In this document: positions 1 to 64,000 of the stretch, piece by piece
Numbering within the stretch: the first letter of the stretch is position 1
How the letters are laid out: every line of letters starts with the position of its first letter
Origin: Ilex aquifolium
Lineage: Eukaryota > Streptophyta > Magnoliopsida > Aquifoliales > Aquifoliaceae
Length of the DNA: 64,000 nucleotides
Assembly: GCA_951799425.1 (NCBI GenBank)
Contig: OX637406.1
Location: 26,468,390 to 26,532,389, forward strand
Reading direction: 5' to 3'
Made by a program: the position numbers and the translations under genes
The notes under the pieces: generated by a model
Told to the model about the DNA's origin: nothing
The model's input: only the letters and a program-made list of their open reading frames with translations
Database searches by the model: none

Positions 1-2284
1 CCGTCCAACAAACTAGAGAACGGCAAGACCTCCCATAAAGTGCCTCATAGGGTGTCATCTGTATGCTCGCCTGATAATTGTTGTTATAGGCGAACTCCAC
101 TAAGGGTAAATGCTCTTCCCAGCTACCCTTGAGGTCTAGGACGCATGCTCATAGCATATCCTCTAACGTCTGAATGGTCCTCTCCGACTGACCGTCTGTC
201 TGGGGATGAAAGGTTGTGCTCATCATCAATTGCGTCCCCAGGGCCCGTTGGAAACTCTCCCAAAAATGGGCCGTAAACCTGGGATCCCGATCTGATACTA
301 TAGATACGGGCACCCCATGCAACCGGACTATCTCTCGTATATACAATCGACAGAATTTCTCCAGTGTGGAGGTCATCCATACTGCCAAAAAGTGTGCCGA
401 CTTCGTAAGCCGGTCCACTATCACCCACACCGCGTCATGTCCCCGCGATGTCCGTGGTAAGTGGGCCACAAAATCCATCGTGACGTGCTCCCACTTCCAC
501 TTAGCCACCTCCAAAGGTTGGAGTAAACCTGCTGGTCTTTGGTGTTCAGCCTTGACCTGCTGACATATGAGGCATCTATTGACAAAGTCGCAAATCTGCC
601 TCTTCATCCCGCTCCAATAATATTAGCGACGAAGATCATGATACATTTTCGTGGCACCTGGATGCACAGCGAAACGGGAGCAATGAAACTCCTTGAGGAT
701 CTTCTCTCTCAATTCCGCAGACTGGGGAACCACTACCCTTCCCTTATACCGAAGACTGCCATCTGAGTGAATGGCCCAACCCTCATCACCGGTACCCGTC
801 TACACTCGGTCCCTTATAGATGATAACTCTGGGTCCTGCCCCTGGGACTTAATCACCCTGCTCAGTAGGGAAGGCGTAGCCACCAAGCTCCCTAAAGCAC
901 CCTGAGTTTGACCCCGATAATGTAGCCCAAACTGTCCCACAGTCTCGAGCATCTGCCACTCTCGGGAAGCTACACTAGCCACAACTCCCCGTGACTTCCG
1001 GCTAAGCGCATCAGCCACCACATTTGCCTTACCGGGATGGTAATGCAAAGTGAAGTCGTAGTCCTCCAGGTACTCCATCCACCTACGTTGCCTCATGTTG
1101 AGGTCCCGCTGAGTGAAGATGTACTTTAGACTTTTGTGGTCTGAGAACACTTCAAATTGTTCACCGTATAAATAGTAACGCCAGGCCTTCAAGGCAAAGA
1201 CAATGGCCGTCAATTCCATGTCGTGCGTGGGGTAATTCTGTTCGTGGTTCTTTAATTGTCGGGAACCATAAGCCACCACCCTCCCGGACTGCATCAAAAC
1301 ACAACCAAGTCCGTCTTTGAAGGCATCACAGTACACTGTGTACATCTGTCCCCTATCCGGGACCATCAAGATAGGAGCTGAAGTGAGCCTCCTCTTTAGC
1401 TCCTGGAATGCCTTCTCACACGAATCATTCCACTCGAACTTGACCTCCTTCCGGGTCAATCTAGTCATAGGTGCGGCTAATCGGGAGAAGTCCTCGATGA
1501 ATCTCCAGTAGTACCCTGCCAATCCTAAGAAAATACGTATCTCGAAGACTGACTTTGGCCTCTCCCAACTCATGACTGCCTCAACCTTCTCCGGGTCAAC
1601 TGACACACCCGAAGCCGACACCACGTGTCCCAAAAATTTCACCTCCGTAAGCCAAAATTCACACTTGCTGAACTTGGCGTACAACTGGTGGTCCCTCAAG
1701 GTCTGGAGAACAATCCTCAAGTGACCCTCATGCTCCTCCTCTGACTTGGAGTAGATCCGGATGTCATCAACAAAGACCACGACGAACCGATCTAAATAGG
1801 GTTGGAATACCCTATGCATGAGATCCATGAATGCCGCTGGGGCATTCGTCAATCCAAATGGCATCACTGTGAACTCGAAATGCCCATACCGCGTTCTGAA
1901 CGCCGTCTTAGGGATATCTGCCTCCCTAATCCTCAACTGATGGTAGCCCGTGCGGAGATCTATTTTGGAGTAGACCCGCGCTCCCCTCAGCTGATCAAAC
2001 AGATCATCAATCCTCGGCAAAGGGTACCTATTCTTGATGGTGACCCGGTTCAACTGCCGATAGTCTATACACAACCGAAGAGTCTTATCCTTCTGTTTGT
2101 CAAACAATACCGGAGCACCCCAAGGTGAAGTGCTCGGTCTAATGAAACCTTTGTCCAATAATTCTTGTAATTGGACCTTGAGTTCTTGCAACTCAGCTGG
2201 TGTCATCCTATGTGGAGCCATAAAAATTGGCGAAGTACCCGGATGCAACTCGATGCTAAAGTCCACATCCCTATGGGGAGGTAA
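1..2284 (-). pseudogene. pol: Tekay-1 pol: reverse transcriptase, RNase H, integrase (broken)
   Basis: Reads from 2284 down to the window edge in one frame, continuing from gag-protease. Reverse transcriptase lies at about 2260-1500 with the catalytic pair in [11 protein letters not shown] near 1760. RNase H is at about 1330-1010 with the TVYCDA and SDHKSL motifs. The integrase zinc finger (H-H-C-C) spans about 690-540, followed by the core with its first Asp in MDFV, second in VSDRD and Glu in TDGQSE. In-frame stops at 800-802 (TAG), 623-625 (TAA) and 149-151 (TGA) break it; each can be explained by one C-to-T change. The frame is otherwise kept, so decay is by substitution. The chromodomain, if present, is outside the window. 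Confidence 0.9.
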
Positions 2285-4006
2285 TCACGGTAGTTCGTCC
2301 GGAAAAATGTCCTCATACTCACATACTACTCGAGGTAGACCAAACTCCTTTCTCGCCTCGTCCTCCAAGGTAAGGCTCGCAAGCCAACCCATCAACTGTC
2401 CGTGCCATCGTGAATCATACACGACTTGAGGCAAGACATCGTGTTTTTCCCCTTGAAACTTGAAACAAACACCGTCCGGTGTATAGGCAGTGACCCTCTT
2501 TCGATCACAATCAATGACGACCCGATGCGCCGCCAACCAGTCCATCCCAAGGATGACATCGAACTCTGACATGTCTATGACCCTAAGGTCCACAGTGAGT
2601 AGAATCCCCGAGATCTCTAACTCACAACCCCGACATATTTGATCGACGCACACCCTAGTTCCTAGGGGTGAATTTACATACAACGGCTCTTCCAAGGTAT
2701 CAACCTCTAAGCCCAACTCCCTCACACATGATGCAGAAATGAATGAATGTGATGCACTAGAGTCAAATAACACCCTAGTCCATAAGCGAGAGAGTAGAAA
2801 TGTACCCTGAATGACTGACTGATCCACTGGCTCAGTCTGAGGTGTGATGGCGTAGACACGCTCCTGGGTCCCCGAAGTCCCGGCCTGTATGCCCTGTCCT
2901 CGGCCTCGACCCATGCCCTGGCCCATCTGGCCTGCTTGCGGAGTCCCCGCTCGAAAAGTGGTAGGGGCATGAGTAGTGCCCTGGAATTGATACTGGCTTC
3001 CCTGGCCCATGGTGGGGTAGGGAGGAACAAAATGTGTCTGTGGCTGTCCCACTGATGACTGGGACTGAGGCGTTCCATAACTCTGGGATCCCTGCCTCTG
3101 AGGGCAATCTCGTTTCACATGACCCGACTGATGGCAATGATAGCAAGTCTTCTGACCTGCCTGATAAGTAGTCCTGAAATTTTTCCCTCCCTGGGAAAAT
3201 TGACCTTGGCCTTGGCCTTGATAGCCGCGGCCCTGTCCTTGTGGAGCAGAAGTCCTCAGCTTTTTCCCCGAACTAGAAGAAGAGGATTGGCTCTCCTTCT
3301 TCTTATCCTTAGCACCCGCCTCACGGATGCTTCGTGCGTCATCAACCTCCCTCTCAATGGCCATAGCTGTCTCGACCATAGAGTCCAAGTCTTGCAGGCG
3401 GAGGCCCACAATCTTTCCCCGGATGGATAACTTCAACCCATCCTCAAATCTTCTTACCTTGGCCATATCCGTGGCCACGTAATCATCAGCAAATCAGGCT
3501 AATTCGGTGAACTTAGCCACATACTCCATCACAGTCATTGACCCTTGCTTCAAATCTAGGAATTCCCGGGCCTTTGCATGTCGAACGGCCGTTGGAAAAT
3601 ATTTACCCATGAAGAGCTCCCTAAACTCTCCCCATGTCATGGCCTCTAAGTTCTTCGAGGCCGTCACCCAATCCCACCACAATTGGGCTTCTTCCTCTAA
3701 CTGGAATGCAGCTAGTCTTATCTTAGTAGCGTCTGAGGTGACCTCCATTGCCCCTAAGATCTTATTGACTTGCTGGAACCAATGGTCTGCCACCATCGAA
3801 TCCGCCCCTCCCACGGAAACTGGAGGTTTTTGTGCTTTAAACTGTTGGAGGTTACTCGTGCCTCCATGCCCGGCATTTGCACTAGCTTGTGGAATAGTAG
3901 CCGCCATCATGCCCATGGTTTCCGTAAACGCTTGTTGATCGAAGACCGGTAGTGGTTGATTATTGTTCCGCCCACCGCCTCGACGTCCTCTTCTTCCACT
4001 TGCCAT
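2285..4006 (-). pseudogene. gag: Tekay-1 gag and aspartic protease (broken)
   Basis: Starts at ATG 4006 with an Arg/Gly-rich N-terminus (MASGRRGRRGGGRNNN), followed by the retrotransposon gag domain with the WWDW motif near 3670. A CCHC zinc knuckle, C-x2-C-x4-H-x4-C (CYHCHQSGHVKRDC), is encoded at 3104-3145. The protease lies near 2770 with the motif D-S-S-A where aspartic proteases of this family have D-S-G-A, so the catalytic loop Gly is lost. In-frame TGA stops at 3494-3496 and 2285-2287 separate gag from pol. The same frame runs on through both stops, which is why I treat this as one decayed polyprotein gene. Confidence 0.9.
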
Positions 4007-4348
4007 CTACACACACGTCAAGTGGAAATGGCACACTAACTTAGTATCCCGAGATAGGGACCAAAGTTAAAACGTTCAAATTTTTCTCATTGTCTCACTA
4101 GTAGACCGTATGCCTCCAATAGTAGACATATATACCTTGAACTATCCCGTTTATTCACTTTTCCACTCCCAAGGTTAAGTTCTCTAACCCTAGTGTGTCC
4201 AATTTCCATGCACATTTTACCATGCATATAATACACATATCACATATCACATAACATGTAGCAATTTAAGCACATAACATGTAATGCACAATGAATGCAA
4301 TGGTCTAGACCCATGCCCCATCAAGCCCTAGGTAAATCGCATACCTAT
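4007..4348 (-). other. Tekay-1 untranslated leader between primer site and gag
   Basis: AT-rich noncoding leader of 342 bases with several overlapping CATATCACATA-type short repeats around 4220-4280. A similar leader occurs in Tekay-2 at 9841-10181. No open reading frame of note. Confidence 0.7.
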
Positions 4349-4360
4349 GCTCTGATACCA
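4349..4360 (-). other. Primer binding site, initiator tRNA-Met (Tekay-1)
   Basis: The reverse complement reads TGGTATCAGAGC, the usual initiator tRNA-Met primer site. Three bases separate it from the LTR terminus at 4364. Confidence 0.93.
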
Positions 4361-4363
4361 AGT

Positions 4364-6710
4364 TGTGACGCCCCAATTTCCGGGGGTCCTATATTAACCA
4401 TTGATCATCCTTTAACCCGCGGAAGTACCCGTGGATGTCGCTCAACCCAACACCACGTCGATAACATCCCCTTAACCGGAATCATAACCCACAAATGTAA
4501 ACCGGATTCAATTATTCATTGGGTTCAACCAAGATCCAACATACCATGATTTGTACTCCATTATAGTCCATTTACATCATTGGAGGGAAGGAAAACATAG
4601 ACCAAAAATAGGGCAAGGCAGTTTGAAAATTTGAAATTTCTTGAGAGTGTACCGGTACTGCGTACCGGTACGGTTTGCCCACTGGAAAATGCGTACCGGT
4701 ACACAGTACCGGTACTGTCTGCCCAGTTTTGCCTTTTTCAACCGTTTTTCATTTTCAATCCATTCCAAACCTTCCCAAAATCATCCCATACATAAGATTT
4801 CCCATATAAGACATGATTTATACAAGTTCCATTACAATTGATTCCATATATTTACACATCAAAATGAAATTTTCACAAAAACTTTACAGAAATAACCATA
4901 AAAGCCACAAGTCGACTTTCTTCAACCTTGGGGCTCAAAATGGGAGCCGTCCGCCGGTGTAAACCCCGCACCTGAAATATTTTTCCCACGAAGGGTGAGC
5001 CACGCTCAATAGGGTATCTCCTAATGAGGCCAATCCCTAACCTAGATGCATATGAAATGTTCACAATTCAACAATTCATAACATTCCAAGCAAGAAAGTG
5101 CATTTAATGTTGGAATGTGCAATTTCATGCTATGGAATGAGGTGAGACTCACTCATGCACATCAATCGAGCCCTTCCCGACTCCTCCACACATGCAAGTG
5201 CCAATGTGTACCAATCAGTCATTTATGTTGCACATCAAATGACATTCTTCAATCTAGGGTCTTTGTAGGGGTGGGTGTTCATGGACTCACACCAAAGGTC
5301 ACCCAACCTACACGGAATTTACGGACTTCCACCGAAGGTTCCACGTACACCTACACACTTCATGGGCTGAGCCAAAGGAGTGCGTATCCTAATCACCGGG
5401 TCTTGCACCCGAGGGATCTCCTAGCCCTTCTTGCTACCCCAACTCTATCAACCATGCAAACCGTGAGACTCGACTAGGTCATCGACCCATCTTACCCGAG
5501 CCCACTCGTCATCCACCAAGCGTGGTGAAGACAACCACCATGCACACATACCCATTAAATGCAATGTTCTCGTGCATATGCAATATGATGTCTCATTGCA
5601 ACAATAATACAATGTTCAATATGCTTTGAGTGATATATGAACATTCTCAACACATTTCACATGTTTCATGGTAAAATTATATCATAAGCATATAATTCCC
5701 ATAATACAACTTCCAAGCATGTCATCACATAATCATGCTATCAATACTTTAAATCCTCAAGGCATATATACATACACATAATATGCCCACAAATTCATAT
5801 AACACAAGAATCACATTGGGTCTATTTCACATGTCAAATTCTAGAAATCACACTTAGCAATTTCTAACTACCAATCCAAGCTAGGATTCATCCTAACCCA
5901 TTTCAATACCCATTTCACCCAATCTAACAACAATAGGCAATGATATATGTAATCTATCAACCTACCCATTTCACCAACATTCTAGGCTTGGAATAAACCT
6001 TAGTAGGAGGGAACCCTACCTCTTGAAACGTAGAGAACAACGTTGAGAAGCTCCGAGAACTCCAAATGAGGTGGAACTCTCACTCTCCCAAAATCCCGTT
6101 CTTCGAATCACACCAAAACTTGACCTCCTTGGTATGGTTTTGTAGCCCTCGACGTGTAGAACAATATTTGTTCTTGGCCCGAGTGGATTTGAGCTCTCAA
6201 TCCTTGTAGATCGTAGAGAGAAGGTGGAGAAACTCAAGCCTTTCCCTCTCTTCTTTCCCACGTTAAAACCGGCTGAGCAAAAAAAATGGGTGAGAAATCA
6301 GATTTTCTCCCCTTTAAATACCCTTTAATTGCTTGGTCCACAATGCGCCACACGACCCTTCCTTCCCGGGTCCGTTTTAGCCCCGAAACGATTAAATTCC
6401 GCTCCGATTCAAGTTCAAAAATATTTTCATTTTAACTTGCCATCATTTATTTTCCAAAATTTACAATTTTATTAAAATGTTCGTTTTTGAGTCTCCCGAG
6501 GTCCGTCTTCCTCGTAAAACGTGAAAAATCTGACTATCTCGGAATCCAACGAAATTTGACATGGCAACTAGTTTTCGCGAGAAAAATTCAATGGTGAGGT
6601 CTGTTTCGTCATCCGAGCTCTAGAAAAATTCAGGTTTGCAACCTGTACCATAGTGGCAATTTACCATTTTGCCCTTTTTCACAAAAGTTCAATTTTACCC
6701 GGGTTTTACA
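4364..6710 (-). repeat. 5' LTR of Tekay-1 (2347 bp)
   Basis: On the plus strand it runs from TGTGACGCCCC to GGGTTTTACA, bounded on the left by the primer site and on the right by foreign pol sequence. It is homologous to the Tekay-2 LTR at 10197-12409 over its ends and several internal blocks, for example the stretch ending in TACCATTTTGCCCTTTTT near both right ends. A weak TATA-like TATTTAAA on the minus strand lies at 6313-6320. Unlike the Tekay-2 LTR it carries a palindrome array at 4649-4715. Confidence 0.9.
4649..4715. repeat. GTACCGGTAC palindrome array in Tekay-1 LTR
   Basis: Four perfect copies of GTACCGGTAC start at 4649, 4662, 4693 and 4706, with the spacer ACTGGAAAAT in the middle and GTTTGCC beside one copy. 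The same palindrome and similar flanks occur in Athila-type element A, which belongs to another lineage. The array sits near the 3' end of this LTR, not beside its presumed TATA box. The Tekay-2 LTR lacks it. Confidence 0.95.
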
Positions 6711-8280
6711 CACTTTGCTCAGTAGGGAAGGCGTAGCCACCAAACTCCCCAAAGTGCCCTGAGCCTGACCCATGTAGCATAGCCCGAACTGTCCCACAGT
6801 CTCAAGCATTTGCCACTCCCGAGAAGCCACACTAGCCAAGACTCCCCGTGACTTCCGGCTGAGTGCATCAGCCACCACATTTGCCTTACCGGGATGGTAA
6901 TGCAAAGTGAAATCATAGTCCTCCAGATACTCCATCCACCTGCGTTGCCTCATGTTGAGGTCCCGCTGTGTAAAGATGTACTTCAGACTCTTATGGTCCG
7001 AAAACACCTCAAACTGCTCACCATATAAATAGTGGCGCCAAGCCTTCAAGGCAAAGACAATGACCGCCAACTCCATGTCATGTGTGGGATAATTCAGCTT
7101 GTGGTTCTTTAACTGCCGAGAACCATAAGCCACCACCCTCTCGGACTGCATCAAAACGCAACCAAGTCCGTCCTTGGAGGCAATACAATACACTGTGTAC
7201 CTTTGTCCCCTCTTTGGGACTATCAGAATAGGAGCTGAAGTAAGCCTCATTTTTAACTATTGGAATGCCTTCTCGCACGAATCATCCCACTGAAACTTGA
7301 CCTCCTTCCGGGTCAATCTCGTCATAGGTGCAGCTAGTCAGGAGAAGTCCTCGATGAATCTCCGGTAGTACCCTGCCAATCCCAAGAAACTGCGTATCTC
7401 GAAGACTGACTTCGGCCTCTCCCAATTCATGACTACCTCAACCTTCTCCGGGTCCACGGATACACCCGAAGCCGACACCATGTGTTCTAAAAATTTCACC
7501 TCTGTAAGCCAAAATTCACACTTGCTGAACTTGGCGCACAACTGATGGTCTCTCAAGGTCTGGAGAACAACCCTCAAGTGACCCTCATGCTTCCCTCAAA
7601 CTTGGAGTAGATCAAAATGTCGTCAACAAAGACCACGACAAACTGATCTAGGTAGGGTTGGAACACCCTATGCATGAGATCCATGAATGCCGCCGGGGCA
7701 TTCGTCAATCCAAAAGGCATGACGGTAAACTCGAAATGCCCATACCGCGTCCTAAACGCCGTCTTAGGGATATCTGCCTCCCTAACTCTCAACTAATGGT
7801 AACCCGTGCGAAGATCTGTCTTGGAGTAGATCCGCGCCCCTCTCAGCTGATCAAATAAATCATCAATCCTCAGCAAAGGGTACCTATTCTTGATAGTAAC
7901 CCTATTTAAGTGTCGGTAGTCTATGCATAGTCAAAGGGTCTTGTCCTTCTTCTTGGCAAACAACACCGAAACGCCCCAAGGTGAAGTGCTCGGTCTAATA
8001 AAGCCCCTGTCCAACAATTCCTGTAATTGGACCTTGAGTTCTTGCAACTCAGCAGGCGTCATCCTATGTGGAGTCACAGAAATGGGCGATGTACCGGGGT
8101 GCAACTCAATGGTGAAGTCTACATCCCTATGTAGAGGTAATCCCAGTACTTCATCTGGAAAAACATCCTCATACTCACAAACCACTCGAGGTAGACCCAA
8201 CTCCTGTCTCGCCTCGTCCTCTAGGGTAAGGCTTGCTAGCCAACCCATCAACTGCCCATGCCAACGGGAGTCATACACTA
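6711..8280 (-). pseudogene. pol: Tekay-2 pol: reverse transcriptase and RNase H (broken, truncated)
   Basis: Homologous to Tekay-1 pol. The reverse transcriptase starts near 8278 ([15 protein letters not shown]) and its active site [11 protein letters not shown] is at about 7620. RNase H ([26 protein letters not shown]) covers 7250-6830. It is broken by an in-frame TGA near 7931, a TAA near 7794, a frameshift near 7590 and further stops near 7337 and 7255. Coding similarity ends at 6711, exactly at the Tekay-1 LTR terminus, so the 3' truncation comes from that insertion. Confidence 0.88.
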
Positions 8281-9840
8281 CTTAGGGTAAAACGTCATGC
8301 TTTTCCCCTTGGAATTTGAAACAAACACCCTCCGATGTGTAGGCAGTGACCCTCTTACGATCACAATCAATGACGACTCGGTGTGCCGCCAACCAGTCCA
8401 TCCCAAGGATGATATCAAACTCCAACATGTCCATGACCCTAAGGTCTACGGTGAGTAGAATCCCCGAGATCTCTAACTCACAACCCTGACATATCTGATC
8501 AACACTCACCCTAGCTCCTAGGGGAGAACTCACATGCAATGGCTCTTCCAAGGTTTCAACCTCTAAGCCCAAATCCTCCACACATGATGCAGCAATAAAA
8601 GAATGAGATGCACCAGAGTCAAATAATACCCTTGCCCATAAGCGAGAGAGTAGAAATGTACCCTGAATAACCGACTGATTTGTTGGCTCAGTTTGAGGCA
8701 TAATGGCATAGACACGCCCCTGGGTCCCTGAAGTCCCTGCTTGTGAGCCCTGTCCTCGACCTCGACCCGTGCTCTGGTCCATCTGGCCTAATTGCGGGAT
8801 CCCCGCACGTGAAGTAGTAGGGCCCTGTGCAGCACCCTGGAACTGATATTGGCTCCCCTGGCCCATGGTGGGGTAGGGAGGAACAAAGTACGTCTGTGCA
8901 TGCCCCACCGAAGGTTGGGAGTGGGATGCTCCATAGCTCTGAGATTCTTGCCGCTGAGGACAATCCCGCTTCATATGCCCCGGTTGGTGGCAATGATAGC
9001 AAGTCCTTTGGCCTGCCTGGTAGGAAGGCCTCTGATTTCTCTTGCCTTGGGAGGATTGACCTTGGCCTTGGCCTTGATAGCCGCGGCCCTGTGGAGTCGA
9101 AGTCCTTTGCTTCTTCCCCGAACTTCAAGAAAAAGATTGGCCCTCCTTCCTCTTGTCTTTAACACCCGCTTCCTGGATGTTCTGTGCATCATCTACCTCT
9201 CTCTCAATGGCCATAGATGTCTCGACCATCGAGTCCAAGTCTTGCAGGCGAAGGCCCACAATTTTACCCCGGATGGACAATTTCAGGCCATCCTCAAATT
9301 TTAGGCCACATAATCGTCGGCGAAACGGGCTAATTCTGTGAACTTAGCCACGTATTCTAATACCGTCATAGTCCCTTCCCTCAAGTCCAGGAACTCCCGA
9401 GCCGTAGCTTGTCAGACAAACGCCGGGAAATATTTGCCCATTAAGAGCTCTCAGAACTCTCCCCATGTCGTTGCCTCCAAGTTCTTCGAGGCTTTAGCCC
9501 AATCCCACCATCGATGGGCTTCCCCTTCCAGCTGGAATGCAACTAGCCTTATTTTAGTGGCATCGGAGGTAATCTCCATAGCTTCTAAAATCTTGTCAAC
9601 TTGTAGGAACCAATGGTCGGCCACCATCGGATCCACCCCTCCCACGAAAGTTGGAGGCTTGTATGCCTTAAACTTCTGGAGGTTACTTGAGCCTCCTTGG
9701 CCCACATTTGCACTAGCTTGTGCAATGGTAGCAGCCGCAGCACCAATAGCCTCCACGAAGGCTTGTTGGTCAAAGGCCGGTGGTGGTTGGTTGTTGTTCC
9801 GCCCACCGCCTCGACTGCGTCCTCTTCCTCTATTTGCCAT
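8281..9840 (-). pseudogene. gag: Tekay-2 gag and aspartic protease (broken)
   Basis: Starts at ATG 9840 (MANRGRGRSRGGGRNNN). The gag domain with the RWWDW motif covers about 9790-9450 and ends at a TGA at 9451-9453; a further stop and a frameshift follow between about 9420 and 9120. The zinc knuckle (H-x4-C part in GHMKRDC) is near 8980. The protease has an intact D-S-G-A-S-H-S motif near 8615, unlike Tekay-1. A TAG at 8282-8284 ends the open stretch before reverse transcriptase. Confidence 0.87.
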
Positions 9841-10181
9841 CTACACACATGTCAAATAGCAACAGAGCATTTACTTAGTATCCCAAGGTAGGGATCAAAG
9901 TCGTAACATTGAGATTTCTCTCATTGTCTCACTAGTAGTGCATGTGCCACCACTAGTAGACATCTACACCTTGAACCATCCCGTTCATTCTTTTTCCCGA
10001 ACCCCAAGGTTATGTTTTCTAACCCTAGTGTTTCTCCTTCCATATACATTTCACCATGCATATAATTCACATAACACATACCACATAACATGTAGCATTT
10101 AAAGCACATAACATAAAATGCACAATGGATGCAATGGTCTAGACCCATGCCCATCAAGCCCTAGGTAAATCGTATACCTAG
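9841..10181 (-). other. Tekay-2 untranslated leader
   Basis: AT-rich leader between gag and primer site, homologous to 4007-4348. It includes the shared strings CATGCATATAAT and ATGCAATGGTCTAGACC. No coding potential recognised. Confidence 0.7.
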
Positions 10182-10193
10182 GCTCTGATACCA
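10182..10193 (-). other. Primer binding site, initiator tRNA-Met (Tekay-2)
   Basis: The reverse complement is TGGTATCAGAGC, three bases from the LTR terminus at 10197. Confidence 0.93.
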
Positions 10194-10196
10194 AGC

Positions 10197-12409
10197 TGTG
10201 ACACCCCAAAAACCGGGGGTCCTTAATTTAACAAAATTCGGGCAGAGTCTCCTTTGTACGGGGAGCTCTACCCAAAACACAACTTGTGCCACATACAATC
10301 ACATGACCCATCCGAGGTCTAATATACAATATTAACCACACCGGGTCCATTTATGAGTAAACATTGACCACACCGGGTCCATTTATCCATACTCATCTAA
10401 TACATGTAAGGTTACGTTAAAAATAGTCCATATCAGTTCGATTACAATTCTTTTACATACATTACATGCTCAAAAACTAATTTAGCGAGTGTTTTACAAA
10501 AGCATAGTTTTTTTCACAATAGTTTTACAAAATGTAAATTAAAAGCCAAAAGTCGGCTTTTCTTCATCCTTGAGGCTCCAAGTGAGAGCCTTCCACCGGT
10601 GCGTACCCTGCACCTGAAATATTTTCCCGTATAGGGTGAGCTACGCTCAATAGAGTATCTCCTACAGAGGCTACTCCCCAACCTAGATGCATATGAAATG
10701 TGTACATGCAGCAATCAACAACCATTATCCATTCCAAACAAGAACATGTAATTCAAGATTAGAATTCTACCATGTCATGTCATGATATGAGATGATACTC
10801 ACTCATGCACTTTACTCCGAGTCCTCACCGACTCCCATAACACAATGCAATGCACGTGTGTAATACATTTGTCATTGATGAAATACATCCAATGATTGTT
10901 TGAAATAAAAGTCATGTGTTTATAAAACCAAATCATTGTTGGATGTTACAAATCAAATGAGTATTTTTATAAACAAAATCTTGTGTCTTTGTTGGGCAAC
11001 AGATTTTGGTATCACACCGCCGGTTCCGTACATCATTACACTTTTCCGGAATTTCACCTCAGGGGAGTGTATGAACCAAGTAGCCGGGTCTTGCACCCGA
11101 AGGAGAATTTAGCCCTTCTTGCTATACCCGACACAAGTTTTTCATGCAACCATGCAACTCAGCCGGATCTTCGATCCAACCTTCCCGAGTCCACTTATCA
11201 AACACCAAGGATGGTGTTTGATCAACCATGCACCCCAACTACACTCATGCCTTATGCCCATGAATGTGATGTCAATATCATGCCCAAGATGCAATGAATG
11301 CCGAATGAGCAATTTAACTGTATATCAATATACCAAGGCCAATTATATCATGTGCATATAATTACCTTTATCCATCACAATGGCAATATATCAATGAACA
11401 TATATCAACATTTTATACTTAACAACCAAACATAAGCATGTTATTACATAATCTATGTCAATAACACACCTTATTCACAAAGGCACAATATAAACACATA
11501 GTATGCTCACCAATACCAAATTCCAAGAAATTACACAAGTAACTTCCATACATCAAACCCAAGCTAGAAATTGGTTCAAGCCATTTCTATACCCATTTCC
11601 TCTTTTCCATAACCATAGGCAAGTCATAAGTCATTCTATACACCCAACCCTTTCATATGGACACCATAGGATGGAAATAAACCAAAGTATGAGGGAACCC
11701 TACCTCTTGAAGCATAAAATGAAGGGTAGAACCTTCAAGAACACCAACCACAACTCTAAACTCTTGATTTCCCAAAATCTTTTCTTTGGATCTTCGGTGA
11801 AATCCTTCGTTCTTGGTATGGTTGCGTAGCCCTCGTCAATTTGATCGACTTTAACTCTTGGCCCAAAGAATTCCGACCAGCGGAACTCCGTGAATCGTCA
11901 AGAAAAGCCTTGAAATTTATGTTTTTCTTCTCCTTTTCCTCTCCTCTCTCCTTCACACGTTTGCACACTGATTTCAGAAGATATTTCTTCCAAAAAATCA
12001 GATTTTTACCGATATTTATAGCCCTTGATGCTTGGTGCACGTCGCTCCACACGCCCCCCTTGTCCGGGTCCGTTTTCGCCCCGAAACGATTAATTTCATC
12101 CCAGTTTAAGTTCAAATTATTTTTATTTGAACTTTCCTTCAATTATAAGAAAATTTTATAAATTTTTATTTTTGGAGACGTTTGTGAGGTCACCCGACAC
12201 CCTGTTGTCTTGTAAAACGTGAAAAATCCGACTATCTCGGAATTTGACGAAACTTTTTTGGGTAACTCGGTTTCGCGATACGAATCCAATGGTGAAGTCT
12301 GTTGCGTCATCCGAGCTCTAGAGAAATATGTATTTTAAGTCCGCATTATAGTGACAAATTACCATTTTGCCCTTTTTAAGAAAAAAATCAAATTTACTCG
12401 GGTTTTACA
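10197..12409 (-). repeat. 5' LTR of Tekay-2 (2213 bp)
   Basis: Plus-strand ends TGTGACACCCC and GGGTTTTACA match those of the Tekay-1 LTR. A good minus-strand TATA box, TATAAATA, is at 12013-12020. No copy of the GTACCGGTAC palindrome was found, and the corresponding part differs from Tekay-1. There is no second LTR of this element in the window to compare. Confidence 0.9.
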
Positions 12410-12871
12410 ACTTCAACACAAAGATCAACATGTCAATAACCCATAGCACTCTTAATAAAGGAATAAAGATCAACATTCATATATTTTCTAAAAAAATTTC
12501 AAAATTTTCACATAATTTGCAACTATTGTGAACAAAAATCTTGTATGATATGTGAAAGGTGAATTTTTCACCACAAAAATTTGTATTATCAACAAAAATT
12601 TTCAGCAACATTGGTGTATCATACAAATGGTGCACCTCACCCCCCAACTTGACTCATACATTGTCCTCAATGCAACAAAAAAGATATGATATGCAATGAA
12701 GGACTGTAAAAAGATGAGTAGGGTTAGAGAACACCTCGCACTTGAGCTTTTGACAAAAACACTAACATATGCAACTAAGAAAAACAACACTATACGAAAA
12801 GATAAAGTAAGTAACATGAACAGTTAAAGTAAATAAAAAAATGACTGTACACTAAAAAAACATAAGAACAG
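12410..12871 (-). other. Element C downstream of pol: internal polypurine tract and hairpin
   Basis: Noncoding. On the minus strand a short hairpin (TGCATTG, loop AGGA, CAATGTA; 12657-12674) is followed by AAGTTGGGGGGTGAGG (about 12636-12651), matching the arrangement in element A at 21984-22022. Beyond that, towards 12410, the sequence is AT-rich with no ORF recognised. Confidence 0.65.
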
Positions 12872-14059
12872 TTACTCCTCCAACAAGTCCGGGTAGATCG
12901 GATCCATCAAATCCTCCTCCACTCCTTGTCCTTCAAAACCCTCGAAGAATGGCTGAAGTCTTTGGCCATTGACCTTGAATGTCCTACCATCTTCGGGGTT
13001 TGTGACTTCCACAGCTCCATTGGGGTAGGCCACCTTGACAAGATAGGGGCCATACCAACGGCATCGAAAGATTGAGAGACGAGAGTTGTATAAGAGCACT
13101 TTTTGAACGGGCTCAAATGACTTCCTAACAATGGATTTGTCATGAAAGATCTTAGTCCGCTCTTTTGAAATTTTGGAGCTCTCATACGCATCTCTTCGAA
13201 TCTCTTCCAATTCATTCATTTGTAGCTTCCTATTCTCTCCAGCCATTTTCAAATTGAAGTTTAAAGTCTTTATGGCCCAATAGGCCTTGTGTTCCATTTC
13301 AACTGGAAAATGGCAAGCCTTGCAATAAACGAGCCAGTAGAGAGACATACCTAAGACAGTCTTATAGGCAGTGCGGTAAGCCCATAGGGCATCGGTCAGT
13401 CTAAATGACCAATCTTTCCTATTCGGGTTCACCGTTTTCTCTAAAATATTTTTAATCTCCCTATTGACCAACTAGGCTTGGCCATTAGTCTGTGGGTGAT
13501 ATATAGTGGACACCTTGTGTGTGACGTCATACTTATGCATTAAGGATGCAAATGGCCTATTACAAAAATGCGATCCACCATCGCTTATCATAGCATGAGA
13601 CATCCCAAACCTCGAAAAATTGTTCTCCTTGAGAAACTTGACCACGACCCGGTGGTCATTGGTCTTGGTTGGGATAGCCTCCACCCATTTTTGACACGTA
13701 GTCCATTGCCAATAAAATGTATAGGTAGCCAAAAGACACGGGTAAGGGACCCATGAAGTCGATGCCCCAACAATCAAATATCTCAATAACAAGTACAGGG
13801 GAGATGGGCATCATGTTCCTTCGGCTCACACTACCCAATCTTTGGCACCTATCACACTCCTTATAGAAAAAGATATAGTCTTTTATCAAAGAGGGCCAAT
13901 AAAAACCTGATTGTAGAATTTTTGCCAAAGTCTTCTTTGCAAAGAAATGGCCAACGCACCCCTCCGAATGGCAAAATGTAAGGAATTCCCGTTGTTCACT
14001 TTTTGGTACACATCTCCACATGACTTGGTCAGGGCAGTACGTGAATAGGTACGGGTTGT
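12872..14059 (-). pseudogene. pol: Element C integrase, C-terminal part (broken)
   Basis: Close relative of element A integrase. From right to left: zinc-finger region near 13960-13840 ([10 protein letters not shown]), core with [10 protein letters not shown] near 13770, second Asp in ISDGGSHFCN near 13570, NREIK near 13460, and the C-terminal region with [12 protein letters not shown] near 12960. One extra base near 13691-13697 shifts the frame. A TAG at 13472-13474 interrupts just before the catalytic Glu region, and that Glu codon appears to be the one lost. Ends at a normal stop at 12872. Confidence 0.88.
14055..14059. repeat. Target site duplication GTTGT, left (element A)
   Basis: GTTGT at 14055-14059 and again at 27346-27350 flank element A exactly. 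Removing the element and one copy restores continuous integrase sequence in C. Confidence 0.95.
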
Positions 14060-15786
14060 TGATTAGCACACAACTTTGTATATTTTTAAGATGCTAATCA
14101 ACTCATTTCACTTGCTTTTGAGCATTAAATGATCTAAGTTATGATGATTGAAGTCTTAACATCAATTTGTTGTTTTTGTAGTTGAATGAAGCTAAATATG
14201 GATTTTAATGACCCTCCCATACCACGTGGGATGAAAGGAGTTGAAATGATAGTTTGAGGATAGATCGGGAGCAAAGAAATCAAGAAATTCAGAAAAGGAT
14301 GCATAACAGTACCTGTACTCGGTACCGGTACCAAATGGTACCGGTACCCAGTACCGGTACTGAAAACCTACTGGAATCACAGTACCGGTACCCAGTACCG
14401 GTACTGAAAACCTACTGGAATCGCAGTACCGGTACTCGGTACCGGTACCAAATGGTACCGGTACCCCGTACCGGTACTGATTTCCTGAAGTGCCCAAATT
14501 CTGCAGATCTGCTCAGCTGTCTTGTGGACCCCTCCATGCTTTTCTCCTGCACGCCCACAACACTATTCATGCTGTTCACACTCTCTCTTGTACTTTGATT
14601 GCATTGAGCATTAATGAGAGGAAAGAGAAGTGGAGTTGCTGGGTGTTGATGACTGCTCTGCCATGCCCCTGTCTAGCCCATCACCTGCAACCTATTGATG
14701 GAGATCACATCTCCAGGGCTACCCCTGTCCCTTGGCACGTTTTGATGTAGAGGGTTCTCCATTGTTGAGGGGCAGTATGTATTACATAAGAGAGTTTTTA
14801 GAGAGAGATGCTCCAAGCGTAGAGATGATGAATAGTAGATTCTAGAGAGAGAAAGTTGTAATTTTCACTTATTTTCCAGTACATTGCCTTGCATTCTTCT
14901 CTAAGACTCTTTAGAACTTCTTCTAATGCCATTAATGTAAGTTCTTTCATGCTTTTCACTAGTTTAATGTTCTCTTCCACTTTCTACCATTAATGAATTA
15001 AAGTTCTTCATTTTCATAGCTATGTAATGGGTTTAAATGCATTTTCTTTTATCTCATGAATTCTTGTACTTTGTAGCTTTAGAAGTTCATAGATTTGCAA
15101 TGCACTTTCATTACATAGTCATTTTCCATTCCAAGTATGAGTAGCTAAATCCTTTAGTTGGCAAGACCAAGAGGGATCTCCTTTGGGGATACCATTTCAA
15201 CTCTTTCTCCTCCTTCTCTTTAGAGTCAAATGGTTCGTTTTGACCGGATGGAAGATGGATGAGTCGATGAGTCTTTGATAAACCGTAGGCCTAGTCACGG
15301 TTTATGCTTAGATACTCACCGACGTCATCCTCGGCTTTCCGTGATTCAAGCGTTCATTCATGCTCAATCGGAGGAGTGATTTGAGTTGAGGTGGTATACC
15401 CATTGGAGTGATCTCTTGGAATTGCCAACACTTGTTTTATCATTACATCTTCATTAGCATACACTTCACCAACCAACTTCCAAGAACAAAGATTTTACTC
15501 TTTAATTTTCCACTAAATCACTTTCACATTGGTTCACTTCCTTCCCTGTGGAATCGAACTTGGAATACTTTCCAAGTAAAACACAACTCACGAAAGTTTC
15601 CTTGCGATTGGGGAGCATTTTTGTGCATACACATTCCATACCTACATCATCCCATTTCCCTTTCCTCATTGCCCTTTCTTTTGACACTATCCCAAAGGGG
15701 GAGAAATCCTTCCTTCCGCTCATACATTGCATCATTTGAGGGATAGCATTTTAGGGGTTAGGAAAGACATAGTTTCCAATCAATCA
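14060..15786 (+). repeat. 5' LTR of element A (1727 bp)
   Basis: Runs from TGATTAGCACACAAC to CCAATCAATCA. It is 76 bp longer than the 3' LTR mainly because its palindrome array has nine units against six. Downstream of the array it is homologous to the LTR of element F (shared blocks around ATTAATGAG, CTGTC-AGCCCAT, GGCACGTTTTG and the last 350 bases). Confidence 0.95.
14313..14477. repeat. GTACCGGTAC palindrome array, 5' LTR of A
   Basis: Nine perfect copies of the 10-bp palindrome start at 14322, 14338, 14351, 14382, 14395, 14426, 14439, 14455 and 14468, with one degenerate copy at the left. Pairs of palindromes alternate with the spacer AAAACCTACTGGAATCRC. No clear TATA box was seen within 100 bases downstream in this LTR. 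Confidence 0.97.
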
Positions 15787-15790
15787 TTTT

Positions 15791-15808
15791 TGGCGCCGTT
15801 GCCGGGGA
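15791..15808 (+). other. Primer binding site, tRNA-Asp (element A)
   Basis: TGGCGCCGTTGCCGGGGA is complementary to the 3' end of tRNA-Asp including CCA, four bases after the LTR terminus. This primer is usual for Athila-type elements. Confidence 0.95.
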
Positions 15809-15998
15809 AGGCAAGTGTCAAACCAAGAGAGTGATTTCCGAACAATGGAGGTAAGTCCCGTGATCTTCATCACGGGCTGAGGTACGTTGTTTTGTGCACA
15901 TAATTTTTGTTGTCTATAATTTCATTTGTGTATAGTTTTGTTGCATGTGGGGAAGGGACGATCATCACTGATTAGTTAGACAACCCTTAGGCCCCAAC

Positions 15999-18900
15999 AT
16001 GAACATCAACCAAGACCCACTCGAGAATGCAGGTGACAATGTTGAAAATATAGGTGTCAACCCAAACATGCAAGGGGGTGGGAATTTTGACAATGTAGGT
16101 GCAAACCTAAATGACCAAAGGGGTGGGGGAATGCCCGAACATAGGGCGCCTGACCCAAGATTACACTATCCCCCTCCCGATCAATTTGACAATGTGGGTG
16201 TCAACCCAAATATGCAAGGTGGTGGGGGAGTGCAACCACCTAGAATGCCCAACCAACAAGTGCATTTTCCCCCACCAAGGAATGAAGGGAACATCCCACT
16301 CGATTTCGAGGCAAGAACCATGCAAGAGTACTTGCAACCAACCCGTAGCACCACACCATCATGCATCCGTCTCCCTGTCCAACATCACCTTTTTGTATTA
16401 AAACCGTGAATGTTGCAGCTAATCCCCAAATTCATGGGGATTGAAAATGAAAACCCGTATAACCACATAAGGTCTTACGAGGAAATGGTTGCAACTTTTC
16501 TCCCAAATCACAATACGGAAGAGATAGCCAGGATGAAATTGTTCCCCTTCTCGATGGATGGGAAGGCAAGAGTATGGCTTGATTCCATGGGACCCCGGAC
16601 TATGCTATCTTGAGATAACATTGTTTCCTTTTTCTTAAAAAAAATTTTCCCGGTTCATCGAACTACCTTTTTGAAAAAGGAAATCCAAAACTTTTCTGAA
16701 AAACCCAATGAGCAGTTTTATCAATGTTGGGATCGTTATAAGGATCTACTTCACTCCATACCACATCATGGTTTTAACTCATGGCAATTGGTGACCTTCT
16801 TCTACGAAGGAATCACATCAAACCATAGACAATTCATTGACATGATGTGTAATGGTGAATTCTTGAACAAAGATCCTGATGAGGCCCTAGACTATTTTGG
16901 TACCCTCGCTGAAAAGGCACAATCTTGGGGTGTTCAGGATCCGGATGACATACCTAGGACAATGCCGGGTAGTAGTCAACCACCACAGGGAGGGATGTAT
17001 GACTTAAAAGACCGTGAGGATCTACTTTCCCAAATTTCCAAATTGTCTAAGAAAGTGGATTGCCTTGAGGTGGAGAGGAGACGAAATGTCTCTCCTGTGT
17101 CAAGAGCCGAGGAGGCTTGTTCTATTTGTGGGGGTGTCGATCATTCCACGTCGGACTGTCCGAGCATTCCGGCACTTAAGGAGACATACCATGAACAGGT
17201 CAATGCCTTCAACCAACCGAGGCAATCATTTCCTCACAATTCCAACACTTACAATTCAGGGTATCGTGATCACCCTAATTTCAGTTGGAGGAATGAGAAC
17301 CCCATTCCTTATGGCTCAAACACATATACACCTCCCGCACCTCCTAGGCAAAGCCAATTTCAATCCCAAGGTCAAGGGCAAGCCTCTAACTCCCAATACC
17401 CACGGTCCAATCCGCAAGGGTACCAATCCAATCCTCCCCCACAAAATTTCTCCCAACAAGGTCCATCTAGTTCTTCCACCTACCAACCTCCTCATAAGAA
17501 GAATTTGGAAGATATGCTCCACAATTTCATTCAAACCCAGACCACCCTCAATCAAACATTCACTAATTTCATGCAAAGCCAAACCACCTTCAATAAGGAC
17601 ATTTCGGCCCAACTCACCAAAATCACCAATGCCATTGGGTTGTCTCAACAAGAGAAGGGAAAATTTCCCTCTCAACCCCAACAAAATCCCAAAGGTCAAA
17701 ATGTGGTTGAGTTGGCCGAGACTTCCCAGGAGAGTTGTGAGCAACTCAAATCTGTCACCACACTTAGGAGTGGTAAACAAATTGAAAAGATGGTGGTGCC
17801 AAAGTTGACACCAAAGGCCGCATTGCCAAAAGAAAAAGAAATTGAGAGTGAGGCCAAACAAAGTGAGGCCAAACAAAGTGTGGTTGACAAGGGTGAGTCG
17901 AGTGAAAAGAATGAAAGAAATGGGGTTGATAAAGAACATGTGATTGATGATGGTTTATGCTTTCCTTCTATGCCTGCCCCTTTTCCCCATCGGTTGAAGC
18001 CACCTGTCAAGGTGGCTAATTATTCTGACATTTTGGATTTGTTTAAGCAGGTAAAGATCAACATCCCGCTCCTTGATGCCATCAAGCAAATTCCGTCATG
18101 TGCCAAAATATTGAAAGACCTATGCACGGTGAAAAGGAAGTTGAATGTCCGGAAGAAGGCATTTCTCACCGAACAAGTGAGCTCTATATTGAGGACCAAC
18201 ACTCCTCCAAAATTCAAGGATCCCGGTTGTCCAACAATTGCCATCACCATCGGGAATTGCCGGGTTGAGCAAGCATTGCTTGACTTGGGGGCGAGCGTCA
18301 ATCTTCTTCCTTACTCCGTGTACCAACAACTCAAGCTTGAAGAGTTGAAGCCCACCTCAGTTACACTTCAACTGGCGGATCGGAGCATACGCACACCAAG
18401 GGGAGTAGTGGAAGATGTGCTTGTCCAAGTTGACAATTTTTACTTTCCAGTCGATTTTATTGTATTAGATACACACCCGGTTGCTAACCTTAATTCCCAA
18501 ATCCCCGTTATTCTTGGAAGACCTTTCCTTGCTACCGCTAACGCTGTGATTAATTGCAGGAATGGTCTAATGAAGTTGGCTTTTGGGAACATGACCATGG
18601 AGCTGAATGTATTCAATTTAGGAAAACAACCCGGGGATGATGTGGAGGTGAACGAGATCAATAGAATCGACACTTTGATTGAGGAGCAAGTGGAGTTAGA
18701 AGGGATGTTGGACTGCATGGAGGAGGACTTTGTTGAACTTGTAAAGATAGATGAGGAAGAGAGCATGGAAGAGTTGAAAGGGGTAACAAAATGGATTCCC
18801 ACATTTGAGGAGTTGCCCAAGCAAGAAAAGAAGATTTTCCGGTCGGAGGAACAAAAGCCAAATTTGGAGTTGAAGCCGTTACCCTCACACTTGAAGTACG

Positions 18901-21779
18901 CCTATCTTGGCGAGGGAGATACATTTTCGGTAATCATTAGTTCCACATTGAACAATGAACAAGAAAAAGAACTCTTGGGGGTTTTGAGAAGACACAAGGG
19001 AGCAATTGGGTGGACCATTGCAGATATCAAGGGAATAAGCCCTATTATTTGCACCCACCGCATTTACCTCGAGGAGGATGCAAGACCTTCCCGACAGCCT
19101 CAACGGAGATTGAACCCTCATATGAAGGAAGTGGTGAGAGACGAGGTTCTTAAACTACTTGACGTGGGCATAATATTTCCAATTGCCGACAGTAAGTGGG
19201 TGAGCCCCACGCAAGTGGTGCCCAAGAAATCCGGAGTCACAGTGGTAGAAAACGAGGAGAATGAACTGATACCTACAAGAGTGATTACTGGATGGAGGGT
19301 GTGCATCGATTACAGGAAATTGAACTCATGCACTAGGAAGGATCATTTCCCAATGTCGTTCCTTGATCAAGTGCTGGAGAGAGTGGCGGGGCACCTCTTC
19401 TACTGTTTCCTAGATGGATACTCCGGTTATAATCAGATCGAGATTGCCCTCGAAGACCAGGAGAAAACCACCTTCACATGCCCCTACGGTACCTTTGCGT
19501 ACCGGCGCATGCCGTTCGGACTCTGTAATGCTCCAGGAACTTTCCAAAGATGTATGATGGGCATTTTCAGTGATATGGTGGAGAAAATTGTGGAGGTGTT
19601 TATGGACGATTTCTCCGTATTTGGTGATTCCTTCGACGGATGCTTAGGAAATTTGGAGAAAGTGTTGGGAAGATGTGAAGATAAGGATCTTGTGCTGAAT
19701 TGGGAGAAGTGTCACTTTATGGTGACGGAAGGGATTGTGTTGGGTCACAAAGTGTCGGCAAGGGGCATCGAAGTTGACAAATCCAAGGTGGAGGCCATCT
19801 CCAACCTCCCCATGCCGACGGCCATCAAAGGGATCAGGTCATTTTTGGGTCATGCAGGCTTCTATCGCCGGTTCATTCAAAATTTTAGTGCATTGGCCCG
19901 ACCCCTGACCAATTTACTGTCTAAGGAGGTTCCCTTCAAGTGGTCGCATGAGTGTGAGGCATCTTTTAAGAAACTAAAAAGCATGCTTGTCACGCCTCCT
20001 ATCATGCGATCACCCAATTGGGACCTTCCTTTTGAGCTCATGTGCGACGCGAGTGATTACGCAGTCGGTGCAGTGCTTGGTCAGAGGGAAGATAATCGAC
20101 CATATGTCATACACTACGCTAGCAAGACACTTAATGAGGCACAAATGAATTACACTGCCACTGAGAAAGAATTGCTAGCTGTAGTGTTTGCCTTAGATAA
20201 GTTCCGGTCATATATCATTGGTTCACCTATTGTTGTTTTCACTGACCATTCTGCTTTGAAGTATTTGTTGTCTAAGCAGGATGCAAAGCCAAGGCTAATT
20301 AGGTGGATCCTCCTCCTACAAGAATTTGATTTGACTATTAAAGACAAGAAGGGAGTTGAGAATGTCGTGGCGGATCACTTATCCCGGCTGGTGGCACAAG
20401 AGACAAATGAGCACATCCCTATCCCAGACTCTTTCCCTGATGAGCAGTTATTGTCCATTCATTCTAATTGTCCTTGGTATGCTGACATTTACAATTATCT
20501 TGCAACAGGACAAATCCCACCACACTGGAGCCCTGAGGATAAAAGGAGATTTATGGCCGACGTGAAGTACTTCTACTTCGATAATCCGTATCTGTTCAAG
20601 TATTGTCCGGACCAGATCATGAGGCGATGCGTGCCTGAAACCGAACAGCGGAACGTCCTGGCCTTCTGTCATTCCCAAGCCTGTGGTGGGCATTTCTCTG
20701 CTAAGAAGACCTCAGCCAAGATTCTACAATCAGGTTTCTACTGGACTTCTCTGATTAAGGATTGCATTTCATTTTGTAAAGAATGTGATAGATGCCAACG
20801 TTTGGGTAGCGTGACCCGAAGGAATATGATGCCCCTCTCCCCTGTACTTGTGATAGAAATATTCGATTGTTGGGGCATCGATTTCATGGGTCCCTTCCCT
20901 ATGTCATTTGGCTATCTATACATTCTGCTGGCAGTGGACTACGTGTCCAAATGGGTGGAGGCTATCCCGACAAAGACTAATGACCACCGGGTTGTAGTCA
21001 AGTTCTTGAAAGAGAACATTTTCTCGAGGTTTGGAATGCCTCGTGCTTTGATTAGTGATAGTGGATCACACTTTTGTAACAGGCCAGTTGCATCGTTATT
21101 GTTCAAATATGGCGTTACCAATAAAGTATCCACCGCTTATCACCCACAAACAAATGGCCAAGCCGAGCTAGCCAATAGGGAGATCAAGACCATCCTTGAA
21201 AAAACAGTTAACCCCAATAGGAAGGATTGGTCTGAGAGATTGATTGATGCCCTGTGGGCATATCGTACTGCCTACAAGACAGTTTTGGGCATGTCTCCCT
21301 ATCGGCTTGTCTATGGAAAGGCTTGCCATCTGCCGGTAGAAATGGAACACATGGCCTATTGGGCCATCAAGACTTTAAATTTCAATATGAGAATGGCCGG
21401 TAAACATAGGATGTTAGAAATGAATGAATTGGAAGAGATTCGGCGGGATGCATACGAGAGTTCAAAAATTTCAAAGGAACGGGCGAAAATCTTTCATGAT
21501 AACTCCATAGTGAGGAAATCATTCGAGCCCGGGCAAAAGGTACTCTTGTATAATTCCCGCCTCTCCATTTTTCCCGGAAAGCTAAGATCCCGTTGGGATG
21601 GCCCCTATCTTGTCAAGGTGGCCTACCCCAATGGAGCTGTTGAGATCACCAACCTCAAAGATGGCCAAACATTCAAGGTCAATGGCCAAAGACTTAAGCC
21701 ATTCTTTGAGGGCTTTGAAAACCAAGTGGTGGAGGAGGAGTTAACCGACCCGGTGTATCCGGAAGTGATTGAGGAATAA
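15999..21779 (+). pseudogene. gag-pol: Element A gag-pol polyprotein, nearly intact
   Basis: One frame from ATG 15999 to TAA 21779. The gag N-terminus has a repeated GVNPNMQGGG motif (16038-16230), then the gag domain, broken by TGA at 16407-16409 and 16611-16613. From 16671 there are 1702 open codons (residues counted from there). A zinc knuckle C-x2-C-x4-H-x4-C is at residues 150-163; the protease motif DLGAS starts at residue 538. The reverse transcriptase has FMDDFS (catalytic pair at 19605-19610, residues 979-980). RNase H spans about 20030-20300. The integrase zinc finger is near 20670-20815 and the core has its Asp, Asp and Glu near 20880, 21057 and 21165. There is no chromodomain, as expected for Athila. 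It could supply pol functions only if the gag stops are bypassed. Confidence 0.93.
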
Positions 21780-23837
21780 CAATTGGTCCCTTGTTCGCAT
21801 GTACAATTTTTTTTATTTTAATTATGTCATGTTTTTATTTCATGTCACTTACTTGTTGTTGGTGTATAGCTTTGTTTTCTTTTGAATCCAGATCTTGGTG
21901 CTTTTGTCAAAAGCTCATATGTGAGGTGTTCTCTTACCCTTATCAGCTTTTACTGTCTTTCATTGCAATTTTTCTCTTTTTGTTGCATTGAGGGCAATGC
22001 ATGAATCTAGTTGGGGGGTGAGGTGCACCATTTGTATGGTACACCAAGGTTGTTGGGAAGTATTCAGTTTTTGTCGCATTAGTAGAAAATATGTGAGAAA
22101 TTTTGAAAATTTTTGATGAAAAATACCTTTAAGTTGATCTGTATTCCCTTATGAAGCGAGTATGAACTGGATGACATGTTGATTGTTGTTGTGAACCTTG
22201 TGCACATGAGCTTACTATAGAAATGGATCCTATGCATAAGTATCACATATGTATTGATTTTCGAACTCATCTGTATGTGATTTCTAAATTTGTAATTTCA
22301 GTGATTTACGGGTTGGATTCATGTTTTAAGCTTGACATAAGTAGTGGAGATGAGTAAGGACCCATGAGAGTTTTAGTGCCAAACCTTTTTGGAGGGAACT
22401 TACGTTTACTCAAAGAACAATTTTTGATATCAAGTTTGTTCAATAGTCTCATTATGCTTGCTTTGGTTAGTTGCATTTGGTTAGTAGACTGATTTGTCTT
22501 GATCATGTAATGCTCTCCCCATGTGGACATGGAAGTGATCTTAGGCCATTTTTGAATACTTTGAGCCGTAGCCCTTTTTCTTGAGAAAATTTTATCCCTA
22601 GTGTCGTGATTGAGCCCATTTTAAAATTCGTTTCTATGCCACACATTTGACCAAGCCAATGCAAGATGATAAAAATCTACCTCACCTTGGTTGTTCCTAG
22701 AGCTGAATATGAGTGAGTGCAAAAGAGAAGGAAGTATGGTGTGGAAACTCCAACAAAAGGGATGAATGATTTGAAACTCAAAGAGTTGAATGAAAATCCA
22801 AGAAAAGGAGAAAAAGGGGTGAAAAGAATAAAGAGTGATCAAAAGAAAAGGAAGATGTTAAGAAGAATAAAGAAAATAAACAAGGGGTGTGGTGATGGTG
22901 AGAAAATCAAAATCCCATGAAAAAGGAAGTGTTTTTTCCAACATTAAAGTCTCTCACTCGGAACAACCCTCTTTGTTGCCCTTTTTCCTTCATTTCTTTT
23001 ACCTAGATATCACCCCAGGGCCCCGTTACAACCCTTAAAGCCCTAAGTGATCTAGAGAAGCATGGGAGAAGCATGTTTGTAAAAAAAAGGATAAGTTTAG
23101 TCTTACTACCTAATGCACTAATATCCTATTCATGAGACTATGCCAAGGTTGCCTCATTTTCACATATGAACTTCATTTTTGGATTACATGTGAGCACTTT
23201 GTTTTGAATACAAGATTCTATATCACATGTACACATGGAGTGCATACCAGTATAACGTGAGTGCGTTTATTGCTTAAGAGTGTCCCTTGGTGAGTTTTGC
23301 ATTGAAACTGAGTTTGTCTAGCCTTTCGAATGTGAATTCTGTTTCGTAAATGCCCAAATTACTTGTTTAAATTCACATGCACACGAGTTGAAAATTAATT
23401 TGTAGGTGCATAGTTTTGACTAGCATTGAGGACTATGGTTTTGCTCATGTACATCGAGTTCATTCAATTGAGAAATTTGTTAAAAAGCTCCATGCTTGCA
23501 AGAATGAGGGAATATTTCTCAAGTTATTGATATTGACATATTTTAGGAATGCTTTGATTCTGAACCTTATGATGTATATTTTGGGTGCTCATTTTGATAG
23601 TTGAGAACAGAATTTGATTTTTGTATGATGAATGTTCATAGGTTTAAATCACCTTGCAATTTCAATCATAAAGTGAGCATGATGGTTCGAGTTGTGGTTT
23701 ATAATTGGAATATATCTTTTCGAATGGAGTTGGAGTTAGAGTTAGAAGTAATGTGATGAAGTGTCTAGGAAGGTCCTAAGTTGAATTTGATTGGAGGAAT
23801 GTTTCAGCAGGAGTAGTTTGGCGAACAAAGCAGAACA
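21780..23837 (+). other. Element A spacer between pol and the third-ORF promoter
   Basis: About 2 kb, noncoding. Contents: a hairpin TGCATTG-AGGG-CAATGCA (21984-22001), an internal polypurine tract AGTTGGGGGGTGAGG (22009-22023), and an imperfect inverted repeat GGTGCACC/GGTACACC (22022-22045). Around 22532-22572 is a block also found in element D (GATCTTAGGCCATTTTTGA). A purine-rich, A/G-biased stretch lies at 22700-22925. Open frames here are short and lack homology I recognise. Confidence 0.7.
21984..22023 (+). other. Hairpin plus internal polypurine tract (element A)
   Basis: A seven-pair stem TGCATTG/CAATGCA with loop AGGG is followed after 8 bases by AGTTGGGGGGTGAGG. Element B has the same layout at 61701-61736 with different paired bases, and element C at 12636-12674. 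The tract resembles the terminal polypurine tract at 25680-25694, so it may prime a second plus strand. Confidence 0.7.
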
Positions 23838-23904
23838 GTACCGGTACTCGGTACCGGTACCCAGTACCGGTACCAAAAACCTACTGGAATCGCAGTACCG
23901 GTAC
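23838..23904. promoter_or_regulatory. GTACCGGTAC array upstream of the third ORF of A
   Basis: Four perfect GTACCGGTAC copies start at 23838, 23851, 23864 and 23895, with the spacer CTACTGGAAT at 23881-23890. The palindrome and spacer are those of this element's LTR array. It lies about 150 bases before a TATA box and 260 bases before the ATG of the third ORF, which suggests a second, internal promoter. Confidence 0.85.
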
Positions 23905-24056
23905 CGTTTGCCTGACGAAAAAAAAAATTTAGGGCTTTTAATTTCAAAACCTCAATTCAACCTTTCATTTCTCCCCATTTACTCCTCCCCTATCTCCTTC
24001 CCCCCTACCCGATGGAACTCCAAGGGTCCAAAACCCTTTTTCTTCCCCTCTCAGTC

Positions 24057-24063
24057 TATAAAA
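24057..24063 (+). promoter_or_regulatory. TATA box of the third-ORF promoter (element A)
   Basis: TATAAAA is preceded by a pyrimidine-rich stretch and lies 99 bases before ATG 24162. Predicted from sequence and from the matching layout in elements B and D. Confidence 0.65.
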
Positions 24064-24161
24064 CCCCCATGATCTAGATTATTTTCCACAGGCCTCCTCC
24101 ATTTTACCCTACCCTTATAGCCGAATCTCAAGTTCCTCATATTCTCTCCATTCATTACACA

Positions 24162-25378
24162 ATGCCTCGCACCAAGATGGTCGGATCAGAACCAGAGCCC
24201 ACTCCCCCTCCTGCCATGGGTTCTGCAACCGCAAAAGAAGTGGAGAAGGATCGAGTGGGGACCCTGAGGAGCAGAGAAAGAAGGCCAAGAGGGATGCTCG
24301 ACGCCAGTTGATTGACGGTAAGAATGTGACCTGTGAACGTTTTTTGGATAGGCTTTCCCTTTCCCCCATTCATCCTGCTGTGAAAATCATTGAGGGGTAT
24401 GGGATGCAATTCTGGTTTAAGGAGGTTGTGGGATACAATTTGGCCATGGTGAGGGAGTTTTACCGTTCACTAAATTTCATTGAGAATGATGATGAAGGAG
24501 TGTTGAGAGCAAATGTTAGGGGTAAGATTATTGTGGTGACCCCTGATGTCATAGCCACATTCCTTGGGGATTACCAGAGACCCCCATCCAGACCACCCGT
24601 TTATCCTCGCAAAATGGGTAAGCCGAAGACTAAAGAGGAGCTTGTCGAGTTGATGTATGAGGATCCTGCTACGTTCAGGGGAACCTTTCAGAGTGGGGGG
24701 TTGAAGCATGTTTATGGGCTTCTTAACAAACTCCTTCACTATAATCTTTACCCAAAATTCGCAGAGAAGAAACCAAATGTGGAAAAGTTGAACCTCCTAG
24801 ATACCGTCGTGTCGGGCAAAACAATGGATTTTGCCCTTATCATTTGGAATGTGATGAAGGACTTTGCCACCACTGAGAAGCCGATGGCCAATCTACCATA
24901 CGGAAGCTTGGTTACCCGACTGTGTGACCATGCTAAGGTTAAGGGCTATGGACTGGAAAAACTGACCCCCCCTGAGTTTGGAGCTATTGGCAGGGCCAGC
25001 AGTCAGAAAAGGAAGGCCATGAGCCGTGGGGATCGAGCTCAATCTGACTCTGAAGAGGATGTTGCACCTGCTGTGCCCACCATGCCATTCAAGCCTGTTT
25101 TGAAACGCTCAATCCATCAGAGACTTGGTGCCCTGGAAAAGACAGCGCATGGAATTGAGACCTCAGTGCATGAAATTAAGACCTCAGTTCAGGAAATGGC
25201 AACAATGTTGAAGGAGATGTATGTACACACATTTCCTGAGAAAGCTGTCCCAGAAGTTCCTGCTGCACCTTCAACCTCCAGAATGTATGTGGAGGAGGAA
25301 GATTCTGAGGCTGAAGATGATGAAGAAGATGAGGAGGGGGATGAATTTGAGGGTGATGATGAGAGTGATGGAGAGTAG
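24162..25378 (+). pseudogene. Element A third ORF: putative plant transposon protein (one frameshift)
   Basis: ATG 24162 opens a frame (MPRTKMVGSEPEPTPPPAMG) that loses register by one base at the A-run near 24230; the main frame then stays open from there to TAG at 25378. The central part (FWFKEVVGYNLAMVREFYRS, RGKIIVVTPDVIATFLGD) is the domain annotated in plants as 'putative plant transposon protein', found in Athila-like elements. A heptad-like segment near 25120-25220 (IETSVHEIKTSVQEM) suggests a coiled coil, and the C-terminus is strongly acidic. No signal peptide or membrane segment was seen, so it is not an obvious envelope protein. Function unknown. Confidence 0.82.
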
Positions 25379-25694
25379 TTTGTGTTTGGGATTCTTGTGC
25401 TTTGTTTCTTTTTTTTGGGATTAGGTGAAGTTGGGGAGGGGAGATTAGGCTCTTCTTTTGTTTGTTCTTTTCAATGTCCTACTCCGTTTTGTACTCCAAC
25501 TTTGTTCACAATTTATGAATCCACAGTTGTTCCTTTTTGCTCATTGTTTATGTTGTTAATTGCATTTTGATTTTTACTTTTCATTTGACTGAATGGTTGT
25601 TTAAATTGATTGATTGTGTGGTTTTTGGTTGCTTTGGTTGTGCTGGGAAATGAACATTTTGCTAAGGGACTAGCAAAACTTAAGTTGGGGGGTG
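25379..25694 (+). other. Element A 3' untranslated region and terminal polypurine tract
   Basis: T-rich noncoding stretch ending in CTTAAGTTGGGGGGTG (25679-25694), the polypurine tract that primes plus-strand synthesis, directly against the 3' LTR at 25695. The string CTAAGGGACTAGCAAAACTT before it also occurs, with changes, in elements D and F. Confidence 0.85.
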
Positions 25695-27345
25695 TGATTA
25701 GCACACAACTTTGTATATTTTTAAGATGCTAATCAACTCATTTCACTTGCTTTTGAGCTTTAAATGATCTAAGTTATGATGATTGAAGTCTTAACATCAA
25801 TTTGTTGTTTTTGTAGTTGAATGAAGCTAAATATGGCTTTTAATGACCCTCCCATACCACTTGGGATGAAAGGAGTTGAAATGATAGTTTGAGGATAGAT
25901 CGGGAGCAAAGAAATCAAGAAATTCAGAAAAGGATGCATAACAGTACCGGTACTCGGTACCGGTACCAAATGGTACCGGTACCCAGTACCGGTACTGAAA
26001 ACCTACTGGAATCACAGTACCGGTACTCGGTACCGGTACTGATTTCCTGAAGTGCCAAAATTCTGCAGATCTGCTCAGCTGTCTTGTGGACCCCTCCATG
26101 CTTTTCTCCTGCACGCCCACAACACTATTCATGTTGTTCACACTCTCTCTTGTACTTTGATTGCATTGAGCATTAATGAGAGGAAAGAGAAGTGGAGTTG
26201 TTGGGTGTTGATGACTGCTCTGTCATGCCCCTGTCTAGCCCATCACCTGCAACCTATTGATGGAGATCACATCTCCAGGGCTACCCCTGTCCCTTGGCAC
26301 GTTTTGATGTAGAGGGTTCTCCATTGTTGAGGGGCAGTATGTATTACATAAGAGAGTTTTTAGAGAGAGATGCTCCAAGCGTAGAGATGATGAATAGTAG
26401 ATTCTAGAGAGAGAAAGTTGTAATTTTCACTTATTTTCCAGTACATTGCCTTGCATTCTTCTCTAAGACTCTTTAGAACTTCTTCTAATGCCATTAATGT
26501 AAGTTCTTTCATGCTTTTCACTAGTTTAATGTTCTCTTCCACTTTCTACCATTAATGAATTAAAGTTCTTCATTTTCATAGCTATGTAATGGGTTTAAAT
26601 GCATTTTCTTTTATCTCATGAATTCTTGTACTTTGTAGCTTTAGAAGTTCATAGATTTGCAATGCACTTTTATTACATAGTCATTTCCATTCCAAGTATG
26701 AGTAGCTAAATCCTTTAGTTGGCAAGACCAAGAGGGATCTCCTTTGGGGATACCATTTCAACTCTTTCTCCTCCTTCCCTTTAGAGTCAAATGGTTCGTT
26801 TTGACCGGATGGAAGATGGATGAGTCGATGAGTCTTTGATAAACCGTAGGCCTAGTCACGGTTTATGCTTAGATACTCACCGACGTCATCCTCGGCTTTC
26901 CGTGATTCAAGCGTTCATTCATGCTCAATCGGAGGAGTGATTTGAGTTGAGGTGGTATACCCATTGGAGTGATCTCTTGGAATTGCCAACACTTGTTTTA
27001 TCATTACATCTTCATTAGCATACACTTCACCAACCAACTTCCAAGAACAAAGATTTTACTCTTTAATTTTCCACTAAATCACTTTCACATTGGTTCACTT
27101 CCTTCCCTGTGGAATCGACCTTGGAATACTTTCCAAGTAAAACACAACTCACGAAAGTCTCCTTGCGATTGGGGAGCATTTTTGTGCATACACATTCCAT
27201 ATCTACATCATCCCATTTCCCTTTCCTCATTGCCCTTTCTTTTGACACTATCCCAAAGAGGGAGAAATCCTTCCTTCCGCTCATACATTGCATCATTTGA
27301 GGGATAGCATTTTAGGGGTTAGGAAAGACAGTTTCCAATCAATCA
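25695..27345 (+). repeat. 3' LTR of element A (1651 bp)
   Basis: Pairs with 14060-15786. Its palindrome array has six GTACCGGTAC copies (starts 25944, 25957, 25973, 25986, 26017, 26030). Followed by the target duplication GTTGT at 27346-27350. Confidence 0.95.
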
Positions 27346-29826
27346 GTTGTCGAAGTAAAAGTACTTCACATCTGCCATGAATCTCCTTCTATCCTTTGGG
27401 CTCCAATATGGTGCTATTTGTCTTGTTGGAAGATAATTACATATGTCAGCATACCAAGGACAAACAAAATGAATCAAAAGTAATTGCTCATCAGGAAAAG
27501 AGTTAGGGATAAGAATGTGCTCATCGGCCTCTTGCACCATAAGTCGGGATAAATGGTCCGCCACCACGTTCTCAACTCCCTTTTTATCTTTGATCATCAA
27601 GTTGAATTCTTAAAGGAGGAGTATTCACCTAATGTGTCTCGATTTGGCGTCCTGCTTAGACAACAAATACTTCAAAGCAGAGTGATCGATATAGACTACT
27701 ATAGGCGAACCAATGATGTATGACCGAAATTTATCCAATGCAAATACTACAGCTAGCAACTCTTTTTCAGTGGTGGTATAGTTTATTTGAGCTTCATTAA
27801 GCATTTTGCTAGCGTAGTATATTACATAATGTCTCTTGTCCTCTCTTTGACCGAGGACTGCGCCGACCGCGTAATCACTCGCGTCGCACATAAGCTCAAA
27901 TGGTATATCCCACTTGGGTGGTCGCATAATTGGAGGTGTAGTGAACATGATTTTCAATTTTTTGAAAGATACCTCACAATTATCCGACCAAACAAATGGG
28001 ACATCTTTTGAAAGCAAGTTGGTCAAAGGTCGGGCCAATGAATTAAAGTCTTTAATAAAACGACGATAAAAACTGGCATGACCAAGAAACGACCTGATAT
28101 CTTTGATGACCTTTGGTGTAGGGAGGTTGGAAATTGCATCCACCTTTGATTTGTCCACTTCAATCCCCTTTGCTGAGATGATATGTCCGAGAACAATTCC
28201 TTGCGTCACCATGAAGTGACACTTTTCTCAGTTGAGGACCAAGTTCTTCTCCTCACATCTTTCAAGAACTCTCTCTAAGTTCTGCAAACATCCATCAAAT
28301 GAATCCCTAAACACCGAGAATTCATATATAAACACTTCCACAATCTTCTCCACTATATCACTAAAAATCCCCATCATGCAACGTTGAAAAGTTCCCGGGG
28401 CATTACACAACCCGAAAGGCAAGCGTCGGTAAGCAAAAGTATTGTAGCGGCAAGTGAAGGTGGTCTTCTCTTGATCTTCCAATGCAATCTCAATTTGATT
28501 GTAGCCGGAGTATCCATCGAACAAACAATAGAACAAGTGTCCGGCTACTCTTTCCAATACTTTGTCAAGGAATGGCAAAGGGAAGTGATCCTTTCTTGTG
28601 CATAGGTTGAGCTTTCGGTAATCGATGCACACTCTACATCCAGTGATTACCCTTGTTGGAATGAGCTCGTTCTCCTCATTTTGTCACCACGGTGACTCCC
28701 GACTTCTTGGGTACTACTTGCGTGGGACTAACCCACTTACTATCGGCAATCAGAAAGATGATGCCCACGTCAAGTAGCTTTAGCACCTCATCCCTCACTA
28801 CGTCTTTCATAATTGGGTTCAATCTTCTTTGTGGTTGTCGGGATGGCTTGGAGTCCTCTTCAAGGTAGATACGGTGTGTGCAAATGAGGGGGCTTATCCC
28901 CTTGATGTCAGCAATTGTCCACCCAATTGCTCCCTTATGCCTCCTCAACACTTTCAAAAGCTCTTCTTCTTGTTTTGCCTCCAAGGTTGAGCTAATTACC
29001 ACCGGAAAGGTCTTGTCATCCCCAAGGTATGCACACTTGAGATTGGATGGTAATGGCGTCAACTCCAAGATTGGTTTTTGCTCATTCAATGGAAAGATCT
29101 TCTTGTCTTGATGCGGAAGCTTCTCAAATGTAGGGATCCATTTTTCTACCCCACTCAAACTCTCCAAACCCTCTTGCTTATCAACCTCTTCCATATCAAC
29201 CATCTCATCCTCTTCCTTCATCATACCTAACAGCTGCACGTGACCCTCCACCAATGTGTCGATCCAGTTGATCTTATGTCGCTCTTCATCATCCCCCGGT
29301 TGTTTAGACAAGTTGAAAATATTGAGTTACATAGTCATGTTCCCAAATGAAAGCTTCATAAGACCGTTCCTGTAATTAATCACAACATTAGAAGTAGCAA
29401 GAAAAGGTCTACCAAGTATGATAGAGATTTGAGAACTAAGATTTGCAACCAGGTGAGTGTCAAGCACAATAAAATCAACAGGAAAGTAAAATTTATCAAC
29501 TTGGACTAAGACATCCTCAACTACTCCCCTCGGTGTTCTGACGCTACGATCTGCCAGTTGAAGGATGATTGGAGTTGGCTTCAACTCTTCAAGCTGGAGT
29601 TGTTGGTACACCGAGTACGATAGGAGGTTAACACTTGCCCCCAAATCAAGGAGAGCTTGCTCCATCCGACAATTCCCGATTGTGATAGCAATGGTAGGGC
29701 ATCCGAGATCCTTGAACTTTGGTGGGGTGTTAGTCCTCAAGATTGAGTTCACTTGCTCGGTGAGAAATGCCTTCTTGTGCACATTTAGCCTTTTCTTCAT
29801 TGTGCACCAGTCTTTCAAGATCTTGG
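27346..29826 (-). mobile_element. Element C, piece 2: protease to integrase start
   Basis: Middle piece of the minus-strand Athila-type host element, between the right duplication of A (GTTGT, 27346-27350) and the left duplication of D (CTTGG, 29822-29826). Confidence 0.9.
27346..29826 (-). pseudogene. pol: Element C protease, reverse transcriptase, RNase H (broken)
   Basis: From right to left: a segment before protease ([13 protein letters not shown]), the protease DLGASVNLL near 29640, a linker, reverse transcriptase from about 28850, RNase H 27990-27650, and the start of integrase at 27346. Stops interrupt at 29327-29329, 28228-28230 and near 27613; a frameshift lies near 28640-28676. The reverse transcriptase active site, F-M-D-D-F-S in relatives, reads F-I-Y-E-F-S at about 28315-28332, so both catalytic Asp are gone. 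This copy is long dead and is the oldest layer of the nest. Confidence 0.88.
29822..29826. repeat. Target site duplication CTTGG, left (element D)
   Basis: CTTGG at 29822-29826 and at 53621-53625. Joining the flanks with one copy gives continuous element C coding sequence across the junction. Confidence 0.93.
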
Positions 29827-30082
29827 TGATTAACCCTAACTAGTATGTAAATTAAAATGATTAAGTAATCAACTTTGTAAGATAAAACAATTAAAAATAA
29901 TGAATTAGGTTTTGTGCGTAAACTAGGGTTTTATGAGTTTTATGTTTGAAATTTCAGGGTTTAAATGCAGAATTGACCGAAAATACAAGGAACAATGTAT
30001 AGAAGCTTGAAAGAGCAAAGACCAAAGTGTAAAACGACACATGTAAGCTCCAGCAAACGACACATGGATCAACTGCAAAGCA

Positions 30083-30121
30083 CCACCGTCCGGACGGTGG
30101 TGGTGGCATCTGGACGGTCCT
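30083..30121. promoter_or_regulatory. CCGTCCGGACGG palindrome in D LTR
   Basis: A perfect 18-bp palindrome, CCACCGTCCGGACGGTGG, at 30083-30100, then a degenerate half copy (CTGGACGGTCC) ending at 30121. It lies 57 bases before the TATA box at 30178. The same core occurs upstream of this element's third ORF. Confidence 0.85.
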
Positions 30122-30177
30122 CCATAGGCGGTTGAAGCTTATCCTCCACCTCGTGCTTCCAAGTGCCTATATATAGG

Positions 30178-30185
30178 GGTGCTCT
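30178..30185 (+). promoter_or_regulatory. TATA box of D LTR
   Basis: TATATATA in the context GCCTATATATAGGGG, followed by a CT-rich stretch and a purine-rich leader (30230-30265), typical of a plant LTR promoter reading rightward. Confidence 0.7.
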
Positions 30186-30911
30186 CCTTCTTCATTTGGA
30201 CGGCTGGGCATAGAGGGAGCTCCAAAGAAATCCAAAGAGAGAAAGAAAAAGAGAAAAGAGAAAGTCAAATTCAAAGCCGGTCTATCCTACACTCCATCTG
30301 ATACTCTGTATTTCTACATTTCTGTTGTATCTTTCTATTCGGATAATTGAACTGCCGCCACTTTGTTGTTTTAATTGATAATAAAGATGGTTGTGTTTCA
30401 GTTGTTCCTTGTGAAAGAAATTTTAGAATTTGTATTTTAATTTCAGTTGTAATGAGAACTGCCCGCACTCCTTGCTTGTCTGTAGCAATGGGGCGTGAGT
30501 AGTCACTTATACCCTTCAGTAAAGGGTGAACATATGTATAGTATTGGTTAGATTATGGAAATGCTGATGTTTTATTCATATATTTATTTATATATGTATT
30601 ATGTGATTCATGCATGATACAGTGATGTACGTAATTTCGGTGTTGTGCCTGAAATTATGTCATCAGTGCATCATCAACCTGCTGGTTAAATATCTACGGT
30701 GTTCCTATGGGTATGGCTTGTCCTTCACTGGAACACTGAGGATGTTCTACTGATGCATGGTACAAAACCTAAATGATCCTCATGAATGACTTATCCTTCT
30801 GGGTTATTAGGGTTGTTTAACTACTATATATAACTATAATACCCGTCGAATATCTACGGTGTTCCCACCGGTATGGCTTGTCCTCCACCGGATTGTTGAG
30901 GATGTTTAACT

Positions 30912-30916
<5 letters not shown>

Positions 30917-30946
<30 letters not shown>
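30917..30946. repeat. (TA)n microsatellite
   Basis: About 15 uninterrupted TA units inside the D LTR. Confidence 0.95.
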
Positions 30947-31150
30947 TAGATGACCAATTGAGTAATTCAAGAATTTCTCATGAATGGTTTGTCCTTCTGG
31001 TTTGCTTGGATTAGTCAATTGACACATCTATAACCAGCTAACCTAAGAAGTTGATGTGTTATGACTTAATAACACCAACTAACCTAAGAAGTTGCTGAGT
31101 TATGGTTTATTATTACCACCAGCTAACCTAAGAAGTTGATGTGTTATGGT

Positions 31151-31155
31151 TTACT
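31151..31155. repeat. Target site duplication TTACT, left (element E)
   Basis: TTACT at 31151-31155 and 44775-44779 flank element E inside the D LTR. Confidence 0.95.
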
Positions 31156-32570
31156 TGTAACACCCCAAAACACACCCTGGACGGCATTACATACGAAAAC
31201 CATCTACATCATGAGAGCACTAAAATAAACCCTTCATAAATAAGACTTCATAAAATTCATTCATCACACTTACATCATTATCCCAAAAGAATATGCCATC
31301 TTTGGCCTTTACATTGCAAAAATCAACTAATGTAGCGCAGCGGAAATAACAAAAGAAAACTAGACATCACAAGGTTCAAAATGAATATCCTAGTCTAGAA
31401 CAAAAGTAAGCGACATCTCTAGAGGTCCCACTCGGGATCCAAGTATCCCTCTAGTGAAGCCTCTTCATGGCCCGGTTCATTAGCACCGAGCTCATCCTCT
31501 GGCACCAAATCTGAAAAATGTTCAACTGTAGGGGGTGAGCACAAAGCTCTGTAGAAAAATCCTCCCAAACCCAAACAAGGTTTAGAAAAATATATAAAAC
31601 AAGTCGGTGTCAGTTCACAATTAACATATATAAGATTTGAAGTAAAAACAAGGACATTTAAACAAATCTAAAGTTTAAGCCGTAACAATAATCCAGTGAA
31701 AGGTTGTATATTGGTTCATCCCCGTACCATGTATGTTGATTGCTTCTCATGAATCTACCCAACGATTATACCTAGTCCACTAATCACTATCACAATCACA
31801 AACACTTTAGGAAAGGGCGTCTACCATCCCAATGGCAGTGACGAGTCCCTTCCCAGGAAAAGTATAATATCCCTTGTTCGAACTTCAGTGAACGAGAGTG
31901 GTTGCATTACCAAATGACAACCCACTTCAAGTGTTAGGAAACCATTTCACCCCCACTGGGATAGACTAACCTCTAACACTCTACGGCATCTCTCGATGAC
32001 AATCCAAGTCCATCACAACAACCATACCAATGAGGAAACCAAAATATTCTCATTTTACAAGCATATCTCAAAAATCCCCGAATTTAGAATGAGACAATTT
32101 CAATAACCCATTTTAAGAAAAATACAAGAGATCATTCCACATAATTTTATCACTCAATACAAAGCACTATAGTTTCGAAATCAATAATAAAGGAAGAATT
32201 TTGGAAGAAAATCCATCCCTCTCCAAAACTATGGTTTTAAAGCAAGCAAAGAGATTTCATGGGTATTCAACCCTCACTTTGTTTAAATCATGTAATCTTT
32301 ACAAAAAGACTAAGAGATGATGATTTCATATCATATATATAACATTTAGGGCAAAACATACATATATACATAAGCCCTAAGCCTCAATGAAAGAATTTGA
32401 GAAGAACCCCCTACCTTCTTCTTCCTTAGTGTTCTTTGAGGAACTTGAAGTTTTGATCCTCTTCAATGTGTAAATCCTCTCTTGATCTTGTGTTTTCCCC
32501 TTATTTCTTCCTCTCTAAGATTATCTAGGGTTAGAAATGTTGAAATGAGGCTAATGGGGGTGTCCTTAAG

Positions 32571-32580
32571 TATTTATAGT
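32571..32580 (-). promoter_or_regulatory. TATA box in E 3' LTR
   Basis: The minus strand reads ACTATAAATACTT. It lies about 50 bases downstream of the nearest CGTTCGAACG palindrome. The other LTR has the same site at 44064-44073. Confidence 0.7.
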
Positions 32581-32631
32581 GAAAGAAATGGCCTCCTGTG
32601 CGCGATTCTGAAGTTCAGAATTCGTCATTGG

Positions 32632-32762
32632 CGTTCGAACGTCATTGGCGTTCGAACGGTTGTTGCTCCCAGTACTTTTGTTTTTCCATCAGACAAAGAG
32701 TACTGGAACGCACTTTCGTTCGAACGTTTATTCACGTTCGAACGTCGATTCACGTTCGAACG
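32632..32762. repeat. CGTTCGAACG palindrome array, E 3' LTR
   Basis: Five perfect copies start at 32632, 32649, 32717, 32735 and 32753. Between the second and third is a spacer with AGTACTTTTG and AGAGTACTGGAACG. The palindrome and a related spacer occur in Athila-type element B. Confidence 0.97.
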
Positions 32763-33280
32763 GAATTCCTGTTTCTGCTGCAACTTCCAGTGAAGTTTTG
32801 GCCTATTTAGAGATTGATTTGGAAAATTTTCGTGAGATACACTTTTGTAGCCCTGGATGTCTAATATCTACTGTCCAAATGTCAGATCAATTGGACATAA
32901 GAATAAAAATTTATGACCAAAATATTAGAAGGTGTCCCAACTCCTTTTTTACCCAAATTCTCTCTAAGTGTGTCTTTTCTCCAAAATACTTCCTAACTTC
33001 CAATACATCTCATATTACCTCTCCCAAGGTTGTTCGACCTTCCGGATTCAATGGACACCTTATTTTGACCTAAAAATATTTAGAAATTCATCTAATCACC
33101 CTTTCCAAGTTTAAACGTCTTGGAAACTTCAACTTCCCAATCAATATGCATTTCTAGCATTTCTCCTACTATTACAATCTATATAGTTCATTCTTACATC
33201 ATTACACATATCCACATTTTTACAACAATTATTTAATATATATCTATATACATATATAAAAGAAAATGTGGGGTGTTACA

Positions 33281-33295
33281 ATCCACCCCCCTTAA
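33281..33295 (-). other. Polypurine tract of element E
   Basis: The minus strand reads TTTAAGGGGGGTGGAT directly before the 3' LTR terminus at 33280. Confidence 0.88.
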
Positions 33296-33321
33296 AGAAA
33301 GTTTCGTCCTCGAAACTTACC

Positions 33322-36170
33322 TCAAGTAGCGAACAAATATGGATACTTCTCCCGCATTTCTTGCTCCGGTTCCCATGTAGCTTCCTCCACTCCATGGTGT
33401 TGCCACAAAATCTTCACCAATCGGATAACTTTGTTGCGAAACACTTTTTCCTTGGCGTCGAGAATTTCTACCGGTTGCTCTTCGTAGGTTGCTCCATCTT
33501 GGATTTCAATCTCCTCCAAGTTCACGACTGGAGTTGCATCCGAGCGACACTTTCTCAACATGGACACGTGGAACACGTCATGTACTCCGGATAGCTGGAC
33601 TGGTAGTTGAAGTTGATATGCCACCTTGCCTACCGCTTTGATTATCTCAAACGGTCTGGTATATCTTGGCGCTAATTTCCCCTTTTTGCCGAATCGAAAC
33701 ACGCCCTTCTTGGGTGACACCTTGGGAAATACGTAGTCTCCCACCTTGAATTCTATGGGTCTTCGTCGGTGGTCCGCATAGCTCTTCTGTCTACTTTGCG
33801 CCGTGCGTAGCCTCTCTCGGATGAGTTGAATCTTCTCCGTAGTTTCTCGAACAATGTCCGGTCCCAACAAACTACTCTCACCGGCTTCTAACCAACACGT
33901 TGGTGATCGGCATGGTCTTCCATACAATGCTTCATACGGTGCCATCCCAATACTTTCCTGATAGCTGTTGTTGTAAGCAAACTCCACCAACGGTAAGTGG
34001 TCGCTCCAACTCCCCTTGAAGTCCAACGTGCAAGTGCGTAACATATCCTCCACAATCTGGATCACTCTCTCGGATTGGCCATCCGTTTGGGGATGAAAAG
34101 CCGTATTGAAATGTAACTCCGTCCCCATTGCTTGTTGTAAACTCTGCCAGAATCTCGCCACAAACCTAGAGTCACGATCCGACACAATCGAGAGCGGAAC
34201 GCCGTGTAACCTCACTATCTCACGGATATACAGCTGGCTCAAAGTCTCGAATGTATCCGTGGTCTTCATACCCAAAAAGTGAGCGGACTTGGTGAGTCTA
34301 TCCACAATGACCCACACCGCATTATGCCCACGCGACGTCCGTGGTAAACCCGACACGAAGTCCATGGTGATGTGATCCCACTTCCACTCTGGAATGGGCA
34401 ACGACTGTAGGACTCCTCCTGGCCTTTGATGCTCAATCTTCACCTGCTGGCACACCGCACATTTTGCCACATACTTGGCCACATCTCGTTTCATTCCCCT
34501 CCACCAGTACTGACGCTTCATGTCCCTATACATCTTCGTGCTACCGGGGTGGATAGCAAACTTGGAGCGATGACACTCTCCAAGTATTTCCTCCTTTAGG
34601 GACGAATCATTGGGAACACATAGCTTCTCCCCATATCTCAACTCTCCATTCTTCCAAGACCATCCTTCCATCGCTTCTCCATTCTCCAATCGGGCTCTAA
34701 TTAAATCGAGTTCCGAATCTAGGCATTGCAACTCCACCACTCGTTGCAAAAACGTCGGTTGAGCCACAAGGTTGAATAGAAATGGTTGATACTCCGGTCC
34801 ATCCACCCATAGATCGTACTCCTCCAATGCATCAATCATTTTCCACCTAGTTACCACAAGAGAATTGATTTCACCCCGAGACTTCCTGCTAAGAGCGTCG
34901 GCAACTACATTGGCCTTCCCCGGATGGTAGTTGAGCGTGAACTCATAATCTTCCAAGTACTCAATCCACCTTCTCTGCCGGAGATTCAAGTCTTTTTGTG
35001 TGAAGATATACTTGAGGCCCCGTATAAATAACATCTCCACAGCTTAAGAGCAAACACCACCGCAGCCAGCTCCAAGTCGTGTGTGGGATAATTCTGCTCA
35101 TGCACCTTGAGCTGCCTCGAGCCATAAGCCACTACCTTCCCTCCTTGCATTAGAACGCATCCCAAGCCTCGTAGTGAAGCATCGGTGTAGACATCGTAAC
35201 CTTCCCCACTACTCGAAATAATGAGGATAGGTGCCGTCGTCAACTTCTCCTTCAAGGTGCAAAAAGCTAGTTCACACGCTTGAGTCCACAAAAATTTCTC
35301 CCCCTTCTTTGTGAGGCGAGTCATCGGCTTCACAAGCTTGGAGAACCCTTCCAAAAACCTACGATAATAGCCGGCTAACCCCAAGAAACTCCGTACTTCT
35401 GTCACGTTCTTCGGTGGTTCCCATTTCATCACGACCTCAATCTTTGCGGGATCAACCGCTACTCCTTGCTCGGACACAACATGGCCAAGGAACTTCACTT
35501 CCTTCATCCAAAACTCGCACTTGCTCATCTTCGCATATAACTTATGTTCTCTCAATGTTTGTAGCACAATAGAGAGATGACAAGCATGTTCCTCCTGAGT
35601 CTGTGAGTAAATCAATATGTCATCAATAAACACAATGACAAATTGATCGAGGTAAGGCCGAAAGACTCTGTGCATCAAATCCATGAATACTGCGGGGGCA
35701 TTAGTCAACCCGAACGGCATCACCGTATACTCGAAATGACCATACCGGGTACAGAAAGCAGTCTTAGGAATATCCTCTTCCTTAATCCGCAGCTGATGAT
35801 ACCCCGTGCGAAGATCAATCTTGGAGTAATACTTCGAACCCCTCAACTGATCAAATAAATCGTCAATTCGGGGCAAAGGGTATTTATTCTTCACGGTAAC
35901 CCGATTCAACCTTCGGTAATCCGTGCACAACCGTAGTGTCTCATCCGTCTTCTTCACAAAGAGAACCGGGGCTCCCCAAGGTGAGGTGCTTAGACGGATA
36001 AACCCAATCGCCAACAAGTGATCCAACTGCTTCCTTAGCTCCTTCAACTCCAAAGGTGTCATCCGATAAGGAGCAATGGATATGGGTTCAGTTCCTGGAT
36101 AAAGATCAATCTTGAACTCAATCTCCCTTTGTGGAGGTAATCCAGGTAATTCGTTAGGGAAGACATCCGA
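33322..36170 (-). pseudogene. pol: Element E pol with chromodomain (broken in RNase H)
   Basis: Reverse transcriptase occupies about 36150-35450 with the active site FIDDILIYS near 35620. RNase H starts near 35230 and is damaged near 35018: the coding sequence jumps from YLYG to LKYIF, losing about a dozen residues including the conserved Asp-His segment and shifting the frame. The integrase follows in the shifted frame (H-H-C-C near 34570-34440, core [21 protein letters not shown]). The C-terminus ends in a chromodomain-like segment ([20 protein letters not shown], about 33400-33340), which directs chromoviruses to heterochromatin marks. Without RNase H this copy cannot complete reverse transcription by itself. 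Confidence 0.92.
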
Positions 36171-37790
36171 AAAATCCGATACTATCGACACTACGTCCGC
36201 ATGGGATTTATCCCGATCATCTCCCATTAAGCTGGCTAAGAAACTCAACTGGCTCCCCGCCTTCGCTTTCAAGAATCTACTACCCGTAGTAGGAAATGGA
36301 TGGGAAGAATTTCGATCATTCATGAAAGTAAAGACTACCCCTCCCGGTAATTGGAATGAGATTCGCTTGCGAAAACAATCCATCACCGCGCGGAAAGCGG
36401 ACAACAAATTCATCCCAAATATAACGTCATACCCCTTCATGTCTAACACAACCAAATCTACAATCAATTCTTGATCCCCAATGCGAAGCACACATCCTCT
36501 ACACACCCTAGTTGTATCCAAGCGTTCTCCCGTCGGCATATCAATACTCAAAGCATGTTCAAGTTTCCCAAAATCCAAACCCAGATTAAGTGCATATTTC
36601 GTGCGTATGAATGAATGTGTAGCACCGGGGTCAAATAAAATTCGGGCCCAAGAATTGTAGAGAAGAACGATACCTTCCACAACGGCATTGGAGGTATCTT
36701 CCTCCGGTTGGGTCAAAGCAAATACTCTCCCCTGAGTGGCGCCGCCTGGGGCTAGAGCTCCCAACGGCCTCTGCTGCTGTAGTGGCTTGTTTGCAGCCAC
36801 TTGTCTTGTCGTTTGGTTGTCCCTCGGTGGAAGCGATGGGCAATTGTGTCTGAAGTGCCCCACTCCTCCACATGCAAAACACTGACAAGGGTCTGTGGCT
36901 GTCCTCCCCGGTACACCTCCTGCTCCTTGAGCTACCAGCGGTCTATGTCCCCCTGCCTGGTCTGGGCGACGGTATGGCGTCGGCCTCTGTGCTCCACTGC
37001 CGCTAGCACCCATCCTGATCGGACCTCCCCTCATAAGGCTCTGTCGCCGCTGAGTATCCTCCATGTCCCTCTCCACAAGTGCGGCTCTATCAACCAGATC
37101 CCCATACTCCCTGATCTTGAGAGCCACCAACTTTTCCCGGATGACAGGCCTGAATCCCTGCTTGAAGCGCTTGGCCCTTTCGGCCTCAGTAGATATAAAT
37201 CCCATAGCATAACGGGAGAGCTCGTCGAACCGCCTCTCATACTCAGCCACGGTCATACTACCCTGTCGGAGTGCAAGAAAATCCGCCTTCATTCGATCTC
37301 TGACCGATTCAGGGAAGTACTTATCTTGGAAAAGTTGATCGAACTCTTCCTAAGTGAGTGTGTCGGTGTCCCTTCTCCTCTTTATGGCATCCCACCAATA
37401 GTCGGCCTCCCCCTCGAACAGGTAGGTCGCCAAACCAACCCTCAACTCCTCGGCAACTCCCATGCTGTCACAGATTTTCTTCACTCGGCGGATCCATCTA
37501 TCCGCCTCCAAAGGATTAGAGCTCCCTTGGAAGTTGGGTGGTCGTTGTCTTAAGAATTCCCGAAGAGCTATCATCCTTCGGTCTCCGTTCCCATTGCCCG
37601 GTACTTGAGCGAGAGGATGAGCTCCACCATTGTGGTTGTTGTTACCATTTTGGCTTTGTACCAAAGTGGTGAGCTCCCTCAAGCATTGGTAAATGCCTTG
37701 CATGGCATCCGGAGGTGGAGGTGGTGGTGGATTTGCTTGACCTCCATGGCCACGGCCACGTCCGCGTCCCCGTCCTTGTTCGCCGTTCAT
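36171..37790 (-). pseudogene. gag: Element E gag and protease (one stop)
   Basis: The likely start is ATG 37790 (MNGEQGRGRGRGRGHGG), a Gly/Arg-rich N-terminus followed by a proline run. The gag domain covers about 37560-37080 and is interrupted by TAG at 37350-37352. The zinc knuckle ([14 protein letters not shown]) is near 36880-36840. The protease motif reads D-P-G-A-T-H-S near 36640, with Pro where D-S/T-G-A is usual, so protease activity is doubtful. The frame continues into pol without a stop. Confidence 0.88.
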
Positions 37791-37975
37791 CCTGCACATC
37801 AATTCACAACTTAGTTTCCTTGATGTGCAAGATATAAACTAAAGTGATATGTAGGATGTCTTGATTTAAGTACAAGGCATATACAAAATTTAACTTAACA
37901 ATTTTCTTCACCCTACACCTGCATCTCTAGTGGTAATCCATAACCTACAGCTCCCATGTAAGATCTAAAGCCTAG
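37791..37975 (-). other. Element E untranslated leader
   Basis: AT-rich, no coding potential, between gag and the primer site. Confidence 0.65.
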
Positions 37976-37987
37976 GCTCTGATACCA
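37976..37987 (-). other. Primer binding site, initiator tRNA-Met (element E)
   Basis: The reverse complement reads TGGTATCAGAGC, three bases from the LTR at 37991. Confidence 0.93.
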
Positions 37988-37990
37988 TTT

Positions 37991-38171
37991 TGTAACACCC
38001 CAAAACACACCCTGGACGGCATTACATACGAAAACCATCTACATCATGAGAGCACTAAAATAAACCCTTCATAAATAAGACTTCATAAAATTCATTCATC
38101 ACACTTACATCATTATCCCAAAAGAATATGCCATCTTTGGCCTTTACATTGCAAAAATCAACTAATGTAGT
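37991..38171 (-). repeat. 5' LTR of element E, first part
   Basis: Identical in layout to 31156-31336. Interrupted after position 180 by element F; its last five bases (38167-38171, GTAGT) are the left target copy. Confidence 0.93.
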
Positions 38172-40155
38172 TGATTAGCACATAACAATGACATGTATGG
38201 TGTGCTAATGTGCTTTTGTTTCACCTTTTTGTCAATAAATGGGAGTGTTTTGGTTTTGTTTGTGGCCTGATGGAATTTTGGGTGAATGCATGTAAAATGA
38301 TGTAAATGACATGATTTAAAACCCCATGGTGTTTTATGAGACTAATGGAGTGTATGGGGTAGCTTTAAGGATGGTCTGGAGGGGAAAGAAATCCAATTTT
38401 TGCTCACAGTCTGAAAACCTTCCGGAAGGTGTATGTCGTCCTTCCGGAAGGTTTTGCTAAAAACCCTGGATGCCTTGTTCACAGCTAATACCTTCCGGAA
38501 GGTTTTGTCCACTGGAATGAACCTTCCGGAAGATTTTAGCTACTGGAGTAAAACCTTCCGGAAGGACTTGTCTACTGGAATGAACCTTCCGGAAGGTTTT
38601 GCCTTGGGTTTCTTTTTGACTGCCAAAATCTTCCGGAAGGTTTTGTTTTCTGGAATGAACCTTCCGGAAGATTTTAGCTACTGGAGTAAAACCTTCCGGA
38701 AAAACTTGTCTACTGGAATGGACCTTCCGGAAGGTTTTGCCTTGGGTTTCTTTTTGACTGCCAAAATCTTCCGGAAGGTTTTGTCTTCTGGAATGAACCT
38801 TCCGGAAGGTTTTTTTTGCACTTTTCTCCAGACAGCCTGTAACTCAACTTTGCGGCTTGGAGGGTCCCACATGCACTTCTCCTACATGCTTCCTGACATC
38901 CCTTACACATCCTGGAGCTTCCCTCACCCCTGCATTGATTGGGATGAGTCTTGATAATTAATGAAGAGAGAGAAGAAGAAGGAAGCTGGGTGGGCAGACA
39001 GCTCTGCCTCACCCCCTGTCCAGCCCATGTTGCTGCACCCCTAGTGATGGAGATCAACTCTGTAGACCTCCCTCTCTCTCCAGGCACGTTTTGGGGGGAA
39101 AGCAAGAGTCTCCTTGGGGGGGGGGGATATTGATTCATCATGTATTACATTAGAGATAGTTTTTTGGAGAGAGGAGCTCTAGGCAGAGAAGAGGATGAAT
39201 AGTGGTTTTTAGAGAGAGAAAGTGACGATATTACCATTTCTCCTACTGCATTTGCCTTGTAATCTTGAGTATGAATCTTAGTAGTTCATGGAATGCCATA
39301 AATGTTGTTTTCCCTTCATGCTTGGTTAGTTGAATGCTCCCATTTATGCTCTACCATTAATGCTTTCAAGATTATTCTTGTTCATAGATATAAAATAGCT
39401 TTTCATTTCATTCACTTCTAGTCTAGGATTTCTTGCACTTAGTTACTTAAAAACTCCATAGCCTTAGAATGCATGACCTTTACATTATCATGTCTAGTTC
39501 AAGTATGAGTAGCTAAGCACTTTTTGTTGGCAAGACCAAGGGGAATCCTCATTGGGGTATACCATTTCAACTCTTTCTACCCCCTCCCTTTAGAGTCCCA
39601 TGGTTCGGTTTGACCGGATTGAAGGTGGATGATTTGGTGAGTCTTTGATAACCCGTAGGCCTAGTCACGGTTTATGCTTAGGCACTCACCATCATCATCC
39701 TCGGCTTCCCGTGAATCAACCGTTCATTCTTGCTCAATCGGAGGAGTGTTTTGAGTTGAGATAGTATACCCATTGGAGGGATCTCTTGGAATTGCCAACA
39801 CTTGTTTTCTCATTCTAATTTCACCAACACACACTTCACCAAACAATTTCCAACAACAAGAATTTTACACTTTCTTTTGCACTAAATCACTTTCACATTT
39901 GCTCACTTCCTTCCCTGTGGAATCGACCTTGGAATACTTTCCAAGTAAAACACAACTCATGAAAGTCTCCTTGCGATTGGGGAGCATTTTTGTGCTTACA
40001 CATTCCATATCCACATCATCCCATTTCCCTTTCCTATTGCCCTTTCTTTTCACACTATCCCAAAGGGGGAGAAATCCTTCCTTCCGCTCATACATTGCAT
40101 CATTTGAAGGATAGTAGTTAAAGGGTTAGGAATAGGATTGTTTCATGCTCAATCA
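38172..40155 (+). repeat. 5' LTR of element F (1984 bp)
   Basis: Ends TGATTAGCAC and CTCAATCA. The sequence after the palindrome array is homologous to element A LTRs. It includes a run of 13 G at about 39115-39127. Confidence 0.93.
38419..38808. repeat. CTTCCGGAAG palindrome array, F 5' LTR
   Basis: Eleven or so perfect copies of CTTCCGGAAG (starts include 38419, 38441, 38492, 38523, 38555, 38586, 38630, 38661, 38724, 38768, 38799) and one degenerate at 38693. Spacers repeat the strings CTACTGGAATGAA and TTTTAGCTACTGGAGTAAAA. The 3' LTR array (40949-41479) is longer by about 140 bases. Confidence 0.97.
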
Positions 40156-40159
40156 TTTT

Positions 40160-40180
40160 TGGCGCCGTTGCCGGGGATCG
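40160..40180 (+). other. Primer binding site, tRNA-Asp (element F)
   Basis: TGGCGCCGTTGCCGGGGATCG, four bases after the LTR end; 21 bases match tRNA-Asp. Confidence 0.93.
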
Positions 40181-40185
40181 CTGCC

Positions 40186-40380
40186 ATGATGACACAGCTC
40201 TTTCAGCGCAAGTTCCCAGGGAACCCCATTCCGGGCCAGGGTAGCTCAACCTCCCCCTATCCTTGTGCCTCCACCATGGTTGAGATTGGAGACACTGATG
40301 AGGAGTCTGAGGAGGAGACTGAGGGGGAGAGTGATTTTGACCTACCTCCTGATCCTGATGATGGTGGTGGTGAGAAGTAG
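40186..40380 (+). CDS. Short acidic ORF of element F, remnant of third-ORF C-terminus
   Basis: ATG 40186 to TAG 40380, 64 residues, starting six bases after the primer site. The second half is acidic (DTDEESEEETEGESDFDLPP) and ends in a short Gly run. It resembles in composition and position the acidic tail of the element A third ORF, so I read it as the end of that gene left after a deletion that removed everything between the primer site and this point. It may not be translated. Confidence 0.55.
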   Translation: MMTQLFQRKFPGNPIPGQGSSTSPYPCASTMVEIGDTDEESEEETEGESDFDLPPDPDDGGGEK

Positions 40381-40701
40381 AAGCAGGATTTGGTTGTTTT
40401 TGTTTGTTGTGTCTGGTAAGGGTGGAGCAGAGAATTAGGGTTACTCTCTTTTTGGTGTCGGCCTGTAGAAGTGTCCTTAAGTTCTGGCCGTTTGTTTTGT
40501 TATGATTATGCCCACATTGTAATGAACTTGTCTATGAAATACCACAATGGGTTGATTGTCGTTGTACAAAGTTAAAACCATATTTGCAATATGATTTTGT
40601 TGATTTTACCTTGTTGAGATTTTATGAATGTATGTGTTCATATTGGTTTGGGATTGGGAATTATATTTGCTAGGGACTAGCAAATCGCAAGTTAGGGGGT
40701 G
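40381..40701 (+). other. Element F 3' noncoding region and polypurine tract
   Basis: T-rich stretch ending in GCAAGTTAGGGGGTG (40687-40701) directly before the 3' LTR. CTAGGGACTAGCAAATC precedes it, as in elements A and D. Confidence 0.8.
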
Positions 40702-42824
40702 TGATTAGCACATAACAATGACATGTATGGTGTGCTAATGTGCTTTTGTTTCACCTTTTTGTCAATAAATGGGAGTGTTTTGGTTTTGTTTGTGGCTTGA
40801 TGGAATTTTGGGTGAATGCATGTAAAATGATGTAAATGACATGATTTAAACCCCCATGGTGTTTTATGAGGCTAATGGAGTGTATGGGGTAGCTTTAAGG
40901 ATGGTCTGGAGGGGAAAGAAATCCAATTTTTGCTCACAGTCTGAAAACCTTCCGGAAGGTGTATGTCGTCCTTCCGGAAGGTTTTGCTAAAAACCCTGGA
41001 TGCCTTGTTCACAGCTAATACCTTCCGGAAGGTTTTGTCCACTGGAATGAACCTTCCGGAAGATTTTAGCTACTGGAGTAAAACCTTCCGGAAGGACTTG
41101 TCTACTGGAATGAACCTTCCGGAAGGTTTTGCCTTGGGTTTCTTTTTGACTGCCAAAATCTTCCGGAAGGTTTTGTTTTCTGGAATGAACCTTCCGGAAG
41201 ATTTTAGCTACTGGAGTAAAACCTTCCGGAAAAACTTGTCTACTGGAATGGACCTTCCGGAAGGTTTTGCCTTGGGTTTCTTTTTGACTGCCAAAATCTT
41301 CCGGAAGGTTTTGTCTTCTGGAATGAACCTTCCGGAAGGTTTTGGCTACTGGAATGAACCTTCCGGAAGATTTTTGCTACTAATGTCGACCTTCCGGAAG
41401 TTCTTGCATTTGATTCTTTTCATTTAACTGTTCTTTCAGCGACCTTCCGGTAGGTGTATGTCGACCTTCTGGAAGGTTTTTTTTGCACTTTTCTCCAGAC
41501 AGCCTGTAACTCAACTTTGCGGCTTGGAGGGTCCCACATGCACTTCTCCTACATGCTTCCTGACATCCCTTACACATCCTAGAGCTTCCCTCACCCCTGC
41601 ATTGATTGGGATGAGTCTTGATAATTAATGAAGAGAGAGAAGAAGAAGGAAGCTGGGTGGGCAGACAGCTCTGCCTCACCCCCTGTCCAGCCCATGTTGC
41701 TGCACCCCTAGTGATGGAGATCAACTCTGTAGACCTCCCTCTCTCTCCAGGCACGTTTTGGGGGGAAAGCAAGAGTCTCCTTGGGGGGGGGGGGGATATT
41801 GATTCATCATGTATTACATTAGAGATAGTTTTTTGGAGAGAGGAGCTCTAGGCAGAGAAGAGGATGAATAGTGGTTTTTAGAGAGAGAAAGTGACGATAT
41901 TACCATTTCTCCTACTGCATTTGCCTTGTAATCTTGAGTATGAATCTTAGTAGTTCATGGAATGCCATAAATGTTGTTTTCCCTTCATGTTTGGTTAGTT
42001 GAATGCTCCCATTTATGCTCTACCATTAATGCTTTCAAGATTATTCTTGTTCATAGATATAAAATAGCTTTTCATTTCATTCACTTCTAGTCTAGGATTT
42101 CTTGCACTTAGTTACTTAAAAACTCCATAGCCTTAGAATGCATGACCTTTACATTATCATGTCTAGTTCAAATATGAGTAGCTAAGCACTTTTTGTTGGC
42201 AAGACCAAGGGGAATCCTCATTGGGGTATACCATTTCAACTCTTTCTACCCCCTCCCTTTAGAGTCCCATGGTTCGGTTTGACCGGATTGAAGGTGGATG
42301 ATTTGGTGAGTCTTTGATAACCCGTAGGCCTAGTCACGGTTTATGCTTAGGCACTCACCATCATCATCCTCGGCTTCCCATGAATCAACCGTTCATTCTT
42401 GCTCAATCGGAGGAGTGTTTTGAGTTGAGATAGTATACCCATTGGAGGGATCTCTTGGAATTGCCAACACTTGTTTTCTCATTCTAATTTCACCAACACA
42501 CACTTCACCAAACAATTTCCAACAACAAGAATTTTACACTTTCTTTTGCACTAAATCACTTTCACATTTGCTCACTTTCTTCCCTGTGGAATCGACCTTG
42601 GAATACTTTCCAAGTAAAACACAACTCATGAAAGTCTCCTTGCGATTGGAGAGCATTTTTGTGCATACACATTCCATATCCACATCATCCCATTTCCCTT
42701 TCCTATTGCCCTTTCTTTTCACACTATCCCAAAGGGGGAGAAATCCTTCCTTCCGTTCATACATTGCATCATTTGAAGGATAGTAGTTAAAGGGTTAGGA
42801 ATAGGATTGTTTCATGCTCAATCA
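40702..42824 (+). repeat. 3' LTR of element F (2123 bp)
   Basis: Nearly identical to the 5' LTR apart from about 140 extra bases of palindrome units at 41340-41480 and a slightly longer G run near 41785. The right target copy GTAGC follows at 42825-42829. Confidence 0.93.
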
Positions 42825-42829
42825 GTAGC

Positions 42830-44774
42830 GCAGCGGAAATAACAAAAGAAAACTAGACATCACAAGGTTCAAAATGAATATCCTAATCTAGAACAAAAGT
42901 AAGCGACATCTCTAGAGGTCCCACTCGGGATCCAAGTATCCCTCTAGTGAATCCTCTCCATGGCCCGGTTCACTAGCACCGAGCTCATCCTCTGGCACCA
43001 AATCTGAAAAATGTTCAACTGTAGGGGGTGAGCACAAAGCTCTGTAGAAAAATCCTCCCAAACCCAAACAAGGTTTAGAAAAGTATATAAAATAAGTCGG
43101 TCTCATTTCACAATTAACATATATAAGATTTGAAGTAAAAACAAGGACATTTAAACAAATCTCAAGTTTAAGCCGTAACAATAATCCAGTGAAAGGTTGT
43201 ATATTGGTTCATCCCCGTACCATGTATGTTGATTGCTTCTCATGAATCTACCCAACGATTATACCTAGTCAACCAGTCACTATCACAATCACAAACACTT
43301 TAGGAAAGGGCGTCTACCATCCCAATGGCAGTGACGAGTCCCTTCCCAGGAAAAGTATACTATCCCTTGTTCGAACTCCAGTGAACGATAGTGGTTGCAT
43401 TACCAAATGACAACCCACTACAAGTGTTAGGAAACCATCTCACCCCCACTGGGATAGACTAACCTCTAACACTCTACGGCATCTCTCGATGACAATCCAA
43501 GTCCATCACAACAACCATACCAATGAGGAAACCATGATATTCTCATTTTACAAGCATATCTCAAAAATCCCCGAATTTAGAATGAGACAATTTCAATAAC
43601 CCATTTTAAGAAAAATACAAGAGATCATTCCACATCATTTTATCACTCAATACAAAGCACTATAGTTTTGAAATCAATAATAAAGGAAGAATTTTGGAAG
43701 AAAATCCATCCCTCTCCAAAACTAGGGTTTTAAAGCAAGCAAAGAGATTTCATGGGTATTCAACCCTCACTTTGTTTAAATCATGTAATCTTTACAAAAA
43801 GACTAAGAGAGGATGATTTCATATCATATATATAACATTTAGGGCAAAACATACATATATACATAAGCCCTAAGCCTCAATGAAAGAATTTGAGAAGAAC
43901 CCCCTACCTTCTTCTTCCTTAGTGTTCTTTGAGGAACTTGAAGTTTTGATCCTCTTCAATGTGTAAATCCTCTCTTGATCTTGTGTTTTCCCCTTATTTC
44001 TTCCTCTCTAAGATTATCTAGGGTTAGAAATGTTGAAATGAGGCTAATGGGGGTGTCCTTAAGTATTTATAGTGAAAGAAATGGCCTCCTGTGCGCGATT
44101 CTGAAGTTCAGAATTCGTCATTGGCGTTCGAACGGTTGTTGCTCCCAGTACTTTTGTTTTTCCATCAGACAAAGAGTACTGGAACGCACTTTCGTTCAAA
44201 CGTTTATTCACGTTCGAACGTCGATTCACGTTCGAACGTCGATTCACGTTCGAACGGAATTCCTGTTTCTGCTGCAACTTCCAGTGAAGTTTTGCCCTAT
44301 TTAGAGATTGATTTGGAAAATTTTTTTGAGATACACTTTTGTAGCCCTGGATGTCTAATATTTACTTTCCAAATTTCAGATCAATTGGACATAAGGATAA
44401 AAATTTATGACCAAAATACTAGAAGGTGTCCCAACTCCTTTTTTACCCAAATTCTCTCTAAGTGTGTCTTTTCTCCAAAATACTTCCTAACTTCCAATAC
44501 ACCTCATATTACCTCTCCCGAGGTTGTTCGACCTTCCGGATTCAATGGACACCTTATTTTGACCTAAAAATATTTAGAAATTCATCTAATCACCCTTTCC
44601 AAGTTTAAACGTCTTGGAAACTCCAACTTCCCAATCAATATGCATTTCTAGCATTTCTCATACTATTACAATCTATATAGTTCATTCTTACATCATTACA
44701 CATATCCACATTTTTACAATAATTATTTACTATATATCTATATACATATATAAAAGAAAATGCGGGGTGTTACA
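42830..44774 (-). repeat. 5' LTR of element E, second part
   Basis: Continues 38171 after removal of F and one target copy, matching 31337-33280. The palindrome array has perfect CGTTCGAACG at 44125, 44211, 44229 and 44247 and a mutated copy (CGTTCAAACG) at 44193. The minus-strand TATA box is at 44064-44073. Confidence 0.93.
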
Positions 44775-44779
44775 TTACT

Positions 44780-45293
44780 ATATACGCACTTACTATCAAA
44801 AGATCAATTGAATAATTCAAGTATTCCTCATGAATGGCTTGTCCTTCTGGTTTGCTTGGATTAATCAATTGTCATGGATACCACCAGCTAACCTAAGAAG
44901 TTGTTGTGTGATGGTTTACATACATCCGACCTACCGGTTAACTTGCCAGTAACATGGAAGTTAATTGATGTAAGGTGGCATTTCCAGTATTCGACCAATA
45001 TAATGCATATGAAATCCCTAAACTGAAGGGTACCTTTTCTATTATTGTCATTAAGAAGTTACCTATGGATTTCATTTAAAGTAGACTAGTTATCAATCTA
45101 AGTTCACATCACAAACTATCAAATGTTATACTACTTTAAACAACAACTTTAATGTTCTGTTTATTTTATTTTAAATTCTAATTACTAAAACTCTTCGTAG
45201 GATCGATATTTGGACTTAAACCGAGAAAAGTACAATTCGACCACTTATACTTGCGTGTATAATATAATTCAGATCACAAAATAGTGCGAATCA
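44780..45293 (+). repeat. LTR of element D, second part
   Basis: Continues the D LTR after element E and its TTACT copy (44775-44779). Ends ATAGTGCGAATCA, complementary in its last bases to the LTR start TGATT. Confidence 0.88.
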
Positions 45294-45299
45294 AGTTTT

Positions 45300-45374
45300 T
45301 GGCACCGTTGCCGGGGATCGAACCCGGGTCACCAGCATGACAGGCGGGAATACTCACCACTATACTACAACGAC
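45300..45374 (-). other. Full-length copy of primer tRNA-Asp(GTC) including CCA
   Basis: Read on the minus strand, this 75-base segment is a whole tRNA-Asp: 5' GTCGTTGTAGTATAGTGG, anticodon loop CTGTCAT with anticodon GTC, T-arm GGTTCGATCCC, and a terminal CCA. Nuclear plant tRNA genes do not encode CCA, so it derives from a mature tRNA. On the plus strand its first 18 bases are the primer site that follows the D LTR after AGTTTT. Mismatches in the anticodon stem (a C to T in the 3' side) and at the acceptor end suggest decay or copying errors. I do not think it is a working tRNA gene. Confidence 0.88.
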
Positions 45375-45385
45375 AACGACAACGG

Positions 45386-45420
45386 AACCACACCCCCCAA
45401 CTTAAACTTTACTAGTCCCT
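45386..45420 (-). other. Terminal polypurine tract of the inverted D body
   Basis: The minus strand reads CTAGGGACTAGTAAAG then TTTAAGTTGGGGGGTG, matching the sequence before the 3' LTR in element A. Here it is followed not by an LTR but by about 18 bases of GTCGTT-like repeats and the tRNA copy. Confidence 0.82.
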
Positions 45421-47159
45421 AGTAAACGTAAATTATAAAAACAATAAAAATAAAATATAAACAGAGGTAAAATCATTTTCGTAGATTTTTTCACGATTGC
45501 ATTTAGCATATGCAACAAACCGTTAAACCCATAGGTGATCCCTAGTGGACGAGTTTTGTCTCGTGAAGGTTTTCAGTTAAGCTACCTACAAACTTCAGTG
45601 ATTACGAGTTTATAACTCATATTTTTCACAACTAAAATTAAATCAGTATTCTTGTACATTGTTACAACACTTCATTTTTCTGATCACTATAAGAGTAACA
45701 TACGTTAGTTGTAATATTATCAATATATTTTTATAAAAACTTGTGCGTGTGTGTACTGATTTCTTTTGTTTCAAAAATCACTCAAGAAATATTACCATCT
45801 TTCATGGTAGTCTTGATGTCAATCCTTTCCTGAAATACACTCAGCAAAGAATACACATACGTTATAGTGACTATTCTCTTAATAGTTACATGAGATTTGG
45901 AATATTGTTAACAAAGAAAATAATATCACATGTAATATATCTGAAGAACGGGTATCAGAATAAAATTGAATTTTGGCATAATCTCATGATTGGATATTAA
46001 CACTATATTAGACATATTATCAACATTCTCCCATTATGGATAGATAGATAGAATTAACATAGATACATAATTTCTAGAATCAAAAAGGACTTTATTTGGG
46101 TTGTAATGTGGCCATTGGTTTAGGGTTTAAGAAATGACGTCTATGGGATTCAAAAGCTACCCTTTCTTTGTATTGTGGCACACTTCTTCTTAGTTTTCTA
46201 AGACTTTGCATATTCATCCTTTTTATTTTTTTCATTTTTCACTTTCTTGGCTCTTTTCTTTCTGTTTTTCTTTTTAAATTCCTTTCATGGGTTTTTCTTT
46301 TCTTTGAATAGCCAATACTCTTTTATTTTCTCTTCACTGTTTTGTTTTCTTCTCCTTTTGGTGTTTCTGTATCATACTGATTTAGAAGAGGATGTAAGAA
46401 AATTAGATAGCAAAAGGTAGGTTTAATCTATTTTCATGTGGCTCGGGTATTTTTCGGGTTTCATGAAAAGAATTTATACTCTTTTAGGCTCAATCATGGT
46501 TGACTAAGAATATAATTTTGTAAAAGAAATGGTCAAGGCTCAAGTTAATCAAAAATGGCCTAAGATCATTTTCCAGAAATTATTCATCTGTATTAATCCT
46601 ACATAAAAGAATTTCAAGGATCATGCTAATAATATAATCTAACAAGTGCTAATCAAGACTAAATTATTGAGATTATTCAAAGAAAGTTTACCGTAGAATC
46701 GAAGATGTTTATTTGAGTAGATGTAGAATATCTCTCCAAGGAAGATTGACTCAAATTCTTCAATTGGTTATATATCTCCACTATGTATGCAAAGAGTGTA
46801 ATCTTTCACAAGGTTTCTGAAATAAAGAAATTTATTTGTGCTTTATCAGAGTAAGTTTAAACAAAAATATTAAGATATTATACAACTAAAATATGAAAAT
46901 CCCGCGTGATCAGATTAAGACTATTTTCACAAAGCGTAGGAATATTAATCTAATTTAACTATAAATTATATGAAATAACCCTCCTAACTCAAAAACATAA
47001 GTTTTATCATAACCAAGAAAAAACTTAACATAAACAAGTTCAAAATCAACATAGATTCAAAACATAAAGTAATTTAAAGTTCAAGTGCATAAAGTAAAAA
47101 TGCATAATGTAAAAGATGAGTGAAAGATAGTAAATTTTTTTGTAGAATCTCCAGTCTGT
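45421..47159 (-). other. Element D noncoding region after the third ORF
   Basis: AT-rich, no ORF recognised. Around 46530-46575 the minus strand carries TGATCTTAGGCCATTTTTGA, shared with element A at 22534-22553. In A this block precedes the third ORF; here it follows it. A T-rich, minus-strand purine-rich stretch at 46200-46370 matches the A/G-rich part of A at 22700-22925. Confidence 0.6.
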
Positions 47160-48272
47160 TTAGGAAGTAGAAGGTCCTCCTCCGTAATGATCTCTAAATA
47201 ACTTTAAAAGCTCAGCTTGATTCTGCTCATATTCATCCATGCGTTTGTCAATCTGAATAATGCTGGTCTCCATCCCTAGTAAGATTTGTCTATCAGTTCT
47301 GTCGTCCACTGGTATGTATGGTTGATCTTCTTGTGGTGGAGGTTGTTCTTGTGGTATGAATCCTTCAGGTACCTGGAATGGCTCTTCTTGTTGTGCAGGT
47401 GATGCTTCAGGTTGGTCTTCCGGTTGTCCTCCATGACTCTTTTTCAATGAAGTTTTATCCAATGCTCCAAAATGGTCCACTGTCTTCCATATCGGATCAA
47501 TGATCAGACCCTTGTTCCTGCATAGCTGAGAAACTAACATAGCATATGGGAGTGATGGTTTCTTTCTATCCACAGCAAGTATCATTTGGTCCATGATTAA
47601 GTTCAGCAGGTCAATTGTGTGTCTCATCCCAAATGCATATAAGAAATAAGTCTGCTCAGTATAAATTTGATTCTTTTGGGCTCAGGGTAGCAAATTGTAC
47701 ACTGTTATCAAATTGAGAATTCTGTATTTGTCTGTCAGATCTCCTTGCTTTATATATTTATTTGGTCTACCCCAAACAAATTTTGGGTTCCCCGTCACTT
47801 CTCTTCCTATGACATTCAAATCAGGTAATTTAGTATAAGGATATTGTGGGTTCTCTTGTCTTTGTATGGGTTGAAAAAAATCAGCTATAGTAGCCGGTGT
47901 AACTTGAAAAATAATACCCCGTACGAACACACATAATTGTCTTTCCCCACTTATATCAGTATTACAATAAAATTCTCGAACTAATCAGTCATAGGCAGGA
48001 GCAGATAATCTAACATAATCAAGCCATCTACGTGCAACAAGAATTTGTCTTACTCCTATATTCTCAAAATCTTCATAAATAACTGGCCGTTCAGAAATGA
48101 TAGTTTTAGTCAGAAAATTAGTATCATACCAGGCCTGTTGTTCACAATTCTCAAACATCACCTCATTGAAGATATTTCCTGGTTCAAATTGTTGTGGAGG
48201 TGCTTGCGGTGGTGGAGATTGATCCCTTCGTGCTCGGCTTGAAGACCCTCTTGTTCGTCGTCTTGAATCCAT
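47160..48272 (-). pseudogene. Element D third ORF: putative plant transposon protein (two stops)
   Basis: ATG 48272 with a strongly basic start (MDSRRRTRGSSSRARR), then a domain homologous to the element B protein at 63122 (shared patterns such as YEDFENIGVRQ against DDFAGIGIRQ, and LTDKYRILNLITVYN against LTDKYKMMNLIAVSN). In-frame stops lie at 47985-47987 and 47682-47684. The C-terminus has a proline/glutamine-rich stretch and a heptad-like segment (METSIIQIDKRMDEYEQNQA) suggesting a coiled coil, as in element A, but no acidic tail. No signal peptide or membrane span. Function unknown. Confidence 0.8.
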
Positions 48273-48483
48273 ATTTTTCTTGATTTCTCTTCAAATACTC
48301 TGTTTAGTTGATTCCAATCGGTAGATATCTTCAAAATGTTATGGGTAAGTGAATAATCGGAGAAAATTTGAAGAAAAACGGTTGATTGTAGTAGATTTGA
48401 GGGCTATTCTTTGGAGAATTTCGGCTTTTTTGAATTTTTCTTGCAAGGGAGACTTAACTGATCGGTTTTCTGCATTGAGAAGG

Positions 48484-48534
48484 TATATATAGGGGCACTA
48501 CCGTCCGGACGCTAGTCCCACCATCCGGACGGTG
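48484..48534 (-). promoter_or_regulatory. Third-ORF promoter of D: CCGTCCGGACG palindromes and TATA box
   Basis: In the transcription sense: a near copy CACCGTCCGGATGG (48521-48534), a copy CGTCCGGACGG (48501-48511), then TATATATA (48491-48484), then ATG 212 bases further on. The palindrome core is that of the D LTR (30083-30100), which also sits upstream of a TATATATA box. Confidence 0.75.
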
Positions 48535-48814
48535 CTATCTGACTGGTTTTTGGTTTGTAATTGCAGACTGTTTCTCTGATTTTCTGCATGTTTTTCTTTT
48601 TCTTGTAAATTCTTGCTGTTTACAAAATTAGATATAATTTTATATATTATACAAAGCTTTGCTAACCACTCTTTTTCTTTCAAAAGAATTGGGTTTATTA
48701 TTTTTTTATTTGTTATTTATTATTTACTAATTTCCTTATTTATTTTATAGTTATTTACATTTATTTACAACTATGTACAGTTATTTCCCAAACTATATAT
48801 CTTGTTGATCATTT
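48535..48814 (-). other. Element D spacer between zinc-finger ORF and third ORF
   Basis: AT-rich and noncoding; repeated TTATTTATTTAC-type motifs at 48700-48780. Nothing else recognised. Confidence 0.5.
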
Positions 48815-49147
48815 CTAGTCAGTATCAGAACTATCTAGATCAAGAACACCAGTGACACGGTTAACTTCACTTCTCACGTATCTTGTTAACATTGGGGTAG
48901 AATAGGATGGCGTCTCAGGATAAACCTTACTCTGCCCATACCTAATCCACCGTAAACAATCTGACGCTCGACCTGAAATTGGTTCCGCACACTGATTATA
49001 TTGTCTCAAATGTTTTGTACGACCACATCTTACACAACTACCAAAACGATTTGCTCGTCGGTGTTTAGCATATGTACTTTTTCCACACAGGGGCCTTGCC
49101 TAACTTTCAAAGATTTCTAAATTTCTAACATACCTAGCTTTTTGCAT
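48815..49147 (-). pseudogene. Element D small zinc-finger ORF (carlavirus NABP-like), one stop
   Basis: ATG 49147 to the stop at 48815, broken by TAG at 49100-49102. After the stop the frame encodes a basic stretch (STYAKHRRANRFG) and the finger C-x2-C-x4-H-x6-C (CVRCGRTKHLRQYNQC), then AEPISGRASD and an acidic end. It aligns along its length with the element B ORF at 61994. Its place, between integrase and the third ORF, is the same in both. The arrangement of Arg-rich stretch next to a small Cys/His finger resembles the cysteine-rich nucleic-acid-binding proteins of carlaviruses and their relatives. Confidence 0.72.
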
Positions 49148-49282
49148 GATCAACGCATGTATATATTTTAGAAAGTGACATAGTAAAATTAAACTTAACC
49201 AAAATAATTTTTCGTCCATTTTTCAACTTTTAAGAAGAAAGAAAGAAAAAATTAAAAATGACTCAAGAAATTATTGAAAATT

Positions 49283-49326
49283 GACTCACTATCTGGTTCT
49301 TTAACGTCTGCCAATTACAAAGACGA
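49283..49326 (-). other. 44-nt conserved noncoding block (element D copy)
   Basis: The minus strand contains GGCAGACGTTAAAGAACCAG followed by ATAGTGAGTC and preceded by TCGTCTTTGT. It matches the element B copy at 61862-61905 at all but two positions. It sits about 135 bases before the zinc-finger ORF start. Confidence 0.85.
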
Positions 49327-49581
49327 ACATAATTTTTAAATCAGAATTACTATGCTAAAAACAAAAAGTAAATTCACACCCATACCCCCCCAACTTAAAT
49401 TAAACCTTATATGTAATGTAAAAACAGTAATAACCAGCATTGATAATAAAAACCAACAATTTGTTGTCTTTCAGCGATTAGGATATCTGGCTTTTACTCA
49501 GGAGATTTAATCTGTCAAACAAATTACAAGTAATTAGTAATATTACTTATAATCAAACAACAATATATATATATATATATT
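49327..49581 (-). other. Element D region after pol with internal polypurine tract
   Basis: The minus strand carries TTTAAGTTGGGGGGGTATGG near 49383-49400, the counterpart of the internal tract of A and B. The preceding hairpin is degenerate here. No ORF. Confidence 0.6.
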
Positions 49582-52500
49582 TTAGCACACATAGACTGGA
49601 TCAAAAAGTTGCACAAAAGTTACATTTTGAGTGAATCCATTATAATAGGGTTTAAGCCTTTGCCCGTTTACTTTGAAAATATTCCCAGTTACTGGATTTT
49701 CAATTTCAATTGCCCCATAGTCAAACACTTGCTTGACTATATAAGGTCCTGTCCATCTAGATCTTAATTTTCCAGGGAATAAACGAAGTTTTGCATTGTA
49801 CCGCAGAACTTTTTGAGATGGTTCAAAAGATTTTCTCATGATATTTTTATCATGAAAAACTTTTGTTCTTGATTTAGCAATCTTTGCGTTTTCATAAGCT
49901 TCGTTTCTTAATTCTTCTAATTCATTAATTTGCAATTTACGACACACTCCAGCTTTATCTATATCAAAATTCATCATTTTGATTGCCCAATATGCTCTAT
50001 GGTCTAATTCTACACGCAAGTGACATGGTTTACCATAAACTAACCGATAAGGAGACATTCCTTGAATAGTCTTATACGCGGTACGGTAAGCCCAAAGTGC
50101 ATCAGTTAATCTTAAAGACCAATCCTTACGATCTGGATTTACTATTTTTTCTAAAATGTATTTTATCTCCCTATTAGCTAATTCAGCTTGTCCACTTGTC
50201 TGAGGATGATACGGAGTGGATATTTTATGAGAAATCAAATATTTTTTCATCAGGTTTTCAAAAACTTTATTGCAAAAATGTAATCCACCATCACTGACGA
50301 TTGGTCGAGGAATCCCAAATCTGGATAAAATATTTTCTTTTAAAAACTTGATCACCGTTCTATGATCATTATTTCTACATGGAATTGCCTCTACCCATTT
50401 AGAAACATAGTGGACTGCAACCAAAATATACAGATATCCAAAGGATGAGGGAAATGGTCCCATAAAATCGATGCCCCAACAATCAAAAACTTCAATAATT
50501 AAAATAGGGTTTAAAGGCATCATATATTTTTTTTAAATATTCCCCATTCTTTGACATTTGTCACAATTTAAACAAAAGATATGAACATCTTTAAAAAGAG
50601 TTGGCCAATAAAATCCACACTGTAAAATTTTAGCAGCGGTTTTCTTTGAAGCAAAATGACCCCCGCAAGCTTCAGAGTGATAAAACTGAATTACCTGATT
50701 GATTTCATGATTAGGTACACAACGTCTTATTATTTGGTCTTTACAGTATTTAAACACATAAGGATCTTCCCAGAAAAAATTATGTACCTCACTTAGGAAC
50801 TTGTTTTTATCAGTCCAAGTATAATTAGAAGGAATAGTACCAGTAGCTAAATAATTAGCTATATCTGCATACCATGGTACTTCAGTTATTGCTAAAAGTT
50901 GTTCATGTGGAAAGGTTTCTCTAATCGGAATTGGTTCTTCCTTTATATTGTAATTTAATCTTGACAAGTAATCTGCTACCACATTTTCAACTCCTTTCTT
51001 ATCTTTAATTATAAGATCAAATTCTTGAAGTAACAAAATCCAACGCAGGAGACGTGGCTTCGCATCTTTCTTAGTAAGTAAGTATTTTAAAGCTGCATGA
51101 TCTGTAAATACAACAATTGACGATCCAACCAGATATGATCGAAATTTATCTAATGCAAACACGACATCAAGTAATTCTTTTTCTGTGATTGAATAGTTCA
51201 TTTGTGCATCATTTAGAGTTTTGCTTGCATAGTAAATAACATATGGTTTTTTATATTTTCTTTGACCTAATACAGCTCCTACTGCATAATCACTTGCATC
51301 ACACATTAATTCAAAAGGTAAGGACCAGTCAGGAGGTTGCATGATAGGTGCAGAAATAAGCATGCTTTTTAATTTATCAAATGCTAATTGGCATGCATCA
51401 TTCCATTGAAATATTATATCCTGACATAAAAGATTACAGATTGGTCTAGATATTGCACTAAAGTTTTTAATGAATCTTCTATAAAATCCAGTGTGACCTA
51501 AAAAAGATCGAACATCTTTTACAGTTTTAGGTGAAGGAAGATTAGCTATTAAGTCAATTTTGGATTTATCAACTTCAATTCCTCTTTCAGAGACTATGTG
51601 ACCTAAAACAATACATTGTGTAACCATGAAATGACATTTTTTCCAATTTAAGACAAGGTTTGTTTCTTCACATCAAATAAGTATTCTTTCAAGATTTTCT
51701 AAACATAAATGAAATGAATCACCATATACTGAAAAATCGTCCATAAAAACTTCTAGATGTCGTTCCACCATATCACTGAATATACTTAACATACAACGCT
51801 GAAAAGTAGTTGGAGCATTACATAACCCAAAAGGCATCCTTTTATAAGCAAAAGTTCCAAACAGACATGTAAATGTAGTTTTTTCTTGATCATCTATTGT
51901 AATTTCAATCTGATTATAACTAGAATATCCATCTAGAAAACAATAATTTGCATGACCAGCTATTCTTTCAAGCACTTGATCTAGGAATGGTAACGGAAAG
52001 TGATCCTTTCTAGTGAGGGAATTTAGCTTTCGATAATCAATACATACACGCCAACTTGTGACTGTACGTATTGGGACTAATTTCTTTTCTTGATTTTTTA
52101 TTACAGTAACAACAAATTTTTTAGGAACTACTTGTGTAGGACTAACTCATTTACTATCAGATATATGATAAATAATATTAGCATCTAATAGTTTAAGTAC
52201 TTCAGCGCGAACTACTTCTTTTAAGTGTATATTCAATCTTCTTTGCATTTGACGAGATGGTTTAGCATCTTCTTCTAAATAGATACAATGAGTACATAGA
52301 AGTGGACTTATACATTTTATATCTGCTATAGTCCATCCAATAACACTTTGATGATTTTTCAAGACATTCGTCAATTCTTTTTCCTGAATTTCGGATAATT
52401 TTGATGATATTATTACTGGATATATTTCATTTTCTCCTAAAAAAAATATTTTAAATTAGTTGGAAGAGGTTTTAATTCTGGTTTAAAAACCTTGACATTA

Positions 52501-53620
52501 GATTCTGCAAGCTTTGGTAACAATTTTTCACATTGTAGATTCTTTGAGGATATATCTTCAGATTCAATATCAGGTATAGATTCCAATGCTAATAACTCTT
52601 TTTCCAGGAAAATCTTTTCAAAAAAACTTTGAGTTAATGTTTCCACACAATTTACTTCATATATCTCTTCCTCTTCTCTAGGTTGTTTTGCACTATTAAA
52701 AATATTCAATTCCAAAGTCATGTTTCCAAATGAAATTTTCATGACTCCATTCCTACAATTAATTAATGCATTTGATGTAGCTAGGAATAGTCGACCCAAA
52801 ATCAAAGGTATGGATGCACATGCATGACAAATTGGTTCCGTGTCTATAACGATAAAGTCTGCTGGAAAATAGAATTGATCGATTTGGACAATAACATCTT
52901 CCACAACTCCTCGTGGAATTTTTATTGAACGGTCTACTAGTTGTAGTGTAATTTTGGAAGGTTTTAGCTCACTTAATCCTAATTGTGTATATACTGAATA
53001 TGACATTAGATTACAACTGGATCCAAGATCTAGCAGAGCTTGTTCAATTCAAAAATTTCCAATAAGGCATGAGACTGTAGGACTACCTGGATCTTTGTAC
53101 TTAAGAAGTGTGTCATGTTGTATTATAGTATTAACTTGTTCAGTTAAAAATGCTTTCTTTGGTACATTAGTTCTTCTTTTTATTGTGCAAAGATCTTTTA
53201 AAAATTTAGCATAAACCGGAACTCTTTCTATTGCATCCAACAAAGGAATATTAATCTTTACCTATTTAAATAATTCGAGAATATTAGATTGATCTTTTTC
53301 GGATGAAAGTTTCTTGACCCTTTGAGGAAATGGTAAAGGAATAGGACATGGAGGATCTTTTTCACTTTGTACTTCTGATTGCTTTTTGACTAAAGGTTCA
53401 AGTTCAAGTGGTTCATTTACAGGAATTGACTTACATATTTTCTTTGAAATCTTGGGTTTAATAGTTTTATCAATTACCTTACCACTTCTTAGTGTTGTAA
53501 TTGCTTGTACTTGACTTGGCGAGGCTTCAGATGATACATAATTAGTTTGACTCTGACTTTGTGGAAGTTTAGGTTGAGATGGAAACTTTCCTTTTTCTGA
53601 CGTACTTAAAGATTGGGTCA
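49582..53620 (-). pseudogene. gag-pol: Element D gag C-terminus and pol (broken)
   Basis: Enters inside gag at 53620 ([17 protein letters not shown]) and runs to a normal stop at 49582. The protease reads DLGSS near 53030, reverse transcriptase FMDDFSVYG near 51735, RNase H 51320-51100, the integrase zinc finger 50690-50540, and the core [27 protein letters not shown] in 50490-50160. Stops at 53262, 53049, 52147, 51673 and others, plus a break near 50524-50532, disable it. The 5' truncation inside gag coincides with the insertion boundary, where the sequence ends in TCA next to the CTTGG duplication. Confidence 0.87.
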
Positions 53621-53713
53621 CTTGGCACAAGATGGGATTTTCTTTATGGCATCGAGGAGTGGCATGTTGATCTTAACCTGCTTGAACATCTCAATTATAT
53701 CAGAATAGTTAGC
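53621..53713 (-). pseudogene. Element C, piece 3: gag-protease linker fragment
   Basis: Short piece of element C between insertions D and B. The minus strand encodes NYSDIIEMFKQVKINMPLL, matching the pre-protease region of element A ([19 protein letters not shown]). TTAGC at 53709-53713 is the likely left target copy of element B. Confidence 0.85.
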
Positions 53714-53898
53714 TGATTAGTACTTAAAGTTGACATATTATTATGACATTTTAAGACTAATTTTACTTTAATGGAGTTTAAGTGATGTCATTTTAGGCCC
53801 TAAACTGAACAAGGACCCAAGAACAATAAGTACCACACTTGGATGCAGCACCAGTACATTAGAGCCCAAAATTGGAGAAGCTTGGAGCACAGCCAGAA

Positions 53899-54262
53899 CG
53901 TTCGAATGCCAACTCACGTTCGAACGTCCATATTGCACTGTAGCAGACTCAACTGCTGAAGAGAATGCGTGTTGCAGTTAGGAAAAAAGACTGGGGCTCT
54001 GAAGTACTTGAGTGTCACGTTCGAACGCCAACTCACGTTCGAACGTGCATTTGAGTTAATGGAAGACCAGACCACTGCAGAGAGTTGGAACTGAACTTCA
54101 CAGAAGACCAACAGATCACTCGAGTGAAAGGGGTCAGAGCAGATCTGGTGTTCGAACGCCCTCAGTTCAAAAACAGAAGAAACGTTCGAACGGCAGTCAA
54201 CGTTCGAACGCCTTCAGTACAAAAACAGAAATAACGTTCGAACGCCAACTCACGTTCGAACG
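53899..54262. repeat. CGTTCGAACG palindrome array, B LTR
   Basis: Perfect copies start at 53917, 54018, 54036, 54183, 54201, 54235 and 54253; degenerate copies at 53899 (CGTTCGAATG) and 54149 (TGTTCGAACG). Copies often come in pairs 18 bases apart with CCAACTCA between. Confidence 0.97.
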
Positions 54263-54358
54263 TTATCCACAGACTGGCAGCAGAGTTGTTGACTGTTCAC
54301 TTGGACTTGGGCGGCAAACACTATTCTTTCACCCCCCCCCTTGTCTCCTCCTCTTGCC

Positions 54359-54366
54359 TATAAATA
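54359..54366 (+). promoter_or_regulatory. TATA box of B LTR
   Basis: TATAAATA after a C-rich run (10 C near 54331), 97 bases downstream of the last palindrome. Confidence 0.75.
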
Positions 54367-55682
54367 CTCCCCTTGTTGGAGAGCTAGAGGAGCCATAGTA
54401 GGAGGTAGAAAAATTGATGGAGGCTTAGACTCCCACTCTCATTGTAGATTTAACTCATTTTTCCTTGTATGAAGTCTTTATTTTAGAGATTAGTTTGGCT
54501 TTAGTCCAACATCTCTTGCTTGTTATAACAGTAGTTTTGTGCTTATGCTTATGTTTATGCTTTCATTTCTCATGCATAGAAGAGAGATAGCTCACATTTT
54601 GGTTCAGGAAGCAACCCTCCAATTCTTGGTTGAGGAAGCCACCCTCCAAATGTGACTAGCTCTCTTCTACTTTTATTGTTCATGCATTTCACTTCCATTG
54701 CTTGAGCTTCTTTCTTTCTTAGAAGAGTGAAACTCTTCCACTTTTCTAGAGCTTTATTAAAGCCGTGAAGGGTGGAACGTGATTCACCCATTCTTTGTTA
54801 AAGATTGGCTCCGCGTTTGTTGTTACTTTATCTTTTAAAGTTCTCCACTTGGAGGGATGAGCATCACTCACTTTTCTAGCTTCACCCAAGCCATGAAGAG
54901 TAAGTAGTTTCTCATTCACTCTTTAGTAAGAGGAGAAGGGCATGTATAAGTTATCCGGGAATCATATTTGTGCAATGTTTTTATGCTTAACGTTTATTTC
55001 TTCTTGTTATCGGATGATTGATTGCATCTAGCAAAGCTAAGGTACTTTGTATAACTGTGAGCTCTTTCTATGACATGGATGACTCCTGCATAGAAAAACT
55101 CATCAGTTCAAGGCAAGTACCCCGGCTAGATCCTCATGACTACCCTTCAATCTTTCCCCTTATTGTACTTCATTGAAAGAATGGAATATTAATAGCATGA
55201 TTGGATGTCTTGTAGAAACACTTGCTTGTTTGTAGACGGGTTAAGTCCCGGCACAGGCAATTCTTGTAAACTTCTAGAAAGACATCGGAATCATGTTCTT
55301 AATTCTCACAATCCATCTTTATCTTCCGATTGACTTGCTGTTGACACGAGAGTTAATTGAGTTATCAAGCACAATTATGACAAACCGGATAACTGACTAC
55401 ATGTCCAGATCCTTGCACTAAAGAGTGACTCTTTTTAATTAGCATCTATCCCCTATTTTGTTAAGAAAATCCTCTTGGAAAGAATCTTATATTCTGTCCA
55501 AGAAAACTCACAACTTACAGCAAATCTCAAAAGTTACAATCAAAAAGTCTCTACCACTGCTTGCCTTAGAAATATCATCAAAAGTTCCCTGTGGATTCGA
55601 CTCCGGACTCAAACCGGATTATTACTACAGCTTGACCGCCTGCACTTGGGTGTATACACATTGGATCAAGCCATCAAGTTTT

Positions 55683-55700
55683 TGGCGCCGTTGCCGGGGA
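55683..55700 (+). other. Primer binding site, tRNA-Asp (element B)
   Basis: TGGCGCCGTTGCCGGGGA, six bases after the LTR end, with the spacer AGTTTT shared with element D. Confidence 0.94.
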
Positions 55701-55793
55701 ACCTTTGAAAGGTGCTTTAAGTTAAAAGGTAAAAAGACCTTCAACATTGTGTATATTTTGGTTTACTGTAAATAACTTTGTTTTATTTTCTTT

Positions 55794-57496
55794 ATGACTG
55801 AGGGCACTCCTCACTTCCAAAATTTGCCGGCAGAATCGTGTGAGTCCGTGAATCAGCCTAAACCTAATTCACCTAGATCAGTAGCAGACTCTTGTGAGGG
55901 TAGTATGGCAAATAATGAAAGAAATGGAGAAGTCACTATGAGAGAGGAAGAGGTCCCTAACATTCGAACTTTGCGGGATTACTTGAATCCCACAAGAAAT
56001 AGTGTCCCCTCTTGTTTTATTTTTCCTGAAAATGCTCCCCTCTTTACTGTAAAGTCGGGGACAGTGCAGTTATTGCCCGTGTTTCATGGATTGGATGCAG
56101 AATATCCATATCTGCATATAAAAGATTTTGAAGAAGTGTGTGGAACATTTCAAGACAATTCTGAATTGACCAAAATGAAATTGTTTTCTTTCTCTTTGAG
56201 GGATAGAGCCAAACAATGGTTAAATTCTTTAAAGGCTTTTTCAATACCTAATTGGCAAGCATTGCAAAATAAATTTTTTAGAAAGTTTTTCCCTTTACAC
56301 CGCACAAATGCACTAAAAAGGCAAATCATGAATTTTGCGGTCAAAGAAGGAGAAACTTTTTATCAAAGTTGGGAGAGATTCAAGATCTGCTCCAATCTTG
56401 CCCACATCATGCTTTTGAAAATTGGACGTTGGTAGGATTTTTCTATGACTCCTTACCCTCTAGACTACGTCAGTTTGTCGAAATGATGGCCCAAGGAGAA
56501 TTCATGGGAAAAAGTCCGGAGGAGGCATTCAATTTTTTTGACTCCATATCTGACAGTTCTCAGATGTGGGACTCAGCCTCCCCTACCACTGTAGAAGCCA
56601 GACCATCTAATTCCCAAGGAGGAAAATATGTCTTAAGAGAGGATGATGACTTGAGAGCAAAAATGTCCACATTGTCTCGAAAGCTCGAAGCTTTAGAGAT
56701 GAAGAAAATCCATCAGGTTTATGTTAGCCCTTCCACTGAGCAAGTGTGTGGAATTTGTGCGCTAACAGGACACCCTACTGGGGAGTGTCCCACCATCCCA
56801 ACATTCAAAGAAGTCTTGTTGGAACAAACACATGCCGTTTCCAACTTCAACAAGCCCTACTCCAACCCATATTCTGAAACATACAATCCAGGGTGGCGCA
56901 ATCACCCTAACTTCAGTTGGAAGAACACACAACCAATACCCATGAACCAACAACAAGGGCCATACCCACCACCTCAAGGACCTCCTGCATATCAACCATA
57001 CCAACCACCACAAAAGAGGAACCTTGAGGACACATTAAATCAGTTCATGTAAAGCCAAATGAATTATAACAGTAATTCCACATAGGCTTTCACTGATTTC
57101 AAAACCCAGACCACTCAATCTTTTGAGGATCTTAAAAGCCACATCCAAAAGTTGACTCAATCCATGGTCACACACGAAAAGGGAAAGTTTCCTGCCCAAC
57201 CAAAGCAACCACAAGGCCAATTCCATGTAGGGAACCCTTCAACAACAGGAAACACCCAAGACCAAGCCCAAGCTGTCACGACACTAAAAAGTGGCAAAGT
57301 GATTGACAAAACAATCAGAGACATACTCATTCCCAAGCCAAGACCTGAGTCAAGCCCAGCCAATCCATCATCTGAACCTGAACCAATTGAGAAAGACCCT
57401 GAGCCTGTGATTGAACAAGAGTCAGAACCTTCTGAGAAAAAGGAACCTTCGTATCCCATTCCGGCTCCGTTTCCTCATCGACTCAGAACCAAATAG
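55794..57496 (+). pseudogene. gag: Element B gag (frameshift and stops)
   Basis: ATG 55794. The Athila-type gag domain (YLNPTRNSVPSC, RAKQWLNSL, FFRKFFPLHRTNALKRQI) runs to about 56385, where one base is missing and the frame shifts; it continues to 57496. The zinc knuckle C-x2-C-x4-H-x4-C (CGICALTGHPTGEC) is near 56750-56790. In-frame stops are at 57050-57052, near 57085 and at 57494-57496. The region after the knuckle is rich in Pro, Gln and Asn. Confidence 0.88.
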
Positions 57497-60400
57497 ATAG
57501 TGAAAAATCATCCTGAAATTTATGAGCTTTTTAAGCAAGTAAATATCAACATCCCACTTCTGGATGCAATCAAACAAGTCCCGTCTTATGCCAAGTTTCT
57601 AAAAGACTTGTGCACAGTCAAAAGAAGCCAGAATGTCCAAAAAAGAGCTTTCCTAACGGAACAAGCTAGTGCTCTTCTCCAACAGAAAACCCTTCCAAAA
57701 TACAAAGACTCAGGGTGTCCGACTGTCTCATGTATCATTGGGAACTTCAGAATTGAACAAGCTTTGTTAGACCTTGGAGCCAGCGTTAATCTGTTACCCT
57801 ACTCTGTCTATCAGCAGTTGGGTTTGGGTGAACTTAAACCCATTTGTGTCACACTCCAGTTGGCTGACAGATTTGTCAAAACCCCCAGAGGGATTGTTGA
57901 AGATGTGCTTGTCCAAGTAGATAGTTTTGTCTTCCCTGTTGACTTCATTGTTCTGGATACTCAACCAGCAATAAATTCGGAGAACCAAATTTCAGTCATT
58001 CTTGGTCGACCATTCTGAGCAACTTCCAATGCTTTAATCAATTGCAGGAATGGAGTCATGAAATTAACTTTTGGGAATATGACTCTCGAAATGAACATTT
58101 TCAATATTGCTAAACATCCAGAAGAGGAAAAGGAAGAAAGGGAAGTAAACTCCATAGAATCTTTGATACAGGAACATCTGGATGATACATTCTGTGAGGA
58201 TCCCACTGAATCATCTCTGTTAGAACTCATCTTATCAGAAATAACAGATGATGACCCAAATCCCCCAAGTGACCCTACTCATACTGTTGAGACCTGGGCA
58301 CTCAAATTCGAAGAAATTTCACCAAGTGGCACAAAGCCAGTCTCATAAAGTGTTAACCCACCAAAGCCTGAATTTAAACCTCTCCCATCTGACCTCAAAT
58401 ATGCATTCTTAGGAGAGAATGAGTCATATCCAGTGGTAATTTCATCTAAACTCACAGACTTGCAAGAGTCTAAATTGCTTGAAGTTCTTCGAAGTCATAA
58501 AAGTACCATTGGATGGACCATCGCTGACTTGAAAGGTATAAGCCCGTTAATCTGCAATCATGCCATATACCTTGAAGAGGATTCAAAACCCTCTCGTCAA
58601 ATGCAGCGACGACTGAACCCTCACATGAAGGAAGTTGTGAGAATTGAGGTACTCAAACTCTTGGATGCAGGGATAATCTTCCCTATCTCAAATAGTAAAT
58701 GGGTCAGTCCAACCCAAGTTGTGCCAAAAAAATCTGGGGTCACAGTGGTAAAAAATGATGCAAATGAACTAGTACCAACTCGAGTCGTCACAGGATGACG
58801 AATGTGCATTGATTATCGAAAACTCAATTTGGTCACTAGAAAAGATCATTTTCCCCTCCCATTTCTTGACCAAGTTCTGGAGAGAATTGCAGGCCATGCA
58901 TTTTACTGTTTCTTAGATGGGTATCCAGGGTATAACCAAATTGAGATAGCCTTAGATGATCAGGAGAAAACAACCTTCACATGCCCCTTTGACACCTTTG
59001 CATTCAAAAGGATGCCATTTGGACTTTGTAACGCTCCTGCAACATTCCAAAGATGTATGCTAAGCTTGTTCAGTGATATGGTTGAAACATTTTTGGAAGT
59101 ATTTATGGATGACTTCTCTGTCTATGGTGATTCCTTCGATTTGTGTTTAACCAATCTGGAGAAAGTACTGATCAGATGTAAGGAAGCCAACCTAGTGCTC
59201 AATTGGGAAAAATGCCATTTTATGGTAACACAGGGCATTGTTCTTGGTCACATCGTGTCGTCTGAAGGCATGAAAGTTGACAAGGTGAAAATTGATTTGA
59301 TTGGAAATTTGCCTGCCCCTAAGACTGTAAAGGATGTTCGATCATTCCTAGGACATGCAGGGTTTTACAGGAGATTCATAAAAGATTTTAGTACCATAGC
59401 AAAACCAATGTGTCACCTCCTAAGTCAGGATGTAATATTTGATTGGAATGAAGCATGCCAAAAAGCCTTTGATAAGCTAAAAGACATGTTAATTTCTGCA
59501 CCAATAATGCAACCTCCTGACTAGAATCTTCCTTTTGAACTAATGTGTGATGCAAGTGATTTTGTTGTAGGTGCTGTATTGGGACAAAGAAAAGATAAGA
59601 AACCCCATGTGATTTACTATGCAAGCAAAACTTTGAATGATGCCCAAATGAATTATTCAACAACTGAGAAAGAATTGCTTGCTGTAGTTTTTGCACTGGA
59701 AAAATTTCGTTCTTATCTTGTTGGTTCTTCTGTTACTGTATTCACTGACCATGCAGCCCTAAAATTTTTGCTCACAAAGAAGGATGACAAACCAAGACTC
59801 TTGAGATGGATACTTTTGCTCCAAGAGTTTGATCTTGTCATCAAGGACAAGAAAGGTGTCGAGAATGTGGTGGCAGATCATCTGTCCAGACTGACCTATG
59901 AATTCCATGAGGATGGATTGCCAATCAATGAGAAATTCCCCGATGAACAACTGTTCATGATTGATAGGACACCATGGTATGCAGACATTGCTAACTTTCT
60001 TGCTACTGGTACACTCCCTCCATCTTTTACCATGTTGGACAAAAAGAAATTTCTGAGGGAGGTTCGTAACTTCTTTTGGGAGGATCCTTACGTATTCAAG
60101 TACTGTAAAGATCAAATCATAAGACGTTGCATCCCTGCTCATGAAAGTAACCAGGTAATAACATTTTGTCATTCTGAAGCATGCGGTGGCCACTTTTCAT
60201 CAAGAAAAACAGCTGCAAAAATATTGCAGTGTGGATTTTACTGGCCCACACTTTTCAAAGATGTCCATGCCTTTTGTTTAACTTGTGATAGGTGTCAAAG
60301 GTTGGGAAACATTTCTAAAAGAAATATGATGCCATTAAACCCCATTCTGGTAATTGAAATTTTTGACTGTTGGGGCATCGATTTTATGGGACCATTTCCC

Positions 60401-61345
60401 CCTTCCTTTGGCTATCTATACATTTTAGTGGCTGTAGACTATGTATCCAAATGGGTTGAAACAATTCCATGCCGAAACAATGATCACAAAACAGTGATCA
60501 AATTTTTGAAAGAAAATATTTTGTCCTGGTTTGGAATTCCGAAATCAATCATAAGCGATGGGGGTGCTCATTTTTGCAATCGTCCCTTCTGGAATTTAAT
60601 GAAAAAATACTTGATTTTTCACAAAATTGTAACCCCTTATCACCCACAGACCAGTGGACAAGCTGAGTTAGCTAATCGGGAGATCAAATTAATTTTGGAA
60701 AAAACGGTGAATACAGATCGTAAAGATTAGTCATTAAGACTAACCGATGCGCTCTGGGCATACCGAACTGCTTTTAAAACAATTTTGGGCATGTCTCCTT
60801 ATCGATTAGTCTATGGAAAGCCATGTCACTTGCCTGTGGAATTGGAACATAGGGCACACTGGGCCATTAAAGCAATAAATTTTGACTTAGACAAGGCTGG
60901 GCTAACAAGGAAACTTCAGATAAATGAATTGGAGGAATTGAGAAATGAAGCATATGAAAATGCTAAGATTGCTAAAACCAGGATGAAAATTTTTCATGAC
61001 AAACACATTGTGCGGAAATCTTTTGAGCCATCTCAAAAAGTCTTGCTATTTAATTCAAGACTCCGCCTCTTTCCTGGTAAGTTAAAATCAAGATGGACTG
61101 GGCCTTACATTGTCAAAAAGGTGTTTGAACACGGAGCAGTTGAAGTGGAAAACCCAGCAAACGGTAATAATTTTACTGTTAATGGTCAGAGGTTAAAACC
61201 ATTTTTGGAGGATTTTGTTAGAAATGTGGAAACCATTCTTTTAATGGAACCAGAGTACTCCTCCGAAATTCGCGCCTGCCGACACTCCAGTGGATCGGGA
61301 CAGGAAATATCTACTCCAACCCGACCCACTGGGGCGCCTTTATAA
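57497..61345 (+). pseudogene. pol: Element B pol: protease to integrase (six stops, one frame)
   Basis: Same frame as the end of gag. Protease [12 protein letters not shown] is near 57770, reverse transcriptase FMDDFSVYG has its catalytic pair at 59108-59113, RNase H spans 59540-59780, the integrase zinc finger 60165-60300, and the core [15 protein letters not shown] and [12 protein letters not shown] 60365-60690. Stops at 58016, 58346, 58796, 59522 and 60728 (first bases) interrupt it; three replace a conserved Trp. The catalytic residues I checked are intact, so decay is recent compared with element C. Ends at TAA 61345. Confidence 0.9.
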
Positions 61346-61921
61346 GGCGCCCACTTTTTCCCCAGCCGCCGCAGTTGGGCCCCCCCATTTCTTCTTCTTC
61401 TTCTTTTTCTTTTCTTCTTCTTCCTTTTGTTAGTCTTCGAGTCTCTGTTACCCGAGAAAACACCCATGACCACACACTCCACAAACACGATATTTTGCTT
61501 CATGTTTTGCATTTTAATCTTATATTTGCTCACGGGTGTTCTTCTCTTGTTCGCACTCACACATAAGGATTTTCAGCCTACCCGAAATCCAGATCTGCGC
61601 ACAGATGAGTAATTTTTGTGTTTTTATTTGTAGGACTCGGCGGTGAACAGATCTCTACCATTCAACCTCGTCTCCACACTCCATGAACCGGTAAATTCGA
61701 AACATTGGGGACAATGTTCAGTTCAGGTTGGGGGGTATGATCAGTTCATCAGTTCATTAGTTCATGTTTTCGTAAATTTTTAAAATTTTTTATTGTTGTT
61801 GTTAATCATGTTTGAACATTGATTGTATAAATTGATGATTATGCTTATGAATAAACTTCAATCGTCTTTGTGACTGGCAGACGTTAAAGAACCAGATAGT
61901 GAGTCTTAAAATTTAGCAATC
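61346..61921 (+). other. Element B spacer: hairpin, internal polypurine tract, conserved block
   Basis: A pyrimidine-rich TTCTTCTTC stretch at 61386-61430. A seven-pair hairpin AACATTG-GGGA-CAATGTT at 61701-61718 is followed by AGGTTGGGGGGTATG (61725-61739). The 44-nt block shared with D is at 61862-61905. No convincing ORF. Confidence 0.75.
61862..61905 (+). other. 44-nt conserved noncoding block (element B copy)
   Basis: Contains GGCAGACGTTAAAGAACCAG then ATAGTGAGTC. Identical to D over the last 30 bases and different at two positions in the first 14. It contains a possible splice acceptor (TGGCAG) 45-115 bases before the start codons of the zinc-finger ORF. Confidence 0.85.
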
Positions 61922-62332
61922 ATGGATGTAAATCTTTTTTGGTTTAGCCTAGGAGTCCTACGTACTTTTTCATCTGATGTACATACGATCATCATGAGAA
62001 AAGCAAGATTAGTAAGGAAGGCTGAAATCAAAGAAAAACAAGCGAAACCCCTTTTTGGCAGAAGCAGCTTTGCCAAACGCCGTCGTGCAAATAGGCTTGG
62101 TGCCTGTAAACAGTGTGGCAGATTCTTTCACGAAAAAAGGTACAACCAGTGTTCTGAACCAATTTCCGGTCGCGCACTTGATCGATTAGATTGGATAGTG
62201 AATGGGCTGAGTAAGGATTACCCTGATACGCCATGCTATTCCGGTACTGTGCTTAACCGATTTGTGAGAGAGGAAGTTGGGAGAGTTACTGGTTGTCCAT
62301 TTTACACAGACACAGAGGGAGACTCAGATTAG
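61922..62332 (+). CDS. Element B small zinc-finger ORF (carlavirus NABP-like), intact
   Basis: Open from ATG 61922 to TAG 62332 (136 residues); the internal ATG at 61994 matches the start in element D and is the more likely start (112 residues). From the first Met: basic stretch AKRRRANR at residues 51-58; finger with Cys62, Cys65, His70, Cys77 (C-x2-C-x4-H-x6-C); SEPISGRALDRLDW; acidic end TDTEGDSD. D has the same residues in the finger. The order Arg-rich stretch then small finger resembles the cysteine-rich nucleic-acid-binding protein family of carlaviruses and vitiviruses, some members of which suppress RNA silencing or act in the nucleus. Kinship is inferred by eye. The function here is unknown. 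Confidence 0.75.
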   Translation: MDVNLFWFSLGVLRTFSSDVHTIIMRKARLVRKAEIKEKQAKPLFGRSSFAKRRRANRLGACKQCGRFFHEKRYNQCSEPISGRALDRLDWIVNGLSKDYPDTPCYSGTVLNRFVREEVGRVTGCPFYTDTEGDSD

Positions 62333-62601
62333 ATAATTTTCTGTAGGAAATGTGTACTTTTGTTGGGGGAGTGAATGCCAAAGGTCCGAATTTGTTGTAA
62401 AAAGTGTAAAAATCTTTTTGTATAAATTTCTTTTTGACTGAAATGAAAATATGGGCCGAGTAAGGAATACCCCAAAATACCAACCTGAAGCGTGGGTAGG
62501 GGTTCATCCTGAGACGCCTTAGTTTTTGATTTAAATTTGTGTGTTTTGTTTTCTTTGATTGTATATAGTATAGTAGAGAAAAATTTTAATTTTGGTTCAA
62601 C
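62333..62601 (+). other. Element B spacer before the internal promoter
   Basis: AT-rich, noncoding. Nothing recognised apart from short T-runs. Confidence 0.5.
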
Positions 62602-62904
62602 GTTCGAACGCCAGGTAACGTTCGAACGTTGACTGCTTACAGTACTCAGCCTCTGATGAAACTTCTGCTGGAACTTAAAAGTACTGGGAGCTCAGTCCGT
62701 TCGAACGCCAATAGACCGTTCGAACGAGATTAACGTTCGAACGCCAATAGACCGTTCGAACGAAGAGTACTTACAGTACTTTGGCCTCTGACAGAAACTC
62801 AAAAGTACTGGGAGTTCACCACGTTCGAACGCCATACCACGTTCGAACGATCTATTTAAAATCCTTCTACCAACGTTCGAACGTTACAACTCAGGCTATA
62901 AAAG
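62602..62904 (+). promoter_or_regulatory. Internal promoter of B: CGTTCGAACG array and TATA box
   Basis: Nine perfect copies start at 62602, 62620, 62698, 62717, 62734, 62753, 62822, 62840 and 62874, with spacers containing CAGTACT and AAAGTACTGGGAG. TATAAAAG follows at 62897-62904, 13 bases after the last copy. A tenth copy (63110-63119) lies just before the ATG at 63122. Same palindrome as this element's LTR. Confidence 0.85.
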
Positions 62905-63121
62905 CCTGGTTCGTCGTTTTCAGCCAAAATCCCCAAATTCTTTCAAAACCCTAGAACTCATTTTCACTCCACAGACCTCAACTTGCCCTCATTCCCCAAG
63001 AATACCCAAATTCGACCTTCCATAACTCCTCCCCACATCGAAATCATCAATACCAGACCTAGAACCCTAAGTTCCAGCACTTTTCAGGACCCTCCCAAAT
63101 CAAAACCCACGTTCGAACGCC

Positions 63122-64000
63122 ATGCCAAGGATGAAACTCCCTGCCAGGCGTGCTCCACCAGTGAACCAAGACCCAAACATTGTAGAAGAAGTGATTGAAG
63201 AAAGGGAAGGAAGGCAAAGGACAAAGAAATATGATAGGACCAGATTTCCCAATGCCTTAAAGGTTGAAAGGTATAAAATTTTTTACCATAAACATGCAAT
63301 TGTCTGTGAGAGAGATGTTGTGATTGATGACTTTGCTGGGATTGGAATAAGGCAAGAAATGGAGAGGAGGGAGTGGGTCTGGTATTTGAGGAATGGTGGA
63401 GATGCCGTTGTTGACTTGGTGCGGGAGTTTTACTCCAACGCTGAGATCATCAATGGCGCAATCCGGACATATGTTAGGGGTACCCACATTGACGTGGACG
63501 AAGCATATATTGTAGAAATAAGGGAGGAAATACCCCGAGTGCAAAACCCTACCTACCCACCAAAGAAGGATGTAGGAATGAATGTGGTAGAAAAGGAATT
63601 GACGGGGATAGCTGACTTTTCATGGACAGGGAGGAGATTTTTGAAGCAAGGGGAGCTCACCGACAAGTATAAAATGATGAATTTGATTGCGGTGTCTAAC
63701 TTCGCTCCCGTAGGAAGAAAGAATGAGATTTTACCCGACATGGCCCGACTTCTGTATGCCATTGGCAAAGGACATAGCATTGACCTCCCCTCTCTCATCC
63801 TGAGTGAAATGAAGAAGTGGTGTGATGTAAAGAGGAGTGCACTCCCTTTTGCTACTTTGGTGACTGAAATGTGCACAAAGCATGGGGTGAGGGTGAAGCC
63901 CGAGATGGAAATCCAAAAGCTAATGGGGCCACTAAACAGGCTTCCTTCCGGAGAAGCCAAAGTCATAGTGGCGGCCCAGCGGTAAGGCAAGAAGAGCCCT
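63122..64000 (+). pseudogene. Element B third ORF: putative plant transposon protein (partial)
   Basis: ATG 63122 (MPRMKLPARRAPP, basic) opens 287 codons to TAA at 63985. Homologous to the element D protein along its length, with the shared domain LVREFYSNAEI, RGTHIDVDEAYI and LTDKYKMMNLIAV. After about 63937 the similarity to D moves to another frame, so a one-base loss there probably causes the early stop; the window ends before the C-terminus. No membrane segment was seen. Expression from the palindrome promoter immediately upstream is likely. Function unknown. Confidence 0.8.

Follow-up and report, generated by a model that had tools for sequence, protein, structure and literature searches.

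Matched CpG-centred palindrome arrays in the LTRs and upstream of the third ORF of Athila-type retrotransposons, and their sharing with other Ty3/gypsy elements

Introduction

The closest precedent for the matched palindromes described below appears to lie in the Sireviruses (PMC2829016). In these Ty1/copia elements, according to the passages of that paper on the palindromes, element-specific boxes occur in high copy number in the LTR upstream of the TATA box, more copies lie directly upstream of ENV in nine of the 13 box-bearing elements, those having ENV, and the motif was called Sirevirus-specific. The Athila elements analysed here likewise carry palindrome arrays in the LTR and upstream of an extra gene, but they belong to Ty3/gypsy, and the same passages describe no palindrome switching within a conserved unit, no sharing across families and no factor encoded by the extra gene (PMC2829016). 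On this comparison the Athila arrays appear to work like the Sirevirus system without being members of it.

Three other systems offer comparisons. The anti-silencing VANC proteins, encoded by VANDAL DNA transposons, bind family-specific motifs (PMC5735166, PMC10398659), and these motifs are also short, arranged in tandem non-coding arrays and quick to diverge between relatives; the elements are DNA transposons, however, the motif is another one and binding, shown there, is a prediction for the Athila arrays. The foamy virus protein Tas is described in abstracts as a single accessory protein that drives both the LTR and an internal promoter, the logic proposed below for the third open reading frame (ORF3), but in an animal retrovirus and with no mention in those abstracts of matched palindrome arrays. 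Finally, a plant LTR retrotransposon has an accessory gene between pol and the 3′ LTR with its own promoter and a nuclear product, yet in the passages describing it this gene is antisense and matched arrays do not feature.

Results

The window, the whole stretch of 64,000 nucleotides of Ilex aquifolium DNA that was analysed, was screened with 256 palindromic 8-mers. Besides AT repeats just three cluster, and these are the cores of GTACCGGTAC, CGTTCGAACG and CTTCCGGAAG, every one centred on CpG. All of their clusters in the window sit in LTRs or directly before ORF3 (Table 1), and no copies with one mismatch or fewer were found elsewhere in it. The original observation is confirmed, and in a stronger form than first described. 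Chance is an unlikely origin, with 23 copies of GTACCGGTAC observed versus 0.02 expected and 26 of CGTTCGAACG versus 0.01. Over 138 kb (the window and its contiguous flanks) there are 19 clusters of at least three identical palindromic 8-mers, AT-only 8-mers left out, versus none in each of 20 shuffles within 200-base blocks; genome-wide, 12,088 A-type pairs were found in 800 Mb and none with the reversed control. The arrays in H1, the A 3′ LTR and both F LTRs were absent from the earlier list, as was CTTCCGGAAG, a third strong type found in both LTRs of G.

Table 1. Retrotransposon features and palindrome arrays, in window positions.
Feature	Position	Strand	Remarks
H1, LTR of non-Athila Ty3/gypsy element	4366..6710	-	RT ~36% identical to A-like RT
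H1 LTR array	4649..4715	.	4 exact GTACCGGTAC; spacings 13,31,13 as inside A
Athila element A, 5′ LTR	14060..15789	+	LTR pair with 25695-27348
A 5′ LTR array	14322..14477	.	9 exact GTACCGGTAC; spacings 16,13,31,13,31,13,16,13
A pre-ORF3 array	23838..23904	.	4 exact GTACCGGTAC; spacings 13,13,31
A ORF3 open frame	24062..25378	+	Pfam Transposase_32
A 3′ LTR array	25944..26039	.	6 exact GTACCGGTAC
D LTR site	30081..30121	.	CACCACCGTCCGGACGGTGGTG and imperfect copy
F, non-Athila Ty3/gypsy, interrupted by G	31155..44774	-	gag-pol frames on minus strand, 33322-37838
F LTR array	32632..32762	.	5 exact CGTTCGAACG
G, short non-autonomous Athila-type element	38172..42824	+	LTRs 38172-40155 and 40702-42824; ~540 bp internal
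G 5′ LTR array	38417..38811	.	11 exact CTTCCGGAAG
G 3′ LTR array	40947..41400	.	13 exact CTTCCGGAAG
F other LTR array	44125..44256	.	4 exact CGTTCGAACG and one with one mismatch
D ORF3, Transposase_32 similarity	47160..48272	-	Two in-frame stops
D pre-ORF3 site	48501..48534	.	10-mer CGTCCGGACG (48502-48511) and imperfect copy
Athila element B, 5′ LTR	53714..55676	+	Exact PBS follows LTR
B LTR array	53899..54262	.	7 exact CGTTCGAACG (53917-54262) and 2 with one mismatch
B pre-ORF3 array	62601..63119	.	10 exact CGTTCGAACG
B ORF3, Transposase_32 domain	63122..63985	+	Stop directly after domain

CpG is also more frequent in the clusters than in the window as a whole (observed/expected 0.66-2.29 for seven clusters versus 0.56), which would suit palindromes acting as DNA or RNA structure, such as hairpins feeding small-RNA pathways, or as CpG islands; maize Sirevirus LTR palindromes are reportedly linked to an epigenetic response. 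The recurring spacings (13/31 and 17-19), and ten bases kept exact where the spacers vary more freely, point to protein sites instead, and a purely structural or CpG role is considered highly improbable.

Exact copies of TTTTGGCGCCGTTGCCGGGGA, a primer binding site (PBS) complementary to tRNA-Asp which we take to be that of Athila, directly follow the LTRs of A (15788-15808), G and B, and one copy with a single mismatch occurs at 45297. By eye, a reverse transcriptase (RT) stretch precedes the integrase stretch in the A frame, which is not the Ty1/copia order, and gag has a Retrotrans_gag match. A third ORF with the Transposase_32 domain, which has been linked to Athila (PMC11728184), lies between pol and the 3′ LTR and scores above the cutoff of 45 bits in A (86.4) and B (85.7); the D fragment, at 27 bits, falls under it. 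The A LTRs differ by 15 substitutions over 1654 aligned bases. The B 3′ LTR, in coordinates continued past the window end, spans 66061-68026, is 98.2% identical to the 5′ LTR and holds six exact palindromes.

The LTR and the region upstream of ORF3 had been noted to carry the same palindrome, a different one in each element, and in A and B exact repeats at both sites confirm this. Both D sites likewise share a palindrome, but the match is weaker than claimed, with one exact 10-mer per site; CCGTCCGGACGG occurs a single time in the D LTR (30086-30097), within a 22-bp palindrome, and this LTR was given to D by position. With K, L7-8 and L15-16, Athila elements outside the window whose Transposase_32 ORF3 was found by tblastn, the palindrome agrees between LTR and pre-ORF3 region in six of six elements, and elements of different type have none in common (6 of 720 permutations), the compared regions being set by hand around the arrays. 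Agreement within elements and not between them is also seen for A, B, D and K alone (four of four; 1 of 24 permutations), which carry more weight because L7-8, whose two stretches were joined solely on order and strand, and L15-16 were picked for holding A-type pairs. Two further candidates were set aside: N (L031), in which a deletion has fused the array-bearing U3 of its own 5′ LTR straight to ORF3, and L034, with a weak Transposase_32 match (30% over 92 aa) and no array seen.

TATA boxes had been noted downstream of five of the six sites in A, B and D, all except the A LTR, and a TATAWA scan bore this out. TATAAA lies 153 bases downstream of the A pre-ORF3 array, 97 bases downstream of the B LTR array and 14 bases past the ninth copy of the B pre-ORF3 array, whose tenth copy ends two bases 5′ of the ATG at 63122. 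TATATA lies 67 bases downstream of the D LTR site and, on the minus strand, 11 bases downstream of the D pre-ORF3 site; no TATAWA followed the A LTR array in 420 bases scanned. A TATAAA on the minus strand lies 55 bases downstream of the F array at 32632-32762; no TATAWA follows the G LTR arrays or occurs within 230 bases on either side of the H1 array. An internal TATA box is not universal among the elements outside the window: L15-16 has one (offset 245), and none followed the pre-ORF3 arrays of K and L7-8 in the stretch scanned.

The absence of TATAWA in K and L7-8 would be consistent with the pre-ORF3 array being a by-product, an LTR U3 copied by template switching or recombination, with matching due to common origin and homogenisation. 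So would the fusion in N, the movement of an Athila-type U3 piece with its array into an H-type LTR (below) and the homology of the A LTR and pre-ORF3 spacers, which with palindromes masked score 38 versus 13.3 (0 of 500 shuffles). The corresponding B spacers, however, are weakly alike once masked (28 versus 18.4; 2 of 500 shuffles) while the palindromes are exact, and a TATA box lies downstream of four of the six pre-ORF3 arrays (A, B, D and L15-16). An origin as a by-product is judged improbable.

The matched palindromes had further been proposed to form a family-private cis code; the matching at two places of one element stands, but the term private is wrong, since non-Athila Ty3/gypsy LTRs carry GTACCGGTAC (H1) and CGTTCGAACG (F) with spacings kept. 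The pol DNA of F aligns with that of H1 and H2, not with A, B or D, and the scanned frames of F and H1 showed no Transposase_32. The spacers of the F LTR array share homology with the B pre-ORF3 spacers and show no likeness to the B LTR spacers (score reached by 276 of 500 shuffles). The H1 array sits close to the internal end of its LTR; spacers of A and H1 alone are weakly alike (20 of 500 shuffles), so the link between the two rests on palindrome, spacing and the position of ACTGGAA. Among 13 copies of H-type LTRs, most of them picked for having it, ten carry the palindrome of A, and one carries that of G. This last copy, an H-type LTR within K, has CTTCCGGAAG where H1 has GTACCGGTAC, and contains about 400 bases of Athila-type U3, array included.

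G itself has no Transposase_32 ORF. K, a flanking Athila element, carries the G palindrome CTTCCGGAAG at both LTRs and before ORF3; its existence was an expectation raised by G, unwritten beforehand. A and G have a common 31-bp unit (palindrome, 9 nt, ACTGGAA, 5 nt) in which the spacer is kept and the palindrome switched: the unit is exact with GTACCGGTAC in four of four A units and the one H1 unit, and with CTTCCGGAAG in five of ten G units, CTGGAA being kept in most of the others. In a per-block comparison of the LTRs of A and G, identity failed to set the array region apart, and this measure was not used.

Host transcription factors, one recruited by each family, might bind the palindromes and achieve co-regulation with no element-encoded protein. 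They would explain the arrays in F and H equally, given the lack of Transposase_32 in the frames scanned, and are in keeping with ACTGGAA as a second motif at a fixed place in the unit and with the TTCnnGAA contained in CTTCCGGAAG, the two-unit heat-shock element. In the passages on this point, the authors of the Sirevirus study found matches for those palindromes chiefly among sites of stress factors (PMC2829016). Against this, the four palindrome types have one form (a dyad of about 10 bp with a CpG centre) with differing half-sites, and the switch between A and G took place inside a conserved unit, which together would better fit one changing factor than several host factors. Recruitment of host factors is possible, though less likely than not.

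ORF3 is proposed as the changing factor because the palindrome changes within the kept 31-bp unit and ORF3 outpaces RT. Identities to A over RT and Transposase_32 are 98 and 98.6% in L15-16 and 93 and 75% in L7-8, which have the same palindrome, and 89 and 50% in K, 74 and 26.5% in B and 73.6 and 29% in D, which have different ones; B and D, whose palindromes differ, are 82 and 36% identical. By these comparisons ORF3 diverges much faster than RT. The Transposase_32 query from A found 5131 candidate places in the genome, with an internal stop in 13 rows among the 150 scored.

The conserved start of the A ORF3 sits in a different frame from the open one. By eye, its protein carries a basic, NLS-like stretch towards the N-terminus and ends in an acidic tail, and a long C-terminal helix appears in a low-confidence model. 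Both AlphaFold2 models are of low confidence (pLDDT 49.6 and 59.0) with no recognised DNA-binding fold, and Foldseek gave 0 matches in the PDB at E ≤ 0.001; a PDB sequence search gave two, at E 1.8 and 4. Pfam detected no DNA-binding family in four ORF3 proteins, and DUF1985, named for VANC, had no match in them at E up to 10, HMMER filters dropping most weak matches; these searches revealed no relationship of Transposase_32 to VANC. The ORF3 proteins of K and N have, by eye, a hydrophobic, membrane-like start, which fits the older env-like reading; those of A, B, P0001 and P0002 have no hydrophobic stretch there.

Searches for Athila copies in viral contigs returned 0 by PBS and 0 by RT. A search of genome contigs returned two bacterial records with plant-like sequence, outside the matching test: L001, whose LTR has an array of non-CpG repeats followed by a TATA box, and L002, with no array seen in the part examined.

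Discussion

We infer that the arrays may be clustered sites of a dimeric, sequence-specific factor, with one set in the LTR acting on the genome-length transcript and a second directly before ORF3, probably within an internal promoter. If one factor bound both, the two units would respond together. The candidate is the Transposase_32 protein itself, which could serve as a positive-feedback activator or an anti-silencer, and elements with acquired arrays (G, which is non-autonomous, and F and H from outside Athila) would rely on the factor without encoding it. This reading, a dimeric ORF3 product at both array sets with arrays captured by other elements, is given about an even chance. Weighing against it are the absence of a recognised DNA-binding fold, the membrane-like start of ORF3 in K and N, the arrays in F and H, the several arrays that no TATAWA follows, the lack of likeness between B LTR and F spacers and the weak match in D. 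A more tentative extension, put a little below even odds, is that the co-evolving site is a family password, which families escape by switching it within a constant array scaffold and which unrelated gypsy elements have repeatedly taken over so that the Athila protein would activate them.

The third ORF of Athila usually bears the label env-like. Should its protein bind its own palindrome, this would reveal in plant retrotransposons a transactivation or anti-silencing code specific to each family, resembling Sireviruses in layout and VANC in logic. The arrays shared with elements outside Athila would then show, in nature, one retrotransposon exploiting the regulator of another.

Results

The original prediction held that each of three Athila-type elements carries the same CpG palindrome in its LTR and just upstream of ORF3 (pre-ORF3), the third ORF, which lies between pol and the 3′ LTR and has a Transposase_32 (T32) domain. 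Palindromic 10-mers of the two sites were compared in six elements: A (GTACCGGTAC), B (CGTTCGAACG) and D (CGTCCGGACG) of the window, K (CTTCCGGAAG) from its right flank, and two A-type elements of contig C1 (L7-8 and L15-16). LTR and pre-ORF3 matched in all six, elements of different palindrome type had no 10-mer in common, and 6 of 720 permutations were as good as the observed matching (1 of 24 when the test is restricted to A, B, D and K), indicating that the pairing is real. The D type is weak, with one exact 10-mer at each site, and its LTR was assigned by position because that LTR is oppositely oriented and adjoins the 3′ end of D. TATAWA follows the pre-ORF3 array in four of the six elements (A, B, D and L15-16) and was not found there in K or L7-8.

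Of the matching elements K matters most. The occurrence of CTTCCGGAAG in G, a short non-autonomous element, suggested an autonomous relative with this palindrome at both sites, and K is such a relative. Exact copies number three in its 5′ LTR, three in its 3′ LTR and one before ORF3, the last beside three altered copies, two of which (CTTCTAGAAG and CTTCATGAAG) remain perfect palindromes; CTTCTAGAAG is also present in the LTR. A B-like LTR, 82% identical and with five exact CGTTCGAACG, lies inside K.

The window contains 23 copies of GTACCGGTAC (0.02 expected), 26 of CGTTCGAACG (0.01 expected) and 24 of CTTCCGGAAG, the last located in G; no copies within one mismatch were found outside the arrays in the window. 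When all 256 palindromic 8-mers were scanned, clusters of at least three in the window were confined to the cores of these three palindromes and AT microsatellites. Across 138 kb (window plus contiguous flanks), leaving out AT-only palindromes, there were 19 such clusters, and none in any of 20 block shuffles.

Features of the nested stack of LTR elements that makes up the window (genome size 800 Mb) and of its right flank; continued coordinates run past the window end
Feature	Positions	Strand	Remarks
Athila element A	14060-15789 and 25695-27348	+	LTR pair
A ORF3, conserved start	24162-24260		different frame from remainder
G, non-autonomous Athila-type	38172-42824		inserted in F
G, small acidic frame	40180-40380		internal region
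tRNA-Asp gene	45297-45374		ARAGORN
D ORF3	47160-48272	-	decayed T32, 27 bits for longest frame (cutoff 45)
Athila element B, 5′ LTR	53714-55676	+	LTR identity 98.2%
Athila element B, 3′ LTR	66061-68026 (continued)	+	outside window
B-like LTR inside K	77000-78924 (continued)	-	L028
N, array-ORF3 fusion	about 90400-91940 (continued)		L031
F, H1, H2, non-Athila Ty3/gypsy			pol DNA matches one another, not A, B or D

T32 in ORF3 of A and B scores above the Pfam cutoff (45 bits). In A the frame change at the conserved ORF3 start disrupts the gene close to its N-terminus. Judged by eye, the acidic frame of G is similar to the acidic tail of ORF3; it has no Pfam match. The tRNA-Asp stretch opens with the Athila primer binding site, with one mismatch, and lies between the end of an LTR and an oppositely oriented purine tract. 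It has the appearance of a complete primer-tRNA copy left behind by reverse transcription, and the arrangement may represent an inverted terminal repeat belonging to D.

Common to A, H1 and G is a repeat unit of 31 bp (palindrome, 9 nt, ACTGGAA, 5 nt), which is exact in all four A units of that length, the single H1 unit and 5 of 10 G units; most other G units keep CTGGAA. The palindrome inside it is GTACCGGTAC in A and H1 and CTTCCGGAAG in G, so the palindrome has been switched within a fixed scaffold. The scaffold of B and F differs, with many 17-19 bp steps.

The palindromes proved family-specific but not, as the original prediction had it, family-private, since F and H-type LTRs share them. 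The F LTR carries CGTTCGAACG, with a TATA box 55 bases downstream; its array spacers are homologous to those of B pre-ORF3 (palindrome-masked score 50 vs 16.5; 0 of 500 shuffles) and not to those of the B LTR (276 of 500 shuffles reached the score). Among 13 distinct H-type LTR flanks in the fetched loci, most of them chosen for the A-type palindrome, ten were A-type, one had CTTCCGGAAG and two had no palindrome; the five not chosen for it (L029, L030, L032 twice, L033) comprised three A-type, one CTTCCGGAAG and one with none. H2 in the window has no array palindromes. Inside K, the CTTCCGGAAG array of an H-type LTR is 94% identical to that of G over 310 bases, has Athila U3 sequence on either side, and is followed by resumed H LTR sequence (81% over 118 bases), an arrangement suggesting that a segment of U3 was captured from an Athila LTR.

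Divergence between elements is faster in ORF3 than in reverse transcriptase (RT).

Identity (%) of RT and T32 between elements
Pair	RT	T32	Palindrome
L15-16 and A	98	98.6	same
L7-8 and A	93	75	same
K and A	89	50	different
B and A	74	26.5	different
D and A	73.6	29	different
B and D	82	36	different

Factor-site co-evolution would be expected to look like this, though six elements are no proof.

Discussion

Clustering, within-element matching, switching and sharing across clades support the model we favour, in which a dimeric factor would bind the arrays at LTR and pre-ORF3 alike, serving as activator or anti-silencer. The factor is perhaps the product of ORF3 itself: A ORF3 has, by eye, a basic stretch and an acidic tail, and T32 places are mostly open (internal stop in 13 rows among the best 150 of 5131 candidates). 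Against this, no DNA-binding fold was recognised in ORF3, the ORF3s of K and N begin with a hydrophobic stretch, no ORF3 was found in some array-bearing elements, the H array is oddly positioned and several arrays lack a downstream TATA. A host factor binding the arrays is a serious rival.

In K (end of L028) and N the hydrophobic stretch is followed by internal MARTK and MACTK, respectively; other ORF3s start MPRTK, MVRTK, MVRSK or MPRMK. ARTK is the N-terminus of histone H3; histone mimicry or the use of two start sites is possible. In N a CTTCCGGAAG-array U3 is joined straight to ORF3; the remaining LTR, gag and pol are absent.

Precedents have been described. VANC proteins bind family-specific arrays and lift silencing (PMC5735166, PMC10398659), foamy virus Tas drives both LTR and internal promoter, Grande gene23 is described as having a nuclear product and its own promoter (PMC7264820, PMC11963269), and a sunflower Athila ORF combines Transposase_32 with a predicted nuclear signal (PMC11728184). 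A term search of a paper about Athila in Arabidopsis (PMC2410132) returned no mention of palindromes or promoters, and searches of an open-licence library listed no report of matched palindrome arrays in Athila. Plant-type Athila sequence in two bacterial genome entries, from Streptomyces clavifer and Blastococcus endophyticus (L001, L002), is probably contamination.

In Sireviruses, palindromes specific to each element have been described both within the LTR and ahead of ENV (PMC2829016). The paired sites seen here are of this Sirevirus type, but in another superfamily. New relative to that arrangement are palindrome switching and capture across clades, and under the favoured model other array-bearing elements would exploit the factor.
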